This document shows, in pieces, positions 1-64,000 of a stretch of 64,000 nucleotides of DNA. The notes under the pieces are model-generated. The model was not told the origin of the DNA, did not search any database, and saw nothing but the letters and a program-made list of their open reading frames with translations. How positions within the stretch are numbered: the first letter of the stretch is position 1; every line of letters begins with the position of its first letter. This DNA is from Spirosoma sordidisoli (GTDB taxonomy: Bacteria > Bacteroidota > Bacteroidia > Cytophagales > Spirosomataceae). A program made the translations under genes and the position numbers. Where the stretch lies: assembly GCF_004138325.1 (NCBI RefSeq), contig NZ_SBLB01000001.1, positions 434,001-498,000 on the forward strand, in the 5' to 3' direction.

Positions 1-8
1 GCCGTCCG

Positions 9-104
9 CGCCGAATGGGCTCCCCCTTTAGGGGGCTGGGGGGTACAAAGGCAGCCCATCGAGCCAACTAACGTCGACAAATCTCTTCCCCCAACAACCT
101 CTTA
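9..104. repeat. dispersed intergenic repeat, solo copy
   Basis: This is a single copy of the module that forms the large palindrome near 51.9-52.05 kb. Shared blocks are CTCCCCCTTTAGGGGGCTGG, then AGCCCATCGAGCC, then a CTTCCCC...CAACAACCTCT tail. The CCCCC..GGGGG core is itself a short hairpin. It lies about 100 bp upstream of the GH95 gene. The copy may continue into sequence before the window. No coding capacity was recognised in bases 1-205. Confidence 0.85.
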
Positions 105-205
105 ACCCAGCGGGGAGCCTTGCCGACTGCCCATTACGCAGCAAAGTCGATGACTGAAGCACCTGCTGCTTTTCAGCTACTAAACCGAACAAAAGTCGAT
201 CTGGA

Positions 206-2917
206 ATGAAAAAAGTGCGTCTCTTCTTTTTCGTTGTTGCCAGCTTGTGGACAGGGATTAGCATTGCCCAAAAACCTCGCTTTAGAAACTATCGGCTATG
301 GTACGACAAACCCGTGCCGAATCTGCCCATTACGAACTTGGATTCGCTCAATGCCCAGACACTGGTAGAAGCCACCCCGCTGGACCCCGCCTGGGAAAAC
401 TGGTCGCTGCCGATTGGGAACGGCTATATGGGAGCCTCGCTGTTTGGCCGGACGGTAACGGAACGAATACAACTGACCGAAAACAGCATGGCCGCCAAAA
501 GTCTCTACGGTGGCGTAGGCTTAACTAATTTTGCCGAGCTGTACCTGGACTTCAACCACAAAACGCCCCAAAAGTACAGCCGTAGCTTACGGCTCAACGA
601 TGCGGTGTCGACGGTAAAATACGAACAGGACGGGGTCAGGTATGAGCGGGAATACATAGCCAGTTATCCGGATAAAGTACTCGCCATCCGGCTAACGGCC
701 AGCCAGAAAAATAAACTGTCGTTTACCGTTCGGCCTGAAATTCCGTACAAAAAACCAATTGGCCCGGCCTCCAAAAACAACGGACGCGTGGGCCGCGTGT
801 CGGCCCAAAACGACCTCATCACCTTATCGGGCAAGCTGGAACACCTCAATATTCGGTTCGAAGGCCAATTCAGGGTCATTCCAACGGGCGGCACGCTGAA
901 AGCCATCACGGATGCGGACGGTGATAACGGGAAGATTGTGGTCACCGGCGCCGATGCGGCCCTTATTCTGGTGGCGGTCGGCACAAATTATAAACTGGAC
1001 AGTTCCATTTTTGAGGAACATACGAGTAGCAAAAAGTTAGCCGACACCACCTCGCCCCACCGCAGGGTAACGGCTATTCTGGAAAAAGCATCGGCCAAAA
1101 CGTACGCTCAGTTACTGGCGTCTCACCGAAACGAGTACAGCGCGTTGTTCGATAGAGCCACGGTCAATTTGGGCGCAAACGAGTCGGCATTGACAACAGA
1201 CGCGCTGTTGAACAACTACAAAGCAGGCGTCATTGACCCGTACCTCGAAGAATTGTACTTTCAGTATGGGCGATATCTGCTCATCTGTTCGTCCCGCCCC
1301 GGCACGTTACCACCTAATCTTCAGGGCATCTGGAGCCAGTACGACATCACGCCCTGGACGGGGGGCTACTGGCACAATATCAACATACAGATGAATTACT
1401 GGCCCGTCTTTACAACTAACCTGACCGAGCTGTTTCAGTCGTTTGCCGATTACAACCTGGCTTATCGCCGGGCCGCCACGCAAGGAGCAACGGACTACCT
1501 CAAACGGAACAACCCCCACAGGCTGGTGGCGGGCGATGGCGAAAATGGCTGGACCATCGGAACCGGAGCAAGTGCGTATTCCATCTCAAAGCCGGGTATT
1601 CATTCCGGGCCAGGCACCGGCACGATGACGACGAAACTGTTCTGGGACTATTATGCGTTTACGGGCGACAAACAAATCCTGAAAAACATCACCTATCCGG
1701 CCCTGCTCGGCATGTCTAAATTCCTGGCCAAGGTAGTGGTCGATACGGCGGGCGTACTCCTCACCTATCCATCCTATTCTCCGGAGCAACGATGGCAGAA
1801 AGTGAAGGAGCATTATAAGACAATGGGCACTGCGTTCGATCAGCAGATGATCTACGAAAACCATCGGGACGTGCTGAAAGCCGCTCAGGAACTGGGCGAT
1901 ACCACGCCTTTTTTGGCTGTCATTCAGGCTCAGTTACCCAGGCTTGACCCGGTTCTGATAGGCATGTCGGGGCAGATTAAAGAATACCGGGAAGAAAATT
2001 ACTACGGTGAAATCGGCGACCCCAGGCACCGCCATACATCGCAGTTGGTTGGTCTGTATCCGGGTACGCTCATTAACTCGACGACCCCCGCCTGGCTGGA
2101 TGCGGCCAAAACAAGTTTAAACGGACGGGGCGATAAAGCAACGGGTTGGGGCATGGCCTTCAGACTCAATCTGTGGGCACGAACAAAAGACGGCGACAGA
2201 GCCTACGCCTTGTACCGGTCATTGCTGCAAAAAGGAACGCTGAATAATTTATGGGACACCCACCCCCCTTTTCAAATCGACGGCAATTTTGGCGGAACGG
2301 CAGGGGTAGCCGAAATGCTCCTGCAAAGTCATGAAGGGTTTATCGATCTGCTACCCGCCCTGCCGCAGGCGTGGAAAACCGGTGCTTATTCGGGTCTGCT
2401 GGCACGGGGAAATTTTGAGGTATCGGCTCAATGGACGGATGGACAGGCCCGTAGATTCACAATCAAATCCAACGCAGGTGGCCTCTGCCAACTGCGCTAT
2501 CCCAACATCCACCAGGCTACTGTACAGTCTGCTACCGGAAACAGGGTGCCGATAACCTCGCTAAAACGGGATTTTATTGCGTTTGCTACCCAGGCGGGGG
2601 ATGTCTTTACCATCACGGGCCTACCCGCTGCCAGCAAAGTGGCCAACCCGTCGAACCTGCATATCAACGAGCAGCAGGGTGAAAAAATCGTTATCCGGTG
2701 GGATAAAAGCCCCGACGCTGTTGCTTACAACATCTACAGCCATGTTGGCAACTCACCAGATTATACCCTGATTCAAGCCAATTGCAGAGCAACAACCACC
2801 GAGCTTGTAGCGGCAGACGTGAAAGCCGCCAAACACGGCACCCTGAGGGTTACGGCGGTTGATGAAACCGGCAGAGAAAGCAGTGGCCTAACGGTGCAGG
2901 TGATCTACGCCCATTGA
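206..2917 (+). CDS. exported GH95-family alpha-L-fucosidase with C-terminal FN3 domain
   Basis: The 903-residue protein starts with a signal peptide (KK, then a hydrophobic run, cleavage near residue 21), so it acts in the periplasm or at the cell surface. The GH95 N-terminal beta domain shows as WSLPIGNGYMGASLFG near 66-81. The alpha/alpha barrel carries NINIQMNYWP at 391-400, whose two Asn match the water-activating Asn pair known in GH95. SPEQRW (Glu527) and IDGNFGGTAG (Asp692) match the catalytic acid region and the conserved C-terminal Asp. A fibronectin-III-like module fills about 805-903, an addition to the usual 750-800 residue enzyme. GH95 enzymes remove alpha-1,2-L-fucose, and some act on L-galactose. 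The gene stands alone and converges on the permease at 2988. Confidence 0.88.
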   Translation: MKKVRLFFFVVASLWTGISIAQKPRFRNYRLWYDKPVPNLPITNLDSLNAQTLVEATPLDPAWENWSLPIGNGYMGASLFGRTVTERIQLTENSMAAKSLYGGVGLTNFAELYLDFNHKTPQKYSRSLRLNDAVSTVKYEQDGVRYEREYIASYPDKVLAIRLTASQKNKLSFTVRPEIPYKKPIGPASKNNGRVGRVSAQNDLITLSGKLEHLNIRFEGQFRVIPTGGTLKAITDADGDNGKIVVTGADAALILVAVGTNYKLDSSIFEEHTSSKKLADTTSPHRRVTAILEKASAKTYAQLLASHRNEYSALFDRATVNLGANESALTTDALLNNYKAGVIDPYLEELYFQYGRYLLICSSRPGTLPPNLQGIWSQYDITPWTGGYWHNINIQMNYWPVFTTNLTELFQSFADYNLAYRRAATQGATDYLKRNNPHRLVAGDGENGWTIGTGASAYSISKPGIHSGPGTGTMTTKLFWDYYAFTGDKQILKNITYPALLGMSKFLAKVVVDTAGVLLTYPSYSPEQRWQKVKEHYKTMGTAFDQQMIYENHRDVLKAAQELGDTTPFLAVIQAQLPRLDPVLIGMSGQIKEYREENYYGEIGDPRHRHTSQLVGLYPGTLINSTTPAWLDAAKTSLNGRGDKATGWGMAFRLNLWARTKDGDRAYALYRSLLQKGTLNNLWDTHPPFQIDGNFGGTAGVAEMLLQSHEGFIDLLPALPQAWKTGAYSGLLARGNFEVSAQWTDGQARRFTIKSNAGGLCQLRYPNIHQATVQSATGNRVPITSLKRDFIAFATQAGDVFTITGLPAASKVANPSNLHINEQQGEKIVIRWDKSPDAVAYNIYSHVGNSPDYTLIQANCRATTTELVAADVKAAKHGTLRVTAVDETGRESSGLTVQVIYAH

Positions 2918-2987
2918 CTGTGCGATGGGCTGGCTACGCCAAACGTTTGATGGATTGGCTAAACCGGTTTTGTTTCTCCAGCCTCCG

Positions 2988-3983
2988 TTAGCGGGCCACA
3001 ATCAGCAGGCCAAGGCCGATGATGTAGCAGACGAGCATGGCGTTGAGCAGGGCGCCCACGCCTTTGGGAGCCGCCCGGAACTCGCGCCAGACGTAGATGC
3101 CCCAAAGAGCCGCTACCACCGTAGCCCCCTGCCCCAGCCCGTAGCTGATGGCTGGCCCGGCTTTGTCGGACGCCAGGATGCTGAACAGCATACCCAGGCA
3201 CCAGATCATACCGCCCAGCACGCCGGTCAGGTGGTCGCGGCCCGTGCCTCGAACATAATCGCCGTAGCTGACCGGCGTACCCACGAACGGGCGACGCATC
3301 AGCAGGGTGTTGAACAGCAGGTTGCTGAGCAGAATACCAAGGGCAAAAAAGAAGACGGCCGTATACGGGCTAAGCTTACCGGGCTGGGGCACCGCAAAAT
3401 CGGGAAACATGGCCTGGGCCACATTGCCGTAGAACAGGCCCATCAAACAACCCGCCACCACCGACAGGGCCAGACCTTTCGTTGAGCGGCCGGTGGTTTG
3501 GGTGGCTGTCCGGCGGTAGGCAAAGGCGTTGAGCAGAATGGCGATCACAATCAGGGCCATACCGCCAAACAACAGAGCCGCATTGCCCACCGGTGCGTTG
3601 AGGTAGTTGACCACCACCCCGATAACCAGCGCCAGCCCGATACCCACCGGAAACGCGACCGACATGCCCGCAATGGCAATAGCTGCCCCCAGCAGAATAT
3701 TGGCCGCGTTGAATAGCACCCCGCCCCAGAGCGCCGACCCCATATTGGCGGGATCGGCCTGCCGGATATCGGCCAGAAACGGGCGGCCTCCCTCGCCCAT
3801 ACTGCCCAGCGTCAGGGCCGACAGCAGCGCCAGGGCAACAATGCCCAGCACGTAATCCCAGTAAAACAACTCAAAGCGCCAGGTGCCGGCGGCCAGTTTC
3901 TGGGTATTGGCCCAGGAGCCCCAGCACAGCATGGTGATGAGGCAGAAGAGTACGGCCGTGCCGTAGGTATCGATGATGAACAT
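2988..3983 (-). CDS. GRP/RhaT-type sugar permease (DMT superfamily)
   Basis: This 331-residue inner-membrane protein is nearly all hydrophobic, with about ten predicted helices. It starts with FLITMLCWGSWANTQKLA, the N-terminal pattern of glucose/ribose permease family carriers. It is the last gene of a minus-strand trio, 9 bp after the ADP-ribosylglycohydrolase-like gene, itself 24 bp after a ribokinase. Import of ribose is therefore the most natural role, inferred from context and not from the protein alone. There is no signal peptide apart from the first membrane helix. An unrelated EamA-type carrier sits at 22.3-23.2 kb. Confidence 0.75.
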   Translation of the reverse strand: MFIIDTYGTAVLFCLITMLCWGSWANTQKLAAGTWRFELFYWDYVLGIVALALLSALTLGSMGEGGRPFLADIRQADPANMGSALWGGVLFNAANILLGAAIAIAGMSVAFPVGIGLALVIGVVVNYLNAPVGNAALLFGGMALIVIAILLNAFAYRRTATQTTGRSTKGLALSVVAGCLMGLFYGNVAQAMFPDFAVPQPGKLSPYTAVFFFALGILLSNLLFNTLLMRRPFVGTPVSYGDYVRGTGRDHLTGVLGGMIWCLGMLFSILASDKAGPAISYGLGQGATVVAALWGIYVWREFRAAPKGVGALLNAMLVCYIIGLGLLIVAR

Positions 3984-3992
3984 AGGGCAGGA

Positions 3993-5549
3993 TTAGTAAC
4001 GGGCCAGTACGGGTTTATCGCCGAAAACGAGCAGGTTATTCAGCCTCAGGTTTACGTCTGGCGTGGGGTTGAGCCACTTCAGCCGAAGGGTGTGCTTGCC
4101 GGCGGGCAGCTGGTATTTCCAGGCCAGGTCGTACCGACGGCGGGTGAAACTGGCGGGCAGGCTGGCCGTTTCCTGCTTTTTCCCGTCGATATACACCTCC
4201 ATCTGCGCTACAAAATCGCTCTCGTACTGGTAGGAAGCCGTTTGTCCCTTGGGCCGGACCTCTCCGCTGAGAATATAGCCGATACCGTTGAAGGTGGTGG
4301 TGTACTCGTCGGCCAGGGGTTTGTTGATGGGCCGCTTTTCGAGGGGAAAATGGCCCGTAAAGCCCTGTTCGAGCCGCACGGTTTTGGGCGTCTGCAGGGT
4401 AATGGAAACCGTTTCGCCGTCTACCTTGCCGCCGTTGCGCCCGATGACCTGCAGGGCGTGTTTCATACCAATGCTGTAGACATCGTTGAGCGACAGGGTG
4501 GTATATTTAAAATCGATGTCTTCGGCTTCTTTCAGGCCCTGCTTCCAGTAGGCGGGTATGTTGTCGTAGCCCAGCATGGTGCCCAGAATACCGCCCGCCG
4601 ACGAGGGGTTGCAGTCCGAATCCTGCCCGGCGCGGGTGCTGATCTGCATGGTCCTGGTGTAGTCGCCCTGGCCGTAGAGTAGCCCCAGCGCAATGTAAGC
4701 CGCGTTCACCTTGGCGTCGATGTTGAACGTTGCAAATACGCCATCGGAGCAGCCCACGTCATCGGACCATTTCCGCTGAATCTCGAACCAGGTCCGTTTC
4801 CAGTCGTTGGGGTACTGCTGGTGCCAGCTGATCACGTCGCTGATGCACTGATAAAAGGTGCTCTGCGGTGGAATCGTCTTCAGGCTTTCGCGGACAATGT
4901 AGTTGACGTCATTGCTGACAAACGCCAGGGAGTACATGGCTCCCACAAACACGCCACCGTACCAGCCGTCGCCGTAGTTCATGATGTGGCCGATGGGATC
5001 GCCGATCTGAATAGCCGTGTTGGGCATACCGGGGGCCATCAGTCCCGAAAAATCGGCTTCAATCTGAAAGTCAATATCGTCGGCGTGCGGATTGTTGAGC
5101 CAGTGGCCCGAGTCGGGGGCTTTCAGGCCGCTCAGGATGTTGTTTCGACCGACCTGGTTGGCGTGCCAGAGCATATAACCGGCCCGGGCAAACGCGTTGG
5201 CGTGTTCAGCGACGGGAGCATCGAGACCTTTCTTCTCGAATACATCCACAAACGTGAGATCCATGTAAAGGTCGTCGTACAGGCCCACGTTCTCGATCAT
5301 TGTTTTTTTGATGTAGCCATCGTACCAGGGAATGGGCTGGTAGTCGTTGATCATGGTGCCGTTGAACTTGAATTCGGTCGGGCCGCCAAAGGTGCAGCCA
5401 ATGACCTGACCCGCCCAGCCGCCTTTGATTTTGTCCTGTAAGGTGGCTTTAGAGAGGGTTATCGTGCCGGGCGCAGTACGTTTCGGCTGGGGACCGGGGC
5501 TCAGTGCCAGCAGGGTCAGTAAGGGCAGCAGGAAACAGATTTTTTTCAT
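3993..5549 (-). CDS. exported ADP-ribosylglycohydrolase-family protein
   Basis: The 518-residue protein begins with a signal peptide (MKKICFLLPLLTLLAL), which is unusual because most family members are cytoplasmic. Family motifs are GGWAGQVIGCTFGG near 43-56 (glycine-rich entry), the acidic DDLYMDLTF (metal ligands), and GQDSDCNPSSAGGILG (second metal-binding segment). Known members are dinuclear Mg enzymes that split ADP-ribose bonds or related N-/O-ribosides. Residues from about 400 onward form a beta-sandwich-like extension (VEVYIDGK-type strands ending in NNLLVFGDKP), perhaps a binding module. The gene lies between ribokinase and a sugar permease, which suggests a nucleoside or ADP-ribose substrate whose ribose is taken up and phosphorylated. 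The substrate is not proven. Confidence 0.82.
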   Translation of the reverse strand: MKKICFLLPLLTLLALSPGPQPKRTAPGTITLSKATLQDKIKGGWAGQVIGCTFGGPTEFKFNGTMINDYQPIPWYDGYIKKTMIENVGLYDDLYMDLTFVDVFEKKGLDAPVAEHANAFARAGYMLWHANQVGRNNILSGLKAPDSGHWLNNPHADDIDFQIEADFSGLMAPGMPNTAIQIGDPIGHIMNYGDGWYGGVFVGAMYSLAFVSNDVNYIVRESLKTIPPQSTFYQCISDVISWHQQYPNDWKRTWFEIQRKWSDDVGCSDGVFATFNIDAKVNAAYIALGLLYGQGDYTRTMQISTRAGQDSDCNPSSAGGILGTMLGYDNIPAYWKQGLKEAEDIDFKYTTLSLNDVYSIGMKHALQVIGRNGGKVDGETVSITLQTPKTVRLEQGFTGHFPLEKRPINKPLADEYTTTFNGIGYILSGEVRPKGQTASYQYESDFVAQMEVYIDGKKQETASLPASFTRRRYDLAWKYQLPAGKHTLRLKWLNPTPDVNLRLNNLLVFGDKPVLARY

Positions 5550-5573
5550 GGAGTAAGGGCGCTTTATAACAGG

Positions 5574-6539
5574 TTAAGCAAGTACAAGGGGGATGGCATC
5601 TACTTCGGGGCGGTGGGGCAGCGACGCCTGAGCCCCCAGCCGGGTTACGGAAATGGAGGCAGCTTTGCAGGCAAAGGCCACGGCATCGGCCAATGCCTTT
5701 CCTTCGGCCAGGGCTACGGCCAGCGCGCCGTTGAAACAGTCGCCGGCAGCCGTGGTATCGACGGCCGTAACGGGCGGAGCTGGCAGGAGAGCGGGTGGGG
5801 TATCGCTCCCCGCCGACGATACGTAGGCACCCCGCGCGCCGAGGGTGATGACAACGTTAGGCACGCCCATCGTGTGGAGGTGCTGCGCGGCCTGCCGGGC
5901 GGTGGTTTCGTCGGTAACCCGGATGCTGGTGAGCAGTTCAGCTTCGGTCTCATTGGGCGTAATGGCATAGAGGCAGGCCAGCACCGCCGGGTCGAGCACC
6001 TGAGCCGGGGCCGGATTCAGCACCACCCGCATGCCCCGCTCGTACCCCTGCCGGATGGCATACTCCACCGTGGGCAGGGGCGTTTCCAGCTGCAGCAGAA
6101 TAACCGTACTGGCCGGCTCGCTGATGGACGCCAGGGCATTGGCCACCTGATGCTGGTCTAGCCGGGCGTTGGCGCCTGACGCCACCATGATGCTGTTTTC
6201 ACCCCGACTGTCGACCCCAATCAGGGCCACCCCGGAAGGCTCGTCAGCGTCGGTCGAGATAAATTCACTCCGGATGCCTTCCCGCTCGAATTGCTGGAGT
6301 GCCTGCCTCCCAAACACGTCGTTGCCCACGTTGGCGACGAAAGTAACGGTAGGTGAAGCACCCGTATCGGACGAGATCAGCGCCAAACGGGCGGCTGCTA
6401 CGGCCTGGTTGGCTCCTTTCCCCCCGGGGTTCATCAGGAACGTGCCGCCAATGACCGTTTCGCCGGGAGCCGGTAATTTGCTGGCCTTGATGACCATGTC
6501 CGTATTCGAGCTACCAATGACAAAAACTGTTGCAGACAT
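5574..6539 (-). CDS. rbsK: ribokinase (PfkB family)
   Basis: This 321-residue cytoplasmic kinase should convert ribose to ribose 5-phosphate with ATP. The sugar-binding N-terminus reads GSSNTDMV near 9-16. NPGGKGANQAV at 37-47 is PfkB signature 1. DTTAAGDCFNGALA at 261-274 is signature 2 with catalytic Asp267. Length matches bacterial ribokinases (about 305-320). It is the first gene of the minus-strand trio and its product would act on sugar delivered by the permease at 2988. The 157-bp gap to the divergent gene at 6697 must hold its promoter. A related PfkB sugar kinase is possible, but the motif set fits ribokinase best. Confidence 0.88.
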   Translation of the reverse strand: MSATVFVIGSSNTDMVIKASKLPAPGETVIGGTFLMNPGGKGANQAVAAARLALISSDTGASPTVTFVANVGNDVFGRQALQQFEREGIRSEFISTDADEPSGVALIGVDSRGENSIMVASGANARLDQHQVANALASISEPASTVILLQLETPLPTVEYAIRQGYERGMRVVLNPAPAQVLDPAVLACLYAITPNETEAELLTSIRVTDETTARQAAQHLHTMGVPNVVITLGARGAYVSSAGSDTPPALLPAPPVTAVDTTAAGDCFNGALAVALAEGKALADAVAFACKAASISVTRLGAQASLPHRPEVDAIPLVLA

Positions 6540-6696
6540 AGTGGCGAATGTTATTGAACAAACCTACCAAAAAATAGCATCCTGATCAGAACAGATTTTT
6601 TACGTTTAGCTATTCCTACTTACAACTTCATCGGCAAAATATGACCGACACGAGCCGTTTAGACGTATGTTTACAGAATCTGTCAGCTAATCCTAC

Positions 6697-8163
6697 ATGA
6701 CTATCGACGTTTTACACCCGCTGATTCATTCGCTCACAAAATCGGAGAAGCGCTACTGTCGGCTAACAACGGGCGGTTCAGGGGTCGACAAAGGCTTTCT
6801 GCGCCTGTTCGACTGCCTGCTGGCGCACGATACGCTAAACGAGGAGTTGACCGCTGAGCTGGACCGTCAGTTTCCCGGCTCTACCCTCGAGCCGGCCCGC
6901 AAGCACCTGTACCGGGTAGTGATGCAGCGGCTCCGCCAGTTTGAGCAGAACCAGCGGGTTGAGGTGCGGATTGGCCAGCTGCTGCACGACAGCCAGATTC
7001 TCTACGAGCGGGGGCTTGTGCAGGCCAGTCAAGACCAGCTCGAAAAAGCCCGGCTACTGGCCCAGCAGCACGAGCGGGGCCTGTATGCCGTGCTGGCTGC
7101 CCGGCAGCAGGCCGAACAGTGGGTGCGGCTGCAGTTCGATGGGGTCGACGAGCCCGCTCTGGCCAGCCTGCACGACCAGATCCGGCAACAGCTCGACCAG
7201 TCGCAGGCGGCCCTGCAGCACGCGGCCCTGTACGAAACGCTCCTGTTTCGCTACCAGGCCCGGGGGGTTGTGGGCAGCCCGGCCGATACGCTCCGACTTA
7301 ACGATTTGCTGCTGGAAGAATACCAGCTATTGAATCGCCAGACCCGCACTGGGCCCTCCCGCCGATCGTTCGCCCTGCTGCAGCAGCATCTGCATTTCCA
7401 GTCGGCCTACTTCCGGATGATTGGCGACGGGGCGGGCAGCCTGCGGGTGTATCGGGAATTAGAGACTCTGTTTGCGCGAAACCCCACCCTCTGGACCCAC
7501 CAGCCGTTGTACTATGTCCAGCTGCTGGAAGGTATTCTGGCCGACCTGCGCCTGCTGGAGCAGTACGAGGCCATGCCGTATTTCATTGACCGGCTTCGGC
7601 GGATCGACACCCCCGTTCAGGGGCTTAACCGCCTGGTGCCGTACCTGGCGCTGTATTTTTCGCTACTACGCCTGGTCGATGCCCAGCACTATACCGATGC
7701 TGTTGCCCTGTTGGCGCCGTACCAGGCCGACCCGGCCGGCTTCGAGCGCGAACTAAGCCAGCTGCCCATGACTACCCGCACCGAATTTGATCTGTTGCTG
7801 GTGCGGCTGAACCTGGGTCTGGGTCAGCTGTCGGCCGGTCTGCACCGGCTCAACCGGGTGCTGGCCCTGCCCGCTCGCTCGTTGCCGGGTACACTCTATA
7901 CCCAGAGTCGGCTGCTGAACCTGCTGCTGCACGCCCGGCTCGGCAACGCCGATTACCTGACCCACGCCCTGAGGTCGGTAGAACGGAAGCGGAAAAACAA
8001 GGCTTCGGCGGGGGAGCAGCTGGTGACTGACCTGCTTCGGCAGTGGCTCAGCGGTCGGCTGACGAAGGGCAGTCTGGACCGGATCGACACCTTTAGTGGT
8101 AGCCCCGCCGACCGGCAGCTGCTGCGCAATCTGGACGTACGGGACTGGATAATCCGCCGGTGA
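6697..8163 (+). CDS. all-helical protein of unknown function, Bacteroidota-type
   Basis: I do not recognise a named domain. The 488-residue product has no signal peptide or membrane segment and is rich in Gln, Leu, Arg and Ala. The whole length looks like repeated amphipathic helices (for example RKHLYRVVMQRLRQFEQNQR near 68-87 and LRVYRELETLFARN in the middle), which would fold as a TPR-like solenoid. It begins LIHSLTKSEKRYCRL. From memory, proteins with this kind of opening are common and multicopy in Spirosoma-like genomes, but no function is known to me. It is divergent from ribokinase and convergent with the gene at 8282. The base composition is GC-rich like its left-hand neighbours. Confidence 0.7.
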   Translation: MTIDVLHPLIHSLTKSEKRYCRLTTGGSGVDKGFLRLFDCLLAHDTLNEELTAELDRQFPGSTLEPARKHLYRVVMQRLRQFEQNQRVEVRIGQLLHDSQILYERGLVQASQDQLEKARLLAQQHERGLYAVLAARQQAEQWVRLQFDGVDEPALASLHDQIRQQLDQSQAALQHAALYETLLFRYQARGVVGSPADTLRLNDLLLEEYQLLNRQTRTGPSRRSFALLQQHLHFQSAYFRMIGDGAGSLRVYRELETLFARNPTLWTHQPLYYVQLLEGILADLRLLEQYEAMPYFIDRLRRIDTPVQGLNRLVPYLALYFSLLRLVDAQHYTDAVALLAPYQADPAGFERELSQLPMTTRTEFDLLLVRLNLGLGQLSAGLHRLNRVLALPARSLPGTLYTQSRLLNLLLHARLGNADYLTHALRSVERKRKNKASAGEQLVTDLLRQWLSGRLTKGSLDRIDTFSGSPADRQLLRNLDVRDWIIRR

Positions 8164-8281
8164 AACGCTGTCTGCTTCTATTCACATTACCTACTCCCCG
8201 TACAGCTCCTTCAGGTTTTTCCAGACGGGTTCGCGGCTATATAGTTCCTAATCATTGGATGACAGCCAACCTGACTGCTTT

Positions 8282-10555
8282 TCATAACGCCTTGAGCTTG
8301 AAGTAGCAGAACAGGGGCCAGGAATGGGGGTGCGAGCAATAGCCCTGAAAAGCCCGTTTCCGGTCGGGCGACGGCACCCAGAACGCATACAGTCCCTCGC
8401 GGTGGAGCGTCGAGTTTACCTCGTCGGCGGCTGTCCAGTGGCCCACCCAGTAGTTTGGGTACTGCCGGGCAAAATTGGCAAACGAAAACGTCGACAGCAG
8501 CGACCACGCTTCGGCTTTGTCGAAGGTGGCTACGCCCAGCAGCAGCGGGTATTCGAGCGAGAACCAGATACCCCCGTCCTCGCCGTCGGGATTACGACCC
8601 CAGAGCGACCGTTCGCGGGAGCGGGCGCCAATTTTCTCGGGCGTCAGGAGCCGGCTTTTGACGTAGGCGTAAATCTCCCGTTTGCGTTCGCTGGTCAGGT
8701 CGGGTGCCTGCAAGAGATAGCCCTGCGGCTCCAGACATACGTTGTCCAGCCCAAATTTGAGCTTGCTGTTCAGGTAGGCCCGGGCCGAGAAGGTACGGCT
8801 GCCCAGATCGCGCAGGTAGTTTTCGGCAACGGTTGTCCGGTACTGGCGCAGGGCGGTCAGGAGCGATGCGGCCTGCGGGTTGTCCGCTTTTTCCAGGGCT
8901 GTAATCAGCTTAGGAAAGGTGGCCAGCACCAGGGCCGAGTTCAGGTGCGACTCCGCCGATCCGGCAAAGATGTTCGGCGAATGGTCGTGGAAAAAGCTGT
9001 CGCTCCAGTCGGAGTTCAGCATCCGCACCAGGCCGTTGGGACCAAGCCCGATTTCGTCGCGCAGGTAGACGAAATACTTTTTCACGAACGTCAGCACCGA
9101 ATCGGTCCGCCCGGCTTCGGCGGGGTAATAGGCCACCGGCTCGTTCAGAAAGCCGTAATCGTTCGTAATCAGCAGGTATTCGGCCAGCGTCAGAAAGAAA
9201 AACAGCTGTTCGTCGCTTTCCTTGTAGATAGATGGGGCCGTGTAGCCGTAGCCGTTGTTGCCCCGCTTGATTTCGCCGTCCGCTTCCGTATGCTTCATCA
9301 CATACCGCATCGTCGATTTGGCCAGGGCGGGGTTGGTATAACAGGCAGCCAGGGCCGCCTGCAGGTGATCGCGGTTGGAGATGTTGTCGCCAAAGTAATA
9401 GCTGTACACGGTGCCCTGCGGAATGAAGGTCTCCCCAAAATAGTCGCTGTATTTGGCCGAAGCTTCGAGCATATGAGCGTTCCAGAGCATCTCGCGCTTC
9501 AGCACCTCGCTGGTCTCGGCCGACAGATCAGGTAACTTCTTTTTCCACTGCTCAGCAAACAGGCCGTCTGCCAGACCGTTGGTATTGGCGCCCGCCAGCA
9601 GCGCAGCTACCTCGCTGTCGACCGCCTTCAGATCGGCACCTTTGGTCAGGCCGATAACCAGGTTGAAGCGGACCGTCTGTCCCGGTTTCAGGCGGGTGCT
9701 GACGCGGGCCGCCAGCGTATCGCCAGTGGCCCCGACGGTGGCCGTTTGCCCGCTGCCGTCGGGCAGTGCCTTCATGAACAGGGCGGGCGGAGCCAGGTCG
9801 TAGGGGTAGCGTTCGCTGGCGCCGGGGAGGACCAGAAATTCGTTGGGCTGGTGGGTGATCGTGGCCAGCACGGTTTGCCGATCGTCTGCCGCACTGGTGC
9901 GGGCGCGGTACCGAAGCGGGCGTTTGGCCGGGTCGGTATACTGCGTGCTGTTGAGTACGAAATTGACTCCTACCCGCTCGGTATAGGTCAGATTTTGCGG
10001 CTGGTTGCTCTGGTTGGTCAGCGCTACCGTTACGATAAAGGCCGGACTGCCCGCGTGGATGACGGGCGAGGGCTTCACCGACAGGACGCGCGTGCAGCGT
10101 ACCTGGTCGGGAAGCTGATAGTCGTAGCGGGCAAACCCCACGCCGAACGTTTTCTGAACCCGGTTCGGATCGGCCGCTATCGTGCCTACGCCCACCAGGT
10201 CGGTGGTGTGGCTGCCCCGGCCGGCTGAAACCACAACGCGGGCATCGTTCCAGCCGTAGTTGGTCTGGCTAGCCGCATTGACGCGTGCCCAGGCCCGTTC
10301 GGCCGTCAGGAGCTGGTAGCGCCCACTGGCGTGGGTGATGAGGGCCATGCGGTAGTTGCCCAGCAGAAAATACGGATCTTCGGGCAGGTTGGCGTCCTGG
10401 CCGTTTTTGTCGATCGCCGTAAAGGGCAGCGGCCCGGTATAGTGGTAAACGGGAAGCGCCTTCGCCGACATGCCCCAGTTACCAATCGGCTGCGCACAAA
10501 CCGGCTGTTCCAGAAACCAGCCGACAGCGGCCAGCAACGCGATTCGTTTCATCAT
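8282..10555 (-). CDS. exported GH94/GH36-type (alpha/alpha)6 glycoside-active protein
   Basis: The 757-residue protein has a signal peptide (MKRIALLAAVGWFLEQPVCAQ). Residues about 25-330 form a beta-supersandwich-like domain, and about 350-755 a helical barrel. NRDHLQA (394-400) resembles the RDQLQD substrate motif of GH94 phosphorylases. LNSDWSDSF at 513-521 aligns with their GDWND segment holding the general acid Asp. GH94 phosphorylases are normally cytoplasmic, so an exported member is more likely a hydrolase of the same clan, for example one acting on beta-1,2-glucan, than a phosphorylase. This is inference. The gene is last in the run GH36, dioxygenase, MFS carrier, then this enzyme, separated from the carrier by 134 bp that may hold its own promoter. 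Confidence 0.68.
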   Translation of the reverse strand: MMKRIALLAAVGWFLEQPVCAQPIGNWGMSAKALPVYHYTGPLPFTAIDKNGQDANLPEDPYFLLGNYRMALITHASGRYQLLTAERAWARVNAASQTNYGWNDARVVVSAGRGSHTTDLVGVGTIAADPNRVQKTFGVGFARYDYQLPDQVRCTRVLSVKPSPVIHAGSPAFIVTVALTNQSNQPQNLTYTERVGVNFVLNSTQYTDPAKRPLRYRARTSAADDRQTVLATITHQPNEFLVLPGASERYPYDLAPPALFMKALPDGSGQTATVGATGDTLAARVSTRLKPGQTVRFNLVIGLTKGADLKAVDSEVAALLAGANTNGLADGLFAEQWKKKLPDLSAETSEVLKREMLWNAHMLEASAKYSDYFGETFIPQGTVYSYYFGDNISNRDHLQAALAACYTNPALAKSTMRYVMKHTEADGEIKRGNNGYGYTAPSIYKESDEQLFFFLTLAEYLLITNDYGFLNEPVAYYPAEAGRTDSVLTFVKKYFVYLRDEIGLGPNGLVRMLNSDWSDSFFHDHSPNIFAGSAESHLNSALVLATFPKLITALEKADNPQAASLLTALRQYRTTVAENYLRDLGSRTFSARAYLNSKLKFGLDNVCLEPQGYLLQAPDLTSERKREIYAYVKSRLLTPEKIGARSRERSLWGRNPDGEDGGIWFSLEYPLLLGVATFDKAEAWSLLSTFSFANFARQYPNYWVGHWTAADEVNSTLHREGLYAFWVPSPDRKRAFQGYCSHPHSWPLFCYFKLKAL

Positions 10556-10689
10556 ACAAAAGGGGTATACCTGCTAAACGCCCAACGTGAATTTTAGCCC
10601 GGTTTTAGGAATACAGGGTGGAACATTGCTGAAATATGGGTCAGCGCGCCGATTTGAGAAGACCGTCTGACTCCATGTTCCGGTATAGT

Positions 10690-12072
10690 TTAGTCAGGCA
10701 TACGGGTTAACTCTCTTTCGATTTCTTCCAGCGATTTACCCTTTGTTTCGGGCATCCGCAGGCGCACGAACAGGAAGTAGACAAAGCACAGCAGGGCATG
10801 CAGGCCGAATGTGAGTGGCAGACCCCAGTGCTGCTTCATAATCGGAAACGAGGCCGTCGTAAAGAAATTGGTAATCCATAGCGCCAGGGTAGCCAGGGCG
10901 AGGGCATTGCCCCGAATCCGGTTGGGAAACAGCTCCGACAGCGCCACCCACGTTACCGGCCCCAGCGTGGCGGCATAAATGGCGATGAACGTTAGCACAA
11001 ATACCAGCACCCACGCGCCGGGCAACTGCCAGTAAAACGCGGCCGACAGCGCCAGGGCGTCGAGACCCAGCAGAACCGAACCGTACTGCAGTAGTTTTTT
11101 GCGGCCCAGCTTGTCGATGGTGCCGATGGCTACGAAGGTGAACAGAAAGTTGATGACGCCAATGATGATCGACTGCAAAAAGGCCGAATCCTGCCCCATG
11201 CCCGCCTGCCGAAACAACTCCGGCGCGTAAGAAAACAGGGAGTTCTGCCCCACGGCCTGCGAAAATACGGCCACTACGATGCCGATAAACACGATGGGCC
11301 ACAGCTCTTTGCGGAACAGGTCGCCCACGGCTTCGCGTGATTCCTGGGCGAAGCTGGCCTGAATCTGAGCGGCTTCGGCCTGGGCGTAGTCCGGTCCGCC
11401 AATGCGGGTCAGTACCCCGCCGGCCTCCTCGTGCCGGCCTTTGCGGATCAGCCAGCGCGGGCTCTCGGCCACTAAGAATAGGCCCACAAAGAACAGCAGC
11501 GACGGGGCCGACTGGGCCGAGAACATCCACCGCCAGTTATCGGCACCGGTGTTGAGCAGCAGGTAGTTAGACAGGTAGGCCAGCAGAATGCCGATCACGA
11601 TAGACAGCTGGTAGAACGACACCATCCGCCCCCGCATGGTAGCAGGCGAAATTTCGGCTACGTACATGGGGCACACCAGGGCCGCGGCCCCCACGGCTAC
11701 CCCGCTCAGCATCCGAAACCCGACAAACAGCGGGAAGCTCATTGCCCAGCCCGTGCCCGCGCCCGTGAGGGCAAACAGCCCCGCGCAGAGCATCAGCAGC
11801 CGGCGCCGACCGAGCGAATCGCTCAGTTTGCCCGCCAGCAGGGCACCCAGGGCCGCTCCGAGGTTGATACAGCCCACCGCCCAGCCCGTCTGGAACGCAT
11901 CGAGCCGAAAAAATTGGGTGAAAAACGGCACCGTACCCGATATGATGACCAAATCAAAGCCGAACAATACCCCGCCCAGGGCCGCAATGGCGCTGATGAG
12001 GTACACATACTGCCGGTTGATAGTAGCCAGACTGCTGACAGCCTGGGACTGGGATTGAATAAGTACGGCCAT
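10690..12072 (-). CDS. MFS sugar:proton symporter (sugar porter family)
   Basis: This 460-residue inner-membrane carrier has about twelve helices. Sugar porter marks are GGVLFGFDLVIISG in helix 1 (near 34-47), GKLSDSLGRRR in loop 2-3, RWLIRKGRHEEA after helix 6, and the C-terminal PETKGKSLEEIE. These match XylE/GalP-type transporters, which import a monosaccharide with protons. It is preceded on the same strand by the dioxygenase gene and a perfect hairpin. Neighbouring GH36 suggests galactose or a related hexose as cargo, but the sequence does not fix the sugar. Confidence 0.86.
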   Translation of the reverse strand: MAVLIQSQSQAVSSLATINRQYVYLISAIAALGGVLFGFDLVIISGTVPFFTQFFRLDAFQTGWAVGCINLGAALGALLAGKLSDSLGRRRLLMLCAGLFALTGAGTGWAMSFPLFVGFRMLSGVAVGAAALVCPMYVAEISPATMRGRMVSFYQLSIVIGILLAYLSNYLLLNTGADNWRWMFSAQSAPSLLFFVGLFLVAESPRWLIRKGRHEEAGGVLTRIGGPDYAQAEAAQIQASFAQESREAVGDLFRKELWPIVFIGIVVAVFSQAVGQNSLFSYAPELFRQAGMGQDSAFLQSIIIGVINFLFTFVAIGTIDKLGRKKLLQYGSVLLGLDALALSAAFYWQLPGAWVLVFVLTFIAIYAATLGPVTWVALSELFPNRIRGNALALATLALWITNFFTTASFPIMKQHWGLPLTFGLHALLCFVYFLFVRLRMPETKGKSLEEIERELTRMPD

Positions 12073-12106
12073 GGGAGTTTAGGGAAAAGCAAATACAGAG
12101 ATAAAC

Positions 12107-12156
12107 AAAGCAGGCTACGAAGAGATACGCTGGGGCATCTCTTCGTAGCCTGCTTT
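12107..12156 (-). terminator. perfect 20-bp stem-loop abutting the dioxygenase stop codon
   Basis: Left arm 12107-12126 and right arm 12137-12156 are exact reverse complements with a 10-base loop. The right arm touches the stop codon of the dioxygenase gene (12157-12159). Read on the minus strand, the hairpin is followed by TTGTTTATCT, a weak T-rich tail. It could end or attenuate transcription between the dioxygenase and the MFS carrier, or protect the 3' end of the upstream message. Confidence 0.65.
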
Positions 12157-12993
12157 TTACTTCAGCGCGACGTCGGCTTCTTTAGCCAGAAAATCAGCGC
12201 CTTCTTCGGCCAGTCCGGCGGCTTCCCAGGTCAGCAGAGCCTCGTTGGGAACAACTTCAATGGGGGTAATACTCGACATCGACGACGCAGAGTCGTTGTA
12301 GCCGATGTTGGCCTGGCGGTTGTAGCACGAAATCATCGACCAGCGCGGCTTGTCCGACAGGTTGGCCTCGGACCGGTGGAGAATGTTGCTGTGGAAGAAC
12401 AGCACGTCGCCCGCTTTCAACTCCACAAATACCCGCTCCATGGTTTGCAGGGCCAGATCGACGTACCGCTGCGAGGCTCCTACCTGCTCGCCCGCAAACC
12501 CGTGCTCGACCCGGCCCATTTTGTGCGAACCCCTGATGACCTGCAAACAGCCGTTTTCTTCGTTGGCATCGGTAATGGCAACCATCACCGACATCATCTG
12601 GTCGGGTAGCAGAAACTCGTTTTTGTACCAGTAGCCGTAATCCTGATGCCACTCCCAGGCCCCCCCTACCCGGGGTTCTTTCTGCATGAGTTTGGAGTGG
12701 AAATGGCAGACCGCCGTATCGCCGTCGAGCAGCGCATCAGCCGCGTTGACCAGCTGTTCGCTGCGGGTGAGCAGCCCGTAGGTGTCGTTGCCGGGTTTGT
12801 ACCAGAGCGAGAGCTTGCTGCGTTTGCCGGTGCTGTCGTTCACGTTGATGGCGTTTTTACTCACCGCGCTGTCGTCGATGGCTACCCGGTACAGCTTGTC
12901 GACCTCTTCCTGACTGAGAAAGTTACGGACAATGAGATAGCCGTCCTGCTGATACTGACGGACCTGTTCGGAAGTTAATGGCTGATTTGTCAT
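12157..12993 (-). CDS. phytanoyl-CoA dioxygenase-family (PhyH) 2-oxoglutarate oxygenase
   Basis: The 278-residue protein is a Fe(II)/2-oxoglutarate oxygenase of the PhyH family. The iron triad is visible as HQD (His116, Asp118) and His206 in NILHRSEAN, with Arg217 (KPRWSM) placed to bind 2-oxoglutarate. The N-terminal YQQDGYLIVRNFLS is the standard family opening. There is no signal peptide, so it works in the cytoplasm. Length is typical. Family substrates vary widely (lipids, halogenated compounds, ectoine, small acids), so none is assigned. It lies 35 bp after an exported alpha-galactosidase and before a sugar carrier, an odd setting that may mean oxidation of an unusual sugar side group or simple co-transcription. 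Confidence 0.82.
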   Translation of the reverse strand: MTNQPLTSEQVRQYQQDGYLIVRNFLSQEEVDKLYRVAIDDSAVSKNAINVNDSTGKRSKLSLWYKPGNDTYGLLTRSEQLVNAADALLDGDTAVCHFHSKLMQKEPRVGGAWEWHQDYGYWYKNEFLLPDQMMSVMVAITDANEENGCLQVIRGSHKMGRVEHGFAGEQVGASQRYVDLALQTMERVFVELKAGDVLFFHSNILHRSEANLSDKPRWSMISCYNRQANIGYNDSASSMSSITPIEVVPNEALLTWEAAGLAEEGADFLAKEADVALK

Positions 12994-13028
12994 GGCGATT
13001 ATTGATAAATCTGTGTGTTTCGATGGCG

Positions 13029-15185
13029 TTACTGACTACTGATCTGAAAAAGCGTCCCGCCGTACCGTTCATTGATGGTTACGGGGAAGCCGGTCGTTTG
13101 CAGGGCTTGGCCGGTGAGGCTGGTCACCAGCTGGTTGTTCATGGTTAGCACCTGATAGCGCCTTAACGGGTCCAGGTGCGCCACGGTGACCTGGCGTTTC
13201 GTTTCGGTGGCCCCATGCCGGAATACGCCAATAATGCCTCCCTGTCTGGTCTCGGTATTGATGCGCTGGAAGCCATCCCACAGGCCCTCTTTCGGTTCGC
13301 CAAAACCAGGCAAATCCTGCCGGTAGGTCATGATCTGATGCCTGTTTTCCATCGCCTGCAGCCAGTCGGCGTAGGCCCGGTATTTTTTCAGATCCGCAGG
13401 CAGCAGTTTACGGGGGTCACCCAGCATGATGGGCAGCGCACCGGCCAGTGACTTGATGTGCATTTCCCAGCCGGCGTCCTGCATTTCGGGGTTCCCAATG
13501 ACCAGGGCCGTGGCGGGTATGGCGGGCGAACGCCACCAGGCCATATTCCGAACGCGCAGGTCGACGTTGGCATCGGGTGGGCCGTAGAAATTAGACAACC
13601 AGTCGCCCTCGGCATGTTTAAGCATAGCGTAATCGATCAGTTGCAGGCCACCCATTGTCTCGAAGGTGCAGTCGATAAACAGGTTGGGTTTGGCCGCGTG
13701 CAGCTCATCGAACAACTGCCAGACCTCTTCATAATTGGTATAGAGCGACTCGTGATGGTCTTTATGGCCTTTGTGATTGTTGGCATAGCAGCCAGTTACC
13801 TTGTTCCCAAAACGATAGGTACTGGTCACCACCGTGAAGTCGAGCTTCAGGTATTCCAAGCCGTATTCCAGCGCCAGTTTGAGCAGCACATCTTTGATAT
13901 AGCCTCGCCATCCGGTGCCAAAGCAGGCGGTACGCATCGACAGGTCATCTTCATGCAGGTTGGCCGGTTGCTGCTTTTCGTCGAGCACAAACCAGTCGGG
14001 ATGGGCCTGATACACTTTGCTGTCGGGCGACGCACTGCCCACGCTGACCCACAGCCCCGGCTTCATGCCCAGCGATTTGATGTAGTCGAAAACGGGTTTC
14101 AGGCCGTTGGGGAATTTCTTTTTGTCGATGTTCCAGTCGCCATAATTGTCGGCCCAGCCATCGTCGATAATGAATTCCTTCATGCCCGCATCGGCAGCGG
14201 CCTTTGCCAGCTCCATCACCAGCTTTTCGTTGAGGTTTTTACGGAAAGGCACCCACGTATTGTAGACGAAAGTGGGTTTCTGGGCCAGCTCAGACAGGCG
14301 TATGCCCAGGTGTTTACGGACAAAATCAGGCACGGCGGTATTCAGTACCTCATCCGGGTCTTTGTGCGCATTGTAAACGATGGTGAAGACCTGCGGGGTG
14401 GTAAACGACTCGCCTTTATGAATGTATTTCCGAAACGGGAAGCGGGCGTCCTTGTGCGTCAGGCCGCTGAGTATAGTGGGTTCGTTCCAGAAAACAGACG
14501 TATGTTTCACCACGCCGGAGGCCTCATTGCCGATAACAATGCCCTGCTGCCAATCGCTGTTATGCACCGTCAGCAGCGCATCCTGAAAGTTACCATCGTA
14601 AGGACCAATGGAACGGCGCCGACCATAATCGTGGCAAATCCAGCTAAACGTTGTGGCGTAGTAGGGGGTTACCGTGAACTTCTCGACATCAACCGATTCG
14701 AGCCGCATCGATTCGGCCGTCAGGTTTCTGATCGTCAGGCTTTTCCGAATAACGGGCTGGCCGGGATACAATAAAAAATTGACGATCAGCTCGATCCGGC
14801 CATCCTTACTTTGCAGCGTAACGGCAGCGCCATCGCCCTGCCGGGCATCGGTAAGTTTCTCTATGGTTTTCAGTGTCCAGTCGCCGGAACCGGTATATAC
14901 GGTATCGTTTAGCTCGAACTGGAAATCGGCGCTCGTTTGGGTGAAGTACTTAAACGCTCCGTTAACCGGCTTGTAGGTGGTGGTCAGAAACGAACCGGAA
15001 ACGGCCGTCGGCAGGGATATCGTTCGCTGCACGACCCCATTGTTCAGCACCAGTTCGGTAGCTGTCCAGCTGGCGAAAGGACGGGCCACACCCGAGGCCG
15101 CCGACTGGGCGAAGCCCTCCGGTACAGACCTGATGCCCCCAAGGGTAATACAAACGGTGAGAAAAAACAGGAAGGACTGCTTCAT
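13029..15185 (-). CDS. exported GH36-type alpha-galactosidase
   Basis: The 718-residue enzyme has a signal peptide ending near residue 26. An N-terminal beta-supersandwich (about 40-290) is followed by a TIM barrel (about 300-640) and a short C-terminal beta domain. FIIDDGWADNYGDWNID at 338-354 matches the GH36/GH27 motif, LKLDF gives the nucleophile Asp449, and EGDWLSN around 526-532 offers Asp528 as a candidate acid/base. Length fits GH36 (about 700). It should release alpha-linked galactose, or a related sugar, in the periplasm. It is the first gene of a minus-strand run and is divergent from an AraC regulator at 15342, which probably controls it. Confidence 0.8.
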   Translation of the reverse strand: MKQSFLFFLTVCITLGGIRSVPEGFAQSAASGVARPFASWTATELVLNNGVVQRTISLPTAVSGSFLTTTYKPVNGAFKYFTQTSADFQFELNDTVYTGSGDWTLKTIEKLTDARQGDGAAVTLQSKDGRIELIVNFLLYPGQPVIRKSLTIRNLTAESMRLESVDVEKFTVTPYYATTFSWICHDYGRRRSIGPYDGNFQDALLTVHNSDWQQGIVIGNEASGVVKHTSVFWNEPTILSGLTHKDARFPFRKYIHKGESFTTPQVFTIVYNAHKDPDEVLNTAVPDFVRKHLGIRLSELAQKPTFVYNTWVPFRKNLNEKLVMELAKAAADAGMKEFIIDDGWADNYGDWNIDKKKFPNGLKPVFDYIKSLGMKPGLWVSVGSASPDSKVYQAHPDWFVLDEKQQPANLHEDDLSMRTACFGTGWRGYIKDVLLKLALEYGLEYLKLDFTVVTSTYRFGNKVTGCYANNHKGHKDHHESLYTNYEEVWQLFDELHAAKPNLFIDCTFETMGGLQLIDYAMLKHAEGDWLSNFYGPPDANVDLRVRNMAWWRSPAIPATALVIGNPEMQDAGWEMHIKSLAGALPIMLGDPRKLLPADLKKYRAYADWLQAMENRHQIMTYRQDLPGFGEPKEGLWDGFQRINTETRQGGIIGVFRHGATETKRQVTVAHLDPLRRYQVLTMNNQLVTSLTGQALQTTGFPVTINERYGGTLFQISSQ

Positions 15186-15341
15186 GCTGAATGGCTTTAT
15201 ACCCGGTCAGTCGATCTGTGAGCTGCCTATGGATATTGTATTTTATAATCACAAAATTCAGTTATTCGAGGATCGGTCAGATGAATGATTTTGGCCTAAA
15301 CCTGGATTATCTTACCTTCGGCGGTCACATACAGCTACACA
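15186..15341. promoter_or_regulatory. divergent regulatory region, GH36 versus AraC
   Basis: The 156 bp between two divergent genes must hold both promoters. The stretch around 15230-15270 is AT-rich. The heptamer CGGTCAG occurs twice, near 15205 and 15275, and is a possible but weak regulator site. I could not fix a Bacteroidota -33/-7 promoter pair with confidence. Confidence 0.4.
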
Positions 15342-16265
15342 ATGGCAACGAATCGACAAAACCGGAAAGGCCGGGGCTTTACCGGCGAGCGGATGATTGA
15401 AATGCCGAAAGAGGTCATCGATAAATGCCGGGCCATGCCGCTCATCAACCAGTTATTTATTACCCAGATGGGCTTCTTTCCCAAAGCGCTGCACCACTAC
15501 TACCAGCGGCCAACGGGCATGTCGCAGGTAATTCTGATCTACTGCACCGACGGACTGGGCTGGGTTCAGGTACCGAAAGGTCGGGTACAGCTGCAGGCGG
15601 GGGACCTGTACGCCATTGCGCCGGGCGTGCCGCATTCCTACGCGGCCGATCCCCACAATCCATGGACGATTTACTGGTTTCACATCAACGGCAGCGCCTG
15701 CGCGGAGTCGGTCTGGGCCACCCTGGGTAACGCAGACCAGCTGCCCCAGACGGTTCGGGTTGTATTCTCCCCCGAACGCATTGCGCTCTTCGACCGTATC
15801 TACGACACCTTTCTGAACGGCTACAGCCAGTCGAACCTGCTCTTTGCGAACCTGACCCTTCCGTATTTTCTGGCGTCGTTTGTACTGCCCGATAACTTCC
15901 GGCCCAAAACGCGGGTAGCGGCACCCGTCAGTGCCACCGACCGGGCCATTCAGTTCATGCAGGACAATCTGTCCCGACCGGTCACACTGGATAATATTGC
16001 CCAGTCGGCCCATTTGTCGGTGTCGTTTTTCTCGCGCAAGTTCAGGCAGGATACCGGCTACGCGCCCATCGAGTATTTCAACCACCTCCGCATTCAACGG
16101 GCCTGTCAGTTACTTCACTTCAGCAACCTGCGCGTCAACGAGGTAGCCGCGCAGCTGGGCATGGACGATCCGTTCTATTTTTCGCGCCTGTTCAAAAAGC
16201 AGATGGGCCTCTCCCCCGCCGGGTATCGCAAACGGGAGGGGATACAGGTTACCCCCCAACCTTAA
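15342..16265 (+). CDS. AraC-family transcriptional regulator with cupin sensor
   Basis: The 307-residue protein has an N-terminal cupin-like sensor (about 35-120, with GRVQLQAGDLYAIAPGVPHS typical of AraC sugar sensors) and a C-terminal double helix-turn-helix (about 205-300: NIAQSAHLSVSFFSRKFRQ, then AAQLGMDDPFYFSRLFKKQM and the usual GLSPAGYR end). The ATG at 15393 (MIEMPKEV) is an equally plausible start. It is divergent from the alpha-galactosidase and probably activates that operon in response to a sugar. Its stop codon shares TTAA with the stop of the convergent gene at 16262. Confidence 0.88.
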   Translation: MATNRQNRKGRGFTGERMIEMPKEVIDKCRAMPLINQLFITQMGFFPKALHHYYQRPTGMSQVILIYCTDGLGWVQVPKGRVQLQAGDLYAIAPGVPHSYAADPHNPWTIYWFHINGSACAESVWATLGNADQLPQTVRVVFSPERIALFDRIYDTFLNGYSQSNLLFANLTLPYFLASFVLPDNFRPKTRVAAPVSATDRAIQFMQDNLSRPVTLDNIAQSAHLSVSFFSRKFRQDTGYAPIEYFNHLRIQRACQLLHFSNLRVNEVAAQLGMDDPFYFSRLFKKQMGLSPAGYRKREGIQVTPQP

Positions 16266-17113
16266 GCGTAGCGCTGCTTCAGCAGGTTCAGCATAAATAC
16301 GTTCACGTCCCACTGGCTGGCCAGCGGCTCCTGGGTGTAAGGGTGCAGCGGCATGTACGGGGCCGGGCCAAACTCGGTGTTGACCGTCAGCTGCGTACCA
16401 TGGGCGCGGTGGATGGCTACCAACCGGTCCCACCAGGCCAGGTGGGCGTTGAGCGTTTCGGTCCAGGCCGGGGCGCGGGGGTCGGCCACCTGCGGCCCTT
16501 CCGGAAACCCCACCCGGCTGTGGAGGTGGTCGGCGCGGGACAAGGCCAGTTGTACCGCTTCGGGCTGATCGTCGAGCATGGATTCATGAACAGCACACCA
16601 GTGCGAAATGTCCAGGCAGATGCGAAGGTTAGGCAGGCGGGTGAGGTATTCCTGCGTTACGTGAGCCGCAAACAGCGCCTTGCCCCGGTGGGTTTCGTGG
16701 ATAATACGCACGCCCGTTTCCGCCGAAATTCGGGCGGCCAGCTCAAACAACCGGCTGTTCTGCGCAACGCTGAAGTAATCTTTTCCCGTCTGGCAGTTGA
16801 TGAACACCGGCCCGAAAGCTGCCAGGTGGCGCAGGTAGGTTTCGTAATTGCGACTGTGCTCGGCCAGGTCGCGCTCAACCGACTGGTAGTACTGCCCAAT
16901 CCACGTCAGGCCATGCGCCCGCAGCGTGTCCACGAGCGTCTGGCTGGCGACCTTATCCAGGGGCAGGGCCAGCTCGACCCCGTCATAACCGGCCGCTTTC
17001 ACGCGCTGGCAAAACTCCCCGAACGGAAGGGTATTGCCCCACTCGGGGGCGTAAAAGCGGATCGGTATCCCAGGAACTGACTCAGGCATAGGTGCAAGGA
17101 ATTTACTGTTCAA
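16262..17113 (-). CDS. sugar phosphate isomerase/epimerase-like TIM barrel protein
   Basis: This 283-residue cytoplasmic protein belongs to the AP-endonuclease-2/xylose-isomerase-like family. Probable metal ligands are Glu140 (IIHETHRG), Asp168 and His171 (LDISHW), His198 (HLHSRVG) and Glu247 (NTEFGP). GYDGVELALP near 42-51 is the usual strand-2 pattern. Family members isomerise or epimerise sugars or act on inositol and keto-sugars, so the exact reaction is open. Its start overlaps the end of the beta-helix gene by 11 bp, which puts it at the end of the minus-strand operon that starts with the ROK kinase. Confidence 0.75.
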   Translation of the reverse strand: MNSKFLAPMPESVPGIPIRFYAPEWGNTLPFGEFCQRVKAAGYDGVELALPLDKVASQTLVDTLRAHGLTWIGQYYQSVERDLAEHSRNYETYLRHLAAFGPVFINCQTGKDYFSVAQNSRLFELAARISAETGVRIIHETHRGKALFAAHVTQEYLTRLPNLRICLDISHWCAVHESMLDDQPEAVQLALSRADHLHSRVGFPEGPQVADPRAPAWTETLNAHLAWWDRLVAIHRAHGTQLTVNTEFGPAPYMPLHPYTQEPLASQWDVNVFMLNLLKQRYA

Positions 17114-18467
17114 AGGCGCCCCGGTCGCGACCGCTACCGGCCGGCCGGGCTTTTTTAAGCAGATCGGTAGGCAGCGGCACGTCGGCGGAGCCTGAATGCA
17201 GGGCAGGACTGCCCTTAGCCAGCCGGAAATTACCCGTCAGCAGGTCGGGGCGCGGGTCAATAAAGCGGGGGTCTCCCACCCGGTCGTTAGGCCCCGTAAA
17301 GATTGTCTGGGCCGTTGGGTACAGGTTATAATCCCAGCGGATGTTGGTATTGCGGTTGTTGGAGGTGACCTGACCACCGGGGCGCGGCACGATAATGTTG
17401 TTCAGAATCACCACGTCGTCGGAGCGGTTGGGAAACAGTTCCTGGTAGCCCACGATGCCGCCGTTATGGTAGGTGGTATTGTTGATGATGTCGACATGCC
17501 GCGTCCGGAAGGTGTGGATGCCCGACCCACCGTTGTAGGCACTCAGGTTGTTGGCAATCAGGGCACGGCCTTTCCACTCGGGCCGGGCGGGTTTGGGATC
17601 GGGGGCGGGCTGGGTCACCGTCTGGCTGGCAGGCTTCACCACGGCGTCGGCATTGGGGTTAGTGGCACCGTTGGCCGTGTTCTGGTCGGTCACGTCGAGC
17701 AGGATACCGTTTCCGTCGCTTAGTTTGTTGATGCGCTCCCACGGCACGAGGGTCTTGTTGTTCCAGACCCGGTTGCGCTGGATAACGATGTGGTAGCCGG
17801 GCGCATCATCGAAGGCCCAGTTGTTGAGGGTGGTAATACCCGATCCGCCGTAGCGCATAAACCAGGCATTGTCGAACACGGTACAGTCTTCGACGGTCAG
17901 GTAATCCATTTCGATCCCGACAATGCCTCCGCCGGGGCATTTACCCACCGTGCAGTTGCGGATTATGAGGTGGTGTGGCTTGCTGCCAGGCGGGTTGTTG
18001 CGGCCGTTGAAAAAGATACCGTTGGTGTTAAAACCGGGGTCGGGCTTTGGCTTTTTGGCGTCTTCCTGCGCCTTCAGCAACACAATCGAATCGTTCCGGC
18101 CCGTTACCGACAGGCCATCGAGGATGTGGTACGAGCCAGACACCTGAATACCGCACCAGCCCACGGGCCGGATGTCGGGTTGGTGGCCGGGCCGTGCTTT
18201 CCAGGTTATCCAGGCACCGGGTTTGCCCGAACGAGTGATATTCAGCACCGCGCTGCCGTTACCGGTGTCGGTGTTGGTATAGATCCCATTGCCGATCAGC
18301 ACCACATCGCCGGGTTCTACCAGACCGGCGGCTTTCTGTAAACTACGAAAGGCTGTTTTCTCCGATTTGCCGTCGTTGGCATCGTTGCCGGTGCCGGATA
18401 CGTACCAGGTCTGGGCCGAGACGAATGGGGTAGTTAAGAGCAGAACGAGTAAAAGCAATTGATTCAT
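17103..18467 (-). CDS. exported right-handed parallel beta-helix protein (pectate-lyase-like fold)
   Basis: The 454-residue protein has a signal peptide (cleaved after FVSA near 18), then WYVSGTGNDANDGKSEKTAF, the entry motif of many exported beta-helix proteins. Repeated short strands with Asn ladders follow (HHLIIRNCTV, DYLTVEDCTVFDN, YHIVIQRNRVWNN, VDIINNTTYHNG, VVILNNIIV), as in polysaccharide lyase families 1 and 9 and related binding proteins. The tail (VGDPRFIDP...FRLAKGSPALHSG...RDRGAFEQ) is the common ending of this type. Lyase activity is possible but I cannot point to a catalytic residue. The gene overlaps the isomerase gene downstream by 11 bp. The 198 bp upstream, to the GH38-like gene, hold a weak hairpin near 18629-18648 and nothing else I recognise. 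Confidence 0.75.
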   Translation of the reverse strand: MNQLLLLVLLLTTPFVSAQTWYVSGTGNDANDGKSEKTAFRSLQKAAGLVEPGDVVLIGNGIYTNTDTGNGSAVLNITRSGKPGAWITWKARPGHQPDIRPVGWCGIQVSGSYHILDGLSVTGRNDSIVLLKAQEDAKKPKPDPGFNTNGIFFNGRNNPPGSKPHHLIIRNCTVGKCPGGGIVGIEMDYLTVEDCTVFDNAWFMRYGGSGITTLNNWAFDDAPGYHIVIQRNRVWNNKTLVPWERINKLSDGNGILLDVTDQNTANGATNPNADAVVKPASQTVTQPAPDPKPARPEWKGRALIANNLSAYNGGSGIHTFRTRHVDIINNTTYHNGGIVGYQELFPNRSDDVVILNNIIVPRPGGQVTSNNRNTNIRWDYNLYPTAQTIFTGPNDRVGDPRFIDPRPDLLTGNFRLAKGSPALHSGSADVPLPTDLLKKARPAGSGRDRGAFEQ

Positions 18468-18665
18468 GGCGAATAGGTCTGTTTCACAACTAGTTGGTTG
18501 GTCCGGGATGTGTGGCTCTCCGGGATTGTCTGCCCTTCCTGCTTTACCCTTTTAGCTGATAAACGGAGCGACTGTCCGTTTTTCCCGGCTTTGGTGCCAG
18601 GCTGGTGTACGCTCCGCGGTCGTTCTGTCGGGTAAGCGGCTTTACCCGCCTGTCAGTCAACTTGC

Positions 18666-21311
18666 TTACCGCTGCACCTGCAGGCGATAGGTATTCAGCT
18701 GACTAGGCGCAAACGGTAGGGTGAGCCTGCCTTTCCTCGGGGATAAGGGGCGCTCGTTCGTTTCGATGTGCGTGGTCTGCCAGGCGCGGCTGATGGGCAT
18801 GGCCAGTCGAAGCGTTGGTGCCATGGCGGTGTGGGTTATGTTCCAGAACCGGGCAATCAGGCCGTTGCTGATCCCCTCCTCGCTGGTTTTCAGCCCCCAC
18901 AGCAGCACGTTCCTGTCCGAAACCGTCAGCAGCGAATACGTCATCGGAGGATAGTTGCCGACGAGGCCGGTTACCGCACCGGTTACCAGCGGGTTCTGGT
19001 GCTCGAGTGCAAATCGCATGGCTGCCTGCGCATCGAAAGCCGCCGGGTGGGTGGTGAGCGCAAACTGGTACCGAAACGCGGTGGCTCCGTTCTGCTGCCG
19101 GATCCCCAGCTCCGGCCCGTCGACCTGCCCCCCCGCCAGCGCGTTCAGCTGGGGCGACTGCTCCCAGAGTGAATCAACGGTGCTGCCGCCGAGCCTGAAG
19201 AAGCTGCAATCCAGGTTGGAGAGGGTTACCCCATACGCAGCTTCGCTTAGGTCGGCAAAATGATTAAACGTGAGCCAGTCGTAGCGGGCGGGTCCCGTTC
19301 CGGCTGCTCCGCCGGTGCGGCTCCGGTTGGCATAGTGTCCACCCCGGCGTTCTTCCCGGGCGGTAAGAACGGCTCCCAGCTCTTCGTGGCGGGTTGTTGG
19401 CCTGGTCAGATTGAACGAAAACGCCCAGGTTTTTATATCACCGAAATTCGCCTGGATACTGTCTTCAATATCAATACGGGCCGGGCCGGTCGGCTTGCCC
19501 TGGTGGCTGCTCTTGTACAGGGTTACCCGAACCGTATGCGGAACGGGGTCGCTGGAAACGGCTTTGAGCGTGACCGATACCGCCCCGGCATTTTCGACCT
19601 CAACCTTTTGGCCGGCATCCGGATTGACCGTTCCCAGGTCGTTGAGAAACCGCCCGCCAACGGGTTGAACAACCGGCCGGTTGCCGGCCCGACGATCAAC
19701 CAGATCGCTGATAACCCCGGATGGACGCAGCCGAAGCCGATAGTACGCATTTTCGATGACATCGCTGGTCACCTTAGCCGCCATGGGCTGAGGACGGGGT
19801 GTAGCGTTTTGAATCTCGAAGACTTTATACCCCACCGAAGGCACGTTTTCGGCCCAGATCCGCAGATAGGCTCGCCCCCCTTTTTGAATGACCTGACTGG
19901 CTACTTCGTTGTTTTCTGCCAGGTCAATAACCCGCACTGGCCGGGTCGACGGTAACGGCAAGTCAGCTGCGTCACTCCGGGACCAGCTTAAGGAATTAAA
20001 AACGTAAAACCGCCGGGCGGTCGCGTCGGCCGCCCTGATCTGACGGCCCAGCGCCCTGACCGACCGGCTGTAGAGCGTATCGACGTAGCGGCTGATGGTG
20101 CCCTGCTGCCGAAGCTGCCAGTTAGCCCGCTCCTGGCGCGTCACGGGTCCGTCGGCCGTCCAGTTGTGTTCCCAGTAGAGCCCATAGGCATCCCAGGCCT
20201 GCTGGCGAGCGGGAGTCAGGTCGGCCGCGAAGGCAGTGTCGTTGAGTGACACCAATGCCGCCAGGGCTTCGGCCGAGCGGAGCTTTTCGGTAGCCCGGCG
20301 CACCTGGGCCGTAGTCTCGTTCATGGATACGGGGTACAGATCCCATTCGTTGCCGTAACTCACCGACTCGCTGGGCAGGCTGGGGTAGCTTCGCTCCACA
20401 TCCCGAAAGAAATCTTCTTCGTTAGACACCCGAACCCGGCGCGTGGGCGTCGTACCGGTTTGGGCAGCGGCAATAAAGGCGGGGGCCTGAAATGTACTCA
20501 GGTCGTCCCAGCCGTAGCCGAAGGCCCCCGCCACGTTGTACGGATACGCTGACTGCGCCGATACCGTATCGCAAAGCGCCGTCAGGCCATCGATGGTGTG
20601 AGCAAAATTGGCGGCAATGCCGGCGGTTTTGCGCAGGGGTCGGGTCTCGCTGTAGCCGCCCAGCCCCGTGTTTTCGCCAATGAGGCTGTACCATTTCATG
20701 ATCACACTCCGCCCGTCGGGGCCCATATAGCGGTACAGCTGGTGCGGCCGGTGGGCCAGACTGGTCCTGGAAAGCCGGCTGGCACAGCCGCAAACGCCCC
20801 GCCAGCTGTATTTCGCGCCCGACCCGGCCCAGAGCGAACTCAGGCCCATGGGCAGGGTTTGATTTTCCATGGCGATGGCCATCGGGAACCGCAGCGTGTA
20901 CTGGCGCTCCAGCTTCCCGGCATAGTACATACCCCGCAGCATAGCTTCGGTGGGCTGCCCGCCGTAGGTACTCACCACCGAATTCAGCGGGCTGCTGATG
21001 TGCCCCGACCGGATCGCGTTCATCAGCCGGTCAAACTGAGCCGGACTACGGTAGGTCTGGTACGTTCTAAGCCAGTAGCTACCGTCGCAGTTCCACCGCG
21101 CCTGAAAGTCGTCGGGGTTATGTCTTGTCGAATCGATCTGGCGCAGGTAGTAATCGAGCATTTGCACGAAGGCCGAGTCGTACCGGGCTTCGCTGGCCGT
21201 CCACATATAATCCGTGTGGTCGTCGTTGGCCAGGTAAAGTCGTTTAACAGCCTGCGCCCGAACGGTCGAAACCGAAGCCGCTAACGAAACGATCAGAAGA
21301 AGTGTTTTCAT
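18666..21311 (-). CDS. exported GH38-like alpha-mannosidase-superfamily protein, copy 1
   Basis: The 881-residue protein has a signal peptide (cleaved near VRAQ, 20) and then RLYLANDDHTDYMWT. The HTD...W pattern matches the N-terminal zinc-binding H-x-D...W motif of GH38. The middle part has the cysteine-rich GVCGCASRLS and DGRSVIMKWYS segments, and the last 300 residues are beta-rich like the GH38 C-terminal domain (SVGYKVFEI, IDIEDSIQANFGD). It should cleave alpha-mannosides in the periplasm, but the branch is divergent, so substrate is uncertain. It is a close full-length paralogue of the gene at 42625. It follows the SIS gene by 19 bp in the ROK/EamA/SIS operon. Confidence 0.68.
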   Translation of the reverse strand: MKTLLLIVSLAASVSTVRAQAVKRLYLANDDHTDYMWTASEARYDSAFVQMLDYYLRQIDSTRHNPDDFQARWNCDGSYWLRTYQTYRSPAQFDRLMNAIRSGHISSPLNSVVSTYGGQPTEAMLRGMYYAGKLERQYTLRFPMAIAMENQTLPMGLSSLWAGSGAKYSWRGVCGCASRLSRTSLAHRPHQLYRYMGPDGRSVIMKWYSLIGENTGLGGYSETRPLRKTAGIAANFAHTIDGLTALCDTVSAQSAYPYNVAGAFGYGWDDLSTFQAPAFIAAAQTGTTPTRRVRVSNEEDFFRDVERSYPSLPSESVSYGNEWDLYPVSMNETTAQVRRATEKLRSAEALAALVSLNDTAFAADLTPARQQAWDAYGLYWEHNWTADGPVTRQERANWQLRQQGTISRYVDTLYSRSVRALGRQIRAADATARRFYVFNSLSWSRSDAADLPLPSTRPVRVIDLAENNEVASQVIQKGGRAYLRIWAENVPSVGYKVFEIQNATPRPQPMAAKVTSDVIENAYYRLRLRPSGVISDLVDRRAGNRPVVQPVGGRFLNDLGTVNPDAGQKVEVENAGAVSVTLKAVSSDPVPHTVRVTLYKSSHQGKPTGPARIDIEDSIQANFGDIKTWAFSFNLTRPTTRHEELGAVLTAREERRGGHYANRSRTGGAAGTGPARYDWLTFNHFADLSEAAYGVTLSNLDCSFFRLGGSTVDSLWEQSPQLNALAGGQVDGPELGIRQQNGATAFRYQFALTTHPAAFDAQAAMRFALEHQNPLVTGAVTGLVGNYPPMTYSLLTVSDRNVLLWGLKTSEEGISNGLIARFWNITHTAMAPTLRLAMPISRAWQTTHIETNERPLSPRKGRLTLPFAPSQLNTYRLQVQR

Positions 21312-21330
21312 GAACTCGGCCCGGAACCTG

Positions 21331-22254
21331 TTAGATGGCTTCTGTTACTTTACCGCCCACCACGAACGTTTCGCCGATGTTCATTCCCTGCGCCATGTAA
21401 TACGCCATGAAATTGAACGGCACGATGGTGTGCAGGATAGAAAACGGTTCGGCCACATCGTCGGGAGCTTCTACCGTCAGCACCTGCGCCCCGGCCCGCT
21501 CAACCCGCTCCGACAGCCGACGGGTGCGGTCGTAGGTGGCTCCCTTCGCCAGGATCTGAATCAGAAGGCTATTCGTCGCCGTTTCTTTGGGGCCGTGGTC
21601 GTACTGCGCCATGGCCAGCCCCTGAAACGAGAGTTTGGTGCTTTCGCTCAGGATCAGAGCGGCTTCGTGGGCCGTGCCGATATTGGGACCGCTGCCTGTT
21701 ACGTACATACCGTGCATCGGATGCTGCTGCCGCAGGGCCAGTACCCGCTCGGCCAGCTGCTGCCCCTGCTCGTGGTACTGCCCGAAGCGTTCGGTCAGTT
21801 GCCGCACGGCCGCATCGGGCAACAACCCAAACCCCCGGAAGAGGGCAACGAGGGTGTTGACGTAGGTTTTGGACGATGAATACTGCTCCAGCCCCGCCCC
21901 GATGGCTACCACACGAGCCACGTTGGGGGCAGTACACAAGTCGCTGGCGGGATTGTTGGACACGGCCACGTACTGATCAAACAGGTCGCGGCACCACAGC
22001 ACTTCGCTGCTCTGGCCCGACTGCGACAGCAGCACGGCCATGGGCGCCCGCTCGTCCCTGGCCAGGTAATACACGTACTCCGAAGCCAGTTGGGGGAAAA
22101 TGGGCAGACCCAGGTAGCTGAAGGCCAGGGGCGCAAAATACGACGAGCCCATACCGAGATACGGCACGTGTAGCGGCAGCGGGTCGACCGGGCTGCGGAG
22201 TCCTTCGCGGGCCCGGTCGGGAATTTCCAGAATTTCGGCAAGTACAGGATTCAT
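21331..22254 (-). CDS. SIS-domain sugar isomerase/deaminase-like protein
   Basis: About 307 residues from the chosen ATG (MNPVLAEIL at 22254); an upstream start would overlap the EamA gene. Two SIS domains, as in the isomerase half of GlmS and in AgaS-type deaminases, are marked by LLSQSGQSSEVLW (phosphosugar-binding Ser/Gly loop) and YVTGSGPNIGTAHEAALILSE-like sequence further on (GTAHEAALILSESTKL). The C-terminal Lys-rich loop of true GlmS is not evident. The protein probably isomerises or deaminates a phosphorylated amino sugar in the cytoplasm. It lies between an EamA permease (4 bp upstream) and the GH38-like enzyme. With the ROK kinase this suggests amino-sugar catabolism. Confidence 0.78.
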   Translation of the reverse strand: MNPVLAEILEIPDRAREGLRSPVDPLPLHVPYLGMGSSYFAPLAFSYLGLPIFPQLASEYVYYLARDERAPMAVLLSQSGQSSEVLWCRDLFDQYVAVSNNPASDLCTAPNVARVVAIGAGLEQYSSSKTYVNTLVALFRGFGLLPDAAVRQLTERFGQYHEQGQQLAERVLALRQQHPMHGMYVTGSGPNIGTAHEAALILSESTKLSFQGLAMAQYDHGPKETATNSLLIQILAKGATYDRTRRLSERVERAGAQVLTVEAPDDVAEPFSILHTIVPFNFMAYYMAQGMNIGETFVVGGKVTEAI

Positions 22255-22258
22255 ACGT

Positions 22259-23179
22259 TCAGGGATTGGCGACGGGCACACCGTCAGCCGGTACGTTTTC
22301 TTTTTCGTAGGAAAGGGTCAGCGCCCCCGCGACGGCGAGCGCGATACCCAGCGACTCCGTTACGGATACACTTTCGTTCAGAAAGACAATGGCCAGCCCG
22401 ATGGTGAAAACGGGTTGCAGCGCCCCGGCAATGGTCGTTACTTTAGACGCTTTCCCTTCGGCCCCGTAGGCCACAAAACTAGCCAGTACACCCAGTCCGT
22501 TCAGCATACCGGCCAGCGAACCGAGGCCCAGGGTTTGGGTTGAGAGGTTGAGGTCGGCCAGGCCCAGGCCTGCGAACACGAGCGCAATCATCACCGACGA
22601 CAGGATAAAGCTCACGTACGACCACTCGGCCGATATATGGTTGGTCGTTTCTTTCTGAGCCGCACTGAACACACCCCAGAAAAACAAGGCGATCAGCGAG
22701 TATACAAGCCACGGACTAAGGCCCAGACTGGTAAAAAAAGCGGTTGGATTGTCGAACAGCAGCGATTCGCCCGAGAGCATGACTACCGCCGGAATGGCCA
22801 GCAGAATGCCAAGCGCGTTGAGCCAGTTAAGTTTTTCCTTAAACACCAGCAGCGCAATCGCAATGGTAACGAGTGGGTAGAGGTTGGTTACGGGAATAAC
22901 AATAGCCGCCAGCCCACCGGCCGTGAACGCCTGATAGACGGCTACATTGCCCGCTACGGCCAGGGCGCCGGCCACCAGCCCCCAGCCAATGCCCCGGCGG
23001 TTCGGGCGCTGCGTCCTGAGTTTGCGGAGGATGAGGGGCAGCGTCAGCAGCATCCCGGCGCTGAACAGCACATGGTTGGCAAACGGCGACACCTGGTCGG
23101 AAATCAGCTTGGCCACCACGCCCCAGGTGCCCCAGAAAAAGGCCGCGGCTATCGAGTACAAAATCCAGGATTTCATCAT
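22259..23179 (-). CDS. EamA/DMT-family permease
   Basis: About 306 residues with ten predicted helices in two EamA halves. SIAAAFFWGTWGVVAKLIS at the N-terminus and YSLIALFFWGVFSAAQKE at the start of the second half are the repeated EamA openings. Start ATG at 23179 (MMKSWILY) is chosen because the longer version adds a poor N-terminus. Substrates of this family range from sugars to amino acids and drugs. Its place between a ROK kinase and a SIS isomerase points to uptake of a sugar or amino sugar (inference). Confidence 0.8.
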   Translation of the reverse strand: MMKSWILYSIAAAFFWGTWGVVAKLISDQVSPFANHVLFSAGMLLTLPLILRKLRTQRPNRRGIGWGLVAGALAVAGNVAVYQAFTAGGLAAIVIPVTNLYPLVTIAIALLVFKEKLNWLNALGILLAIPAVVMLSGESLLFDNPTAFFTSLGLSPWLVYSLIALFFWGVFSAAQKETTNHISAEWSYVSFILSSVMIALVFAGLGLADLNLSTQTLGLGSLAGMLNGLGVLASFVAYGAEGKASKVTTIAGALQPVFTIGLAIVFLNESVSVTESLGIALAVAGALTLSYEKENVPADGVPVANP

Positions 23180-23244
23180 AATGAATGGTACTAGAAACGG
23201 GTGACACGGAAAACCAACCAACCAATTCGTGTTTACGTTCTTAC

Positions 23245-24171
23245 TTATGTTTGCTCAGTGAAGAGGGCGGCACCGCCCAGAATACCAGCCTGCTCGCCCA
23301 GTTCAGAAACAGCGACCCGGGTTTTGTACGCCTTGTATGGATTGAGCAGACTGGGTGTATGCAGCTGGTCGGTCAAGTGCTGGAGTCCTTTCGCAATACC
23401 TCCGCCCAGCACAATAAGGTCGGGTGCGTAGAGATTGATGTAGTTGTCGATGCCAGTTTTCAAATAGCCTACGTACTCGTCAATGATCGCCCTGGCGTCG
23501 TCATTGCCTGCCAGCTGCTGACTGAAAATGGTTTCGGCAGTCGGTGGTACTGTCGGATAGGTCGCTGCCCAGGCCCGGCGGCTGGCAATTCGCTGGATAC
23601 CCGCCGAGGAAACCAGCGACTCCAGGCAACCCGTTTTACCGCAGTAGCATACGGCATCACTGCTTACAACGGTCAGGTGCCCCCCCATGTGGGCAAACGG
23701 AAGCGAGCCATCCAGCCGCCCGTCGATGGTGAAGCCCAGCCCTAAGCCGGTGCCCAGCGTCAGCACCAGCACCCGACTAACTCCCCGCCCCTGCCCGTAG
23801 AGCGCTTCGCCCAGGGCTACCACCCGCGCGTCGTTGTCGAGCCGGCAGGGCAGGCCATGCTGCCGCGTGATGAGATCGGCGAGAGGATAGTCTTCCATGA
23901 AGTCGAGAAAGCCGTAAGTCGAATCGACCACACCACCGGCAAAAACGAAGCCGGGCACGCCGATGCCCACCCCCGCCACCTCAGTCTCCTCGGCTGCGGC
24001 CCGGTCGGTAAACAGACGGATGGCTTCCCCGATCAGGGCCAGAAAACGCCCGCCGTCTCTGGTTTCGGTCGGGGTGATATGCATGGCTTCAACCCGCCCG
24101 CTGGCGAGGTTGACCAGGCCAATTTTGGTGCGGGTTCCGCCAATGTCAATACCAATTGCGTGGGTTTTCAC
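23245..24171 (-). CDS. ROK-family sugar kinase
   Basis: The 308-residue cytoplasmic kinase has the ATP-binding DIGGTRTKIGLV at 9-20, catalytic Asp114 in LDNDAR, TLGTGLGLG at 138-146, and the ROK zinc motif CYCGKTGCLE at 175-184. Length is standard. ROK members phosphorylate glucose, N-acetylmannosamine, N-acetylglucosamine, fructose or mannose. The SIS isomerase downstream makes an amino sugar or mannose-type substrate plausible. It is the first gene of a minus-strand operon ROK, EamA, SIS, GH38-like, beta-helix, isomerase. The 148 bp upstream must hold the operon promoter and also the end of the PUL operon. Confidence 0.85.
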   Translation of the reverse strand: MKTHAIGIDIGGTRTKIGLVNLASGRVEAMHITPTETRDGGRFLALIGEAIRLFTDRAAAEETEVAGVGIGVPGFVFAGGVVDSTYGFLDFMEDYPLADLITRQHGLPCRLDNDARVVALGEALYGQGRGVSRVLVLTLGTGLGLGFTIDGRLDGSLPFAHMGGHLTVVSSDAVCYCGKTGCLESLVSSAGIQRIASRRAWAATYPTVPPTAETIFSQQLAGNDDARAIIDEYVGYLKTGIDNYINLYAPDLIVLGGGIAKGLQHLTDQLHTPSLLNPYKAYKTRVAVSELGEQAGILGGAALFTEQT

Positions 24172-24319
24172 AGAAGGTCAATGGTAAAGTTAAACGAAGG
24201 GATCCGGTGCCCGCGAATCCGTCATTCTGCAAAACAGCGCGCTGTCGGTTTTTTCCCGGTTTTGGCCGTGTCATTTCAGTCGGCCAACGGACTGTACCGT
24301 TGCTTTGCCACGTACCGAT

Positions 24320-25837
24320 TTACTGGAGCTTAACCAGACTTTTATCGGCAATCAGGATAGGCGCGTCGTAGACCGGCATGTTGGTAAAGGTATAGGTCGA
24401 GCCCGTCTTTTTCCACTGACCCGCCGGAATCTCGTACACGCCCCCGCTGATGAGGTCGACGTAGACCGGCTGGTCGAAGTGGCCGTTGATAAAGGTAAAA
24501 GTCAGGTTGCGGGTCTTGTTGGAGTCCGTGGGGATATACTCGTCGGACCAGATGGTGTAGACCTGTTTCCCGGTGTTTTTGTGTCGGTAGCCGTACACCG
24601 CCAGGCTGCGGTCGGTGCTGCGGCTGTAGACCACCTCCGATTGATCGGCGGGCAGGTAGGCGTTGTTGTACGACGGCTTCAGTTTCTTCAGCCGCTCCAG
24701 CGAGTTATCGAAAATCGACGTTACGTGCTGAATGGCGTAATAGGCCATTTTTGGCCGGATGGCCCGCTTGGTCGAGTCGGATTTGATAATGCCCTTGTAG
24801 TTAAGCCGGTTGATAGGGCCGCTGGTATAGGCCATTTCGATGAGCCCGAAAATACTCGTTTCAATGTCGTGACCCAGGTCGCCGAGCATCCGGCGCAGGT
24901 CCCATTTAGCCTGGGTCAGCTCGCTCCAGTCGTAGTCCCAGAGGGCGCCCCGGCCGCTTCCGCCCCCCGAGGGACAGCCGTTTTCGCCCTGCCGCAACGG
25001 AATGCCGGGCGCGTACTTGTCGAGCACCGCCCGCAGCTTCATCACCTTGCCGTAGTGTGAATCGGGGTTGTAGACGTAGTCGTGATAGGTGAAGTTATCG
25101 AACAGAAGAATCTTTTTACGGTCGGCCAGGATCTTAAAAAACCGGTCGGCATAGTCGAGATCGATGTGGCCCATGGCCAGGCCCGACACCCGCGCTTCGG
25201 GCTGAATACGCTTGATGATATCGACAGTACGGATGGTCAGGGCCGCAAATTTGTCGGGCGTGTTTTCCTGGTTGTCGCCAAAGTTGGGTTCGTTCCAGAT
25301 CTCCCAGTCGACGACTTTGTTTTTGTACCGCTTCACCATGGCCTCCACCCAGCGGTCCCAGGCCGCCAGAGCCTCCGGCGAGGTTGGTACGCCCGCGCCG
25401 AGGTTGGCCCCGCCCCCGTTGGGATAGTTATGGTTGCCGTAGGAGGTCTGCAGCCAGGGCTGGAAGCCGCGCCGGTGGGCATCGTCAATGATGTGGTCGA
25501 GCCAGGCCCAGTCGTACTGCCCCTTTACGTTTTCGGTCTTGTCCCAGCCCGCCTGCATCCGCAGCCGTTTGATACCGAGGGGGGCGATGTACGCTTTGTA
25601 CTGGTCGTAGTCGGTGAAGTCGCGGTCCATCGTCTCGCAGCCGATCAGCCAGTTAGACCCCGTAATCTCACTGGTGGAGCGGGGTTTTACGGTACCGATG
25701 CGGGGCATGGTAACGGCAAAATCGGTTTTCACCCGGTCGGGACGGGTGTCGATGGGCTGGGCAGTCGCAGGTTCACCCATCAGGGTCAGCAGGCTGGTCG
25801 CCAGGGCAATGGTGGATGTAAAGAAGGTGGTTCTCAT
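24320..25837 (-). CDS. exported GH39-like (clan GH-A) glycoside hydrolase, paralogue A
   Basis: The 505-residue protein has a signal peptide ending near residue 26 (EPATAQ). The TIM barrel carries WEIWNEPN (acid/base Glu183) and LRQGENG (nucleophile Glu285), the retaining clan GH-A pair. A C-terminal beta domain ends in MPVYDAPILIADKSL. Closest known pattern is GH39 (beta-xylosidase/iduronidase group) but the fit is not exact, so the bond cleaved is unknown. It is the last gene of the PUL operon, 24 bp after a heparinase-type lyase, and one of three paralogues (also 39518 and 41060). The hairpin CAACGG..CCGTTG at 24285-24302 could mark the operon end. Confidence 0.75.
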   Translation of the reverse strand: MRTTFFTSTIALATSLLTLMGEPATAQPIDTRPDRVKTDFAVTMPRIGTVKPRSTSEITGSNWLIGCETMDRDFTDYDQYKAYIAPLGIKRLRMQAGWDKTENVKGQYDWAWLDHIIDDAHRRGFQPWLQTSYGNHNYPNGGGANLGAGVPTSPEALAAWDRWVEAMVKRYKNKVVDWEIWNEPNFGDNQENTPDKFAALTIRTVDIIKRIQPEARVSGLAMGHIDLDYADRFFKILADRKKILLFDNFTYHDYVYNPDSHYGKVMKLRAVLDKYAPGIPLRQGENGCPSGGGSGRGALWDYDWSELTQAKWDLRRMLGDLGHDIETSIFGLIEMAYTSGPINRLNYKGIIKSDSTKRAIRPKMAYYAIQHVTSIFDNSLERLKKLKPSYNNAYLPADQSEVVYSRSTDRSLAVYGYRHKNTGKQVYTIWSDEYIPTDSNKTRNLTFTFINGHFDQPVYVDLISGGVYEIPAGQWKKTGSTYTFTNMPVYDAPILIADKSLVKLQ

Positions 25838-25861
25838 GGTGGTACAACTAGCGAGTTAGGG

Positions 25862-27724
25862 CTACTTCTGGCCGACGGTAGCGCGGCCTGGAATCATGCG
25901 CACCTGTAAGGTTGTCGTTGTTTGAGCAGGTGTTTGAAGTTGAACTACGATGCGGCTGACGCCCGGATTCGCCGAATCCTGCCTGTTCCGGGGCTGTGAC
26001 ACATCGTCAATGACCACCGTGTAGGGTTCCGATGCCGATAGCAGGAGCTCCAGCGACTGGTTATCCTGCCGCAGCAGCAGACCCCGGGGCGTTTTGCTCA
26101 CGGTGGCCCTGGTCAGCCATTGCCAGGAAGCGGCCACGGGGCGGTCGGCGGTGGTCCAGACATCATCCAGCCGCACCGAACGGTCGGGCAACAGCCGGAT
26201 ACTACGCGTCACGCTGGCTACCTGCTGCCGGTAGAGTGACGTCAGGTCGATACGGTTACCCAGGCTGCCATCGGTGCCGGGCAGCACGCTGATGCCGGCG
26301 TTCCCATCGACCTGCTGTGGCTGCTGGTCGAAGCGCAGGATATTGTGCCCCTCCGGCCCAACCCGGAACGTAGTCCATCGGGTACTGTTCTGGCTGTAGT
26401 TCCAGAGGTCGAGTTTGGCGGCCCGCATCCTGTCGTAGCTTTCGGTACCCAGGTCAATAGCCCAGCGAACGCCATCGGCTTCGAGCACAAAACTGCCCAC
26501 GTCCATGTGCGCGTGCGAATGATTGGGCGTTCCGCCCTTGATGGCCACGAACGTGGCCGCTGGGTCCTGCCAGGCCGACCGCATCACCGCCATCGGCAAA
26601 ACACCCTGCGAGGTCCAGTGGCGGGGCCGTGTAATGGTCGATTTCCCAGCCAGTTCCGGCTTCCACCACAACAGTTCGAGGGGTGTATGCCGGTTCGCCG
26701 TCACGCTGCTTTTGGTGTTCGAGACAGCCGCCCGATACAAGGTGTTTACATCGGCCAGTTCCTGCCCGGCCAGATCTGGCCGTTGGGTTTCCCGGGCGAA
26801 CCACAGCATAATGGGTTCATTCTGGGTTTCGAGGTGGTAGTCGGAATAGTTGACATCCAAACCACTCGGCCCCACCATTTGCAGGTTGTAATCGGCCGTT
26901 TTCAGAAAGCCGGGAAACTGTTCCAACCCGAAACTCTTACCCAAAGCCGAGCGCAATGCTTCGATCAGCAGCACATGAAACGTGGTTCCGTACGACCAGT
27001 AGCTGGGGCCTTCGGGATACGCTCCGTCGGGCGCATAAACGGCTCCGGCATGGGGCACGTTCTTAATGGCCCGGTTGATGATTTTCGTAGCCAGTTCGGG
27101 CTCCCGTTCGGCAATGGCCAACGCCCCCACGGTCAAGCCGCCATGGCACACCTGCGTCCAGTTGAAATCGCCATCTACCCAGCTTCCGTTTCCCTCCGCA
27201 ACGTTCAGCGATGGCAATAAGGCATTTTTGACGATGGCCTGGGTAAGCTGGTTGCGTTCGTCAGGAGTTAGGTCATCATACAGCCAGTCGAGTCCGATAC
27301 CCGCGGCCAGCGCGCCTTCGCCCACATCCAGAAAGTGGTTGGGAGCCCAGTCGGGCAGGGTGGCCAGTTGTACCAATTCCTGACGGGCGCGGTTCAGATA
27401 GCGCTTGTCGCCGGTAAGCCTATAATTCATCGCCAGGGTAATAATACGCCCCTGCACGGTTCTCATCTGGCTAAACTTAAAACCCGTTGTCGGATACACG
27501 ATTTCGGGAGCGGTCAGGAGCCGTTCAGCTTCGTGTTGTATATAGATTTTCAGCCGTTGAGAGACCGTATCGTTCTGGGTCTTTAATTCAGCAAAGCGAG
27601 CCGCATTCGCCAGTAAACGCGGATGTGCCGGCAACGTTCGCACGTCTACCTGGGCCTGAGCGCTGACATACGCGCCCAGCCAGAACACCCAGACCACACG
27701 GACGATCGGAATTATACGTCGCAT
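25862..27724 (-). CDS. exported heparinase II/III-type polysaccharide lyase
   Basis: The 620-residue protein has an N-terminal signal sequence (cleaved near AQAQ, 25), an alpha/alpha toroid, and a C-terminal beta-sandwich. Lyase motifs are FNWTQVCHGG (Asn and His), YPEGPSYWSYG (catalytic-type Tyr) and NHSHAHMDVGSFV (His/Asp metal or active site), the pattern of PL12/15/17/21-type enzymes that cleave uronic acid polymers by beta-elimination. It should produce unsaturated uronyl ends in the periplasm. Its start overlaps the alcohol dehydrogenase end by 13 bp, which suggests coupling. A second lyase-type gene without a signal peptide is at 30073. Confidence 0.83.
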   Translation of the reverse strand: MRRIIPIVRVVWVFWLGAYVSAQAQVDVRTLPAHPRLLANAARFAELKTQNDTVSQRLKIYIQHEAERLLTAPEIVYPTTGFKFSQMRTVQGRIITLAMNYRLTGDKRYLNRARQELVQLATLPDWAPNHFLDVGEGALAAGIGLDWLYDDLTPDERNQLTQAIVKNALLPSLNVAEGNGSWVDGDFNWTQVCHGGLTVGALAIAEREPELATKIINRAIKNVPHAGAVYAPDGAYPEGPSYWSYGTTFHVLLIEALRSALGKSFGLEQFPGFLKTADYNLQMVGPSGLDVNYSDYHLETQNEPIMLWFARETQRPDLAGQELADVNTLYRAAVSNTKSSVTANRHTPLELLWWKPELAGKSTITRPRHWTSQGVLPMAVMRSAWQDPAATFVAIKGGTPNHSHAHMDVGSFVLEADGVRWAIDLGTESYDRMRAAKLDLWNYSQNSTRWTTFRVGPEGHNILRFDQQPQQVDGNAGISVLPGTDGSLGNRIDLTSLYRQQVASVTRSIRLLPDRSVRLDDVWTTADRPVAASWQWLTRATVSKTPRGLLLRQDNQSLELLLSASEPYTVVIDDVSQPRNRQDSANPGVSRIVVQLQTPAQTTTTLQVRMIPGRATVGQK

Positions 27725-28728
27725 TGTAATAAATATTTCATGCCTGCCGGGTTGTTGTCGATGGTCTCGAAGACCGATTTGGCATCGGCCAGGGGTGAAA
27801 TCTGGGTGATCAGCGCGTCGAGTTGTAAGGTACCCGACGCGGCCAGGGCGATGGCTTCGTCGAAATCCTCGGGTTCGTAGACCCGTGCCCCGATCAGCTT
27901 CAGCTCCCGCCAGAAGAAGCGGAACAGATCAACGGCTTTGGGTTCGGCATGAATAGCCACCATCACGATCCGACCCCGGACCCGGGGCAGTTGGGTCATG
28001 GTCGTGACGCCCGCCTGCACACCTGATACTTCGAAAACAACATCGGCCATGGCTCCATCGGTGAAGTCTTCCACATGAGCGAGCAAATCCGTTCCTTTCG
28101 GGTTGACCGTCGCCAGCCCCATCGAATCAGCCAGTTGCAAACGGGTTTCATTTACCTCCGAAATCAGCACATTCGCTCCTTTCTGTCGGGCCACCAGCGC
28201 AATCAACATCCCGATGGGCCCACCACCGATGATCACGACGTTCTCGCCCGCTTTCACCTCACCCAGCCGCACATCGTGACAGGCAACGGCCAGCGGTTCG
28301 ATCATCGCCCCAATCGTAAGCGGTAAGTTGTCGGGTAAGCGGTGGAGAGTTCTAGCGGGTACGTTCCAGTACTGCTGCATACCACCGGGGGTATCGATGC
28401 CGATAAATTTCAGGTTTTGCCCAATGTGCTGAACGCCGTTGTCTACCGGCATTTCCTGACCAGGCTTCAGCGGCCGAACCGTTACCCGATCGCCGGGTTG
28501 CCAGCCCGATACGCCTTCGCCCACCGTGTCGATTTCGGCCGACACTTCGTGGCCAATCACCTGTGGCAGTGAGAGTCGCTGCGCCATAGCACCGTGGTAG
28601 ATGTGCACGTCGGTACCACACACGCCACAGTACGCTACTTTCAAACGAACCTCGCCCTGCGCAGGCCTTTGGATATCAACATCCTGTAAATCAAAGGTTT
28701 TGTTTCCTGTAAACTGGAGTGCTTTCAT
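27712..28728 (-). CDS. zinc-type alcohol/polyol dehydrogenase lacking the structural-zinc cysteines
   Basis: About 338 residues from the chosen start (MKALQFTGNK at 28728); upstream in-frame sequence is part of a repeat element. CGVCGTD (Cys37) and GHE (His60, Glu61) are the catalytic zinc site, and VVIIGGGPIGMLIAL the NAD(P)-binding loop. Between residues 85 and 115 the four-cysteine structural-zinc loop of most family members is missing (RPLKPGQEMPVDNGVQH has no Cys). It probably oxidises or reduces a sugar acid or polyol made by PUL enzymes. Neighbours are a VOC protein upstream and a lyase downstream. Confidence 0.82.
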   Translation of the reverse strand: MKALQFTGNKTFDLQDVDIQRPAQGEVRLKVAYCGVCGTDVHIYHGAMAQRLSLPQVIGHEVSAEIDTVGEGVSGWQPGDRVTVRPLKPGQEMPVDNGVQHIGQNLKFIGIDTPGGMQQYWNVPARTLHRLPDNLPLTIGAMIEPLAVACHDVRLGEVKAGENVVIIGGGPIGMLIALVARQKGANVLISEVNETRLQLADSMGLATVNPKGTDLLAHVEDFTDGAMADVVFEVSGVQAGVTTMTQLPRVRGRIVMVAIHAEPKAVDLFRFFWRELKLIGARVYEPEDFDEAIALAASGTLQLDALITQISPLADAKSVFETIDNNPAGMKYLLQCDV

Positions 28729-28745
28729 TGGTTTGGATTTTTTAC

Positions 28746-28888
28746 GTAGAGACGCGACCCTTCGCGTCTCAGCATGCGTCAGCAATTTCATCTGCCCACC
28801 ATCCGGTATATGAGACCCCTGTTTGCGAATGAAATTGCTGACGCGTGTGTGCTGGCGCATGATGAGACGCGAGGTATCGCGTCTCTAC
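28746..28888. repeat. REPIN-like palindromic element, copy 1 (143 bp)
   Basis: Both ends read GTAGAGACGCGA / TCGCGTCTCTAC. Each end also folds alone: GAGACGCGA-CCCT-TCGCGTCTC on the left and GAGACGCGA-GGTA-TCGCGTCTC on the right. Inside lies a second inverted pair, GCGTCAGCAATTTCAT and ATGAAATTGCTGACGC. The right end supplies the TAG stop of the VOC gene (28885-28887). A shorter relative lies at 40961-41063. No transposase gene is nearby, so it would depend on one elsewhere. Confidence 0.88.
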
Positions 28889-29277
28889 AGTAACACCTGT
28901 CTTTCTAAGATCTGCAGCATATTCCCGTCAGGGTCAAAGAGGTTACGGACTTTGCCGCCACCGATGGCGTTGATGACGGAGCCACCCCAACGAACCCCTT
29001 TGGTGTCGAGGAAAGCGATGGCTTCGTCGATGTTTTCGACGCGCAGGGCGAGGTGCGACCAGCCGGGTGTCCAGGTGGTGCGTTCAGGACGGGCGGTGTC
29101 GTCTTTCGGCATCACTTCGAGCAGGGTGCCGTCGGGGGCTTTGAGCATCCAGACCGGCTTCGGGTGTCTGAACCACTTTTCGTAGCCGAATACCTCGCAG
29201 TACCAGTCGGCAAGCTGCTCGACGTCATTGGCCGCGACGCCGGGGTGATCGATTCCTTTTAGTTTTAGAGGATTCAT
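28885..29277 (-). CDS. VOC (glyoxalase/dioxygenase-like) family protein
   Basis: The 130-residue cytoplasmic protein has the two beta-alpha-beta-beta-beta units of the VOC superfamily: GIDHPGVAANDVEQLADWYC near 8-27 and WSHLALRVENIDEAIAFLDTKG near 72-93, and ends with FDPDGNMLQILE, where the Glu is the usual metal ligand. Function ranges from lyase to epimerase to isomerase. It overlaps the esterase gene upstream by 4 bp (translational coupling). Its stop codon TAG falls inside the REPIN-like element, so its last residues may be element-derived. Confidence 0.8.
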   Translation of the reverse strand: MNPLKLKGIDHPGVAANDVEQLADWYCEVFGYEKWFRHPKPVWMLKAPDGTLLEVMPKDDTARPERTTWTPGWSHLALRVENIDEAIAFLDTKGVRWGGSVINAIGGGKVRNLFDPDGNMLQILERQVLL

Positions 29278-30080
29278 GGTTTTTTCGTTTCCAGTGCCTG
29301 CATGGCCTTTGCATACCTGCGTCCCAGCTCGCGGGCCGATTCGGCGTTGAAATGAGTAGCATCGCCCCCATCGGTCAGGCCCGATGCATCGGCGAAGGCT
29401 ACCCGCGACAGCCGGTTGGGTAGATTGGACAACGTGGCATTGATTTGGGTAGCCGCCGGATTCTTCGATAAGTAAAAATCCCCCAACGTACCCACCACAA
29501 CCGGCACATCGGGACTGCCGAACGCCTGCCGAAAGCGCCCGATTAGCTCCGTGAGCTTGGCTTCATACCCAGCCGCCAGGTCGGGTTTGCTATCACTTTC
29601 ACCCTGATGCCACAGAATGCCGTGCACCGTACCTGCCTGTTGCGCCAGTTGAACCCGTTGAACGGCTTCATCGTAGGGATAATTCTTTGTTTGCTCATGG
29701 TACCCTCCCGGTGTCCAGGCGTCGATGGCCGACCCTCCTACGGCGGTTGGAATCAGGCCAATGAACGCGTTGGGGTTCTGTTCGGCCATTAGTTTACCAA
29801 ACGCCAAACCCGGACCAACACCCACGACCGCTGGCTTGTCGAAGTGCATCGGCTCGGTAGCAGGCACCCATTGATTGGCTTTGTTCAGCATCCACACACG
29901 CGGATGTGGGGTTTTATCAAGGGTATCGACCTTGCCACGGCCCGCCATATTCGACTGGCCTGCCAACACATACAAATGGAAATTGGCACGGTCCAAACCA
30001 GTTGGCAGGGAGGGTTGAGCCACCGTGCTGAGTTGGCTTAAGAGGAGAAAAAAAGCAGTCAGAAGCAGGTATTTAGCCAT
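29274..30080 (-). CDS. exported CE6-type carbohydrate acetylesterase (SGNH/SASA)
   Basis: The 268-residue protein has a signal peptide (cleaved near VAQ, 21). LAGQSNMAGRG gives the nucleophile Ser in the SGNH block, LWHQGESD is the family's third block, and DATHFN carries the Asp/His pair. This is the CE6/sialate-O-acetylesterase-like fold, which removes acetyl groups from xylan or other polysaccharides. Length fits CE6 (about 250-290). Overlaps of 8 bp with the lyase upstream and 4 bp with the VOC gene downstream show co-translation in the PUL operon. Confidence 0.82.
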   Translation of the reverse strand: MAKYLLLTAFFLLLSQLSTVAQPSLPTGLDRANFHLYVLAGQSNMAGRGKVDTLDKTPHPRVWMLNKANQWVPATEPMHFDKPAVVGVGPGLAFGKLMAEQNPNAFIGLIPTAVGGSAIDAWTPGGYHEQTKNYPYDEAVQRVQLAQQAGTVHGILWHQGESDSKPDLAAGYEAKLTELIGRFRQAFGSPDVPVVVGTLGDFYLSKNPAATQINATLSNLPNRLSRVAFADASGLTDGGDATHFNAESARELGRRYAKAMQALETKKP

Positions 30081-32175
30081 GATCGGGCATTCGTTTTAAA
30101 GAATAGTGGCCCGATTCGTTAAGCACATCCCAACGTCGGCCATGCCCCGAAACTAACGAAAGCTGATGGGCTTCGTCATCCTGTACGATTAGCGTCCATT
30201 TTTTCTGCCCGTTCGATAGCGTAAACGCGTTCCCATCTACGGTTAACGCCCATCGATCCAACACAATAGCCTCGTCGAGAGCAATAGCGTGAACAACCGT
30301 CCGGGCGGTTGCCGCTGCCTTTTCTGTCCAGCGGTAGAGCAGGCCGCTGCCGGGTTTTCCTTCGCCGTACTGGTTTGGCTCTACGTGGTAGGCGTCGTGG
30401 ACGTACCCATAAACGGGGTACCCGATTTTACCGTTGCCACAGTGAAACAGCTTCATACCGGCCTCATTTCGTCGAACAGTCAGGCACGTAGGTTGCGTGT
30501 CGACCTGCGCCTGTCCGTCGCGGTTATTGACCAGCCAGTTCCAGACCGTTGTCACGGGTTGGCTTGCCTCAATCCGGTCAATGACGAACAAAACATTACT
30601 CCCCGCCATGAGCCAGAATCTTGAAAACGTGTCGATAGGCGCACCGCAAGCGTTACCAATCTCCGAGCCAACGACCGAAACGGGTTCATCGTGCGCAACA
30701 ATCAGCCGCCGATTTCCTCGGTCGACAGCCGGACCGGGGACGCCGTTGATCAGCAACCGACGAGGCAGCACGCTTTTCTGCTCCAGCATGGTGGCTTTGG
30801 CCTTATCCTCCTGCAAACCCAGCGTTTCTGCCTCGACAAGGAAGGTGCAGGTGTTATGCGTTTGCGTGCTGCTCTCCAGCCCGTGAATCAGGTTCCGGTA
30901 GCAACTGTGGCCGGGGTCGACCAGCAGTCGTTCGCGGTTATGCACAAGGATAAAACTGTTCAGGTCGCCGTGCAAATGGCCGGGACCGTGCAGCCCCTCT
31001 CCCCCACCGTTGATGGCTACGATGGTCTTTCCATTCCAGGCGTCACGCATGAAGGTGTGGCCGTTACTGAATGCCGTCGTCAGCGGCAACCCTGCTTCCT
31101 GCGGACTAATGCCTTTCGTTTCGTGGGTCAGCAGCGGCAGGGTCAGAAAACCCCAATCGTTATGCATCCCGAAGGTCGCCAATTCGTGCGGCCCCTGCGT
31201 AGGAACGGTCTCGTAGTAGCTAGCAAACAGGCCACGCGCCAGTTGCTTTTCGTCGTCTGTTCCGGCATGAACGGCCAGGTGTAGCAATAGGTCGCCGGAA
31301 GGCCGGAACAGGGCCGCGCTGTCATTGAAATTGGCGGCCCGGGCGCGGGGTTCGGTGCCCCAGGAACCGCTTCCATTCTCAGCAAGAGGTTTGGCGTAGA
31401 ACATGCTACTGGCCACCCACCGAATGCCCTTTCCATACGTACCCACATCGAGCAGGGCGGCTTTTTCCGGGTACGTTCGGCTCAGCGATTCATAGGCCAG
31501 CATGAGCGCAAACGCCAGGTAATTGCCGTATTGCAACGACTCGCCGTAGGAACCATCGGGCTGGAATGCCAGTGCACAGCGTTGCCATTCCGATACGTAT
31601 TGATCGATCAACTCCTGCTCGTTAAGAACCGCTGCCGCTACCAGTACGCCCGACATCAGAATGCCCCGCCAGTTGGCCAGGTGCGTGTTTTTATCGATCC
31701 ACCGCCGACAGAGAACAATGCCTTTTTCGGTCAGTGCTTGCCGTACTTCGGCCTGTTCCGACTCAGAAAAGACGTCACGAGCCAGATCATAAACGGCACT
31801 CAGCGCCCAGCACAAATGCGCCGTTTCCAGGTGTCCCGTCAGCGGCTCCAAATGGTCACGAAACGCTGGTCCAGCCCAGTCGTAAGCAGATGTTCGGGCA
31901 ATATCGAGCGTAACGGTGCGTAGCCAGTTGGCCAGTCCTTCGTCGGGTTCCAGCGCATACAGCATGGCCGCGTCCGACAGGTATTCGGCTGCCGGATAAT
32001 ACCAAGCTACGGTGGCACCAGGTCCTAGCAGTCCCTTCGTGACAACCCGTTCGTAGACGCGCTTGTGCAAAGCCGCGTAGAAACGACTTACCAATGGCTC
32101 GCCGTTTTGGAGACCCGTCAGAATCCGGGTACGTTCGGTATCGGTTAAAAAGCAAGATGCTTCGTTCCTCAGCAT
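30073..32175 (-). CDS. heparinase II/III-like lyase without a signal peptide
   Basis: The 700-residue protein shares the toroid-plus-beta-sandwich build of heparinase II/III lyases. ANWRGILMSGVL and YGESLQYGNYLAF (toroid active-site segments) and HLHGDLNSFILVHNRERLLV (beta-sandwich start) are visible. It begins MLRNEASCFLTDTERTRIL with no hydrophobic leader, so it should stay in the cytoplasm and cleave imported oligosaccharides, unless the start is misplaced. It overlaps the esterase by 8 bp and follows the RraA gene by 8 bp. Its exported paralogue is at 25862. The longer length and missing leader suggest a distinct oligosaccharide-specific role. Confidence 0.78.
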   Translation of the reverse strand: MLRNEASCFLTDTERTRILTGLQNGEPLVSRFYAALHKRVYERVVTKGLLGPGATVAWYYPAAEYLSDAAMLYALEPDEGLANWLRTVTLDIARTSAYDWAGPAFRDHLEPLTGHLETAHLCWALSAVYDLARDVFSESEQAEVRQALTEKGIVLCRRWIDKNTHLANWRGILMSGVLVAAAVLNEQELIDQYVSEWQRCALAFQPDGSYGESLQYGNYLAFALMLAYESLSRTYPEKAALLDVGTYGKGIRWVASSMFYAKPLAENGSGSWGTEPRARAANFNDSAALFRPSGDLLLHLAVHAGTDDEKQLARGLFASYYETVPTQGPHELATFGMHNDWGFLTLPLLTHETKGISPQEAGLPLTTAFSNGHTFMRDAWNGKTIVAINGGGEGLHGPGHLHGDLNSFILVHNRERLLVDPGHSCYRNLIHGLESSTQTHNTCTFLVEAETLGLQEDKAKATMLEQKSVLPRRLLINGVPGPAVDRGNRRLIVAHDEPVSVVGSEIGNACGAPIDTFSRFWLMAGSNVLFVIDRIEASQPVTTVWNWLVNNRDGQAQVDTQPTCLTVRRNEAGMKLFHCGNGKIGYPVYGYVHDAYHVEPNQYGEGKPGSGLLYRWTEKAAATARTVVHAIALDEAIVLDRWALTVDGNAFTLSNGQKKWTLIVQDDEAHQLSLVSGHGRRWDVLNESGHYSLKRMPDHG

Positions 32176-32183
32176 GACAAAAA

Positions 32184-32903
32184 TCAGAAGTACCCCCCGT
32201 TTTTCACTACGTCGGTTGGTTTCATGCCGCTTTCGACCATCTCGCGGATTTCGTCTTCTTTGTGCAAGATTTTCTCGGCTGCCAGCAACACATCATAGGC
32301 GATGTTCTGCGGAATCGAGATTACCCCGTCGATGTCGCCAAAGACCCAGTCGCCGGGCTTTACGGTTACCTCGCCCATGAGAACGGGCTTCTGGTAGTGG
32401 TGCATCCGAAACCGACCGAGCATGCCCGTGTTGGCTTTGTACTTGTGAAACACCGGAAAACCCAGTTCCAGAATCGCCTGTGTGTCACGGATACCGTTGA
32501 CAACTGCGCCCCGGCAACCGGCTTTTTTTGCGGCCATGGTCATCACTTCGCCCCATTGTGAGGTGACGGTGTCGCCCGTACAATCCCACACAACCACCGA
32601 ATCGGCGTGCAGGTCTTCGAGCATCTGGGCGCGCATTTCAAACTCTCCGTCGGTCGTAATGTCGGGGCCACCTTTCACAGTAAAGGCCAGTCCGGCCATT
32701 TTCATGGCCTCGCGCAGGGGCGCAAACTCGGGCGGCAAACTGGTGGCGTGCATGTTGTAGTTGAACCGCAGCACATCGTTGACCGCCCCCGTGTAGAGCC
32801 GCAAATACCGCTCGCGCATCTCGGCAACCGGGATGGGAAAAGGCGATGCCGCAACAGCCTGGCCGTTGCCGTTCGTGTGGGTATGGAGTGTGTTCGTTAT
32901 CAT
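32184..32903 (-). CDS. RraA-family / HMG-aldolase-like protein
   Basis: The 239-residue protein matches the RraA/4-hydroxy-4-methyl-2-oxoglutarate aldolase family. RGAVVNGIRDTQAI carries the conserved Arg-Asp pair, and VFGDIDGVISIP the C-terminal motif. Members are either class II pyruvate aldolases or RNase E inhibitors; the full catalytic segments here favour an aldolase. Its start overlaps the SDR upstream by 4 bp. In a uronate-degrading operon, cleavage of a 2-keto-acid to pyruvate is a reasonable inferred role, perhaps replacing the missing KdgA. Confidence 0.75.
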   Translation of the reverse strand: MITNTLHTHTNGNGQAVAASPFPIPVAEMRERYLRLYTGAVNDVLRFNYNMHATSLPPEFAPLREAMKMAGLAFTVKGGPDITTDGEFEMRAQMLEDLHADSVVVWDCTGDTVTSQWGEVMTMAAKKAGCRGAVVNGIRDTQAILELGFPVFHKYKANTGMLGRFRMHHYQKPVLMGEVTVKPGDWVFGDIDGVISIPQNIAYDVLLAAEKILHKEDEIREMVESGMKPTDVVKNGGYF

Positions 32904-33631
32904 CCTGCCAGAAAATTCATGTTGTCGAAATTAATTTCACGGATCACCACGTAATCCGGTTGGTTGAGCACGAACGTGATCACGTTGGCCACGTCTTCCA
33001 CTTTTAGAAACTTCTCCCGGGGCACCTTGCGATCGCCCCAATAGTCGCTATCGGTGGGGCCGGGGTTTATATCAGTCACCCTGATCCCTTCTTTGATGAC
33101 CTGATCGGCCAGTCCACTGCTGAGGCCACGGGCGCCAAACTTTGAGGCTGCATAGACCGGAGCATTGGGGTTCGTACGCTGTCCAGCCATTGAAATTACG
33201 GTCAGGATATGCCCCGATTTCTTCGGCTTCATCACCTTCAGCGCTTCGCGGTTGCAGAGAAAAACGCCCCGCATGTTCACGTTGACCATCTGCTCATACG
33301 CATCCAGTTCTGTCATGGAAAGATCGGTTGTCAGCACGCCCATACCCGCATTATTGAGCAGCACGTCGACGGTGCCAAAAGCCTCAAGACAGGCGGCAAA
33401 CCCGGCCTGCACGTCGGCTTCTTTGCTGACATCACCTTTGAACGAGCGTAGGTTTTCGTGCTGTACTTCATCGGAAAGCTGACGGGTTCGACTGAAGTCG
33501 AAGACTTTTGCACCCTGATCGAGCAGTTGCAGGGCCGTAGCCTTGCCAATGCCACCCGATGCGCCGGTGATGAAGATTACTCGGTCTGCGATCCGGCGGT
33601 CGGCGTCCCGGTTATTGTTGAGGTTATTCAT
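32900..33631 (-). CDS. short-chain dehydrogenase/reductase
   Basis: The 243-residue SDR has TGASGGIG at 22-29, NNAG at 93-96, and catalytic Ser147, Tyr160 and Lys164 (YAASK). Length is typical. No leader, so cytoplasmic. The substrate is probably a sugar acid or keto-sugar from the PUL. It lies 21 bp after the sodium/solute symporter and overlaps the RraA gene by 4 bp, so transporter, SDR and RraA form a compact block. Distinct from the KduD-like SDR at 50145. Confidence 0.83.
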   Translation of the reverse strand: MNNLNNNRDADRRIADRVIFITGASGGIGKATALQLLDQGAKVFDFSRTRQLSDEVQHENLRSFKGDVSKEADVQAGFAACLEAFGTVDVLLNNAGMGVLTTDLSMTELDAYEQMVNVNMRGVFLCNREALKVMKPKKSGHILTVISMAGQRTNPNAPVYAASKFGARGLSSGLADQVIKEGIRVTDINPGPTDSDYWGDRKVPREKFLKVEDVANVITFVLNQPDYVVIREINFDNMNFLAG

Positions 33632-33652
33632 ATGTGTAAGGTTGTGATTCGA

Positions 33653-35392
33653 TTAGTGTACGGTTGTTGCTGTGGGAACTTCTTCTTTAAGCAGAGCGGC
33701 TGCTTTTCGTGCCTTGTACCATAAGAAAGCAGAGAGAGCAAGACACACGCTCCCGGCTCCCAGCGCCAGTTGCCCGCTCAGCATAGCCCGCGAGGGGAAG
33801 CCCATGATGACGAACATGAGGCCGGTGAGCCCGAAAGCGATGCCATACATCAACTTGATAGCATCGGCAAAGGCATCGTCGTTTTTACTTTCCTGGACCG
33901 GCACAAACGGCACGGTCAGTTTGTGGAAGAAAGCCGCCACGCGCTTGTTGTAGGCGCTATCTGCTGATTTAAAATAGCCCGACAGGATGAATACCGAGAA
34001 GCAGAACCCGATTTCGACCAGCGTGGCAATGGCCCAGCGCACCTCATCAATGACGCCCGGACCGGCGAGGTTGAACGCATCGGTTTTCACGAAAAACACG
34101 TGCAGGACAAAACCTAATGCAACTCCGCCAAACAAAGTCACCAACGCCCCCCAGGGTTGCGGTTTGGCCATGAGCACACCCACGATAACGGGCACGATCA
34201 TGGGCACAGCGAAAATGCCCGCCAGCAGTTTGTTGGCTTCAAACGCCCCGCCAAATCCGGCCACAAACAGAGCCCCGACCGTAACGATGCCGCCCACCAG
34301 TAAGGTCATCAGCCGACCCACGAGCAGGCTTTCTTTCCCACTGGCATTAGGGCGGAACACACGCTGGTAAATGTCGCGGGTGAGTACACTGGCTGTGACG
34401 TTGTATTCGGCACTGAGCACCGACATGGTGGCGGCAAACATGGCGGCCATCATCAAGCCCATAATACCCGACGGCAACAGCTTCACGCAGAGGCTTACAT
34501 ACGCCATTTCGGGGTTGGCCAGGTTGGGCAGAATAACCCGAGCAGCCAGGGGCGGAAACAGGAAAATGATGGGAAAAATAAAGAAGAAGACCGCCGACAA
34601 CCCCGCCAGTTTCTGCCCGTCGGTTTCGGTTTTGGCACTGTAGAAACGCTGAATGAACGTCCAGTTGCCGAGGTACCGAATGATGAGGAGAATGTAGTAG
34701 GTAACGAGCCAGATCGGAATGCCCTTTTTGCCGTTGAACCAGGTCATGTTCTGGGGAATAACGGCCTGCATATTTTCCAGGCCGCCAGCTGCGTTGTAGG
34801 CCAGCGGCACCAGAATCAGCGTGGCGAAAAACAGGATCACAAACTGCACCACGTCGGTGACGATCACGGCCCAGAAACCCCCAACGACCGTGTACAATGT
34901 CACAACAATACCACAACCGATGACGGCCGTTTCGAACGGCATTCCCGAAGCCGCCGTGATAAAGAGCCCGATGGAATACAGTTTGATCATGTCGTCGAGC
35001 AGTTTGAAGGCCACACCACTCCACGAAAACAATTGCCGAATGGGGGCGTTATAGCGCGTTTCGAGGAACTCGACGGGGCTCATGATGCCCGCCCGTTTCC
35101 AGCGTTTGGCAAAAAAGCCAATAGCAATCAGAGAAGGAAACACGGTACTCCAGATCACCGTAATGGCCACCAGTCCATCGGAGTAGGCGATGCCCGCGTA
35201 GGCCACAAAGATGAAGGTGCTGAACTTGGTCATGAAGTTGCTGATCCCACCAGCCACCCACGACACGCCACTCCCACCCTTGAAGTAGTCGTTGATGTTC
35301 TTGACAAATCGGCCCAGGAAAATCCCGATGCCCGACATCATAATCATGTACAGGACAATGGCCGTGTAATCGAGCGCTTTAAGTTGGTTCAT
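33653..35392 (-). CDS. sodium/solute symporter (SSS family)
   Basis: The 579-residue inner-membrane protein has about thirteen to fourteen helices and the SSS opening (LDYTAIVLYMIMMSGIGIFLG) with FKGGSGVSWVAGGISNF, the first sodium-site region of SGLT-type carriers. Such PUL carriers import mono- or disaccharides and uronic acids released in the periplasm. It is separated by 72 bp from the GH115 gene upstream, enough for a minor internal promoter, and 21 bp from the SDR downstream. Substrate inferred from context: a uronic acid or unsaturated disaccharide. Confidence 0.85.
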   Translation of the reverse strand: MNQLKALDYTAIVLYMIMMSGIGIFLGRFVKNINDYFKGGSGVSWVAGGISNFMTKFSTFIFVAYAGIAYSDGLVAITVIWSTVFPSLIAIGFFAKRWKRAGIMSPVEFLETRYNAPIRQLFSWSGVAFKLLDDMIKLYSIGLFITAASGMPFETAVIGCGIVVTLYTVVGGFWAVIVTDVVQFVILFFATLILVPLAYNAAGGLENMQAVIPQNMTWFNGKKGIPIWLVTYYILLIIRYLGNWTFIQRFYSAKTETDGQKLAGLSAVFFFIFPIIFLFPPLAARVILPNLANPEMAYVSLCVKLLPSGIMGLMMAAMFAATMSVLSAEYNVTASVLTRDIYQRVFRPNASGKESLLVGRLMTLLVGGIVTVGALFVAGFGGAFEANKLLAGIFAVPMIVPVIVGVLMAKPQPWGALVTLFGGVALGFVLHVFFVKTDAFNLAGPGVIDEVRWAIATLVEIGFCFSVFILSGYFKSADSAYNKRVAAFFHKLTVPFVPVQESKNDDAFADAIKLMYGIAFGLTGLMFVIMGFPSRAMLSGQLALGAGSVCLALSAFLWYKARKAAALLKEEVPTATTVH

Positions 35393-35464
35393 ACGGTTAA
35401 TGAGTAAAAGGGGTCCGGGTCTTTATGGTCTTTTGGCTGAGGCAGTTCATTCGTCAGGCGCCTA

Positions 35465-37534
35465 CTAGTTCAGGAGCGTTATCACTTCGTTGGTCAGGGC
35501 CTCTTTTCGGGCGAGGTTCAGCTTCTTGTCGCCCCGGTACCAGTCTTTCCATTTCTCGGGTTTAGCACTCAACGCTTTGCCCTGCTGAGCGAGCGAAATA
35601 GCCCGCGTAGCCTCCTGTAAATGCTGTATTACGCTGCTCTTATCGGCGGCATCAGCGGCCAGTTTCGCCTGAATAAGGTGCATGAGCCAGTCTTCCAGTC
35701 CAAGCATTATTTTGATTTGGGCAACAAAGTTGACTTCGAAAAATAACCGCTGCTCGGGCGTTAGCTGAGGGGCTATTTTTATCGCCAGTGCGTCGGCTCG
35801 CATCAGTCCCTCTCGCTGCCGGACAACCCGAACCAGCTGTTCACTAAGGGACAAATCGCCCGACCGCATATCGCCAATCGCCGACTTTATCCATTTGCTC
35901 TCCTCCGTTTCGGTCTGCTTGTTTTTCAGGATAGCCTGGTACTGAACCGAGTCGGTCAGTTGAGCTTTCAACTCGGTTAGCATACCTGCCCCAAGGCTGG
36001 CCGTTTGGCCGTCCATCAGAATTGGTGTGCCCGTGTTGTCGTTGAGGACAAAACTGTCGAAATAGGTCTGGTAAGCCTGGGCCACCGCCTTTGCGGACGA
36101 ACCAAATCGCTCGGCAAACCACTGGTCGTTGAACTGCCGGGTATCAAATCCGGCGAAGTCACGCAGCATCTCCGCCGAAGCCGCAATGCCTAGTTGAAAC
36201 TCCCGCACGTTCGACACGTTCAGGATGCAGTAGGTCGTATCGCCTTTTTGCACCGCCTGACTCAGTACTTTATAGGTTTGCGCAGGTGGCACGATCTGCA
36301 CCAGATGAGGCCCTGAACCCCATAGCTGGTGGTGGTAATACACGCCGTAGGTATTTTTTTGCGAACGGGGCGTTTGCATGAAATCGGCCTGCCAGCGCCA
36401 CCCCGGCGAATTGTCGGCAAAAACGACGGTTACTTTTTCTGGTATACGAAGGTGTCCGGCCTGGTTCAACACCGAGCCTTCGGCCCAGAGCGTGGTAGTC
36501 ACAGGTGGGTTCGGGCGAGGGTCTACTTCCTGAATCAGCCGCATCTGAAACGCCATCGCGTCGGAGATGAGTTTGCCCCGGTCGGCGTCGGTTTGCGGGG
36601 TGTTGGGGTCCGCCAGCCACATGGGGCGGTCGGCAATGCCGCGCAGGCCAATTTGCCAGATTACGTTCGGGTATTTCGCCCACTCACGAGCATACACCCG
36701 CCATACTTCTTCTACCTTCTCGCGATTACTGAAGTAAGAAAACAGCGGACTACTGCCGTCTTTGGCTTTCCAGTAGTTGAAATACGAAAACGCGCTCACC
36801 CCCATTGGCTCCACATGGTGCATGGAAACGAACAGACCCCGTTTGGAAGCTTCCTGAATCAGAACCGCTTCGGCCGGGTTTCGGATGTCGATAAAGCTGG
36901 CTGGGATGATTAGGTTGAACTGCAATCGAAGGGCCGTTTCGCAGACTTTCGCGATAAGGTTGGGCGAGGCTACCTGCTGGTAAAACGGGTAGTCGATGTT
37001 TCGACGGCCGCTGCTTTCGTACCACTCGGTCAGTAGATCTTCGTCGTTGATGAACCAGCCCCGGTACCGAAAAGTCGGCTTTTGGGATTGATATTGAATG
37101 GTTTCCCAACGCAGAACTGCTCGCTTTTGCGGGGCGCGATCATTCCAGAAATACATGGGATCGACACCCAGATAGTGCTCAATGAAATAATAAATGCCAA
37201 AGACGGTACCGAGTGGACTCGTACCGGTGATGTACAGATCGCCGTTTCGGACGTTTAGCTCAAATTGCTCCGGGGCTGACCCCGCTTTGGTCTGAATGAA
37301 TACAGCTGCCTGACCGGGCATTTTCTTGTTTGCTGTTCCCAGCGTTTTGCCCGTAATTTTTTCTACATCACGAATCAAATCCTGAATGGCCAACCGTACG
37401 GGTTCTGTCTCATCCCCGGTCAGTACGATTACGGCCCGCTGCGATTGACTGACTAATACAAACGGTGCTTTCTGCTGCCCAAAAGCGGGCAACGTACACC
37501 ATAGCATCAGCGGTATCAGCAGCAAACGCTTCAT
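35465..37534 (-). CDS. exported GH115-type alpha-glucuronidase
   Basis: About 689 residues from the ATG chosen because MKRLLLIPLMLWCTLPAFGQ forms a proper signal peptide; an upstream ATG at 37561 lies just 3 bp after the previous gene. The N-terminal alpha-glucuronidase-like beta domain is followed by a barrel opened by FRYRGWFINDEDLLTEW, the hallmark segment of GH115. GH115 removes 4-O-methyl-glucuronate or glucuronate side groups. Typical members have 800-950 residues, and the C-terminal beta-sandwich is absent here, replaced by helices to residue 689, so a variant specificity is likely. Confidence 0.75.
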   Translation of the reverse strand: MKRLLLIPLMLWCTLPAFGQQKAPFVLVSQSQRAVIVLTGDETEPVRLAIQDLIRDVEKITGKTLGTANKKMPGQAAVFIQTKAGSAPEQFELNVRNGDLYITGTSPLGTVFGIYYFIEHYLGVDPMYFWNDRAPQKRAVLRWETIQYQSQKPTFRYRGWFINDEDLLTEWYESSGRRNIDYPFYQQVASPNLIAKVCETALRLQFNLIIPASFIDIRNPAEAVLIQEASKRGLFVSMHHVEPMGVSAFSYFNYWKAKDGSSPLFSYFSNREKVEEVWRVYAREWAKYPNVIWQIGLRGIADRPMWLADPNTPQTDADRGKLISDAMAFQMRLIQEVDPRPNPPVTTTLWAEGSVLNQAGHLRIPEKVTVVFADNSPGWRWQADFMQTPRSQKNTYGVYYHHQLWGSGPHLVQIVPPAQTYKVLSQAVQKGDTTYCILNVSNVREFQLGIAASAEMLRDFAGFDTRQFNDQWFAERFGSSAKAVAQAYQTYFDSFVLNDNTGTPILMDGQTASLGAGMLTELKAQLTDSVQYQAILKNKQTETEESKWIKSAIGDMRSGDLSLSEQLVRVVRQREGLMRADALAIKIAPQLTPEQRLFFEVNFVAQIKIMLGLEDWLMHLIQAKLAADAADKSSVIQHLQEATRAISLAQQGKALSAKPEKWKDWYRGDKKLNLARKEALTNEVITLLN

Positions 37535-37564
37535 AACAAGGCACCTTATCAGGCTATTCATTTG

Positions 37565-39511
37565 CTAAAAGGTCAGTTTGGGTAATTCATTTTCCAGGTA
37601 CGTTAGCCACTGCTGCTTTGTCTTTACGTGCGGGTTTTTGGTCCAGCCTGCGCCCACGTAGTACGTAATGGGCTGACCGGCTTTGACGTTGACCAGCACG
37701 AACTGTTCGTTTTTGTGCGTTGCAAACCGGCTGATAAGGGCGGGGTTGGCGATGATGCTGGTGCCCAACTCTCCATTGGCAGGCAGGTATGATTCCCAGA
37801 CCGTAAGCAAGCCGGTTTTGGGATCGGTCAAGATTTCGGGTTTGTTGGCATAGGAAATGCCGATGCCGACCGTGATTGGCCCTTTATGATCTGTCTCGAA
37901 TGTGCTGACGACTTTGAAAAAGTTCGTGCCCATTTTCATGCTGATCACCTTGCGTTCCGACACCATAAATTGCCCCGCCGGGCCGCCGTCCACTTTCCAG
38001 GGGTCGAAAACCAGCTCGAACGCGATTTCGTCGGGGGTGTTTTTCAGGATTTTATGCGTCGCGTAGGGCTGTGAAATGTAGGGCTTATCGTTCGACCAGA
38101 TGGCCGTTCCGCCGTTGCCCCGCCCGAAACCGACGTGAAAAAAGTCGCAGCCCTCGCCCCGGTCGATGTGGTATTCCAGCCCCTCGGCGTTCAGGCTGTA
38201 CCACTTGTCGGCAATGGGATAGTCAACGGATTTTGTCCAGACATCGATACCGCTACTAACCCGGTCTTTCACGGGTGGACCATACACGCGGAAGGCTACG
38301 CGGTCGTTTTCCCAGAGGATATTGCCGTTGGCTTCGGGCCTGTAGCGAACATACGTCTGCGGTTTGCGAAGCGAGGCTTCGTTGGTCACGAAATAGCCCG
38401 CCGTTGGCGCGTCAACGGTGATGATACCCAGTTTGGCGGCTTGCGTAAAAGCCAGAACAGCCGGGCCAAATGCGTGCTGATCGTTGAATTTCCAGCCCTG
38501 CTTTTTGTAATCGGCTTTGGTTCCTTTTCCCGGACACAGGCAACTGCCGCAGGTATGGCTTACCGATCCGTCGTCGCCGATATAGGCCATGTAGCCGCTC
38601 AGGCCCTTTTTGAAGGCGGGCAGATACGATTGATCGAGCACTTTTTTCTCGATGGCAATACCGATGGCATACAGCATCAGTCCACTGCCCGACGTTTCCA
38701 CATACGACGACGTATCGGTCATTTCCTGGTGCCACAACCCGTTTTTGTTCTGATGGCTGAGTACCGCCGTAAAGAATGACTTCGCCAGTGCGTTGACGGC
38801 TTTTTTCTGCGGGTGCGAATCGGGCAAGTCGCGGACCAACGAAGCCAGCCCGAACGCGCCCCAGCCGTTGCCCCGGCTCCAGTTGTCCTGCGAAATCACG
38901 CCCTTCCCCTGAAAACCCCTACCCTGATGGAGCAGGCCGTTGGCATCCTGAAGAACCCTGAATAGCTCCAGCGTTTCAAACACCGCTTTGTCCACGTATT
39001 CGGGTTTATTGAGCGCCAACCCGCTGTAAAGCAAGTAAGGCGTTACGGCAAAAGCCATGTCGATAAACACCTGATCGAGACTGTCTTTGGCCCAGTTGGC
39101 GGTCAGGATTCCCTCGGCAGAACGCTTCTGTTCACTGACCATCTTCTCCGCAAAGCGGGCTACCTGATCAGTCAGCGCGGGCGACTTTTTCAGGTACGTT
39201 AGGTAAGCGGCCCCGCTGCCTCCGGCCTTGTAGCTGATAAAACTCCCCCGCCCGTCGATCTTGCCACTGTTGAACTGCGCGAATAGCTCAAGCGCCCGGC
39301 TCAGGGTTTTGGGGTCTTTTTGAACGATGCTCAACTCCGCCATGCCGTGCATCAGCAAACTGCCAGGGTACAACCCCATATCGATGGTAGCCAGCCCCTT
39401 GTTCAGCACCCGCTCGGCCACGGTCAGCGTAGCGACCCGCTTGTCCGCTTCCGGTTGAGCAAACAGCAGATTACTCATCAGAACGAATAGAAAGAGAAGC
39501 TTGCTGTTCAT
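37565..39511 (-). CDS. exported GH105/GH88-type unsaturated uronyl hydrolase fused to DUF4861
   Basis: The 648-residue protein has a signal peptide (cleaved near LFAQ, 19). Residues about 30-370 form an (alpha/alpha)6 barrel like GH88/GH105 (NWSRGNGWGAFGLASLV, HQNKNGLWHQEMTDTSSYVE, SGSGLMLYAIG), which hydrates 4,5-unsaturated uronyl ends left by lyases. Residues about 385-645 are a beta-sandwich of the DUF4861 type (VRYRPEANGNILWENDRVAF). Cys-rich CGSCLCPGKG near 330 is notable. The position 6 bp after a GH39-like gene and next to GH115 fits stepwise removal of uronic acid. Confidence 0.8.
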   Translation of the reverse strand: MNSKLLFLFVLMSNLLFAQPEADKRVATLTVAERVLNKGLATIDMGLYPGSLLMHGMAELSIVQKDPKTLSRALELFAQFNSGKIDGRGSFISYKAGGSGAAYLTYLKKSPALTDQVARFAEKMVSEQKRSAEGILTANWAKDSLDQVFIDMAFAVTPYLLYSGLALNKPEYVDKAVFETLELFRVLQDANGLLHQGRGFQGKGVISQDNWSRGNGWGAFGLASLVRDLPDSHPQKKAVNALAKSFFTAVLSHQNKNGLWHQEMTDTSSYVETSGSGLMLYAIGIAIEKKVLDQSYLPAFKKGLSGYMAYIGDDGSVSHTCGSCLCPGKGTKADYKKQGWKFNDQHAFGPAVLAFTQAAKLGIITVDAPTAGYFVTNEASLRKPQTYVRYRPEANGNILWENDRVAFRVYGPPVKDRVSSGIDVWTKSVDYPIADKWYSLNAEGLEYHIDRGEGCDFFHVGFGRGNGGTAIWSNDKPYISQPYATHKILKNTPDEIAFELVFDPWKVDGGPAGQFMVSERKVISMKMGTNFFKVVSTFETDHKGPITVGIGISYANKPEILTDPKTGLLTVWESYLPANGELGTSIIANPALISRFATHKNEQFVLVNVKAGQPITYYVGAGWTKNPHVKTKQQWLTYLENELPKLTF

Positions 39512-39517
39512 GGATGT

Positions 39518-40954
39518 TTAGAGTCTAAAAATTGATTTATCAGCGATCAATACGGGCGAATCGTAAACGGGTACGTTGCTGAAGGTGTAGGTTGTACCCG
39601 TTTTCTGCCAGCTTCCTTTCGGGATTTCGTAGATGTGCCCCGTCAGCAGATCGACCCAGACGGGGGTATCGAAATTTCCGTCGCTGATGGTGATGTCGAT
39701 GGGTGTGGTCGTGAACAGGTTCGTGGGCGTTTTGCTGTCTAACCAAACGGCGACCAACTGCTTTTTTCCCGCTTTTTGCTTGTATCCGAATAAAGAAGTC
39801 GACTCTCTAGCGGTTGTTGTCGCGTTGAAACCGGGAATTAGTTCGAGCCGGTTGTCGAACACACTGGCCAGATTCTGCACCGCGTAGTAAGCGACTTTCG
39901 GGCGAATGACGGTCTTGTCAAGGTCCGACTGAATCAGGCCTTTCATGTTCAGCACCGGCGTGTCGCCCGCATACCGGATGTCGATGATGGTGAACACCGA
40001 CGTTTCAATGTCGCGCCCCAGATCGCCGAGCAACCGGCGCATATCGTACTTGGCCTGCGAATATTCGGTCCAGTAGTACTTGTCGAGGGCGTAGCTGGGG
40101 ATGTAGCCGGAAGGCGCTCCGTTTTCGCCCTGCCGGAGCAGGAGGTTGGGCGCGTATTTGGCCAGTTGCCGTTTGAATGAGGCCACGCCTATGTACGATT
40201 GTTCGGGCCGGAAGGCGTAACTGTGGTACGATACCCAGGTGAACAAATCCAGTTTTTTCCGGTCGGCAAATACGGTCAAGGCCCGGTTCAGGTACGTTGT
40301 GTCGGTATGGGTAGCGAGGGCCAGGGCTGCAATTTTGGCCTCCGGCTGAATGCGTTTGATGATCTCGCCCGTCCGGATGTTTAGCTCGGCGGTTGTTTCG
40401 GGCGAATTTTTCTGCATCGGATGGTCGGGCTCATTCCAGATTTCCCACTCCTTCACCCGGTCTTTGTAGCGGGTGACCAGCGCCGTGACCCAGCGGCCGT
40501 AAGCCGCGAAGCCTTCGGGTGAAGTCGGCATACTGTTGAGCAGACCCCGCCCGCCACCGCCTTCATAAATCGGATTGCCGTACGAGGTTTCGAGCCAGGG
40601 GTCAATCTTGTTGGCAACGGCAAAGTCGATGATCTCGTCGAGCCACGTCCAGTCGTATACCCCTTTCACTTTCTCACACTTGGCCCATCCCGCCTGCAAC
40701 CGGATTTTCTTGACGCCCAGCGGAGGCAGGTACGCTTTATACCCGTTGAAATCGGTAAAATCGCGGTCGAGCGTTTCGCAGCCCACCGTAATGCGCGACG
40801 ATTCGATGGCCGATGTCGAGCGCGGCTTCAGCGTACCGATGCGTTTAAATTCGACCGACAACGGCGTTTTAACCCGCTCGGTTGAGGTATCGATAAACTG
40901 GGCAGATGCGGTGCCTGAAAGGAGCAGTAAGTAGGCGAACAGGAGATTTTTCAT
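39518..40954 (-). CDS. exported GH39-like glycoside hydrolase, paralogue B
   Basis: About 478 residues from MKNLLFAYLL; the few upstream codons come from the repeat element, so the ATG at 40954 is preferred. Signal peptide ends near residue 19. WEIWNEPD gives acid/base Glu175 and LRQGENG the nucleophile Glu277. The C-terminal beta domain ends VPVYDSPVLIADKSI. Sequence follows paralogues A (24320) and C (41060) along the whole length but the substrate loops differ (NPIYEGGGGRGLLN here). It lies directly after a REPIN-like element, which probably separates it from paralogue C. Confidence 0.78.
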   Translation of the reverse strand: MKNLLFAYLLLLSGTASAQFIDTSTERVKTPLSVEFKRIGTLKPRSTSAIESSRITVGCETLDRDFTDFNGYKAYLPPLGVKKIRLQAGWAKCEKVKGVYDWTWLDEIIDFAVANKIDPWLETSYGNPIYEGGGGRGLLNSMPTSPEGFAAYGRWVTALVTRYKDRVKEWEIWNEPDHPMQKNSPETTAELNIRTGEIIKRIQPEAKIAALALATHTDTTYLNRALTVFADRKKLDLFTWVSYHSYAFRPEQSYIGVASFKRQLAKYAPNLLLRQGENGAPSGYIPSYALDKYYWTEYSQAKYDMRRLLGDLGRDIETSVFTIIDIRYAGDTPVLNMKGLIQSDLDKTVIRPKVAYYAVQNLASVFDNRLELIPGFNATTTARESTSLFGYKQKAGKKQLVAVWLDSKTPTNLFTTTPIDITISDGNFDTPVWVDLLTGHIYEIPKGSWQKTGTTYTFSNVPVYDSPVLIADKSIFRL

Positions 40955-40960
40955 GTGTTT

Positions 40961-41063
40961 GTAGAGACGCATCCTTGCGTCTCCCGTGCGTCAGCAATTT
41001 GTTTTTCGGCGTACCATCCGGCGGTGAGACCGGTCCGCCGGTGCGGCAAGGATGCGTCTCTAC
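40961..41063. repeat. REPIN-like palindromic element, copy 2 (103 bp)
   Basis: Ends form an exact 18-bp inverted repeat beginning GTAGAGACGCATCCTTGC. The left end also folds alone (GAGACGCA-TCCT-TGCGTCTC). Internal GTGCGTCAGCAATTT and CCATCCGG...TGAGAC blocks match copy 1 in order, but the second inner arm is missing. The distal end supplies the TAG stop of the GH39-like gene (41060-41062), as in copy 1. It sits between two paralogous genes. Confidence 0.88.
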
Positions 41064-42460
41064 AGATGTACGGCCGATTTCTCGGCAATCAATACCGGGT
41101 AATCGGGTATGGGCATTTCAGAGAATGTCCACTCTTTACCGGATTGCCTGCGTTGATTCGCCGGGATTTCGTAGATTTTCCCGGTGATCAAATCCACAAA
41201 AACCGGACTCCTGAACTGGCCTTTCACCGTCACAGTGGTCGGCTTGGGTACGTAGGCTTCAGCGGGACGGGCTTCTTTGCTCCAGAGCGTAACGAGAGTG
41301 CCTCTGTTTCGCTTGTTGCGGTATGCAAACCCGTTCACCGTTTCCTGACTGATAGCTGGCTTAACGTCCGACAGCAATTCAATTTGGTCGTCGAACAGTG
41401 AGAATACGTGCTGGGCGGCTTTGTAGGAGAGCTTGGGTCGTTTGATGGTCTTGTCGGGATTGGTTTGCAACAGGCCTTTGGTGTTTACGCCAACCATGTG
41501 GTCGCCGGCCGCGTAGTGAATGTCGGAGATGGTAAACAGGTTAGTGGCGATGCCCCGTCCGTGGTCGCCCAGCATCCGTCGCAGGTCCCATTTAGCTTGC
41601 GTTAGCTCGCTCCAGTCCTGATCGCGCATAGCACCGATGGTAATTTCTTTGGGGGTCGACGGTGCCCCATTTTCACCCTGCATAAACACAACGCCCGGTT
41701 TATAACTCCAGACGAGTTTACGCATCTCTTCAATCCTTGGATACGAGGTATCGGGGTTATGCGCGTAGCCGTGGTAGGTCATTACATCGACCAAATCGAG
41801 CGCATTTTCCTTTTTGAGTGTCTCGTAAAAGTCCTTTACAAAGTCAAGCCGGGTCACGCTGGCCATACCGAGCGCAATCAGTCGAGCGTTGGGTTGGATA
41901 GCTTTAACCAATCGGGCTGTGCGGATATAAAACTCGCCGATTTCTTTACCCGTGTGCGATGGGTTGAGGTCAGGCTCGTTCCAGATTTCCCATTCCGGCA
42001 CCTGATTTTTGTAGCGCGTTACGATGGCACGCACCCAGTTGTCCCAGGCCGCCAGGGCTTCGGGTGAGGTTGGGATGTGGCCCGCCAGCTTGGCTTCGCC
42101 CCCACCCTCGTAAATCGGGTTGCCATACGACAGTTCGACCCACGGCGCCACCCTTCGTGAAGCCGCATCGGGAATAACCACGTCGAGCCATTTCCAATCG
42201 TATACCCCTTTCGTTTTTTCACACTTGCTCCAGCCACCCTGCAACCGAATCCGTTTGGCTCCCAGTGGTCCCAAATACGACTTGTATGATTGGTAATCGG
42301 TGTAATCGCGGTCGAGTGTTTCGCCCCCGATGCTCCAGGTGCTCGATTTGATGGATTTGGCATCACGCGTTTTAAGTTGCCCTACAACCTTCCAATCAGG
42401 TTGTGCCAGAATGAGTTGAGGTAACAGAAGGCTGACGGCAAGAAACAGACGACGAAGCAT
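41060..42460 (-). CDS. exported GH39-like glycoside hydrolase, paralogue C
   Basis: The 466-residue protein has a signal peptide (cleaved after LILAQ, 20). WEIWNEPD gives acid/base Glu162 and MQGENGAPS the nucleophile Glu263. It ends MPIPDYPVLIAEKSAVHL, with the TAG stop provided by the adjacent REPIN-like element. It is the shortest of the three paralogues because the N-terminal segment before KSSTWSIGGETLDRDY is trimmed. A strong terminator-like hairpin lies upstream (42513-42555), so this gene may open a separately transcribed part of the PUL. Confidence 0.78.
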   Translation of the reverse strand: MLRRLFLAVSLLLPQLILAQPDWKVVGQLKTRDAKSIKSSTWSIGGETLDRDYTDYQSYKSYLGPLGAKRIRLQGGWSKCEKTKGVYDWKWLDVVIPDAASRRVAPWVELSYGNPIYEGGGEAKLAGHIPTSPEALAAWDNWVRAIVTRYKNQVPEWEIWNEPDLNPSHTGKEIGEFYIRTARLVKAIQPNARLIALGMASVTRLDFVKDFYETLKKENALDLVDVMTYHGYAHNPDTSYPRIEEMRKLVWSYKPGVVFMQGENGAPSTPKEITIGAMRDQDWSELTQAKWDLRRMLGDHGRGIATNLFTISDIHYAAGDHMVGVNTKGLLQTNPDKTIKRPKLSYKAAQHVFSLFDDQIELLSDVKPAISQETVNGFAYRNKRNRGTLVTLWSKEARPAEAYVPKPTTVTVKGQFRSPVFVDLITGKIYEIPANQRRQSGKEWTFSEMPIPDYPVLIAEKSAVHL

Positions 42461-42506
42461 AATGGTGTTTTAAGGTAGGTTATCAGTACTCATTCATTAG
42501 TTGTTT

Positions 42507-42555
42507 GACAAAAAAGGCCGCCAGGATTCCCCGCGTCGGCGGCCCGACGGCCTTT
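42507..42555 (-). terminator. intrinsic terminator inside the PUL, after GH38-like copy 2
   Basis: Read on the minus strand the sequence AAAGGCCG...CGGCCTTT (arms 42548-42555 and 42513-42520) is followed by a run of T (about 42510-42515 on the plus strand as A). An alternative pair, GGCCGCC/GGCGGCC, lies inside. Stem plus U-run is a textbook rho-independent signal. It would end or reduce transcription after susC-susD-GH38 while still allowing partial read-through to the enzymes downstream. Confidence 0.7.
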
Positions 42556-42624
42556 CCATTCCAACCTATGATTAATCAGTTTACTCAAATACGTATTGGT
42601 ATTTATGGACAATCAAGCTCTCGT

Positions 42625-45264
42625 TTAGAATTGAATCCGATACGTGTTCAGTTGACGAGGGCTAAAACTCGTTTTCAGACTGGTACTAATAGGCTTCAGC
42701 ACCTGCTCATTGGTTTCAATATGCGTGGTTTGCCAGGCCCGGCGGATTGGCAATGCCCAATTCAGCGTGGGTGTGGCGGCCGTTTTGTTCAGATTCCAGA
42801 ACCGGGCAATCAGACCGTTGTTGATACCTTCTTCGCTCGGTTTTAATCCCCAGATCAGCAAGCCCGGAGCATCAGTTTTCAGCAGCGAGAATGTCGTTTC
42901 AGGATAAGTACCAGCATTACCCGTTACGGCTCCGGCTACGAGCGGATTCTGGTGTTCGAGCGAGAATTTCATGGCGGCAAGTGCGTCGAATGCACCCGAG
43001 TGAGTCGTCAGGGCAAAGTGGTAGCGGAGGTCTTTTACCCCATTCTGATTGTAGATACCCAGCCGGAGCGTGTCTTTTTTGCCGGACCCGTAGGTATCTA
43101 CCTGCCCGCCAGCCAGTGCGTTCAACTGGGCCGACGTTTCCCAAAGCGAATCGGGCCGGGCCGCCGTTGCAGTGCTTTGACCCAGCTTGAAGAAACTGCA
43201 ATCCTGATTCGAGATCGTGACCCCGTAAGTTGGTTCGGCGACGTCGGCAAAGTGGTTGAAGGTCTGGTAATCAAGTCGGGCATTCTGGCTGGCATAGTGG
43301 CCGCCACGAGTCTCCTTTTTCGCGGTTAGAATCGCCCCCAACTCTTCGTGGTTAGTCGTTGGCTTATCGAGGTTCAGCGAAAACGACCAGGCTTTCACAT
43401 CCCCAAAATTGGCTTGCAGGCTGTCTTCAATATCGATCCGGTTGTTCCGAAACAGCGTTACCCGTACCGTATGAGCAATGGGGTCGTTTGAAACCGCTTT
43501 GAACGTGACCGATACGGGTCCTTTATTCTCCACCATTAGCTCATTACCCGCGTTGGGATTCTTGGTACCAATGTCGTTCAGCAATCGCCCATTGGTTTGC
43601 TTCACCAACTGACGGTTCGCTTTCCGGTCATAGAGTTCGCTGATGACACCCGACTTTTTCAGCCGAATCCGGTAGTAGTCGTTCTGAATAAACTCACCCG
43701 CTACCTCGGCCGCATCGGGCCGACGAGTTGGCGCTCCCTGCTGAATTTCATAGACCTTGTAGCCGACGGATGGTACGTTTTCGGCCCAGATTCGCACGAA
43801 CGGTTTACCCCCCTTCTGAATCGGCTGGCTGACAACCTCGCGCTTTGTTTGTACATCAATAACCCGAACGGGTTGCTGACCAGCATAGGCAAAATCGGCT
43901 ACGTCGTTTCGCGACCAGTTCAGGGGATTGAACACGTAAAAACGGGACGCCAACGTACCTGTCTGGCTACCTTTGATCTGCTGCCCCATCGCCAGCACCG
44001 CCCGGGTATAGAGCGAATCTACGTACCCGACAATCCGGTGGTGCAGTTTGGTTTGCCAATCGGCCCGCTCGCGTTTCGATACGGGGCCATCAGCCGTCCA
44101 GTCATGCTCCCAATACAGGCCATAGGCTTCCCAGGCCAGATCGCGGGCCGTTTTCAGGTCGCGGGCAAAAGTGCTGTCTTTGAGCGATACCAGAGCCGCC
44201 AACCCCTCCGCCGACCGTAGTTTTTCGGTGGCCCGGCGAATATGGGCGGTGGTTTCGTTCATCGAGACGGGGTACAAATCCCACTCGTTGCCATAACTCA
44301 CCGACTCAGTCGGGAGCTTCGGGTAGGTACGTTCAACGTCGGCAAAGAAGTCTTCTTCGTTCGAGACACGTACCCGGCGAGTAGCCGTCGAGTACCGTTG
44401 GGCTGCGGTGGTAAAGGCGGGCGACACATAGGTATCTAGATCATCCCAGCCGTAGCCAAACGCACCCGCTACATTGAACGGATAAACCGAACGGGTCGAA
44501 ACGGTATCGCACATCGTGGTCAGGTCGGCTATCACCTTACCCATATCGCCCACAATATCCGTTGGCACTTTCTCGCGCCGGGCTTCGGCGTAGCCGCCCA
44601 GTGTCCGACCGTTATAGATGGGTCGATTGTACCATTTCATGATGACGGACCGGCCATCCTGACCCATGTAGCGGTAAAGTTGGTTTCGGCGGTGGGCCAG
44701 ACTTTCGTGGGATATTTTGCTCGCGCAGCCACAAACGCCCCGCCAACTGTATTTGGCCCCCGACCCCGCCCAGAGCGAACTCAGGCCGAGTGGCAGCGTC
44801 TGGTTTTCCATGCACACCGCCATTCTGAACCGTAAATTCCACTGCCGTTCCAATTGCCCGGCGTAATACATGCCCCGCAGTACTGCTTCGGTGGGTTGGC
44901 CCCCATACGTACTGACCAACCCATTGAGCGGACTGCTGATGTGCCCCGACCGAATGCGACCAATGAGCCGTTCGAACTGGGCCGGACTACGAAACTTCTG
45001 GTACGTTTTGAGCCAGTAACTGCCATCGCAATTGAAACGGGCCTGAAAATCATCGGGTAACTGTTGGGTCGAATCAATCTGCCGGAGGTAATAGTCGAGC
45101 ATACGGACAAACACCGTGTCGTACTGCGCTTCGTTACCCGTCCACATATAGTCGGTATGGTCGTCGTTGGCCAGATACAGTCGTTTTACCGGCTGCGCGT
45201 TCAGCGTAACCGCCAGCAGCAACAACAAGACAACTCCCAGTAAGATGACGCTCAGTCGTGACAT
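42625..45264 (-). CDS. exported GH38-like alpha-mannosidase-superfamily protein, copy 2
   Basis: The 879-residue protein has an N-terminal signal sequence (cleaved near LNAQ, 24). It is a full-length paralogue of the gene at 18666: both have RLYLANDDHTDYMWT (zinc-type H-x-D...W), WAGSGAKYSWRGVCGC, DGRSVIMKWY and ETTAHIRRATEKLRS-like segments. The sequence is less GC-rich than copy 1. It follows susD by 10 bp, so it is the first enzyme of the PUL and probably highly expressed. It should cleave alpha-mannoside bonds in exported or imported oligosaccharides; the exact linkage is unknown. Confidence 0.7.
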   Translation of the reverse strand: MSRLSVILLGVVLLLLLAVTLNAQPVKRLYLANDDHTDYMWTGNEAQYDTVFVRMLDYYLRQIDSTQQLPDDFQARFNCDGSYWLKTYQKFRSPAQFERLIGRIRSGHISSPLNGLVSTYGGQPTEAVLRGMYYAGQLERQWNLRFRMAVCMENQTLPLGLSSLWAGSGAKYSWRGVCGCASKISHESLAHRRNQLYRYMGQDGRSVIMKWYNRPIYNGRTLGGYAEARREKVPTDIVGDMGKVIADLTTMCDTVSTRSVYPFNVAGAFGYGWDDLDTYVSPAFTTAAQRYSTATRRVRVSNEEDFFADVERTYPKLPTESVSYGNEWDLYPVSMNETTAHIRRATEKLRSAEGLAALVSLKDSTFARDLKTARDLAWEAYGLYWEHDWTADGPVSKRERADWQTKLHHRIVGYVDSLYTRAVLAMGQQIKGSQTGTLASRFYVFNPLNWSRNDVADFAYAGQQPVRVIDVQTKREVVSQPIQKGGKPFVRIWAENVPSVGYKVYEIQQGAPTRRPDAAEVAGEFIQNDYYRIRLKKSGVISELYDRKANRQLVKQTNGRLLNDIGTKNPNAGNELMVENKGPVSVTFKAVSNDPIAHTVRVTLFRNNRIDIEDSLQANFGDVKAWSFSLNLDKPTTNHEELGAILTAKKETRGGHYASQNARLDYQTFNHFADVAEPTYGVTISNQDCSFFKLGQSTATAARPDSLWETSAQLNALAGGQVDTYGSGKKDTLRLGIYNQNGVKDLRYHFALTTHSGAFDALAAMKFSLEHQNPLVAGAVTGNAGTYPETTFSLLKTDAPGLLIWGLKPSEEGINNGLIARFWNLNKTAATPTLNWALPIRRAWQTTHIETNEQVLKPISTSLKTSFSPRQLNTYRIQF

Positions 45265-45274
45265 GGCTAATGGC

Positions 45275-46720
45275 TTAATAGCCTGTATTTTGTGTCAGCT
45301 TTTTGTTCAGATCGATTTCGCGCAGTGGAATCGGGTACAGTTTCTGATGGCTCAACACCTTCAGCCCTTTGGCAGTCAGAACCGTCATATACCGATCGGT
45401 ACGCAGCAGATCGAACCAGCGGTGATTTTCGAAGGCCAGTTCAACCCGGCGTTCGTCTTCGAGCGCCAGCCGCATTGTCGCCTGGGTGAGGCCCGTTTTG
45501 TCGGCAAGGCCCGCCCGTTTCCGAACCTGATTCAGGAACGGCAGTGCGTCGGCTGTTTTGCCCTGTTCGTTGAGTGCTTCGGCATACATCAGCAATACAT
45601 CGGCGTAGCGTAGTATCGGGAAATCGACGTCGGAGTCAGCGTTAAGTGCCCCCTGTTGCCGGAACTTCACCACGTACGCATCGGCCACATCACGACCCTG
45701 CGCGTTTTTGTAGGTCGTTAGCAACGACGCATCCTTGCGCACGTCACCCGCTTCGTAGGCTTTAACCAGATCGGCCGTGGGGCGATTGAATCCGCCACCA
45801 CCGCCACCGCCCGTACCAAGCAAAACAGTCCCGGCGTTGAACGGTGCCCAGTTCGACCACATATCGGAGCCCTGCCCGATTTGTCCCGACAGGTACTGCA
45901 CCGCAAAAATCACTTCGCGGTTGGCCGCAAACGAGGTTGTGTTGGCAAACACACTGGCATACGACGGCATCAGGTCGTGCGCCTTCGAATCGACAACCTC
46001 TTTTAGTTTGGCAGCTGCATTATCGTACTGTTTCAGGGTCAGGTACACCTTACCCAACAATGATTTTGCCGCCCAGCGGGACGCCCGGCCAGCTTCGGCG
46101 TTGGCAATCGTAGCGGGTAATTTCTCTTCGGCTGCTTTCAGGTCGTTCACAATGAGTTCGTACACCTGAGCCGCCGGGCTGCGGGGCAGGTCGTTGGCCC
46201 CGTAGGGCGAGCTAACCTCCGACGTAAGCAATTGAACATCACCAAAGAACCGAACCAGGTTGAAGTAGAACATGGCCCGCATAAACTTGGCCTCGCCCTC
46301 AAACCGGTCTTTACTCGCCTGCGGAATCGTGGTGGCAGGCAGGCGGTCCAGAATGGCATTGGTCCGGGCAATGCCCAGGTAATGCCCCGTCCAGGCAGCC
46401 CCGACGGTAGCGTTGGAGATCGTAATCAGGTAGTCGTCGATCTCGAAGATCGGGAGGTTTACCGGCTGACGCGTAACGCCCAGATCGGTGTTGTCGGTGA
46501 TGATTTCGGACATCGAAAACAGGGCACCGCTTCCCCCGCCGTATAAGCCGGGGTTTTTCAGGGTCGCATACACCCCCACCACGGCGTTGTTGAAATCAGC
46601 CGTTGTTTTGTAGAAATTAACTTCGCTTCGTTCAGTAACCGGCACCTGCTCCAGGAATGACTCCTCACAGGCCGTCGATAACAGCGCCAGCAGAACCAAA
46701 GATATATACTTGATTTTCAT
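45275..46720 (-). CDS. SusD/RagB-family glycan-binding outer-membrane lipoprotein
   Basis: About 481 residues from MKIKYISLVLLALLSTACEE, whose Cys18 in a lipobox-like STAC fits a lipoprotein; the longer frame adds a poor N-terminus. TPR-like helices follow, with LPFLNQVRKRAGL and ERRVELAFENHRWFDLLR near the C-terminus, a signature of SusD. It binds a specific polysaccharide at the cell surface and closes the SusC channel. It lies 25 bp after susC and 10 bp before the GH38-like enzyme. susCD define the region as a PUL. Confidence 0.92.
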   Translation of the reverse strand: MKIKYISLVLLALLSTACEESFLEQVPVTERSEVNFYKTTADFNNAVVGVYATLKNPGLYGGGSGALFSMSEIITDNTDLGVTRQPVNLPIFEIDDYLITISNATVGAAWTGHYLGIARTNAILDRLPATTIPQASKDRFEGEAKFMRAMFYFNLVRFFGDVQLLTSEVSSPYGANDLPRSPAAQVYELIVNDLKAAEEKLPATIANAEAGRASRWAAKSLLGKVYLTLKQYDNAAAKLKEVVDSKAHDLMPSYASVFANTTSFAANREVIFAVQYLSGQIGQGSDMWSNWAPFNAGTVLLGTGGGGGGGFNRPTADLVKAYEAGDVRKDASLLTTYKNAQGRDVADAYVVKFRQQGALNADSDVDFPILRYADVLLMYAEALNEQGKTADALPFLNQVRKRAGLADKTGLTQATMRLALEDERRVELAFENHRWFDLLRTDRYMTVLTAKGLKVLSHQKLYPIPLREIDLNKKLTQNTGY

Positions 46721-46745
46721 CGTCTTGTGAAGATAAAGTGGTGGG

Positions 46746-49700
46746 TTAAAAACCGAGATTGATACCAAACGTGATGGTACGGGCCTGTGGGTACGTGCCA
46801 AAGTCGAGGCCAGCCGCCCGAACATCGTCGCCCGATCCGCTCACCTCCGGATCGAAGCCGTTATAGTTGGTGAAGGTGAACAGGTTCGTCGCCGTGGCAT
46901 ACACCCGCGCAGAGCCCAGACGCAGCCGATTCACGACAGACGTGGGTATGTTATAGCCGAGCGAGACATTGCGAATCCGCAGGAACGACCCATCGAACAA
47001 GTAGGCACTGCTAAACACCGTGTTGTTGTTCCGGCTTCCGCGGATAGCGCGGCCATACACGCCGTTGCCCGGTTGTGTAGGCGATACGTAGCGGTTGTCA
47101 AAAGCCTCCTGAATCTGGTTCTGAACGCCGGAGGTGTTGATCGAGAAAGTAGAGTTGAAAATCTTTTGCCCCACCATACCGTTAGTCAGCACGTCGAGCG
47201 TGAAGCCTTTGTACGAGAAATTGTTGTTAAAGCCGAAAAAGAAGTCGGGATGGGGACTGCCGATCACCGTCCGGTCGTTATCGTCGATCCGGCCATCGTT
47301 ATTGATGTCTTCCCACTTGAAATCGCCCGCTTTGGCGAAGGGTTGTTTACCGTAGGTCGTCGCTTCTTCGTTGGTCTGGAACACGCCAATCATCCGCCGA
47401 CCAAAGAAGCTTCCGATTGGGTCACCCACCTGCGTCACGGCGTATACCTGCCGGCCCAGTGCCGACGAGAATATTTTTTCGGTTTCGGCGCTCATCGCCA
47501 GCACCTTGTTCCGGTTGAAAGTAATGTTGAAATTGGTGGTCCACTTAAACGCCTTCACTGTATTTCGGGTGGTGAGCGCCAGTTCGATACCCCGGTTCTG
47601 CACTTCGCCCAGGTTGACGAGCGCACTCGTCAGTCCGGTTGCCGATGGGGTCTGAATGCTAAAGAGCATGTCGGTATTGCGCTTGTCGTAATAGTCGGCC
47701 GTGACGGCAACCCGGCTGTTGAGCAGACTAAAGTCAATGCCCAGGTCAAGCTGCTTCATCGATTCCCAACCCAGCAAACTGTTGGTGAACGACGACCGGC
47801 CGAGACCGGGGGCCAGCGCATTGCCCAGCACATAGTTGGCATCGCGCAGTTGGCCAATGGCCCGATAATCGCCAATAGCATTGTTACCGGTCAGGCCGTA
47901 GCTGGCGCGTAGCTTCAGGTCCGATACGAAGGTCAGCCCCTTCATAAAGTTTTCTTCCGATACCCGCCAGCCCACGGATGCCGAGGGGAACGTGCCCCAG
48001 CGGTTGTCGGCTCCAAACCGGGATGACCCATCGCGCCGAACAGTAGCTGTAAACAGGTATTTGTCGTTCAGCGAGTAGTTGACCCTGGCCAGATACGACA
48101 GCATCGTATGAACCGTTGTGCCCTCGCTACCCGCATTGACCGTACCCCCGTTGATATTGTCGATCAGGTTGTCGGGAAAGCGGGTGGCCTGCGCCTGAAT
48201 GCTATTGGCGTAGGCATTCTGGGCGGTGAAACCAACCACGGCATCAACGGCGTGGCGACCCACCTGCTTTTTGTAGCTAAAGGTGTTCTCTGTGAGCCAG
48301 TTGGTGGCTTCGCTGTTGGTGGCGGTGGCGTTGGTCAGCACCGATACCGGGTTGTACGTGTTGGGATCGAACCGGCGGTTTTTCGAGTAGTTCAGGTCGG
48401 CCCCTACCGTCGACCTGAACTTCAAGCCGTTCAGGATTTCGTATTCGGCGTAGGCATTCCCAAACAGGCGGAACTGGGTGCCGTTGATCTGTAATTCATT
48501 CGCCAACTGCACCGGATGCGGATACGCAATGTCGCCTTCGGTGGGTTGGTAGGTGATGGTGTAATTGCCGTTGGCGTCATAAACAGGCACATACGGAGGC
48601 AATGACAAAGCCGCCTGCACCACCGCCCCGCCCGAGTGGCCAATGGCACTGACATCGTCGATTTTAGTGAAACTTGGCAGCATCGTTACACCCACCGTGA
48701 GTTTATCCGACAGTTTGCCATCCAGATTAAGCCGAAAACTGTAGCGCTCCAGACCGGAACTGATGATGATGCCTTTCTGGCTGAAATAACCGCCCGACAA
48801 GGCATACCGCAGCTTGTCGGTACCGCCCGATGCCGACACCTGGTAGTTTTGAATCGGGGCCGTGCGGAAAATAACGTCCTGCCAGTCCGTATCGGGAAGC
48901 TTAGACAGGTCGCCCTGGAGGATACTCGGAATCTGGTACGAATTGGGGCGAACAGAATTCGGGTCCGTTACCTTTCCCGTAGCCACGTTATCCAGATAGC
49001 CGTTGTTACGCCCTTCGGTGACGAACTGGGCAAAATCGCGGGTATTCAATAAATCCAGTTTTTTGGCTACCTGCTGAAAACCCGTGTACGCGTCCACTTC
49101 GATGCGTGCTTTACCCGCCTTTCCGCGCTTGGTTGTGATCATGATAACCCCGTTAGAGCCGCGCGATCCATAGATAGCCGTTGATGAGGCATCTTTCAGC
49201 ACGTCGATACTCTCGATATCGTTGGGGTTGATGGTGTTAAGCGGGTTGCCAATGCCTGAGTTGGTCACCGGGTATCCGTCAATCACAAAGAGCGGTTCGT
49301 TTCCGCCTGAAATTGAGCCGATACCCCGAATCAGAATGTTGGTGTTGCCGCCGGGCGCACCGTTGCTCTGCGAAATCTGCAAGCCCGCTACCTGCCCCTG
49401 CAATGCCTGATCGACGCCCGAGACGGGTAACTTCTGAATATCTTTTGAACTCACCGAAGCAATGGCGCCCGTCAGATCTTTCTTTTCCTGGGTACCGTAG
49501 CCAACCACCACAACCTCGCCCAGCGTTTTATCGCCGGGTGTCAACTGGACATCAATCGTCGACCGGTTGGCAACGACTACTTCCTGGCTAAGGTACCCCA
49601 CGTAGGATACAACCAGTACGGCATTACCGGCAGGCACCGATAGCCGGTAGATCCCCTCCGCGTTGGTTGTTGTACCGTTGGAGGAGCCTTTGAGCAATAG

Positions 49701-49853
49701 CGTCACGCCGGGTAATGACTGGCCGGTTTCATCGGTAACACGGCCGGTGACGGTCAGGGTAGTTTGGGCATGAGCTGTCAGAAAAACAGCCAGCCCCAGC
49801 ATCAGCAGCAGCCAGGTTCTCTTTCGAATGCGGGAAGTAAAGTCAGAGTTCAT
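46746..49853 (-). CDS. SusC/RagA TonB-linked outer-membrane transporter
   Basis: About 1035 residues from MNSDFTSRIRKRTWLLL, a signal-type N-terminus; codons upstream are AT-rich leader. After the signal comes a carboxypeptidase-regulatory-like domain (VTGRVTDETGQSLPGVTLLL), then EVVVVGYGTQEKKDLTGAI (TonB box and SusC plug start), IYGSRGSNGVIMITTKRGK in the plug, and a 22-strand barrel ending in an aromatic residue (GINLGF). It imports oligosaccharides with energy from TonB. It is the first gene of the PUL and divergent from a KduD-like gene. Confidence 0.93.
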   Translation of the reverse strand: MNSDFTSRIRKRTWLLLMLGLAVFLTAHAQTTLTVTGRVTDETGQSLPGVTLLLKGSSNGTTTNAEGIYRLSVPAGNAVLVVSYVGYLSQEVVVANRSTIDVQLTPGDKTLGEVVVVGYGTQEKKDLTGAIASVSSKDIQKLPVSGVDQALQGQVAGLQISQSNGAPGGNTNILIRGIGSISGGNEPLFVIDGYPVTNSGIGNPLNTINPNDIESIDVLKDASSTAIYGSRGSNGVIMITTKRGKAGKARIEVDAYTGFQQVAKKLDLLNTRDFAQFVTEGRNNGYLDNVATGKVTDPNSVRPNSYQIPSILQGDLSKLPDTDWQDVIFRTAPIQNYQVSASGGTDKLRYALSGGYFSQKGIIISSGLERYSFRLNLDGKLSDKLTVGVTMLPSFTKIDDVSAIGHSGGAVVQAALSLPPYVPVYDANGNYTITYQPTEGDIAYPHPVQLANELQINGTQFRLFGNAYAEYEILNGLKFRSTVGADLNYSKNRRFDPNTYNPVSVLTNATATNSEATNWLTENTFSYKKQVGRHAVDAVVGFTAQNAYANSIQAQATRFPDNLIDNINGGTVNAGSEGTTVHTMLSYLARVNYSLNDKYLFTATVRRDGSSRFGADNRWGTFPSASVGWRVSEENFMKGLTFVSDLKLRASYGLTGNNAIGDYRAIGQLRDANYVLGNALAPGLGRSSFTNSLLGWESMKQLDLGIDFSLLNSRVAVTADYYDKRNTDMLFSIQTPSATGLTSALVNLGEVQNRGIELALTTRNTVKAFKWTTNFNITFNRNKVLAMSAETEKIFSSALGRQVYAVTQVGDPIGSFFGRRMIGVFQTNEEATTYGKQPFAKAGDFKWEDINNDGRIDDNDRTVIGSPHPDFFFGFNNNFSYKGFTLDVLTNGMVGQKIFNSTFSINTSGVQNQIQEAFDNRYVSPTQPGNGVYGRAIRGSRNNNTVFSSAYLFDGSFLRIRNVSLGYNIPTSVVNRLRLGSARVYATATNLFTFTNYNGFDPEVSGSGDDVRAAGLDFGTYPQARTITFGINLGF

Positions 49854-50144
49854 AATGATTATTATTTGACAATAGTAAATAACAATTCTATAATGCAATA
49901 CTATATCTTTTATCAATATCGAGCAATTATTTTCACTTATTTTTTATAAATCATAATTATTCCATGTTTTCAGGTATAAGTATTATTATAATTTTATCTC
50001 ATTTTTCTTAATTACATTAGCTCATTTGCTACAAATAATCCAATTTCAACGAAATGCTCACGCTAGGCTGGGCGTCCAGCTTACCAGTCGTGTTATTTCG
50101 TATTTATCTGTTATACTTGCGTCTTACTACAACAATGATACACT
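49854..50144. promoter_or_regulatory. AT-rich divergent promoter region of the PUL
   Basis: This 291-bp gap between susC and the KduD-like gene is much richer in A+T than the rest of the window. For susC a candidate is ATTG (49896-49899) with TACTATTG (49870-49877), 18 bp apart, close to the Bacteroidota -33 TTTG / -7 TAnnTTTG pattern. For the plus gene, TATACTTG at 50112-50119 is a candidate -7 box. I see no clear palindromic IclR site. Confidence 0.45.
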
Positions 50145-50915
50145 ATGAGTGTCGCTTCTCTTTTTGACCTAACGGGTAAGGTGGCCCTGGTAACGGGCTG
50201 CAAACGGGGTATTGGCCGAGCAATTGCCATAGGGCTGGCGGAGGCTGGGGCCGATATTATTGGCGTCTCTGCGTCACTCGAGACAAGCGGGAGTGAGGTA
50301 GAGCAGGCTATCAAAGCGCTGGGCCGGGAGTTCACCGGGTACCAATGTGATTTTAGTCAGCGGACATCGCTATATGCGTTCATTGACCAGATCCAGCGTG
50401 CGTTTCCCGTCATCGATATTCTGGTTAACAATGCCGGTACCATTCTGCGCAAGCCGGCCGCCGAGCACCCCGACGAGTATTGGGATACGGTCATTGAAAC
50501 GAACCTGAATGCGCAGTTTGTGCTGAGCCGCGAACTGGGAAAAGGCATGCTCGAACGTGGCCAGGGTAAAATAATATTCACGGCTTCGCTACTGACGTTT
50601 CAGGGCGGCATCAACGTGCCGGGCTATGCAGCCAGCAAAGGTGCCGTGGGGAGTCTGGTGAAGGCGCTGGCTAATGAATGGGCAGGCAAAGGGGTAAACG
50701 TCAACGCCATTGCACCGGGTTACATTGCTACTGACAATACCGAAGCCCTGCGGGCCGACCCCGACCGCAGCCAAAGTATTTTATCCCGGATTCCGGCTGG
50801 GCGCTGGGGTGAGTCGGACGACTTTAAAGGGCCGGCTGTCTTTCTGGCATCCGCGGCCGCTGATTACGTTCATGGCACCATTTTGACAGTAGATGGTGGC
50901 TGGATGGGGCGTTAA
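50145..50915 (+). CDS. kduD: KduD-like 2-dehydro-3-deoxy-D-gluconate/gluconate-type dehydrogenase
   Basis: The 256-residue SDR has TGCKRGIG at 17-24, NNAG at 95-98, and catalytic Ser148, Tyr161 and Lys165. The N-terminal LFDLTGKVALVTGCKRGIG and the C-terminal VHGTILTVDGGWMGR match KduD, which converts 2,5-diketo-3-deoxygluconate to 2-keto-3-deoxygluconate after lyase and GH105/88 action. Related sugar-alcohol SDRs cannot be excluded. It is divergent from susC and 68 bp before the IclR regulator on the same strand. No kduI, kdgK or kdgA is seen in the window. Confidence 0.78.
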   Translation: MSVASLFDLTGKVALVTGCKRGIGRAIAIGLAEAGADIIGVSASLETSGSEVEQAIKALGREFTGYQCDFSQRTSLYAFIDQIQRAFPVIDILVNNAGTILRKPAAEHPDEYWDTVIETNLNAQFVLSRELGKGMLERGQGKIIFTASLLTFQGGINVPGYAASKGAVGSLVKALANEWAGKGVNVNAIAPGYIATDNTEALRADPDRSQSILSRIPAGRWGESDDFKGPAVFLASAAADYVHGTILTVDGGWMGR

Positions 50916-50983
50916 CTCCTTTCCATCCGAAAACGAAGCGAATCTGTCAGCCGTTACTTATCCGATTTTGCTTACATTCCGTT

Positions 50984-51718
50984 ATGGTACTAGTCATTAT
51001 TAAAGCGCTGGATGTGCTGGAGTACGTAGCCCGTGACCAAACCCGGCCGTCTACGCTTACCGAGATAGCCGAAGGGTTGCAGCTCAACCCGGCCACCTGT
51101 GCCAACATCCTGCAGACGCTGGTCTCCAAAAATTACCTCGAACATGTAGGGCGTAAAAAAGGCTACCGACTGGGTCCGATGGCTTTCAGCCTGACCAACA
51201 ACGCCAACTACGAGCAGCAGTTGGTGTCGGCGTCGAAAGAGGTTATGGAAGCGCTGACGCTCGAGTTGAACGAAACCTCTATTCTGGGCGTCATTCGCAA
51301 CAACAAGCGGTTCATTCTGCACCTGGTCAATAGTGATCAGGATTTGCAGGTTCGCAGCCGAACCGAACGAAACGTGTATGAAACGGCCAGTGGTCGGCTT
51401 TTGGTCGCCTTCATGCCCCCCCGTGAACTGGAAAGTCTGGTTAATCAAATTGGTTTACCGGCATCGGATGTCTGGGAAGAGGCCACTACGGCCGAGGGCC
51501 TGGCTTCCAGCCTGGCCAGTATCCGGCGTGATGAGCTGGCTGTTACCATTTCCAAAACGCATATCATCGGGCTGGCTGTCCCCATTCGTCGGGGCGACCT
51601 GGTCATCGCCAGTCTAAGTGTTTTTCTGCCTCAAGTGCGCTGCAACGCCCGCCGTCGGAAAGAGATAGAACAGGCCCTGCACCGGGCGGGTCGGGCAATC
51701 AGCCAGCAGCTGAATTAA
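50984..51718 (+). CDS. IclR-family transcriptional regulator (KdgR-like role suspected)
   Basis: The 244-residue protein has an N-terminal winged helix (about 1-65: LTEIAEGLQLNPATCANILQ, then LEHVGRKKGYRLG) and a C-terminal ligand-binding domain (ETASGRLLVAFMPP, IGLAVPIRRGDLVIASLSVF). IclR members often respond to small acids; KdgR of pectin-degrading bacteria belongs here and binds 2-keto-3-deoxygluconate. Its position next to a KduD-like gene and divergent from a uronate PUL suggests the same signal. PULs are more often controlled by hybrid two-component, AraC or sigma/anti-sigma systems, so this is unusual. Confidence 0.84.
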   Translation: MVLVIIKALDVLEYVARDQTRPSTLTEIAEGLQLNPATCANILQTLVSKNYLEHVGRKKGYRLGPMAFSLTNNANYEQQLVSASKEVMEALTLELNETSILGVIRNNKRFILHLVNSDQDLQVRSRTERNVYETASGRLLVAFMPPRELESLVNQIGLPASDVWEEATTAEGLASSLASIRRDELAVTISKTHIIGLAVPIRRGDLVIASLSVFLPQVRCNARRRKEIEQALHRAGRAISQQLN

Positions 51719-51763
51719 CCCTTACAGGGACTGGCTGAATAATACTTGTTAGCAATCTGAATA

Positions 51764-52047
51764 GCCCCTGCAGGGGGAGTTTGGGGAAGGTATCTGCTGA
51801 CGTTAATCGGCTCGAATGGGCTGACTTTTCTACCCCCCAGGTCCGCGACGGCGGCCCGGCCTAAGAGGTTGTTTGGGGAAGGAATTGATGTGAATCCTAC
51901 TAGCCCGAATCGCTACCTTTTTACCCCCAGCCCCCTAAAGGGGGAGTTAGCTCCGCCGAATGAGCTCCCCCTTTAGGGGGCTGGGGGGTAAAAAGGTAGC
52001 CCATCGAGCCGACTAAAGTCAGCAGATACCTTCCCCAAACAACCTCT
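51764..52047. repeat. palindromic repeat cluster of three related units
   Basis: Between 51719 and 52069 there is no gene. An exact 19-bp inverted pair (AGAGGTTGTTTGGGGAAGG at 51864-51882 and its complement at 52029-52047) encloses an inner near-perfect pair of about 35 bp (51912-51946 with 51965-52000) around CCCCC..GGGGG hairpins. A third, truncated unit in minus orientation is at 51779-51840. A solo copy opens the window. The cluster separates the PUL side from the orphan gene at 52070 and may act as bidirectional terminator. Confidence 0.85.
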
Positions 52048-52069
52048 GAAGAGTGCAGCCGGGCTTTTA

Positions 52070-53758
52070 TTACTTTTTGAAGGCCTGGGTTATCTCTCGT
52101 AAATCTACGTCCATCAATTTGTCGATCTGTTCAAAAGCAGTGCCTACGCCCGTTACCGTTGCTTTTTCTATGTCTTCGGCCTGTAACTCCAGCGATGAGT
52201 TTCTGTCAGTAGTACTTAATGAATAGCGAAGTTTATCGGCCAGGGGCTCCATGTTGCGGTAAATATGGCCCCAAAGAGTCAGCTCGATCAAATCGAACTG
52301 TGGTTGTATAATATCGCTTAGGTCAAATGGCGATTGTAACTTTTCGGCTGGGTTAAACTTGTCAAAATAGGTATACAGCCGGGGCCGGAATATAGGGATT
52401 TGGGAGAGGATAAAGTCAATGGTCCAGCAGCGTCCAAAGCGTGCCCAAAGGGCTTGCCGCACCACGATGCCCACCTCAAGCAGGGGCGTATTGCGGTTAA
52501 TTTCCCGCAATCCGGTGTATTCAAAATGCAGGAGTAACAACTCCCAATAGCAATAACGACCTACGTTAGGAGGGGCTATCCAGAGGGCTACGTTGATAAA
52601 ATAGCGGCTTATTTTTTCCCAGTTTGTTTTATTGACCGCATTCTCCAACCCAATCAGATTCATATTGAACCAGTGGTGCCAGGTGGAATCGACGACAACA
52701 CGGCCCACGGTGCTGCCATTGCTACGGCCGTCATACACACTGATCATGGGGAAGTGAGCAGCGTTCACTGGCCCTTTCTGGTGGTTCAACTTGGCTTCAA
52801 TAGTTCCGTAGGCGATAATCTGCGGCCTGGGTTGTACGCCACCTGCATCCGGGTATTCCTTCTCCGGCCCAAACCCCACCGTAGCCGCATAGTCAATGGT
52901 GGCGGGGTCCTCGCAACGACCCTCGTGCGGGTGATCAGGCATTACATTGATGGGGCCATGGGTGGGGTGGCAAAGTATCCGATGGGGGTATTTGTACCGG
53001 AAAAATCCCTGCCGAATAATGCGTTGGGGCACCCATTGAATGGTCTGGGGCAGGTTATCGCTTTCATTGGCGTTGGCAATCACATCAACGCCGGTATCTT
53101 CATCGGGGGTGGCGGGCCGGTTGGTATCCAGTCTGGATGGCCCGTTAATTGGCGGTACACCATCGGCGTTGGTCCATTTGCGCATGCTGCCCACCCGGGG
53201 TATCCGATGGCACATGCTGGCACCAAGGTAGTCGTGATCGCCGGTAGCAAATACGCCCCCTCCCTGGTTCATCCAGTCGGTCAATACCCGTAACTCGGCG
53301 TCGGTACTATGCCAGGGGTGACTGGTGATGTTTGTGTCTGGCCCGGCAGCATTGTCTGGCGCGAAGCCAAACAGGAATACTTCGTGGTAGCGGTTCAGCA
53401 CCGGATTGCCACCGGAGGTGGAGTCGAAACGAAAGTCGATGTATCTGGGCTCAAACGGGCCGGGTGAGGCTACTTCCGTGAACACAATATCGGCCGGGTT
53501 TATGACCGTTGGCCGTTGGGCAATGTCTACCTTAAAAACGGTACAACCCACCGTCGTTTCCCGCAACAGCTTGATAAAACGACCAACGCCAAAACCATCA
53601 TTTTCACCAATGCGAACCGAGGTGTCAACGACGATCAGTACGCTAATTCGACGGCGTGTCCATTTCACTAAATCTTTGTAGTGATCAAACGACCGGTAAG
53701 CGCCCTCCACCTTGATAGGTGAAGTACCTTCTTTAAAGATTGAAAAGGTGTTTGCCAT
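52070..53758 (-). CDS. orphan protein of unknown function, 562 residues
   Basis: I do not recognise this protein. It has no signal peptide or membrane segment. Residues about 35-240 look like an alternating alpha/beta domain (RRISVLIVVDTSVRIG, EVFLFGFAPDN, GGGVFATGDHDYLG), somewhat like a class I glutaminase/ThuA-type fold, with conserved-looking Cys-His (CHRIP) and His-Asp pairs. Middle part is rich in Pro, His and Asp; residues about 400-560 are helical. Base composition is visibly less GC-rich than flanking genes. A palindrome sits 12 bp before the start. It stands alone between repeats and a coding remnant, so transfer or recent insertion is possible. Confidence 0.7.
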   Translation of the reverse strand: MANTFSIFKEGTSPIKVEGAYRSFDHYKDLVKWTRRRISVLIVVDTSVRIGENDGFGVGRFIKLLRETTVGCTVFKVDIAQRPTVINPADIVFTEVASPGPFEPRYIDFRFDSTSGGNPVLNRYHEVFLFGFAPDNAAGPDTNITSHPWHSTDAELRVLTDWMNQGGGVFATGDHDYLGASMCHRIPRVGSMRKWTNADGVPPINGPSRLDTNRPATPDEDTGVDVIANANESDNLPQTIQWVPQRIIRQGFFRYKYPHRILCHPTHGPINVMPDHPHEGRCEDPATIDYAATVGFGPEKEYPDAGGVQPRPQIIAYGTIEAKLNHQKGPVNAAHFPMISVYDGRSNGSTVGRVVVDSTWHHWFNMNLIGLENAVNKTNWEKISRYFINVALWIAPPNVGRYCYWELLLLHFEYTGLREINRNTPLLEVGIVVRQALWARFGRCWTIDFILSQIPIFRPRLYTYFDKFNPAEKLQSPFDLSDIIQPQFDLIELTLWGHIYRNMEPLADKLRYSLSTTDRNSSLELQAEDIEKATVTGVGTAFEQIDKLMDVDLREITQAFKK

Positions 53759-53769
53759 GATAAGTTGGT

Positions 53770-53797
53770 TTTAGGTGCGTCAATATTGACACCTAAA
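53770..53797. promoter_or_regulatory. operator-like palindrome upstream of the orphan gene
   Basis: TTTAGGTG(C)GTCAATATTGAC ACCTAAA is a near-perfect palindrome with arms TTTAGGTG/ACCTAAA and a perfect centre GTCAATATTGAC. It ends 12 bp before the ATG at 53758 on the minus strand, a position where a repressor would block transcription or the leader RNA would fold. Confidence 0.55.
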
Positions 53798-53948
53798 GTT
53801 TCAAGGCATACAGGGCATCTGAAAGAGTATAAGTACCTGTTTTTGTGTACGGTAACAGGCCTGGGGTTTTACCTGCTATTTCCGGATCAGCTGGTCAATT
53901 TACAGGGGATAAGACACCCTAGCCTTCCATAGTATCCATTTGGGAGTT

Positions 53949-54170
53949 TTACTGATAGACAGCCAGGAAGCTCTCGCTGGGCTTCGGATCTGAACGAACC
54001 CAGTCAAATACCGTTACGGGTAGACGCCCGCAGCCAGGGGAGGCATAAGAGCTATCCTCGTGGGTACGGGTAATGGTCTTTAGAATGAGTGGCCGCAACG
54101 GCTTATTTACCCAGATGCATGTGCCTGGATAGGGGTCCGGGACAATTGGCCCTGCTGGATTGACCCACCG
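53949..54170 (-). pseudogene. coding remnant without start codon
   Basis: This minus-strand frame is open for 74 codons from just after a TAG (54171-54173) to TAA. It has coding character (PAGPIVPDPYPG..., ILKTITRTHEDSSY, GRLPVTVFDWVRSD) but no ATG, GTG or early TTG, and I do not recognise a family. It may be the C-terminal end of a broken gene. The rest of the 495-bp gap 53759-54254 holds the palindrome above, a hairpin at 54199-54236, and nothing else recognised. Confidence 0.35.
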
Positions 54171-54198
54171 CTATCGTTGACCGGCCGTCTGACGAGTA

Positions 54199-54236
54199 AT
54201 CCGTATGGTGTGCTCAGTCAACCACACCATACGGAT
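54199..54236 (-). terminator. hairpin downstream of the frameshifted SDR
   Basis: Arms 54199-54212 and 54223-54236 are exact 14-bp complements (ATCCGTATGGTGTG and its complement) with a 10-base loop, 19 bp after the SDR stop on the minus strand. There is no T-run after it, so it would work as a processing or weak termination structure. Confidence 0.55.
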
Positions 54237-54254
54237 CTGCCTAATCGTTCGTGC

Positions 54255-55120
54255 TTAGGACGTGGCAGAATCGCCAACCGTCGTAAAACCGGTGGCTACG
54301 GTAACGGCTTTCCAGTTTTCCAGATCATGCTGCAAGGCCTGTATTTTCCCATACGCCATATCGTAAGCGTCCTGACCGAGCAGCAAATGCAGGGGCGGGT
54401 TGGGCGCGTTAGCCACCTGGATTATCGCGGCTACCGCTTTTACCGGATCACCGGGCTGATTGCCTCTGATTTGTTCCCGATGCATAGCTTCTGACTCCCG
54501 CACCAGGGCGTAATCGGACAACTGCCCCTGCGCGACCCGCATCGAGCCTGACGACAGGAACTCGGTCCGAAAATAACCGGGCTCAACGATTGTTACCTTC
54601 ACCCCAAAGGGGGCTACCTCGGCAGCCAGCGATTCCGATAAGCCCTCGACGGCAAATTTGGTGGCGCAATAAATACCCCAGCCAGGAAAGCTACCCGTAA
54701 TGCCGGCAATCGAAGAAATATTAATGACATGACCGGACTGCTGTTTCCGTAAGTAAGGCATAACCTGCCGGATGACATTCAACATCCCGAATACATTGAC
54801 CTCGAAATTGGCCCGGGCTTCTTCATTCGTCAATTCTTCCAGACTACCCAGCTGGCCATAACCCGCATTGTTGACGACTACATCAACACGGCCAAACTGG
54901 CTGACGGTGGCGTTGAGGGCCTCTCTAACACTGGCCTCGTTTTCCAGATCCACAGCCAGTGGCAGAAAATCAGCCGACTGGCGACCAACGGCCTGGCGCA
55001 GTCCATCGATAGTGCGGGAGGTTGCTGCCACCGCATGGCCGGCCTCCAGCAATTGATTGACCAAACCCAGACCGAATCCTTTAGAGGCCCCCGTGATAAA
55101 CCATACTTTTTGTTCTCCAT
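54255..55120 (-). pseudogene. short-chain dehydrogenase with frameshift at the start
   Basis: The body encodes a standard SDR (NNAGYGQLGS, NISSIAGI, YCATKFAVEG) of about 269 residues from a TTG at 55064. The Rossmann motif VWFITGASKGFGLGLV is encoded just upstream in the same frame, but no start codon precedes it. The obvious ATG at 55118-55120 (MENKK) is out of frame by one base. A sixth A in the run at 55107-55111 (T5 on plus) would restore MENKKVWFITGAS in one frame. So this is either a true frameshift, a slippery-run expression switch, or a sequencing error. Flanked by an AraC gene upstream. Confidence 0.75.
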
Positions 55121-55203
55121 GTTGCTTGCGTGTTTATTGGCAGCAAAGGTCGGGGAGCAGGGTCTATCCCGGCTTTCGCCAATCAAACCAATGCTTACCA
55201 AAT

Positions 55204-56106
55204 TCAAACAGTTCGAAAGGCAGATGGGGTCAGTCGGGTATGCTTTTTAAAGAAGTAGGTAAAATGAGCTGGTTCGTCGAAGCCCAGGCAGTAGCTGATT
55301 TCAGCAATGTTCCAGTCGGTATGTTTCAGCAAGGCGGTGGCTTCGCTGATAAGCCGATCGGCGATGTGAGCCGTCGTTGTCCGGCCGGTGGTATCACGGA
55401 TGGATCGGTTCAGGTGGTTGACATGCACCGACAACTGCCGGGCAAAATCACTGGCCGACCGTAGCCGGAACCGCTGCCCCGGCAACTCGATGGGAAACTG
55501 ACGTTCGAGCAACTCGATAAAGGCAGCCGTGGTGCGGGACTTAGCATCCGGGTGCTGATAAAGGCTGTCGGAGGGCTGGAATTTCAGGGCTGTATGAATC
55601 AATTCGGAGAGGTAGCTGTGAATCAGATCATATTTGTAGATATAGTCTGAGTTGACTTCAGCTAGCATTTTCTCAAAAAGCCCGCTTATCAGGTCATCCT
55701 GGGCGGCTTCGAGCGGGTAAGCCGGTTTACCCCCAATCCGGAACATGGGTAACTCCTGCAGGTTACTGCGCATGCGCTCAGCCATGAAGGCCTCCCGAAA
55801 GATGCAGAAGAACCCGGTTTGCCTGTCGGAAAGAGGCTCCCAGTTATAGGGCACCTGCGGATTAAAAAACAGCAGGGTCGACCCATTAACCCGGATACTT
55901 TTGTCGGCGTAATGATAGAGGTTGTCTCCCCGGATCAGGGAAACTTTGTAGTAATCACGGCGGCTGTACTGAACAGGAACGGTCCCCTGACCGATGCAGT
56001 CCTCTAAGCGGAACACATTGATATGCGTGGCGTCATGGTGCAGACCAGCCGGTTGCTGGTTAAATTTCAGTCGGTAAAAATCGGCTATTGTTTCTGTTGG
56101 CCCCAT
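55204..56106 (-). CDS. AraC-family transcriptional regulator
   Basis: The 300-residue protein has an N-terminal sensor region (about 25-150, beta-rich, with NGSTLLFFNPQVPYNWEP) and a C-terminal double HTH (about 205-300; SASDFARQLSVHVNHLNRSI and SYCLGFDEPAHFTYFFKKH, then LTPSAFR). Length fits one-component AraC regulators. It lies 84 bp upstream of the frameshifted SDR on the same strand, so it may control that gene; the sensor ligand is unknown. Confidence 0.85.
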   Translation of the reverse strand: MGPTETIADFYRLKFNQQPAGLHHDATHINVFRLEDCIGQGTVPVQYSRRDYYKVSLIRGDNLYHYADKSIRVNGSTLLFFNPQVPYNWEPLSDRQTGFFCIFREAFMAERMRSNLQELPMFRIGGKPAYPLEAAQDDLISGLFEKMLAEVNSDYIYKYDLIHSYLSELIHTALKFQPSDSLYQHPDAKSRTTAAFIELLERQFPIELPGQRFRLRSASDFARQLSVHVNHLNRSIRDTTGRTTTAHIADRLISEATALLKHTDWNIAEISYCLGFDEPAHFTYFFKKHTRLTPSAFRTV

Positions 56107-56322
56107 GGAACAAACTTACACAATACAACCAAGCAATGGTCATTTGACGACGTTATAACCAGCTATACTATAAATCGCCACCAGGCAAGCTACCAGTCAT
56201 CGGAGGGAAACTGTCAAATGCTTACGAACGCGGTTTGGCACCGTTTACCAGGAGTTATGATACAAGATGACGGGACCGTGACGCACACAAGCCTGATACT
56301 GGGTACGTTGACATCTATCCTT

Positions 56323-57005
56323 CTACCAACTAAGCGGTGAGCCGCCCAGTCGTCCCTGCCGGTCGGCACCTTCGTTGCTCTGCTGGTACCTGCCCGCCAG
56401 AAAGCCAGCGGACTCCAGGGCAACAGACTCAGTCCGCATTTGCGACCGGCAGGAGTGTGCCCCTGCTCCACCAGCGAGTACTCCATCTGCAATGGGGCCG
56501 GGTATCTGATGAACGGCGGCTAAGATTGCAGCTTGGGCCGTGTAGCAGGCGGGCATGTCTGAAAAACTGATATACCGAATCTTACCCGCCTGCACCAGAG
56601 CGCCCAGCGTGTGCAACACCTCCTCCACGGGTATCACCATATCCCAGACGTGCAGCCAGTAAAGGTCCACGTAGTCGGTCTTCAGCCGACGCAGGAAGTT
56701 TTCGAGGGCGTGGTGAATATGCTTGCGGCCGTTGCTCCCCGCGCGCGGGATGCGCGGGGGCGTGTTGAAGCCAAATTTGGTCGCGCAACCCGCCATCAGC
56801 TATGCACTGGCCGACGAGTTCTTCTCTGCGCCCACCAGAATCGGCGTTGGCGGTGTCGATCAAGTTACCCCCGGCATCGACGTACTCATTAAAGATCAGT
56901 TGGCGGGTGTCGTCAGGCGAGTTCCAGGCCGTGTTGCCAAAGGCCATGATGTCCAGTCTCCACCAGGCCGGAGCGACCCAGTATACGATTATCAGCCAGT
57001 GTCAT
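56323..57005 (-). pseudogene. aldo/keto reductase pseudogene
   Basis: The start MTLADNRILGRSGL at 57005, MAFGNTAWNSPDD..., ATKFGFNTPP...RLKTDYVDLYWLHVWD, MEYSLVEQG...LPWSPLA and GFLAGRYQQSNEG are all aldo/keto reductase segments in correct order, but they fall in different frames, so at least four frame changes are needed. The C-terminal third (about 100 residues) is absent. One junction lies at GCGACCAAATTT and may come from a deletion between two GCGACCAA copies (inference). The intact relative is at 58065. Confidence 0.85.
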
Positions 57006-57031
57006 TAATAGCTGTTGCTGGAGCGAAGTCG

Positions 57032-57979
57032 CTATTGCGCCGAGAAACGGAAGGCCACCGGGCTGAGGCCCGTCTTGCTTTTGAACAGGCGGCTGAAATA
57101 CTGTGGGTATTCGAAGCCAAGCTGAAAAGCCGTCTCGTTGACCGACAGAGACGTTGTCAGCAGGAGCCGTTTGGCTTTTTCGATCAGGGCCTGGTGAATG
57201 TGCTGCTGGGTGTTCTGACCAGTCAGTACGCGCAGCAGATCACTCAGGTAGGCGGGGGACACGTTCAGCTGATCGGCGAAAAACTGAACCGTTGGCAAAG
57301 GCTGGTCAGTTTCCTGCGCGAAATAGTCCTTCAGCGCCGTCTCGAACCGGCTCAATACCGATCCTTCGTCACGGTCGTGTTCGACCGAACGCCGGGTAAC
57401 AAACTGACGGGTGTAAAAACGGTCGGCGTAGGTTAACAGCAACTCGACCTGGCCTACCAATACGTCCTGACTGAACGCGTCGATCGGCCGGTCGCACTCC
57501 GCCCGCAGGTTATCGAGCAATCGGCCAAGCTGAACTTCTTCCTGTTCCGACAGGTGGAGCGCTTCATGCACGGCGTAGGCGAAAAAGCCATAGCTGCCGA
57601 TTCGTTTGCCTACCGGGTATTTCCGCAGCAGGTCCGGGTGAAAGACCAGCATCCAGCCCGTCACCTGGGTGGTATCTAGTGACGGATCGACAGCGAATAC
57701 CTGGCCGGGCGCTGAAAAACCCATGACTCCCTCGCTGAAATCGTAGGGGCGATGGCCGTAGTACAGCAATCCATTCAGGTTTCGTTTTAAAAATACCGTG
57801 TAGAGTTGGAGGGCGACTGGTTTGTGTATACCCTTGCCGCCACGGGCCACCGCCTGTTGATTAGCCGCTCCCAGATCAATCAGGGTGAGCAAGGGATGCG
57901 CGGGGGCGGGCAGGTCGTAGAACCGGGTATACTCGGTAACGGTCTGTAGCGTCTGGATGTCGGTGGTCGTGTGTTTCAT
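57032..57979 (-). CDS. AraC-family transcriptional regulator
   Basis: About 315 residues from MKHTTTDIQTLQTVTEYTRF, chosen over an upstream ATG at 58039 because related regulators open this way. The sensor (about 20-190) begins FYDLPAPAHPLLTLIDL, and the C-terminal HTH pair (about 225-315) reads FFADQLNVSPAYLSDLLRVL and AFQLGFEYPQYFSRLFKSKTG. It follows the intact aldo/keto reductase on the same strand. The direct repeat at 59128-59156 upstream of that reductase is a possible target. Confidence 0.86.
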   Translation of the reverse strand: MKHTTTDIQTLQTVTEYTRFYDLPAPAHPLLTLIDLGAANQQAVARGGKGIHKPVALQLYTVFLKRNLNGLLYYGHRPYDFSEGVMGFSAPGQVFAVDPSLDTTQVTGWMLVFHPDLLRKYPVGKRIGSYGFFAYAVHEALHLSEQEEVQLGRLLDNLRAECDRPIDAFSQDVLVGQVELLLTYADRFYTRQFVTRRSVEHDRDEGSVLSRFETALKDYFAQETDQPLPTVQFFADQLNVSPAYLSDLLRVLTGQNTQQHIHQALIEKAKRLLLTTSLSVNETAFQLGFEYPQYFSRLFKSKTGLSPVAFRFSAQ

Positions 57980-58064
57980 CGATACGATAAACCATTGGCT
58001 GTAATCCGTTTCAGGTTGTTGATTCGCCTGGATGGGCAATCCAACAACCCGAAACGGAGTTTGG

Positions 58065-59057
58065 TTAGCTAAAAACCGGATAAGCGGAGCCCGCTACGCT
58101 GCCCACTGGCAGAATTGCATCGAGTTCGGCGAGTTCCGAAGGGCTCAACGTGATAGCAGCAGCGGCCACATTGGCTTCCAGGTACGTTCGTCGCTTCGTT
58201 CCAGGTATAGCCACTACGTGTTGAGCGAGTACCCAGGCCAGGGCCAGTTGCGAAGCGGAAACGCCTTTCGTTACAGCCATTGATTCCAGCTTCTTAACTA
58301 ACTCCAGGTTCTTATAAAAGTTGTCGCCCTGGTAGCGGGGAAACATCCGGCGTGAATCAGTTGGCTCAAAATCGGCCGGCGATTTGATCGCACCCGACAG
58401 AAACCCTCGTCCCAGGGGCGAGTAGCCCACAAAGCCGATACCCAGTTCCCGCGTTGTTTCCAGCACCCCCGTTATTTCTACGCCCCGATCAAACAGCGAA
58501 TACTCACTCTCAATGGCCGTGATGGGATGCACGGCATGCGCCCGTCTGATGATGTCCGAAGGCACTTCCGACAGACCCAGATACCGGATTTTTCCTTCCT
58601 GAACCAGGTCAGCCATGGCCCCTACGGTCTCTTCAATGGGCGTGTTGGGGTCCAGCCGGTGCAGGTAATATAGATCAATGTAATCCGTTTTGAGGTTCTT
58701 CAATGATCGCTCAATTGACTTCCGGGCATACGCCGGCTGGCCATTAAAGGCGTAGGTAATGGTGCCGGCATCGTCGACCTCGAAACCGAATTTGGTCGCG
58801 ATCGTAACCTGGTCGCGTTTTCCCGCCAGGGCTTTACCCACTAGCTGTTCGTTGGTGAAGGGGCCGTATACGTCTGCCGTATCGAGCATGGTTACTCCGA
58901 GTTCAAGCGCCCGGTGAATCGTGGCAATACTTTCGCGTTCGTCGGGCGTACCGTATATCGTGCCGCCGGGAAAATCGCTCATGCCCATACAGCCCAATCC
59001 TTGTACGGAGACCTGTAAACCCTGACTGCCTAGCGGTATTGTTTTCAATATGCTCAT
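58065..59057 (-). CDS. aldo/keto reductase
   Basis: The 330-residue cytoplasmic enzyme has [11 protein letters not shown] near the N-terminus, [20 protein letters not shown] (catalytic Asp, Tyr), [10 protein letters not shown] (catalytic Lys), DLYYLHRLD (catalytic His), and the NADPH-binding [12 protein letters not shown] and PGTKRR near the C-terminus. It should reduce aldehydes or ketones with NADPH. Length is standard. It is probably co-transcribed with the AraC gene downstream, and a broken copy is nearby. Confidence 0.9.
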
Positions 59058-59127
59058 ATCGTCTTGTGGTTTGAACCATTAATTACGATACAAAGGTCAG
59101 CCCAGTGCCCGCCCCGTCAGCTAAACG

Positions 59128-59156
59128 AAACGCGGTTTATGCAATACAAAACGCGG
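59128..59156. promoter_or_regulatory. 9-bp direct repeat at 20-bp spacing upstream of the aldo/keto reductase
   Basis: AAACGCGGT occurs at 59128-59136 and again at 59148-59156, start to start 20 bp, two helical turns, the arrangement of AraC-family operator half-sites. A third AACGCGGT lies at 59228-59235. The pair is about 70-100 bp before the reductase start, and an AraC gene is next to the reductase. The rest of 59058-59431 holds only the guaA terminator and nothing else recognised. Confidence 0.5.
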
Positions 59157-59301
59157 TATTGATCATGAATACAGGCAGACAGACGAAGCTAACTCGCTTA
59201 GACATAGAACGCTCGTAAGGGCTTAATAACGCGGTCATATTGATGGAGACAGCAATAGTTTTCACCTCCTGTTTGTATGGCGAAGCTGGCGCCATAGAAC
59301 A

Positions 59302-59333
59302 GAAAAGCGGTGCCAGTCTGTACTGACACCGCT
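59302..59333 (-). terminator. intrinsic terminator of guaA
   Basis: Arms AGCGGTGCCAGT and ACTGACACCGCT (59306-59333, one mismatch, 4-base loop) are followed on the minus strand by CTTTTC (T-run at 59302-59305). It lies about 100 bp after the guaA stop. Confidence 0.65.
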
Positions 59334-59431
59334 CTATTGACTACGAGCCGCTTTGGCCATTTTAGTGGCTACTCACCCAATTGCCCTCCAAACTCCGGAA
59401 TGACTCATGTTCTCATTGTCAACCAGTTTGC

Positions 59432-60964
59432 TTATTCCCACTCAATGGTGGCCGGGGGTTTGGACGAGATGTCATACACGACCCGGTTTACGCCTTTGAC
59501 CCGATTGATGATCTCGTTCGAAATATCGGCCAGGAACTCGTACGGCAGGTGGGCCCAGTCGGCGGTCATGCCATCGACGCTCGTTACGGCACGCAGCGCC
59601 ACGACTCGTTCGTAGGTACGCTCATCACCCATAACGCCCACCGACTGTACTGGTAGCAGCATAGCGCCTGCCTGCCAGACTTTGTCATACAGGCCCTCCC
59701 GCTTGAGTCCGTTGATGAACAGAGCGTCGACCTCCTGCAGAATCTGCACTTTTTCGGGCGTAATATCTCCCAGAATACGGATCGCCAGTCCCGGCCCCGG
59801 GAACGGGTGGCGGCCCAGGATGGCATCGGGCAAACCCAGGGTGCGGCCTACGGCTCTTACTTCGTCTTTAAAAAGGGTGTTGAGCGGCTCAACCACTTTC
59901 AGTTTCATGAAGTCGGGCAGACCACCAACGTTATGGTGCGACTTGATGGTAGCCGATGGTCCTTTGACCGAAACCGACTCGATCACATCGGGATAGATGG
60001 TTCCCTGTCCCAGCCACGAAACGCCTTCGATCAGATGGGCTTCGTGGTCAAACACATCGATAAAGGTTTTTCCGATGGCTTTACGCTTGGCCTCGGGATC
60101 GGTCAGGCCGGCCAGGGCTGTATAAAAGCGGTCTTTGGCATCGACGCCTTTCACGTTCAGGCCAAGCGTTTTGTACGACTCCAATACCCCGGCAAACTCG
60201 TCTTTGCGCAACACGCCGTTGTCGACGAAGATACAGTACAGGTTTTTGCCGATAGCCCGGTGAATGAGCACTGCCGCCACCGACGAATCGACTCCGCCCG
60301 ACAAACCCAGTACGACTTTGTCGTCGCCCAGTTTCTCGGTCAGCTGAGCAATGGTCGTTTCGGCAAACGACTCGGCGGTCCAGTTCTGCGAACAGCCGCA
60401 GATGTCGACAACGAAATTGTGGAGCAGCGTTTTACCCTGCAGCGAGTGGGTCACTTCAGGGTGAAACTGAATGCCGTACGTCGGTTCGCCTTCGACCTCG
60501 AAAGCCGCCACCCGCACCGTATCCGTTGAGGCAATGACCCGGAACGAATCGGGCACATTGGTGATCGTATCGGCATGCGACATCCAGACCTGCGAGTGCT
60601 GGTCGATGCCGCGCATCAGCGGACTGTCGGTATTGACGGTGCCCAGTTTGGCCCGCCCGTATTCGCGGATGGCCGACGCCTGTACTTCGCCCCCGCTGGT
60701 GTGTGCCAGCAGCTGTGCGCCATAACAAACGCCCAGAACGGGCAGCTTATGGCGAAAAGCAGCCAGATGCACATCAGGCGAGTCGGCATCGCGCACAGAC
60801 GACGGACTACCCGACAGGATGACGCCTTTTACATCCGGGCTGATGGTTGGAATGTTGTTGTAAGGATGGATTTCGCAGTAAACGTTCAGTTCGCGGACCC
60901 GGCGGGCGATGAGTTGGGTGTATTGCGAACCGAAATCCAGAATCAGAATCTGTTCGGTGGCCAT
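59432..60964 (-). CDS. guaA: GMP synthase (glutamine-hydrolysing)
   Basis: About 510 residues from [20 protein letters not shown]; an upstream in-frame Met adds a tail not seen in the family. The N-terminal glutamine amidotransferase has catalytic Cys80 in GVCYGAQ and the His/Glu pair in QFHPEVTHS. The ATP-pyrophosphatase domain has LSGGVDSSV, and the C-terminal dimerisation domain ends PPATIEWE. It converts XMP to GMP in purine synthesis. A housekeeping gene, so the region right of 59 kb is core chromosome. A terminator follows at 59302. Confidence 0.97.
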
Positions 60965-61057
60965 GGATTGGTCTCTAAAGCACAAAGGTAGGGCATTTTT
61001 CAATACGCTGACCTAAAAACCAGGAATCCCCCCTGTACCACCTGTCTGAACGGGTCA

Positions 61058-63145
61058 CTAGCGAACCACAATCAGTCGGGAGCGCAGCCCGCCACCCCTA
61101 TATTGAGCGGTAATCAGGTAAGGCCCTACCGGTAAGGCCGCCACCGAAAACGGCATCGACGACGCGCCGGCCGGCACCCGTTCTGAGCGCGACAGCACGA
61201 CCCGGCCCGACTCATTCGTGACCAGCAGCGAAACCGTATCGCCCGACCAGTCGGGCGGCAGCTTGAGCCGAACCTGGTCGCTGGCGGGGTTCGGAATCAG
61301 CACGGCAGTCTGAACGAAGGTGGTATCAACCGCGGTCCGGCTTACCGGCAACTCCTGCTTTATGGACAGAATAAGCTGGAGCGACGCCGTAACTACGGGC
61401 GAGGAGGCCGACTCGGCCTCCTGATTCACGGCCCGTATCCGATACTGGTAGATGGCGCCGATGCGCATAGGCCTGAGTGGTGAGGTCTGCCGCAGATCGA
61501 GGTAACTGGTAGCCGAACCGGGCAGCGTAGCCAGCAGCTGAAACCGCCCGCTGGTATCGGCCCGCTCCAGCACCCATTGGGTAATAGCGGCCGAGGGCGA
61601 TTTCCAGGCCAGCCGGATCGCCATCGTATCGATCGGAACGGCCTGCAGCGCCTGAGCACCGGGCAGCTGAGCCGCAATGGGCACCTGGAAAAAGGTCAGC
61701 GCCCGCATACCCCGCTGGTTTCGGATGGTAGGGCCAACGTAATACCCGACTTCCAGATCCCGGTATGACGACGGCAGATACGTCAGATTTTTGGCGTTGA
61801 CGGACTTGGTCAGTTTCAGCACGAGCCGGTTGCCCTGTTCCGACACGGACTGTACAACGTTCGACTCACCGGATGGGTAATCGGTATACACGAAATTACG
61901 CAGGCTCTGGGTGTAGCGCGCGCCGTTTATCGTATTGACAATGATGGTGTCGGCGGGCCAGCGCATCACCTGCCCCGGTTCAAACTCCAGGGTGATCTCA
62001 TTCTGCTCGGGGGTGCTGTAAAACACCTTGCGCACATTGGGCGAGGCTATGTTGCTGGTGTCGGTTGCGCCGTACAGGTCGCGGGCCACCAGCCGGTACA
62101 GTTCCGTACCGAACTGCCGGTAACCGGCCTCGCCATAGTGAATGCCATCGTACCCGGGCAGGCCGACGGTTGCGATGGGTTCGTTATCGCCAAATATGGC
62201 TTTCGACCGGCGCTGGTAATCGCGCAGGGCACCGGCCTGTATCTTGTTTTCGGTCAGCAGGTTCAGCTGCCCGTGGTACACTTTGGTCAGGCCGGGGTAG
62301 TCGCGCTTCCAGTTGGCATACAGTTGCGGAAACAACCGGCTGTAGGTGTCCGGATCGCCAACGGCTTCGGCTTCGCCCTGCCGCCAGATCATGGCCCGAA
62401 CCTGACCGGCCACGCCCGCTTTGGTAGCCCGGTACAGCAACCGGCCGTAGAGCGTATTCAGATTGGTGGGCTGGGTCGCATCCCGAATCACGTGGCTGTT
62501 GATGGAGGTAGAGCCCGCAGCGCCGTTGATGACAGCGGTTGGGATACCCTGCTGCTGCGCGATCAGGCGCTGAAGTTCAATACCCCACAGCGCGTTATTG
62601 CCTTCCGTCGTATTCGACAGGCTCCAGGCTGTATCGGCCGGGTTGTAGGGCACATCGCCCCGATTGACGCCAAACGTCCGGCAGAACTCACTCCGGTAGG
62701 CGTTGTTATCGAACCGGCCCACCGCATTCGACTGGCCCATGACCAGATACACATCGCCACAGACGATGCTGTCACGAACAGCAACCCGCACCGAATCACC
62801 GGCCGACGGATGCACGAACAGCGAAAACCGGTACTCGCTCAGCTCCGCTTTGATGATGGGCCTGAAGGCAAACCGCCCCGTTAGCGAGTCGACAGCAACC
62901 CGGTTATGCTGATACAGGGTCTGGTTTCGATGAACAACCAGAGAAACGGCTCTGGCGCTCCCGATCGGGATACGGCCACTGATGGTTACGGCACACTGGC
63001 TGGACTGATCGCGGGGGTAGAGTTGAAGTGGTGTGGGCCATTGGTCCAGGACAACAGACTGTGCCTGAACCATGACAGGGAAGAATCCCAGAAAGAAAGC
63101 GACAATACGTAAGGACTTCACAAGACGACGGTAAGTAAAACGCAA
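61058..63145 (-). CDS. T9SS-exported SGNH-hydrolase/acetylesterase-like protein
   Basis: The 695-residue protein has a signal peptide (cleaved near VQAQ, 29), an N-terminal beta domain, then an SGNH/sialate-O-acetylesterase-like domain (YLVMGQSNAVG with nucleophile Ser, MIWRQGEAEA, and DGIHYGEAGY with the Asp/His pair), a fibronectin-III-like domain (about 530-620) and a type A T9SS C-terminal sorting domain (IPNPASDQVRLKL to the end). It should be a cell-surface or secreted esterase on an acetylated glycan. It is 93 bp upstream of guaA on the same strand. Different in domain build from the CE6 gene at 29274. Confidence 0.82.
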   Translation of the reverse strand: MRFTYRRLVKSLRIVAFFLGFFPVMVQAQSVVLDQWPTPLQLYPRDQSSQCAVTISGRIPIGSARAVSLVVHRNQTLYQHNRVAVDSLTGRFAFRPIIKAELSEYRFSLFVHPSAGDSVRVAVRDSIVCGDVYLVMGQSNAVGRFDNNAYRSEFCRTFGVNRGDVPYNPADTAWSLSNTTEGNNALWGIELQRLIAQQQGIPTAVINGAAGSTSINSHVIRDATQPTNLNTLYGRLLYRATKAGVAGQVRAMIWRQGEAEAVGDPDTYSRLFPQLYANWKRDYPGLTKVYHGQLNLLTENKIQAGALRDYQRRSKAIFGDNEPIATVGLPGYDGIHYGEAGYRQFGTELYRLVARDLYGATDTSNIASPNVRKVFYSTPEQNEITLEFEPGQVMRWPADTIIVNTINGARYTQSLRNFVYTDYPSGESNVVQSVSEQGNRLVLKLTKSVNAKNLTYLPSSYRDLEVGYYVGPTIRNQRGMRALTFFQVPIAAQLPGAQALQAVPIDTMAIRLAWKSPSAAITQWVLERADTSGRFQLLATLPGSATSYLDLRQTSPLRPMRIGAIYQYRIRAVNQEAESASSPVVTASLQLILSIKQELPVSRTAVDTTFVQTAVLIPNPASDQVRLKLPPDWSGDTVSLLVTNESGRVVLSRSERVPAGASSMPFSVAALPVGPYLITAQYRGGGLRSRLIVVR

Positions 63146-63267
63146 ATCTACTTAGATGTCTGTACACATAATAGACTGCTGCCAACTATTTTAACCTAAC
63201 CGATTCAGCAAGTTACATGACGTATATACGTGAGAGTCTGTTGATTCGATTGACGGCTCAGCTGTAT

Positions 63268-64000
63268 TTAAGGGTAAAGCAGATATTTTTTCCTGGTCAA
63301 CTTATAAGCGTTAAGAGATGGCTGCCAGCTCTTCCGAATCTGGCTTTCCGGGACACTCGTTTGCAGTTGCAGCCGCAGCTGATCCGTACCCGCCAGCTTA
63401 TCGATGTAGTTCGTGGCCAGAAAGAAGCTGGTTTTGTCCGTAGCGCGTTTGTAGAAGTCGATGAGGTACGTTAGCACCAGGCTCTGGCGCGACACCGGTA
63501 CGGTCGACAGATCGAGGCCGTAGCAGAGTTTACCTTCCTGGGGTGGGTTCATGGCACCGGGCTTATCGACGGGGGTAAACGTATACGGGCCGTATTTGGT
63601 AAGGGGCGAGCCAATCACCTGAAACTGCTTATCGGTGCCCCGGCCAATGCTCACCACCGTTCCTTCGAAGAAACAAAGCGACGGATAGAGCAGCACCGAC
63701 TGCTGGTTAGGCAGGTTGGGCGACGGCGGTATGGGCAGCACGTAGGGCGTTTTGTGGGTGTAGTTTTTTACGGGAATAACCGTCAGCGGAGCGATCCGGC
63801 CGGGCCCGAGCCAGCCTTCGCCGTTGATCATACGCGCCAGTTCGCCGATGGTCAGTCCATGAACGACCGGAATAGGGTGCATACCGACAAACGACTTAAA
63901 CTTGGGGTCAAGTACAGGGCCATCGATGTAATGCCCGTTCGGATTGGGACGGTCCAGCACGATCATGGGCTTACGGGTTTCGGCGCAGGCTTCCATCACG
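63268..64000 (-). CDS. DUF1343 / NamZ-type exo-beta-N-acetylmuramidase, 3' part only
   Basis: Only the C-terminal 243 residues are in the window; the 5' part lies beyond 64000, so the listed end is the window edge. KPMIVLDRPNPNGHYIDGP, FEGTVVSIGRGTDKQF, and LTYLIDFYKRATDKTSFF are standard DUF1343 blocks. NamZ-type enzymes (family GH171) remove N-acetylmuramate from peptidoglycan pieces and belong to cell-wall recycling or scavenging. The stop codon TAA at 63268-63270 is clear. Confidence 0.85.
   Translation of the reverse strand, partial: VMEACAETRKPMIVLDRPNPNGHYIDGPVLDPKFKSFVGMHPIPVVHGLTIGELARMINGEGWLGPGRIAPLTVIPVKNYTHKTPYVLPIPPSPNLPNQQSVLLYPSLCFFEGTVVSIGRGTDKQFQVIGSPLTKYGPYTFTPVDKPGAMNPPQEGKLCYGLDLSTVPVSRQSLVLTYLIDFYKRATDKTSFFLATNYIDKLAGTDQLRLQLQTSVPESQIRKSWQPSLNAYKLTRKKYLLYP

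Follow-up and report, generated by a model that had tools for sequence, protein, structure and literature searches.

A conserved Spirosoma polysaccharide utilization locus with a six-gene inner cassette, proposed to act on an acetylated uronic-acid heteropolysaccharide

We analysed a window of 64,000 nucleotides from Spirosoma sordidisoli (contig NZ_SBLB01000001.1, positions 434,001 to 498,000; host genome 7.37 Mb in 27 contigs) and found that it contains a real and conserved polysaccharide utilization locus (PUL). We propose, with a probability of roughly 65%, that the locus serves the use of an acetylated uronic-acid heteropolysaccharide and has a conserved inner catabolic cassette at its core. 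An earlier note on this DNA had suggested a polymer rich in both uronic acid and mannose. Support for the uronic-acid part comes from a pair of lyase-fold proteins whose triads are intact, a GH88/105 enzyme, a GH115 enzyme, a KduD-like enzyme and a KdgR-like IclR regulator; the mannose-rich part, with a glucuronomannan-like or xanthan-like polymer as the target, is not supported. In place of a guess about a gum, the analysis offers a conserved and testable six-gene module that travels together across two phyla.

Gene families were assigned with Pfam and NCBIfam profile models. The operon comprises 16 minus-strand genes from susC to the third of three GH39-like genes (24320 to about 49853), and 13 of the 15 intergenic gaps are shorter than 75 bp or are overlaps, the remaining two being 87 and 164 bp. 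Adjacent SusC and SusD homologues, namely a TonB-dependent transporter (46746..49853; TIGR04056, 970.9 bits) and a glycan-binding lipoprotein (45275..46720; PF07980, 142 bits), thus share one operon with carbohydrate-active enzymes; the starts of both were placed by eye and are probable. Beside susC, a KduD-like 5-dehydrogenase of the SDR type (50145..50915; TIGR01832, 334.8 bits against a cut-off of 338.85) and an IclR-family regulator (50984..51718; PF01614 and PF09339; 81.2 bits with the KdgR model, cut-off 275) lie divergently on the plus strand. The earlier note had described the susC/susD pair with 14 further, mostly closely spaced genes as well as the divergent pair, and the profile models confirm both. 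Its borders, 24320 and 51718, are fair, with another same-strand group starting 148 bp downstream of the operon. Since both content and order recur in relatives, the PUL stands far beyond chance. That no PUL with this exact set has been described agrees with the literature at the level of titles and abstract openings (PULDB, CAZy and subscription journals lay outside this scope).

Protein N-termini, including signal peptides, were judged by eye. On this basis, signal peptides were assigned to the GH38-like, GH39-like, GH88/105, GH115, CE6 and PL35 proteins. The three GH39-like enzymes (41060..42460, 39518..40972 and 24320..25837) were recognised as such in the earlier note; they score 29.9, 32.0 and 31.8 bits with PF01229 and all have WNEP and QGENG motifs. 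The GH88/105 unsaturated uronyl hydrolase (37565..39511; PF07470, 146 bits) also contains a DUF4861 domain (PF16153, 177 bits) and is matched by GH105 structures. The GH115 alpha-glucuronidase-like protein (35465..37561; PF15979, 202 bits) matches BtGH115A at E 6e-30, and the SASA/CE6-type acetylesterase (29274..30080) scores 224 bits with PF03629. The SDR, RraA, VOC, ADH, KduD and IclR proteins lack signal peptides, as does a heparinase II/III-type lyase that we call PLn. Of the two heparinase-type lyases, these N-termini mark one as secreted and PLn as probably cytoplasmic. Two lyases had been noticed before; it had been missed that one has no signal peptide and is part of a conserved inner cassette.

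This cassette consists, all on the minus strand, of an SSF sodium-solute symporter (33653..35392; TIGR00813, 191.8 bits), an SDR oxidoreductase (32900..33631; PF00106), an RraA-family enzyme (32184..32903; PF03737), PLn (30073..32175; PF07940), a VOC (glyoxalase-fold) protein (28885..29277; PF00903) and a Zn-dependent dehydrogenase (Zn-ADH, 27712..28860; PF08240 and PF00107). PDB entry 5ir2, which is named Cellulase, matches the RraA-family protein at E 8.9e-55; the name looks wrong. In a Spirosoma-centred set of 79 genomes, PLn is present in 14, the host genome included. Exactly these 14 genomes, and none of the 65 others, have RraA with at least 74% identity (split over two contigs in one of the 14), and every other RraA match in the 79 genomes is at 48% identity or below.

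In a species-level collection we identified 43 named PLn loci, 34 in Bacteroidota and nine in Planctomycetota, many of them truncated by contig ends. By tblastn, PLn was found in all 43, RraA in 41, SDR in 41 (including three matches below 40% identity, in L070, L081 and L082), SSF in 39, ADH in 37 and VOC in 36, and the complete six-gene cassette in 31. IclR was matched in nine and susC in 11. KduD was matched in 18, of which 12 are at 70% identity or more, two at 51% and four at 32-33%, the last being probably other SDRs. These tblastn counts were used because open-frame clustering held spurious frames (c11 and c52, opposite cassette genes); a second tblastn run gave 42 for both SDR and KduD, inflated by cross-hits. 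Among 395 evenly sampled Bacteroidota genomes, PLn was matched at E 1e-80 in the host genome only, so the cassette is rare in Bacteroidota at large. The inner cassette is conserved across two phyla, and the outer enzymes that accompany it are exchangeable.

The exchange is most evident for GH88 and an orphan family, c31. GH88 or the GH88-like family c69 occurs in nine of the 43 loci and c31 in 18, and no locus has both (Fisher p 0.006, a value that is too good because the loci are related). GH28 is present in 13 loci and a GDSL esterase in six, in each case always with c31, and none of the five loci with PL35 has c31. GH115 (six loci; two with c31, three with a GH88-type gene) and CE6 (ten loci; four and three, respectively) occur on both sides, and GH39 is found in 33 loci by tblastn and in a 34th, L075, by Pfam. 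We placed the outer sets on a quick PLn tree of 49 rows (42 named loci, six further genomes and the window), of which 21 were labelled c31, 11 GH88 and 17 left unlabelled. The tree requires four label changes, at least three of the changes being forced by well-supported branches, and shuffled labels gave a mean of 9.4 changes with none of 500 shuffles as low as four. The exact number of switches is unsure, since two c31 rows (L055 and L060) sit on long branches. In one Planctomycete locus (L077:16843-20190), a single protein encoded beside the cassette has a GH39-like part in front of a GH115 part.

The c31 protein has about 385 residues and, by eye, no signal peptide; it had no match among Pfam and NCBIfam models. 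It is 65-67% identical between Planctomycetota and Dyadobacter and directly follows PLn in the Planctomycete loci (examples are L060:1782-2936, L075:12082-13245 and L077:12085-13248, with nine more rows). A comparison of its profile with those of GH88 (A6) and the GH88-like c69 (A7) was empty, and c31 as a relative of GH88 was rejected; A6 and A7 matched each other. The analysis gives this orphan family a candidate function, that of a stand-in for the unsaturated uronyl hydrolase.

We considered whether the locus is directed at the plant cell wall, in the form of glucuronoxylan or xylogalacturonan fragments. The GH39-like enzymes would then be beta-xylosidases, (methyl-)GlcA would be taken off by GH115 and acetyl by CE6. 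GH115, CE6 and GH39 do occur together in the operon, the weak matches of the GH39-like enzymes include solved GH39 beta-xylosidases, and relatives combine the cassette with GH28 and a GDSL esterase. However, the operon has no endo-xylanase family, xylan offers no role for two lyases and a GH88 enzyme, and the GH39 matches are remote and cover only part of the model. We regard a cell-wall target as unlikely.

The secreted lyase (25862..27724) is a member of PL35, matching 8khv (GAGase II) at E 3.4e-122 over residues 30-620 and 9o3q at E 1.2e-70. The catalytic residues of GAGase II are Asn192, Tyr246 and His401. Manual counting along the pairwise alignment maps these to N188, Y242 and H404, which are invariant in all six aligned rows. 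The lyase thus has the family and the triad of PL35 GAGases such as GAGase II of Spirosoma fluviale (8KHV; PMC12088678, PMC11262172), yet it differs from them next to the neutralising Asn, where most GAGases have Asn and GAGase III has His, whereas Phe187 stands beside the conserved Asn188 in 6/6 PL35 rows. The passages of these two papers that were consulted describe no gene cluster. The PL35 protein that S. fluviale has in this PUL was considered as GAGase II itself and rejected, at 384 bits and with many differences. In S. telluris (L044) the PL35 gene looks broken, its match falling into several pieces.

The Phe residue argues against a locus for a glycosaminoglycan or GAG-like capsule, in which the PL35 enzyme would be a GAGase acting on hyaluronan-, chondroitin- or heparosan-like chains. 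PL35 membership itself favours such a locus, as does the activity of GAGases on HA, CS and HS described in PMC11262172, and the SIS and ROK genes downstream could serve hexosamines. Against it, no hexosaminidase, sulfatase or deacetylase family was found among the 16 genes, and GH39, GH115 and CE6 would be left unexplained. The host genome also has a second PL35 elsewhere (C1:1421875), which has His at the position beside the neutraliser. We consider a GAG locus quite improbable, and this subgroup of PL35 gains an operon context that looks unlike GAG use.

No more probable is a glucuronomannan-like gum, in which GlcA and Man alternate, or else a xanthan-like polymer; GH38-like proteins would remove alpha-mannose from either. 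The lyase, GH88 and GH115 would suit a GlcA polymer of this kind, and the window has two GH38-like genes, one of them in the operon (42625..45264, minus strand, a secreted protein of 879 aa). The GH38 label of the earlier note stands in so far as the C-terminal model PF17677 matches both above its cut-off of 22 (25.3 bits for the operon gene and 23.8 for the other); a match of PF07748, also C-terminal, reaches 21.3 bits and misses its cut-off of 25. The label fails at the catalytic domain, in that PF01074 matches no gene of the window at E up to 1, neither GH38-like gene included, so that it consists of marginal C-terminal matches only. A profile built from seven GH38-like homologues matches the yeast alpha-mannosidase Ams1 at E 0.0015, and the protein could therefore be a divergent GH38-like alpha-mannosidase; its AlphaFold2 model (pLDDT 42.6) was unusable. 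The wider context nonetheless speaks against mannose. GH38-like genes accompany just two of the 43 cassette loci by tblastn, the 16 operon genes gave no match to other mannosidase or mannanase families, PL8 or GH9 (E 0.001), and no xanthan- or gum-specific enzyme was found among them with Pfam or NCBIfam. The downstream ROK and SIS genes, tried as a route of mannose use, were rejected as not mannose-like, their best models being for glucokinase and glucosamine-phosphate and all below cut-off. In genome G016 the GH38-like gene looks broken, with its match split over two frames.

To return to the uronic-acid reading, PLn has the predicted fold and the triad of a heparinase II/III-type lyase. A single-sequence search against solved structures returned 8khv alone, as a weak match. 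Profile alignments place N168, Y216 and H400 of PLn, invariant in 13/13 aligned rows, on the PL35 triad at a modest 62% probability and E 7e-5, the His segment scoring low in one of two alignments. The structure model, of modest confidence (pLDDT 60.8), has the toroid and beta-sandwich fold of heparinase II/III with the Asn/Tyr/His triad. It matched 50 chains at E 0.001, of which 48 are lyases of PL35, PL15, PL17, PL33, PL12, PL21 and others, at 10-15% identity and TM-scores of at most 0.50; the two others are one lipovitellin and human dermatan sulfate epimerase 1. That PLn is instead a uronyl C5-epimerase or some other enzyme of the same fold is very unlikely: the human epimerase ranks 15th in the fold search, but the lyase triad is invariant, the fold matches are overwhelmingly lyases, and the adjoining SDR, RraA and KduD enzyme types fit elimination products. 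PLn resembles the PL15 exo-lyases such as Atu3025 (3A0O) in its fold and in its predicted catalysis by Tyr and His, and differs in sequence (14-15% identity). Atu3025-type enzymes work inside the cell. The identity of PLn to PL35, PL15, PL17, PL33 and PL12 is alike, at 10-15%. We tentatively suggest, at somewhat less than an even chance, that PLn founds a new family of intracellular uronyl-saccharide lyases and is the heart of a portable SSF-SDR-RraA-PLn-VOC-ADH module that was linked anew to different outer sets on several occasions, either GH88/PL35/GH115 or GH28 with c31 in place of the unsaturated uronyl hydrolase.

From these gene families and predicted locations we infer the following route and its direction. 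The secreted PL35, GH39-like, GH115, GH88/105, CE6 and GH38-like proteins would cut the polymer, SusC and SusD would bring oligosaccharides to the periplasm, and the SSF symporter would carry small uronyl saccharides inward. Inside the cell, PLn may release an unsaturated uronate by beta-elimination, which would open to 4-deoxy-5-keto-uronate. Beta-elimination removes the C4 stereocentre, and GlcA and GalA therefore yield the same 4-deoxy product, so that one cassette could serve different outer sets. The SDR and KduD, with the VOC protein as a candidate, would convert the keto-uronate, and the RraA enzyme would end the route in one of two ways, through an aldol cleavage that yields pyruvate or through dehydration plus decarboxylation, which gives alpha-ketoglutaric semialdehyde. 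Neither a semialdehyde dehydrogenase for the latter (FlDeg type) nor a KDG kinase was found in the operon with Pfam and NCBIfam. Two KduI-family and three KDPG-aldolase-family genes lie elsewhere in the genome, and the cassette therefore need not be the only route.

One of the closest described counterparts is the alginate system of Flavobacterium sp. UMI-01 (PMC8563752). There the SDR FlRed reduces or oxidises alginate-derived 4-deoxy-5-keto-uronate, the RraA-family enzyme FlDet converts what the oxidation yields to alpha-ketoglutaric semialdehyde, and fldet adjoins the exo-lyase gene flalex (FlAlex). The likeness lies in an exo-lyase (heparinase-fold or other) leading to 4-deoxy-5-keto-uronate, an SDR and an RraA-family enzyme, the last being alike at the family level. 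In Spirosoma the SDR and RraA-family genes (32184-33631) stand beside PLn, and each is present in 41/43 loci, whereas FlRed of UMI-01 is encoded about 51 kb away in a separate cluster. The Spirosoma cassette further adds SSF, VOC and Zn-ADH, and its outer enzymes are not alginate lyases. The locus would thus encode together the SDR, RraA and lyase of a proposed 4-deoxy-keto-uronate route.

A uronic acid of the GlcA or GalA type is more likely than alginate. The KduD and the KdgR-like IclR regulator suggest a GlcA- or GalA-derived product. The pectin pathway comprises KdgR, Ogl, KduI and KduD. The locus resembles it in having an IclR-family regulator, KduD and an intracellular lyase, but the operon is without Ogl or KduI and has RraA, VOC and Zn-ADH instead. 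A counterpoint to the overall model is that fewer than half of the 43 loci, many of which are cut by contig ends, show KduD or IclR. The IclR protein probably senses a 2-keto-3-deoxy acid. The 15-bp palindrome TTTATCANTGATAAA is exact in three of six susC-kduD gaps (G004, G016 and G017) and has one mismatch in two (G013 and G015); the window has a degenerate form at 49865..49879. It is a possible IclR operator.

Beside the IclR gene, a 562-aa minus-strand frame (52070-53758) had no Pfam match at E 1. Downstream of the operon and on the same strand (18666-24171) are a ROK kinase, an EamA transporter, a SIS-domain protein and the second GH38-like gene, and genome G017 has a comparable group downstream of its PUL. 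Further GH95, GH94-superfamily, sugar transporter, PhyH and GH36-like genes occupy 206-2917 and 8282-15185. Between these groups (16262-18467), a gene for a secreted beta-helix, pectate-lyase-like protein overlaps a xylose-isomerase-like TIM-barrel gene, and beta-helix relatives stand beside the cassette in the Hymenobacter loci L069, L073 and L074.
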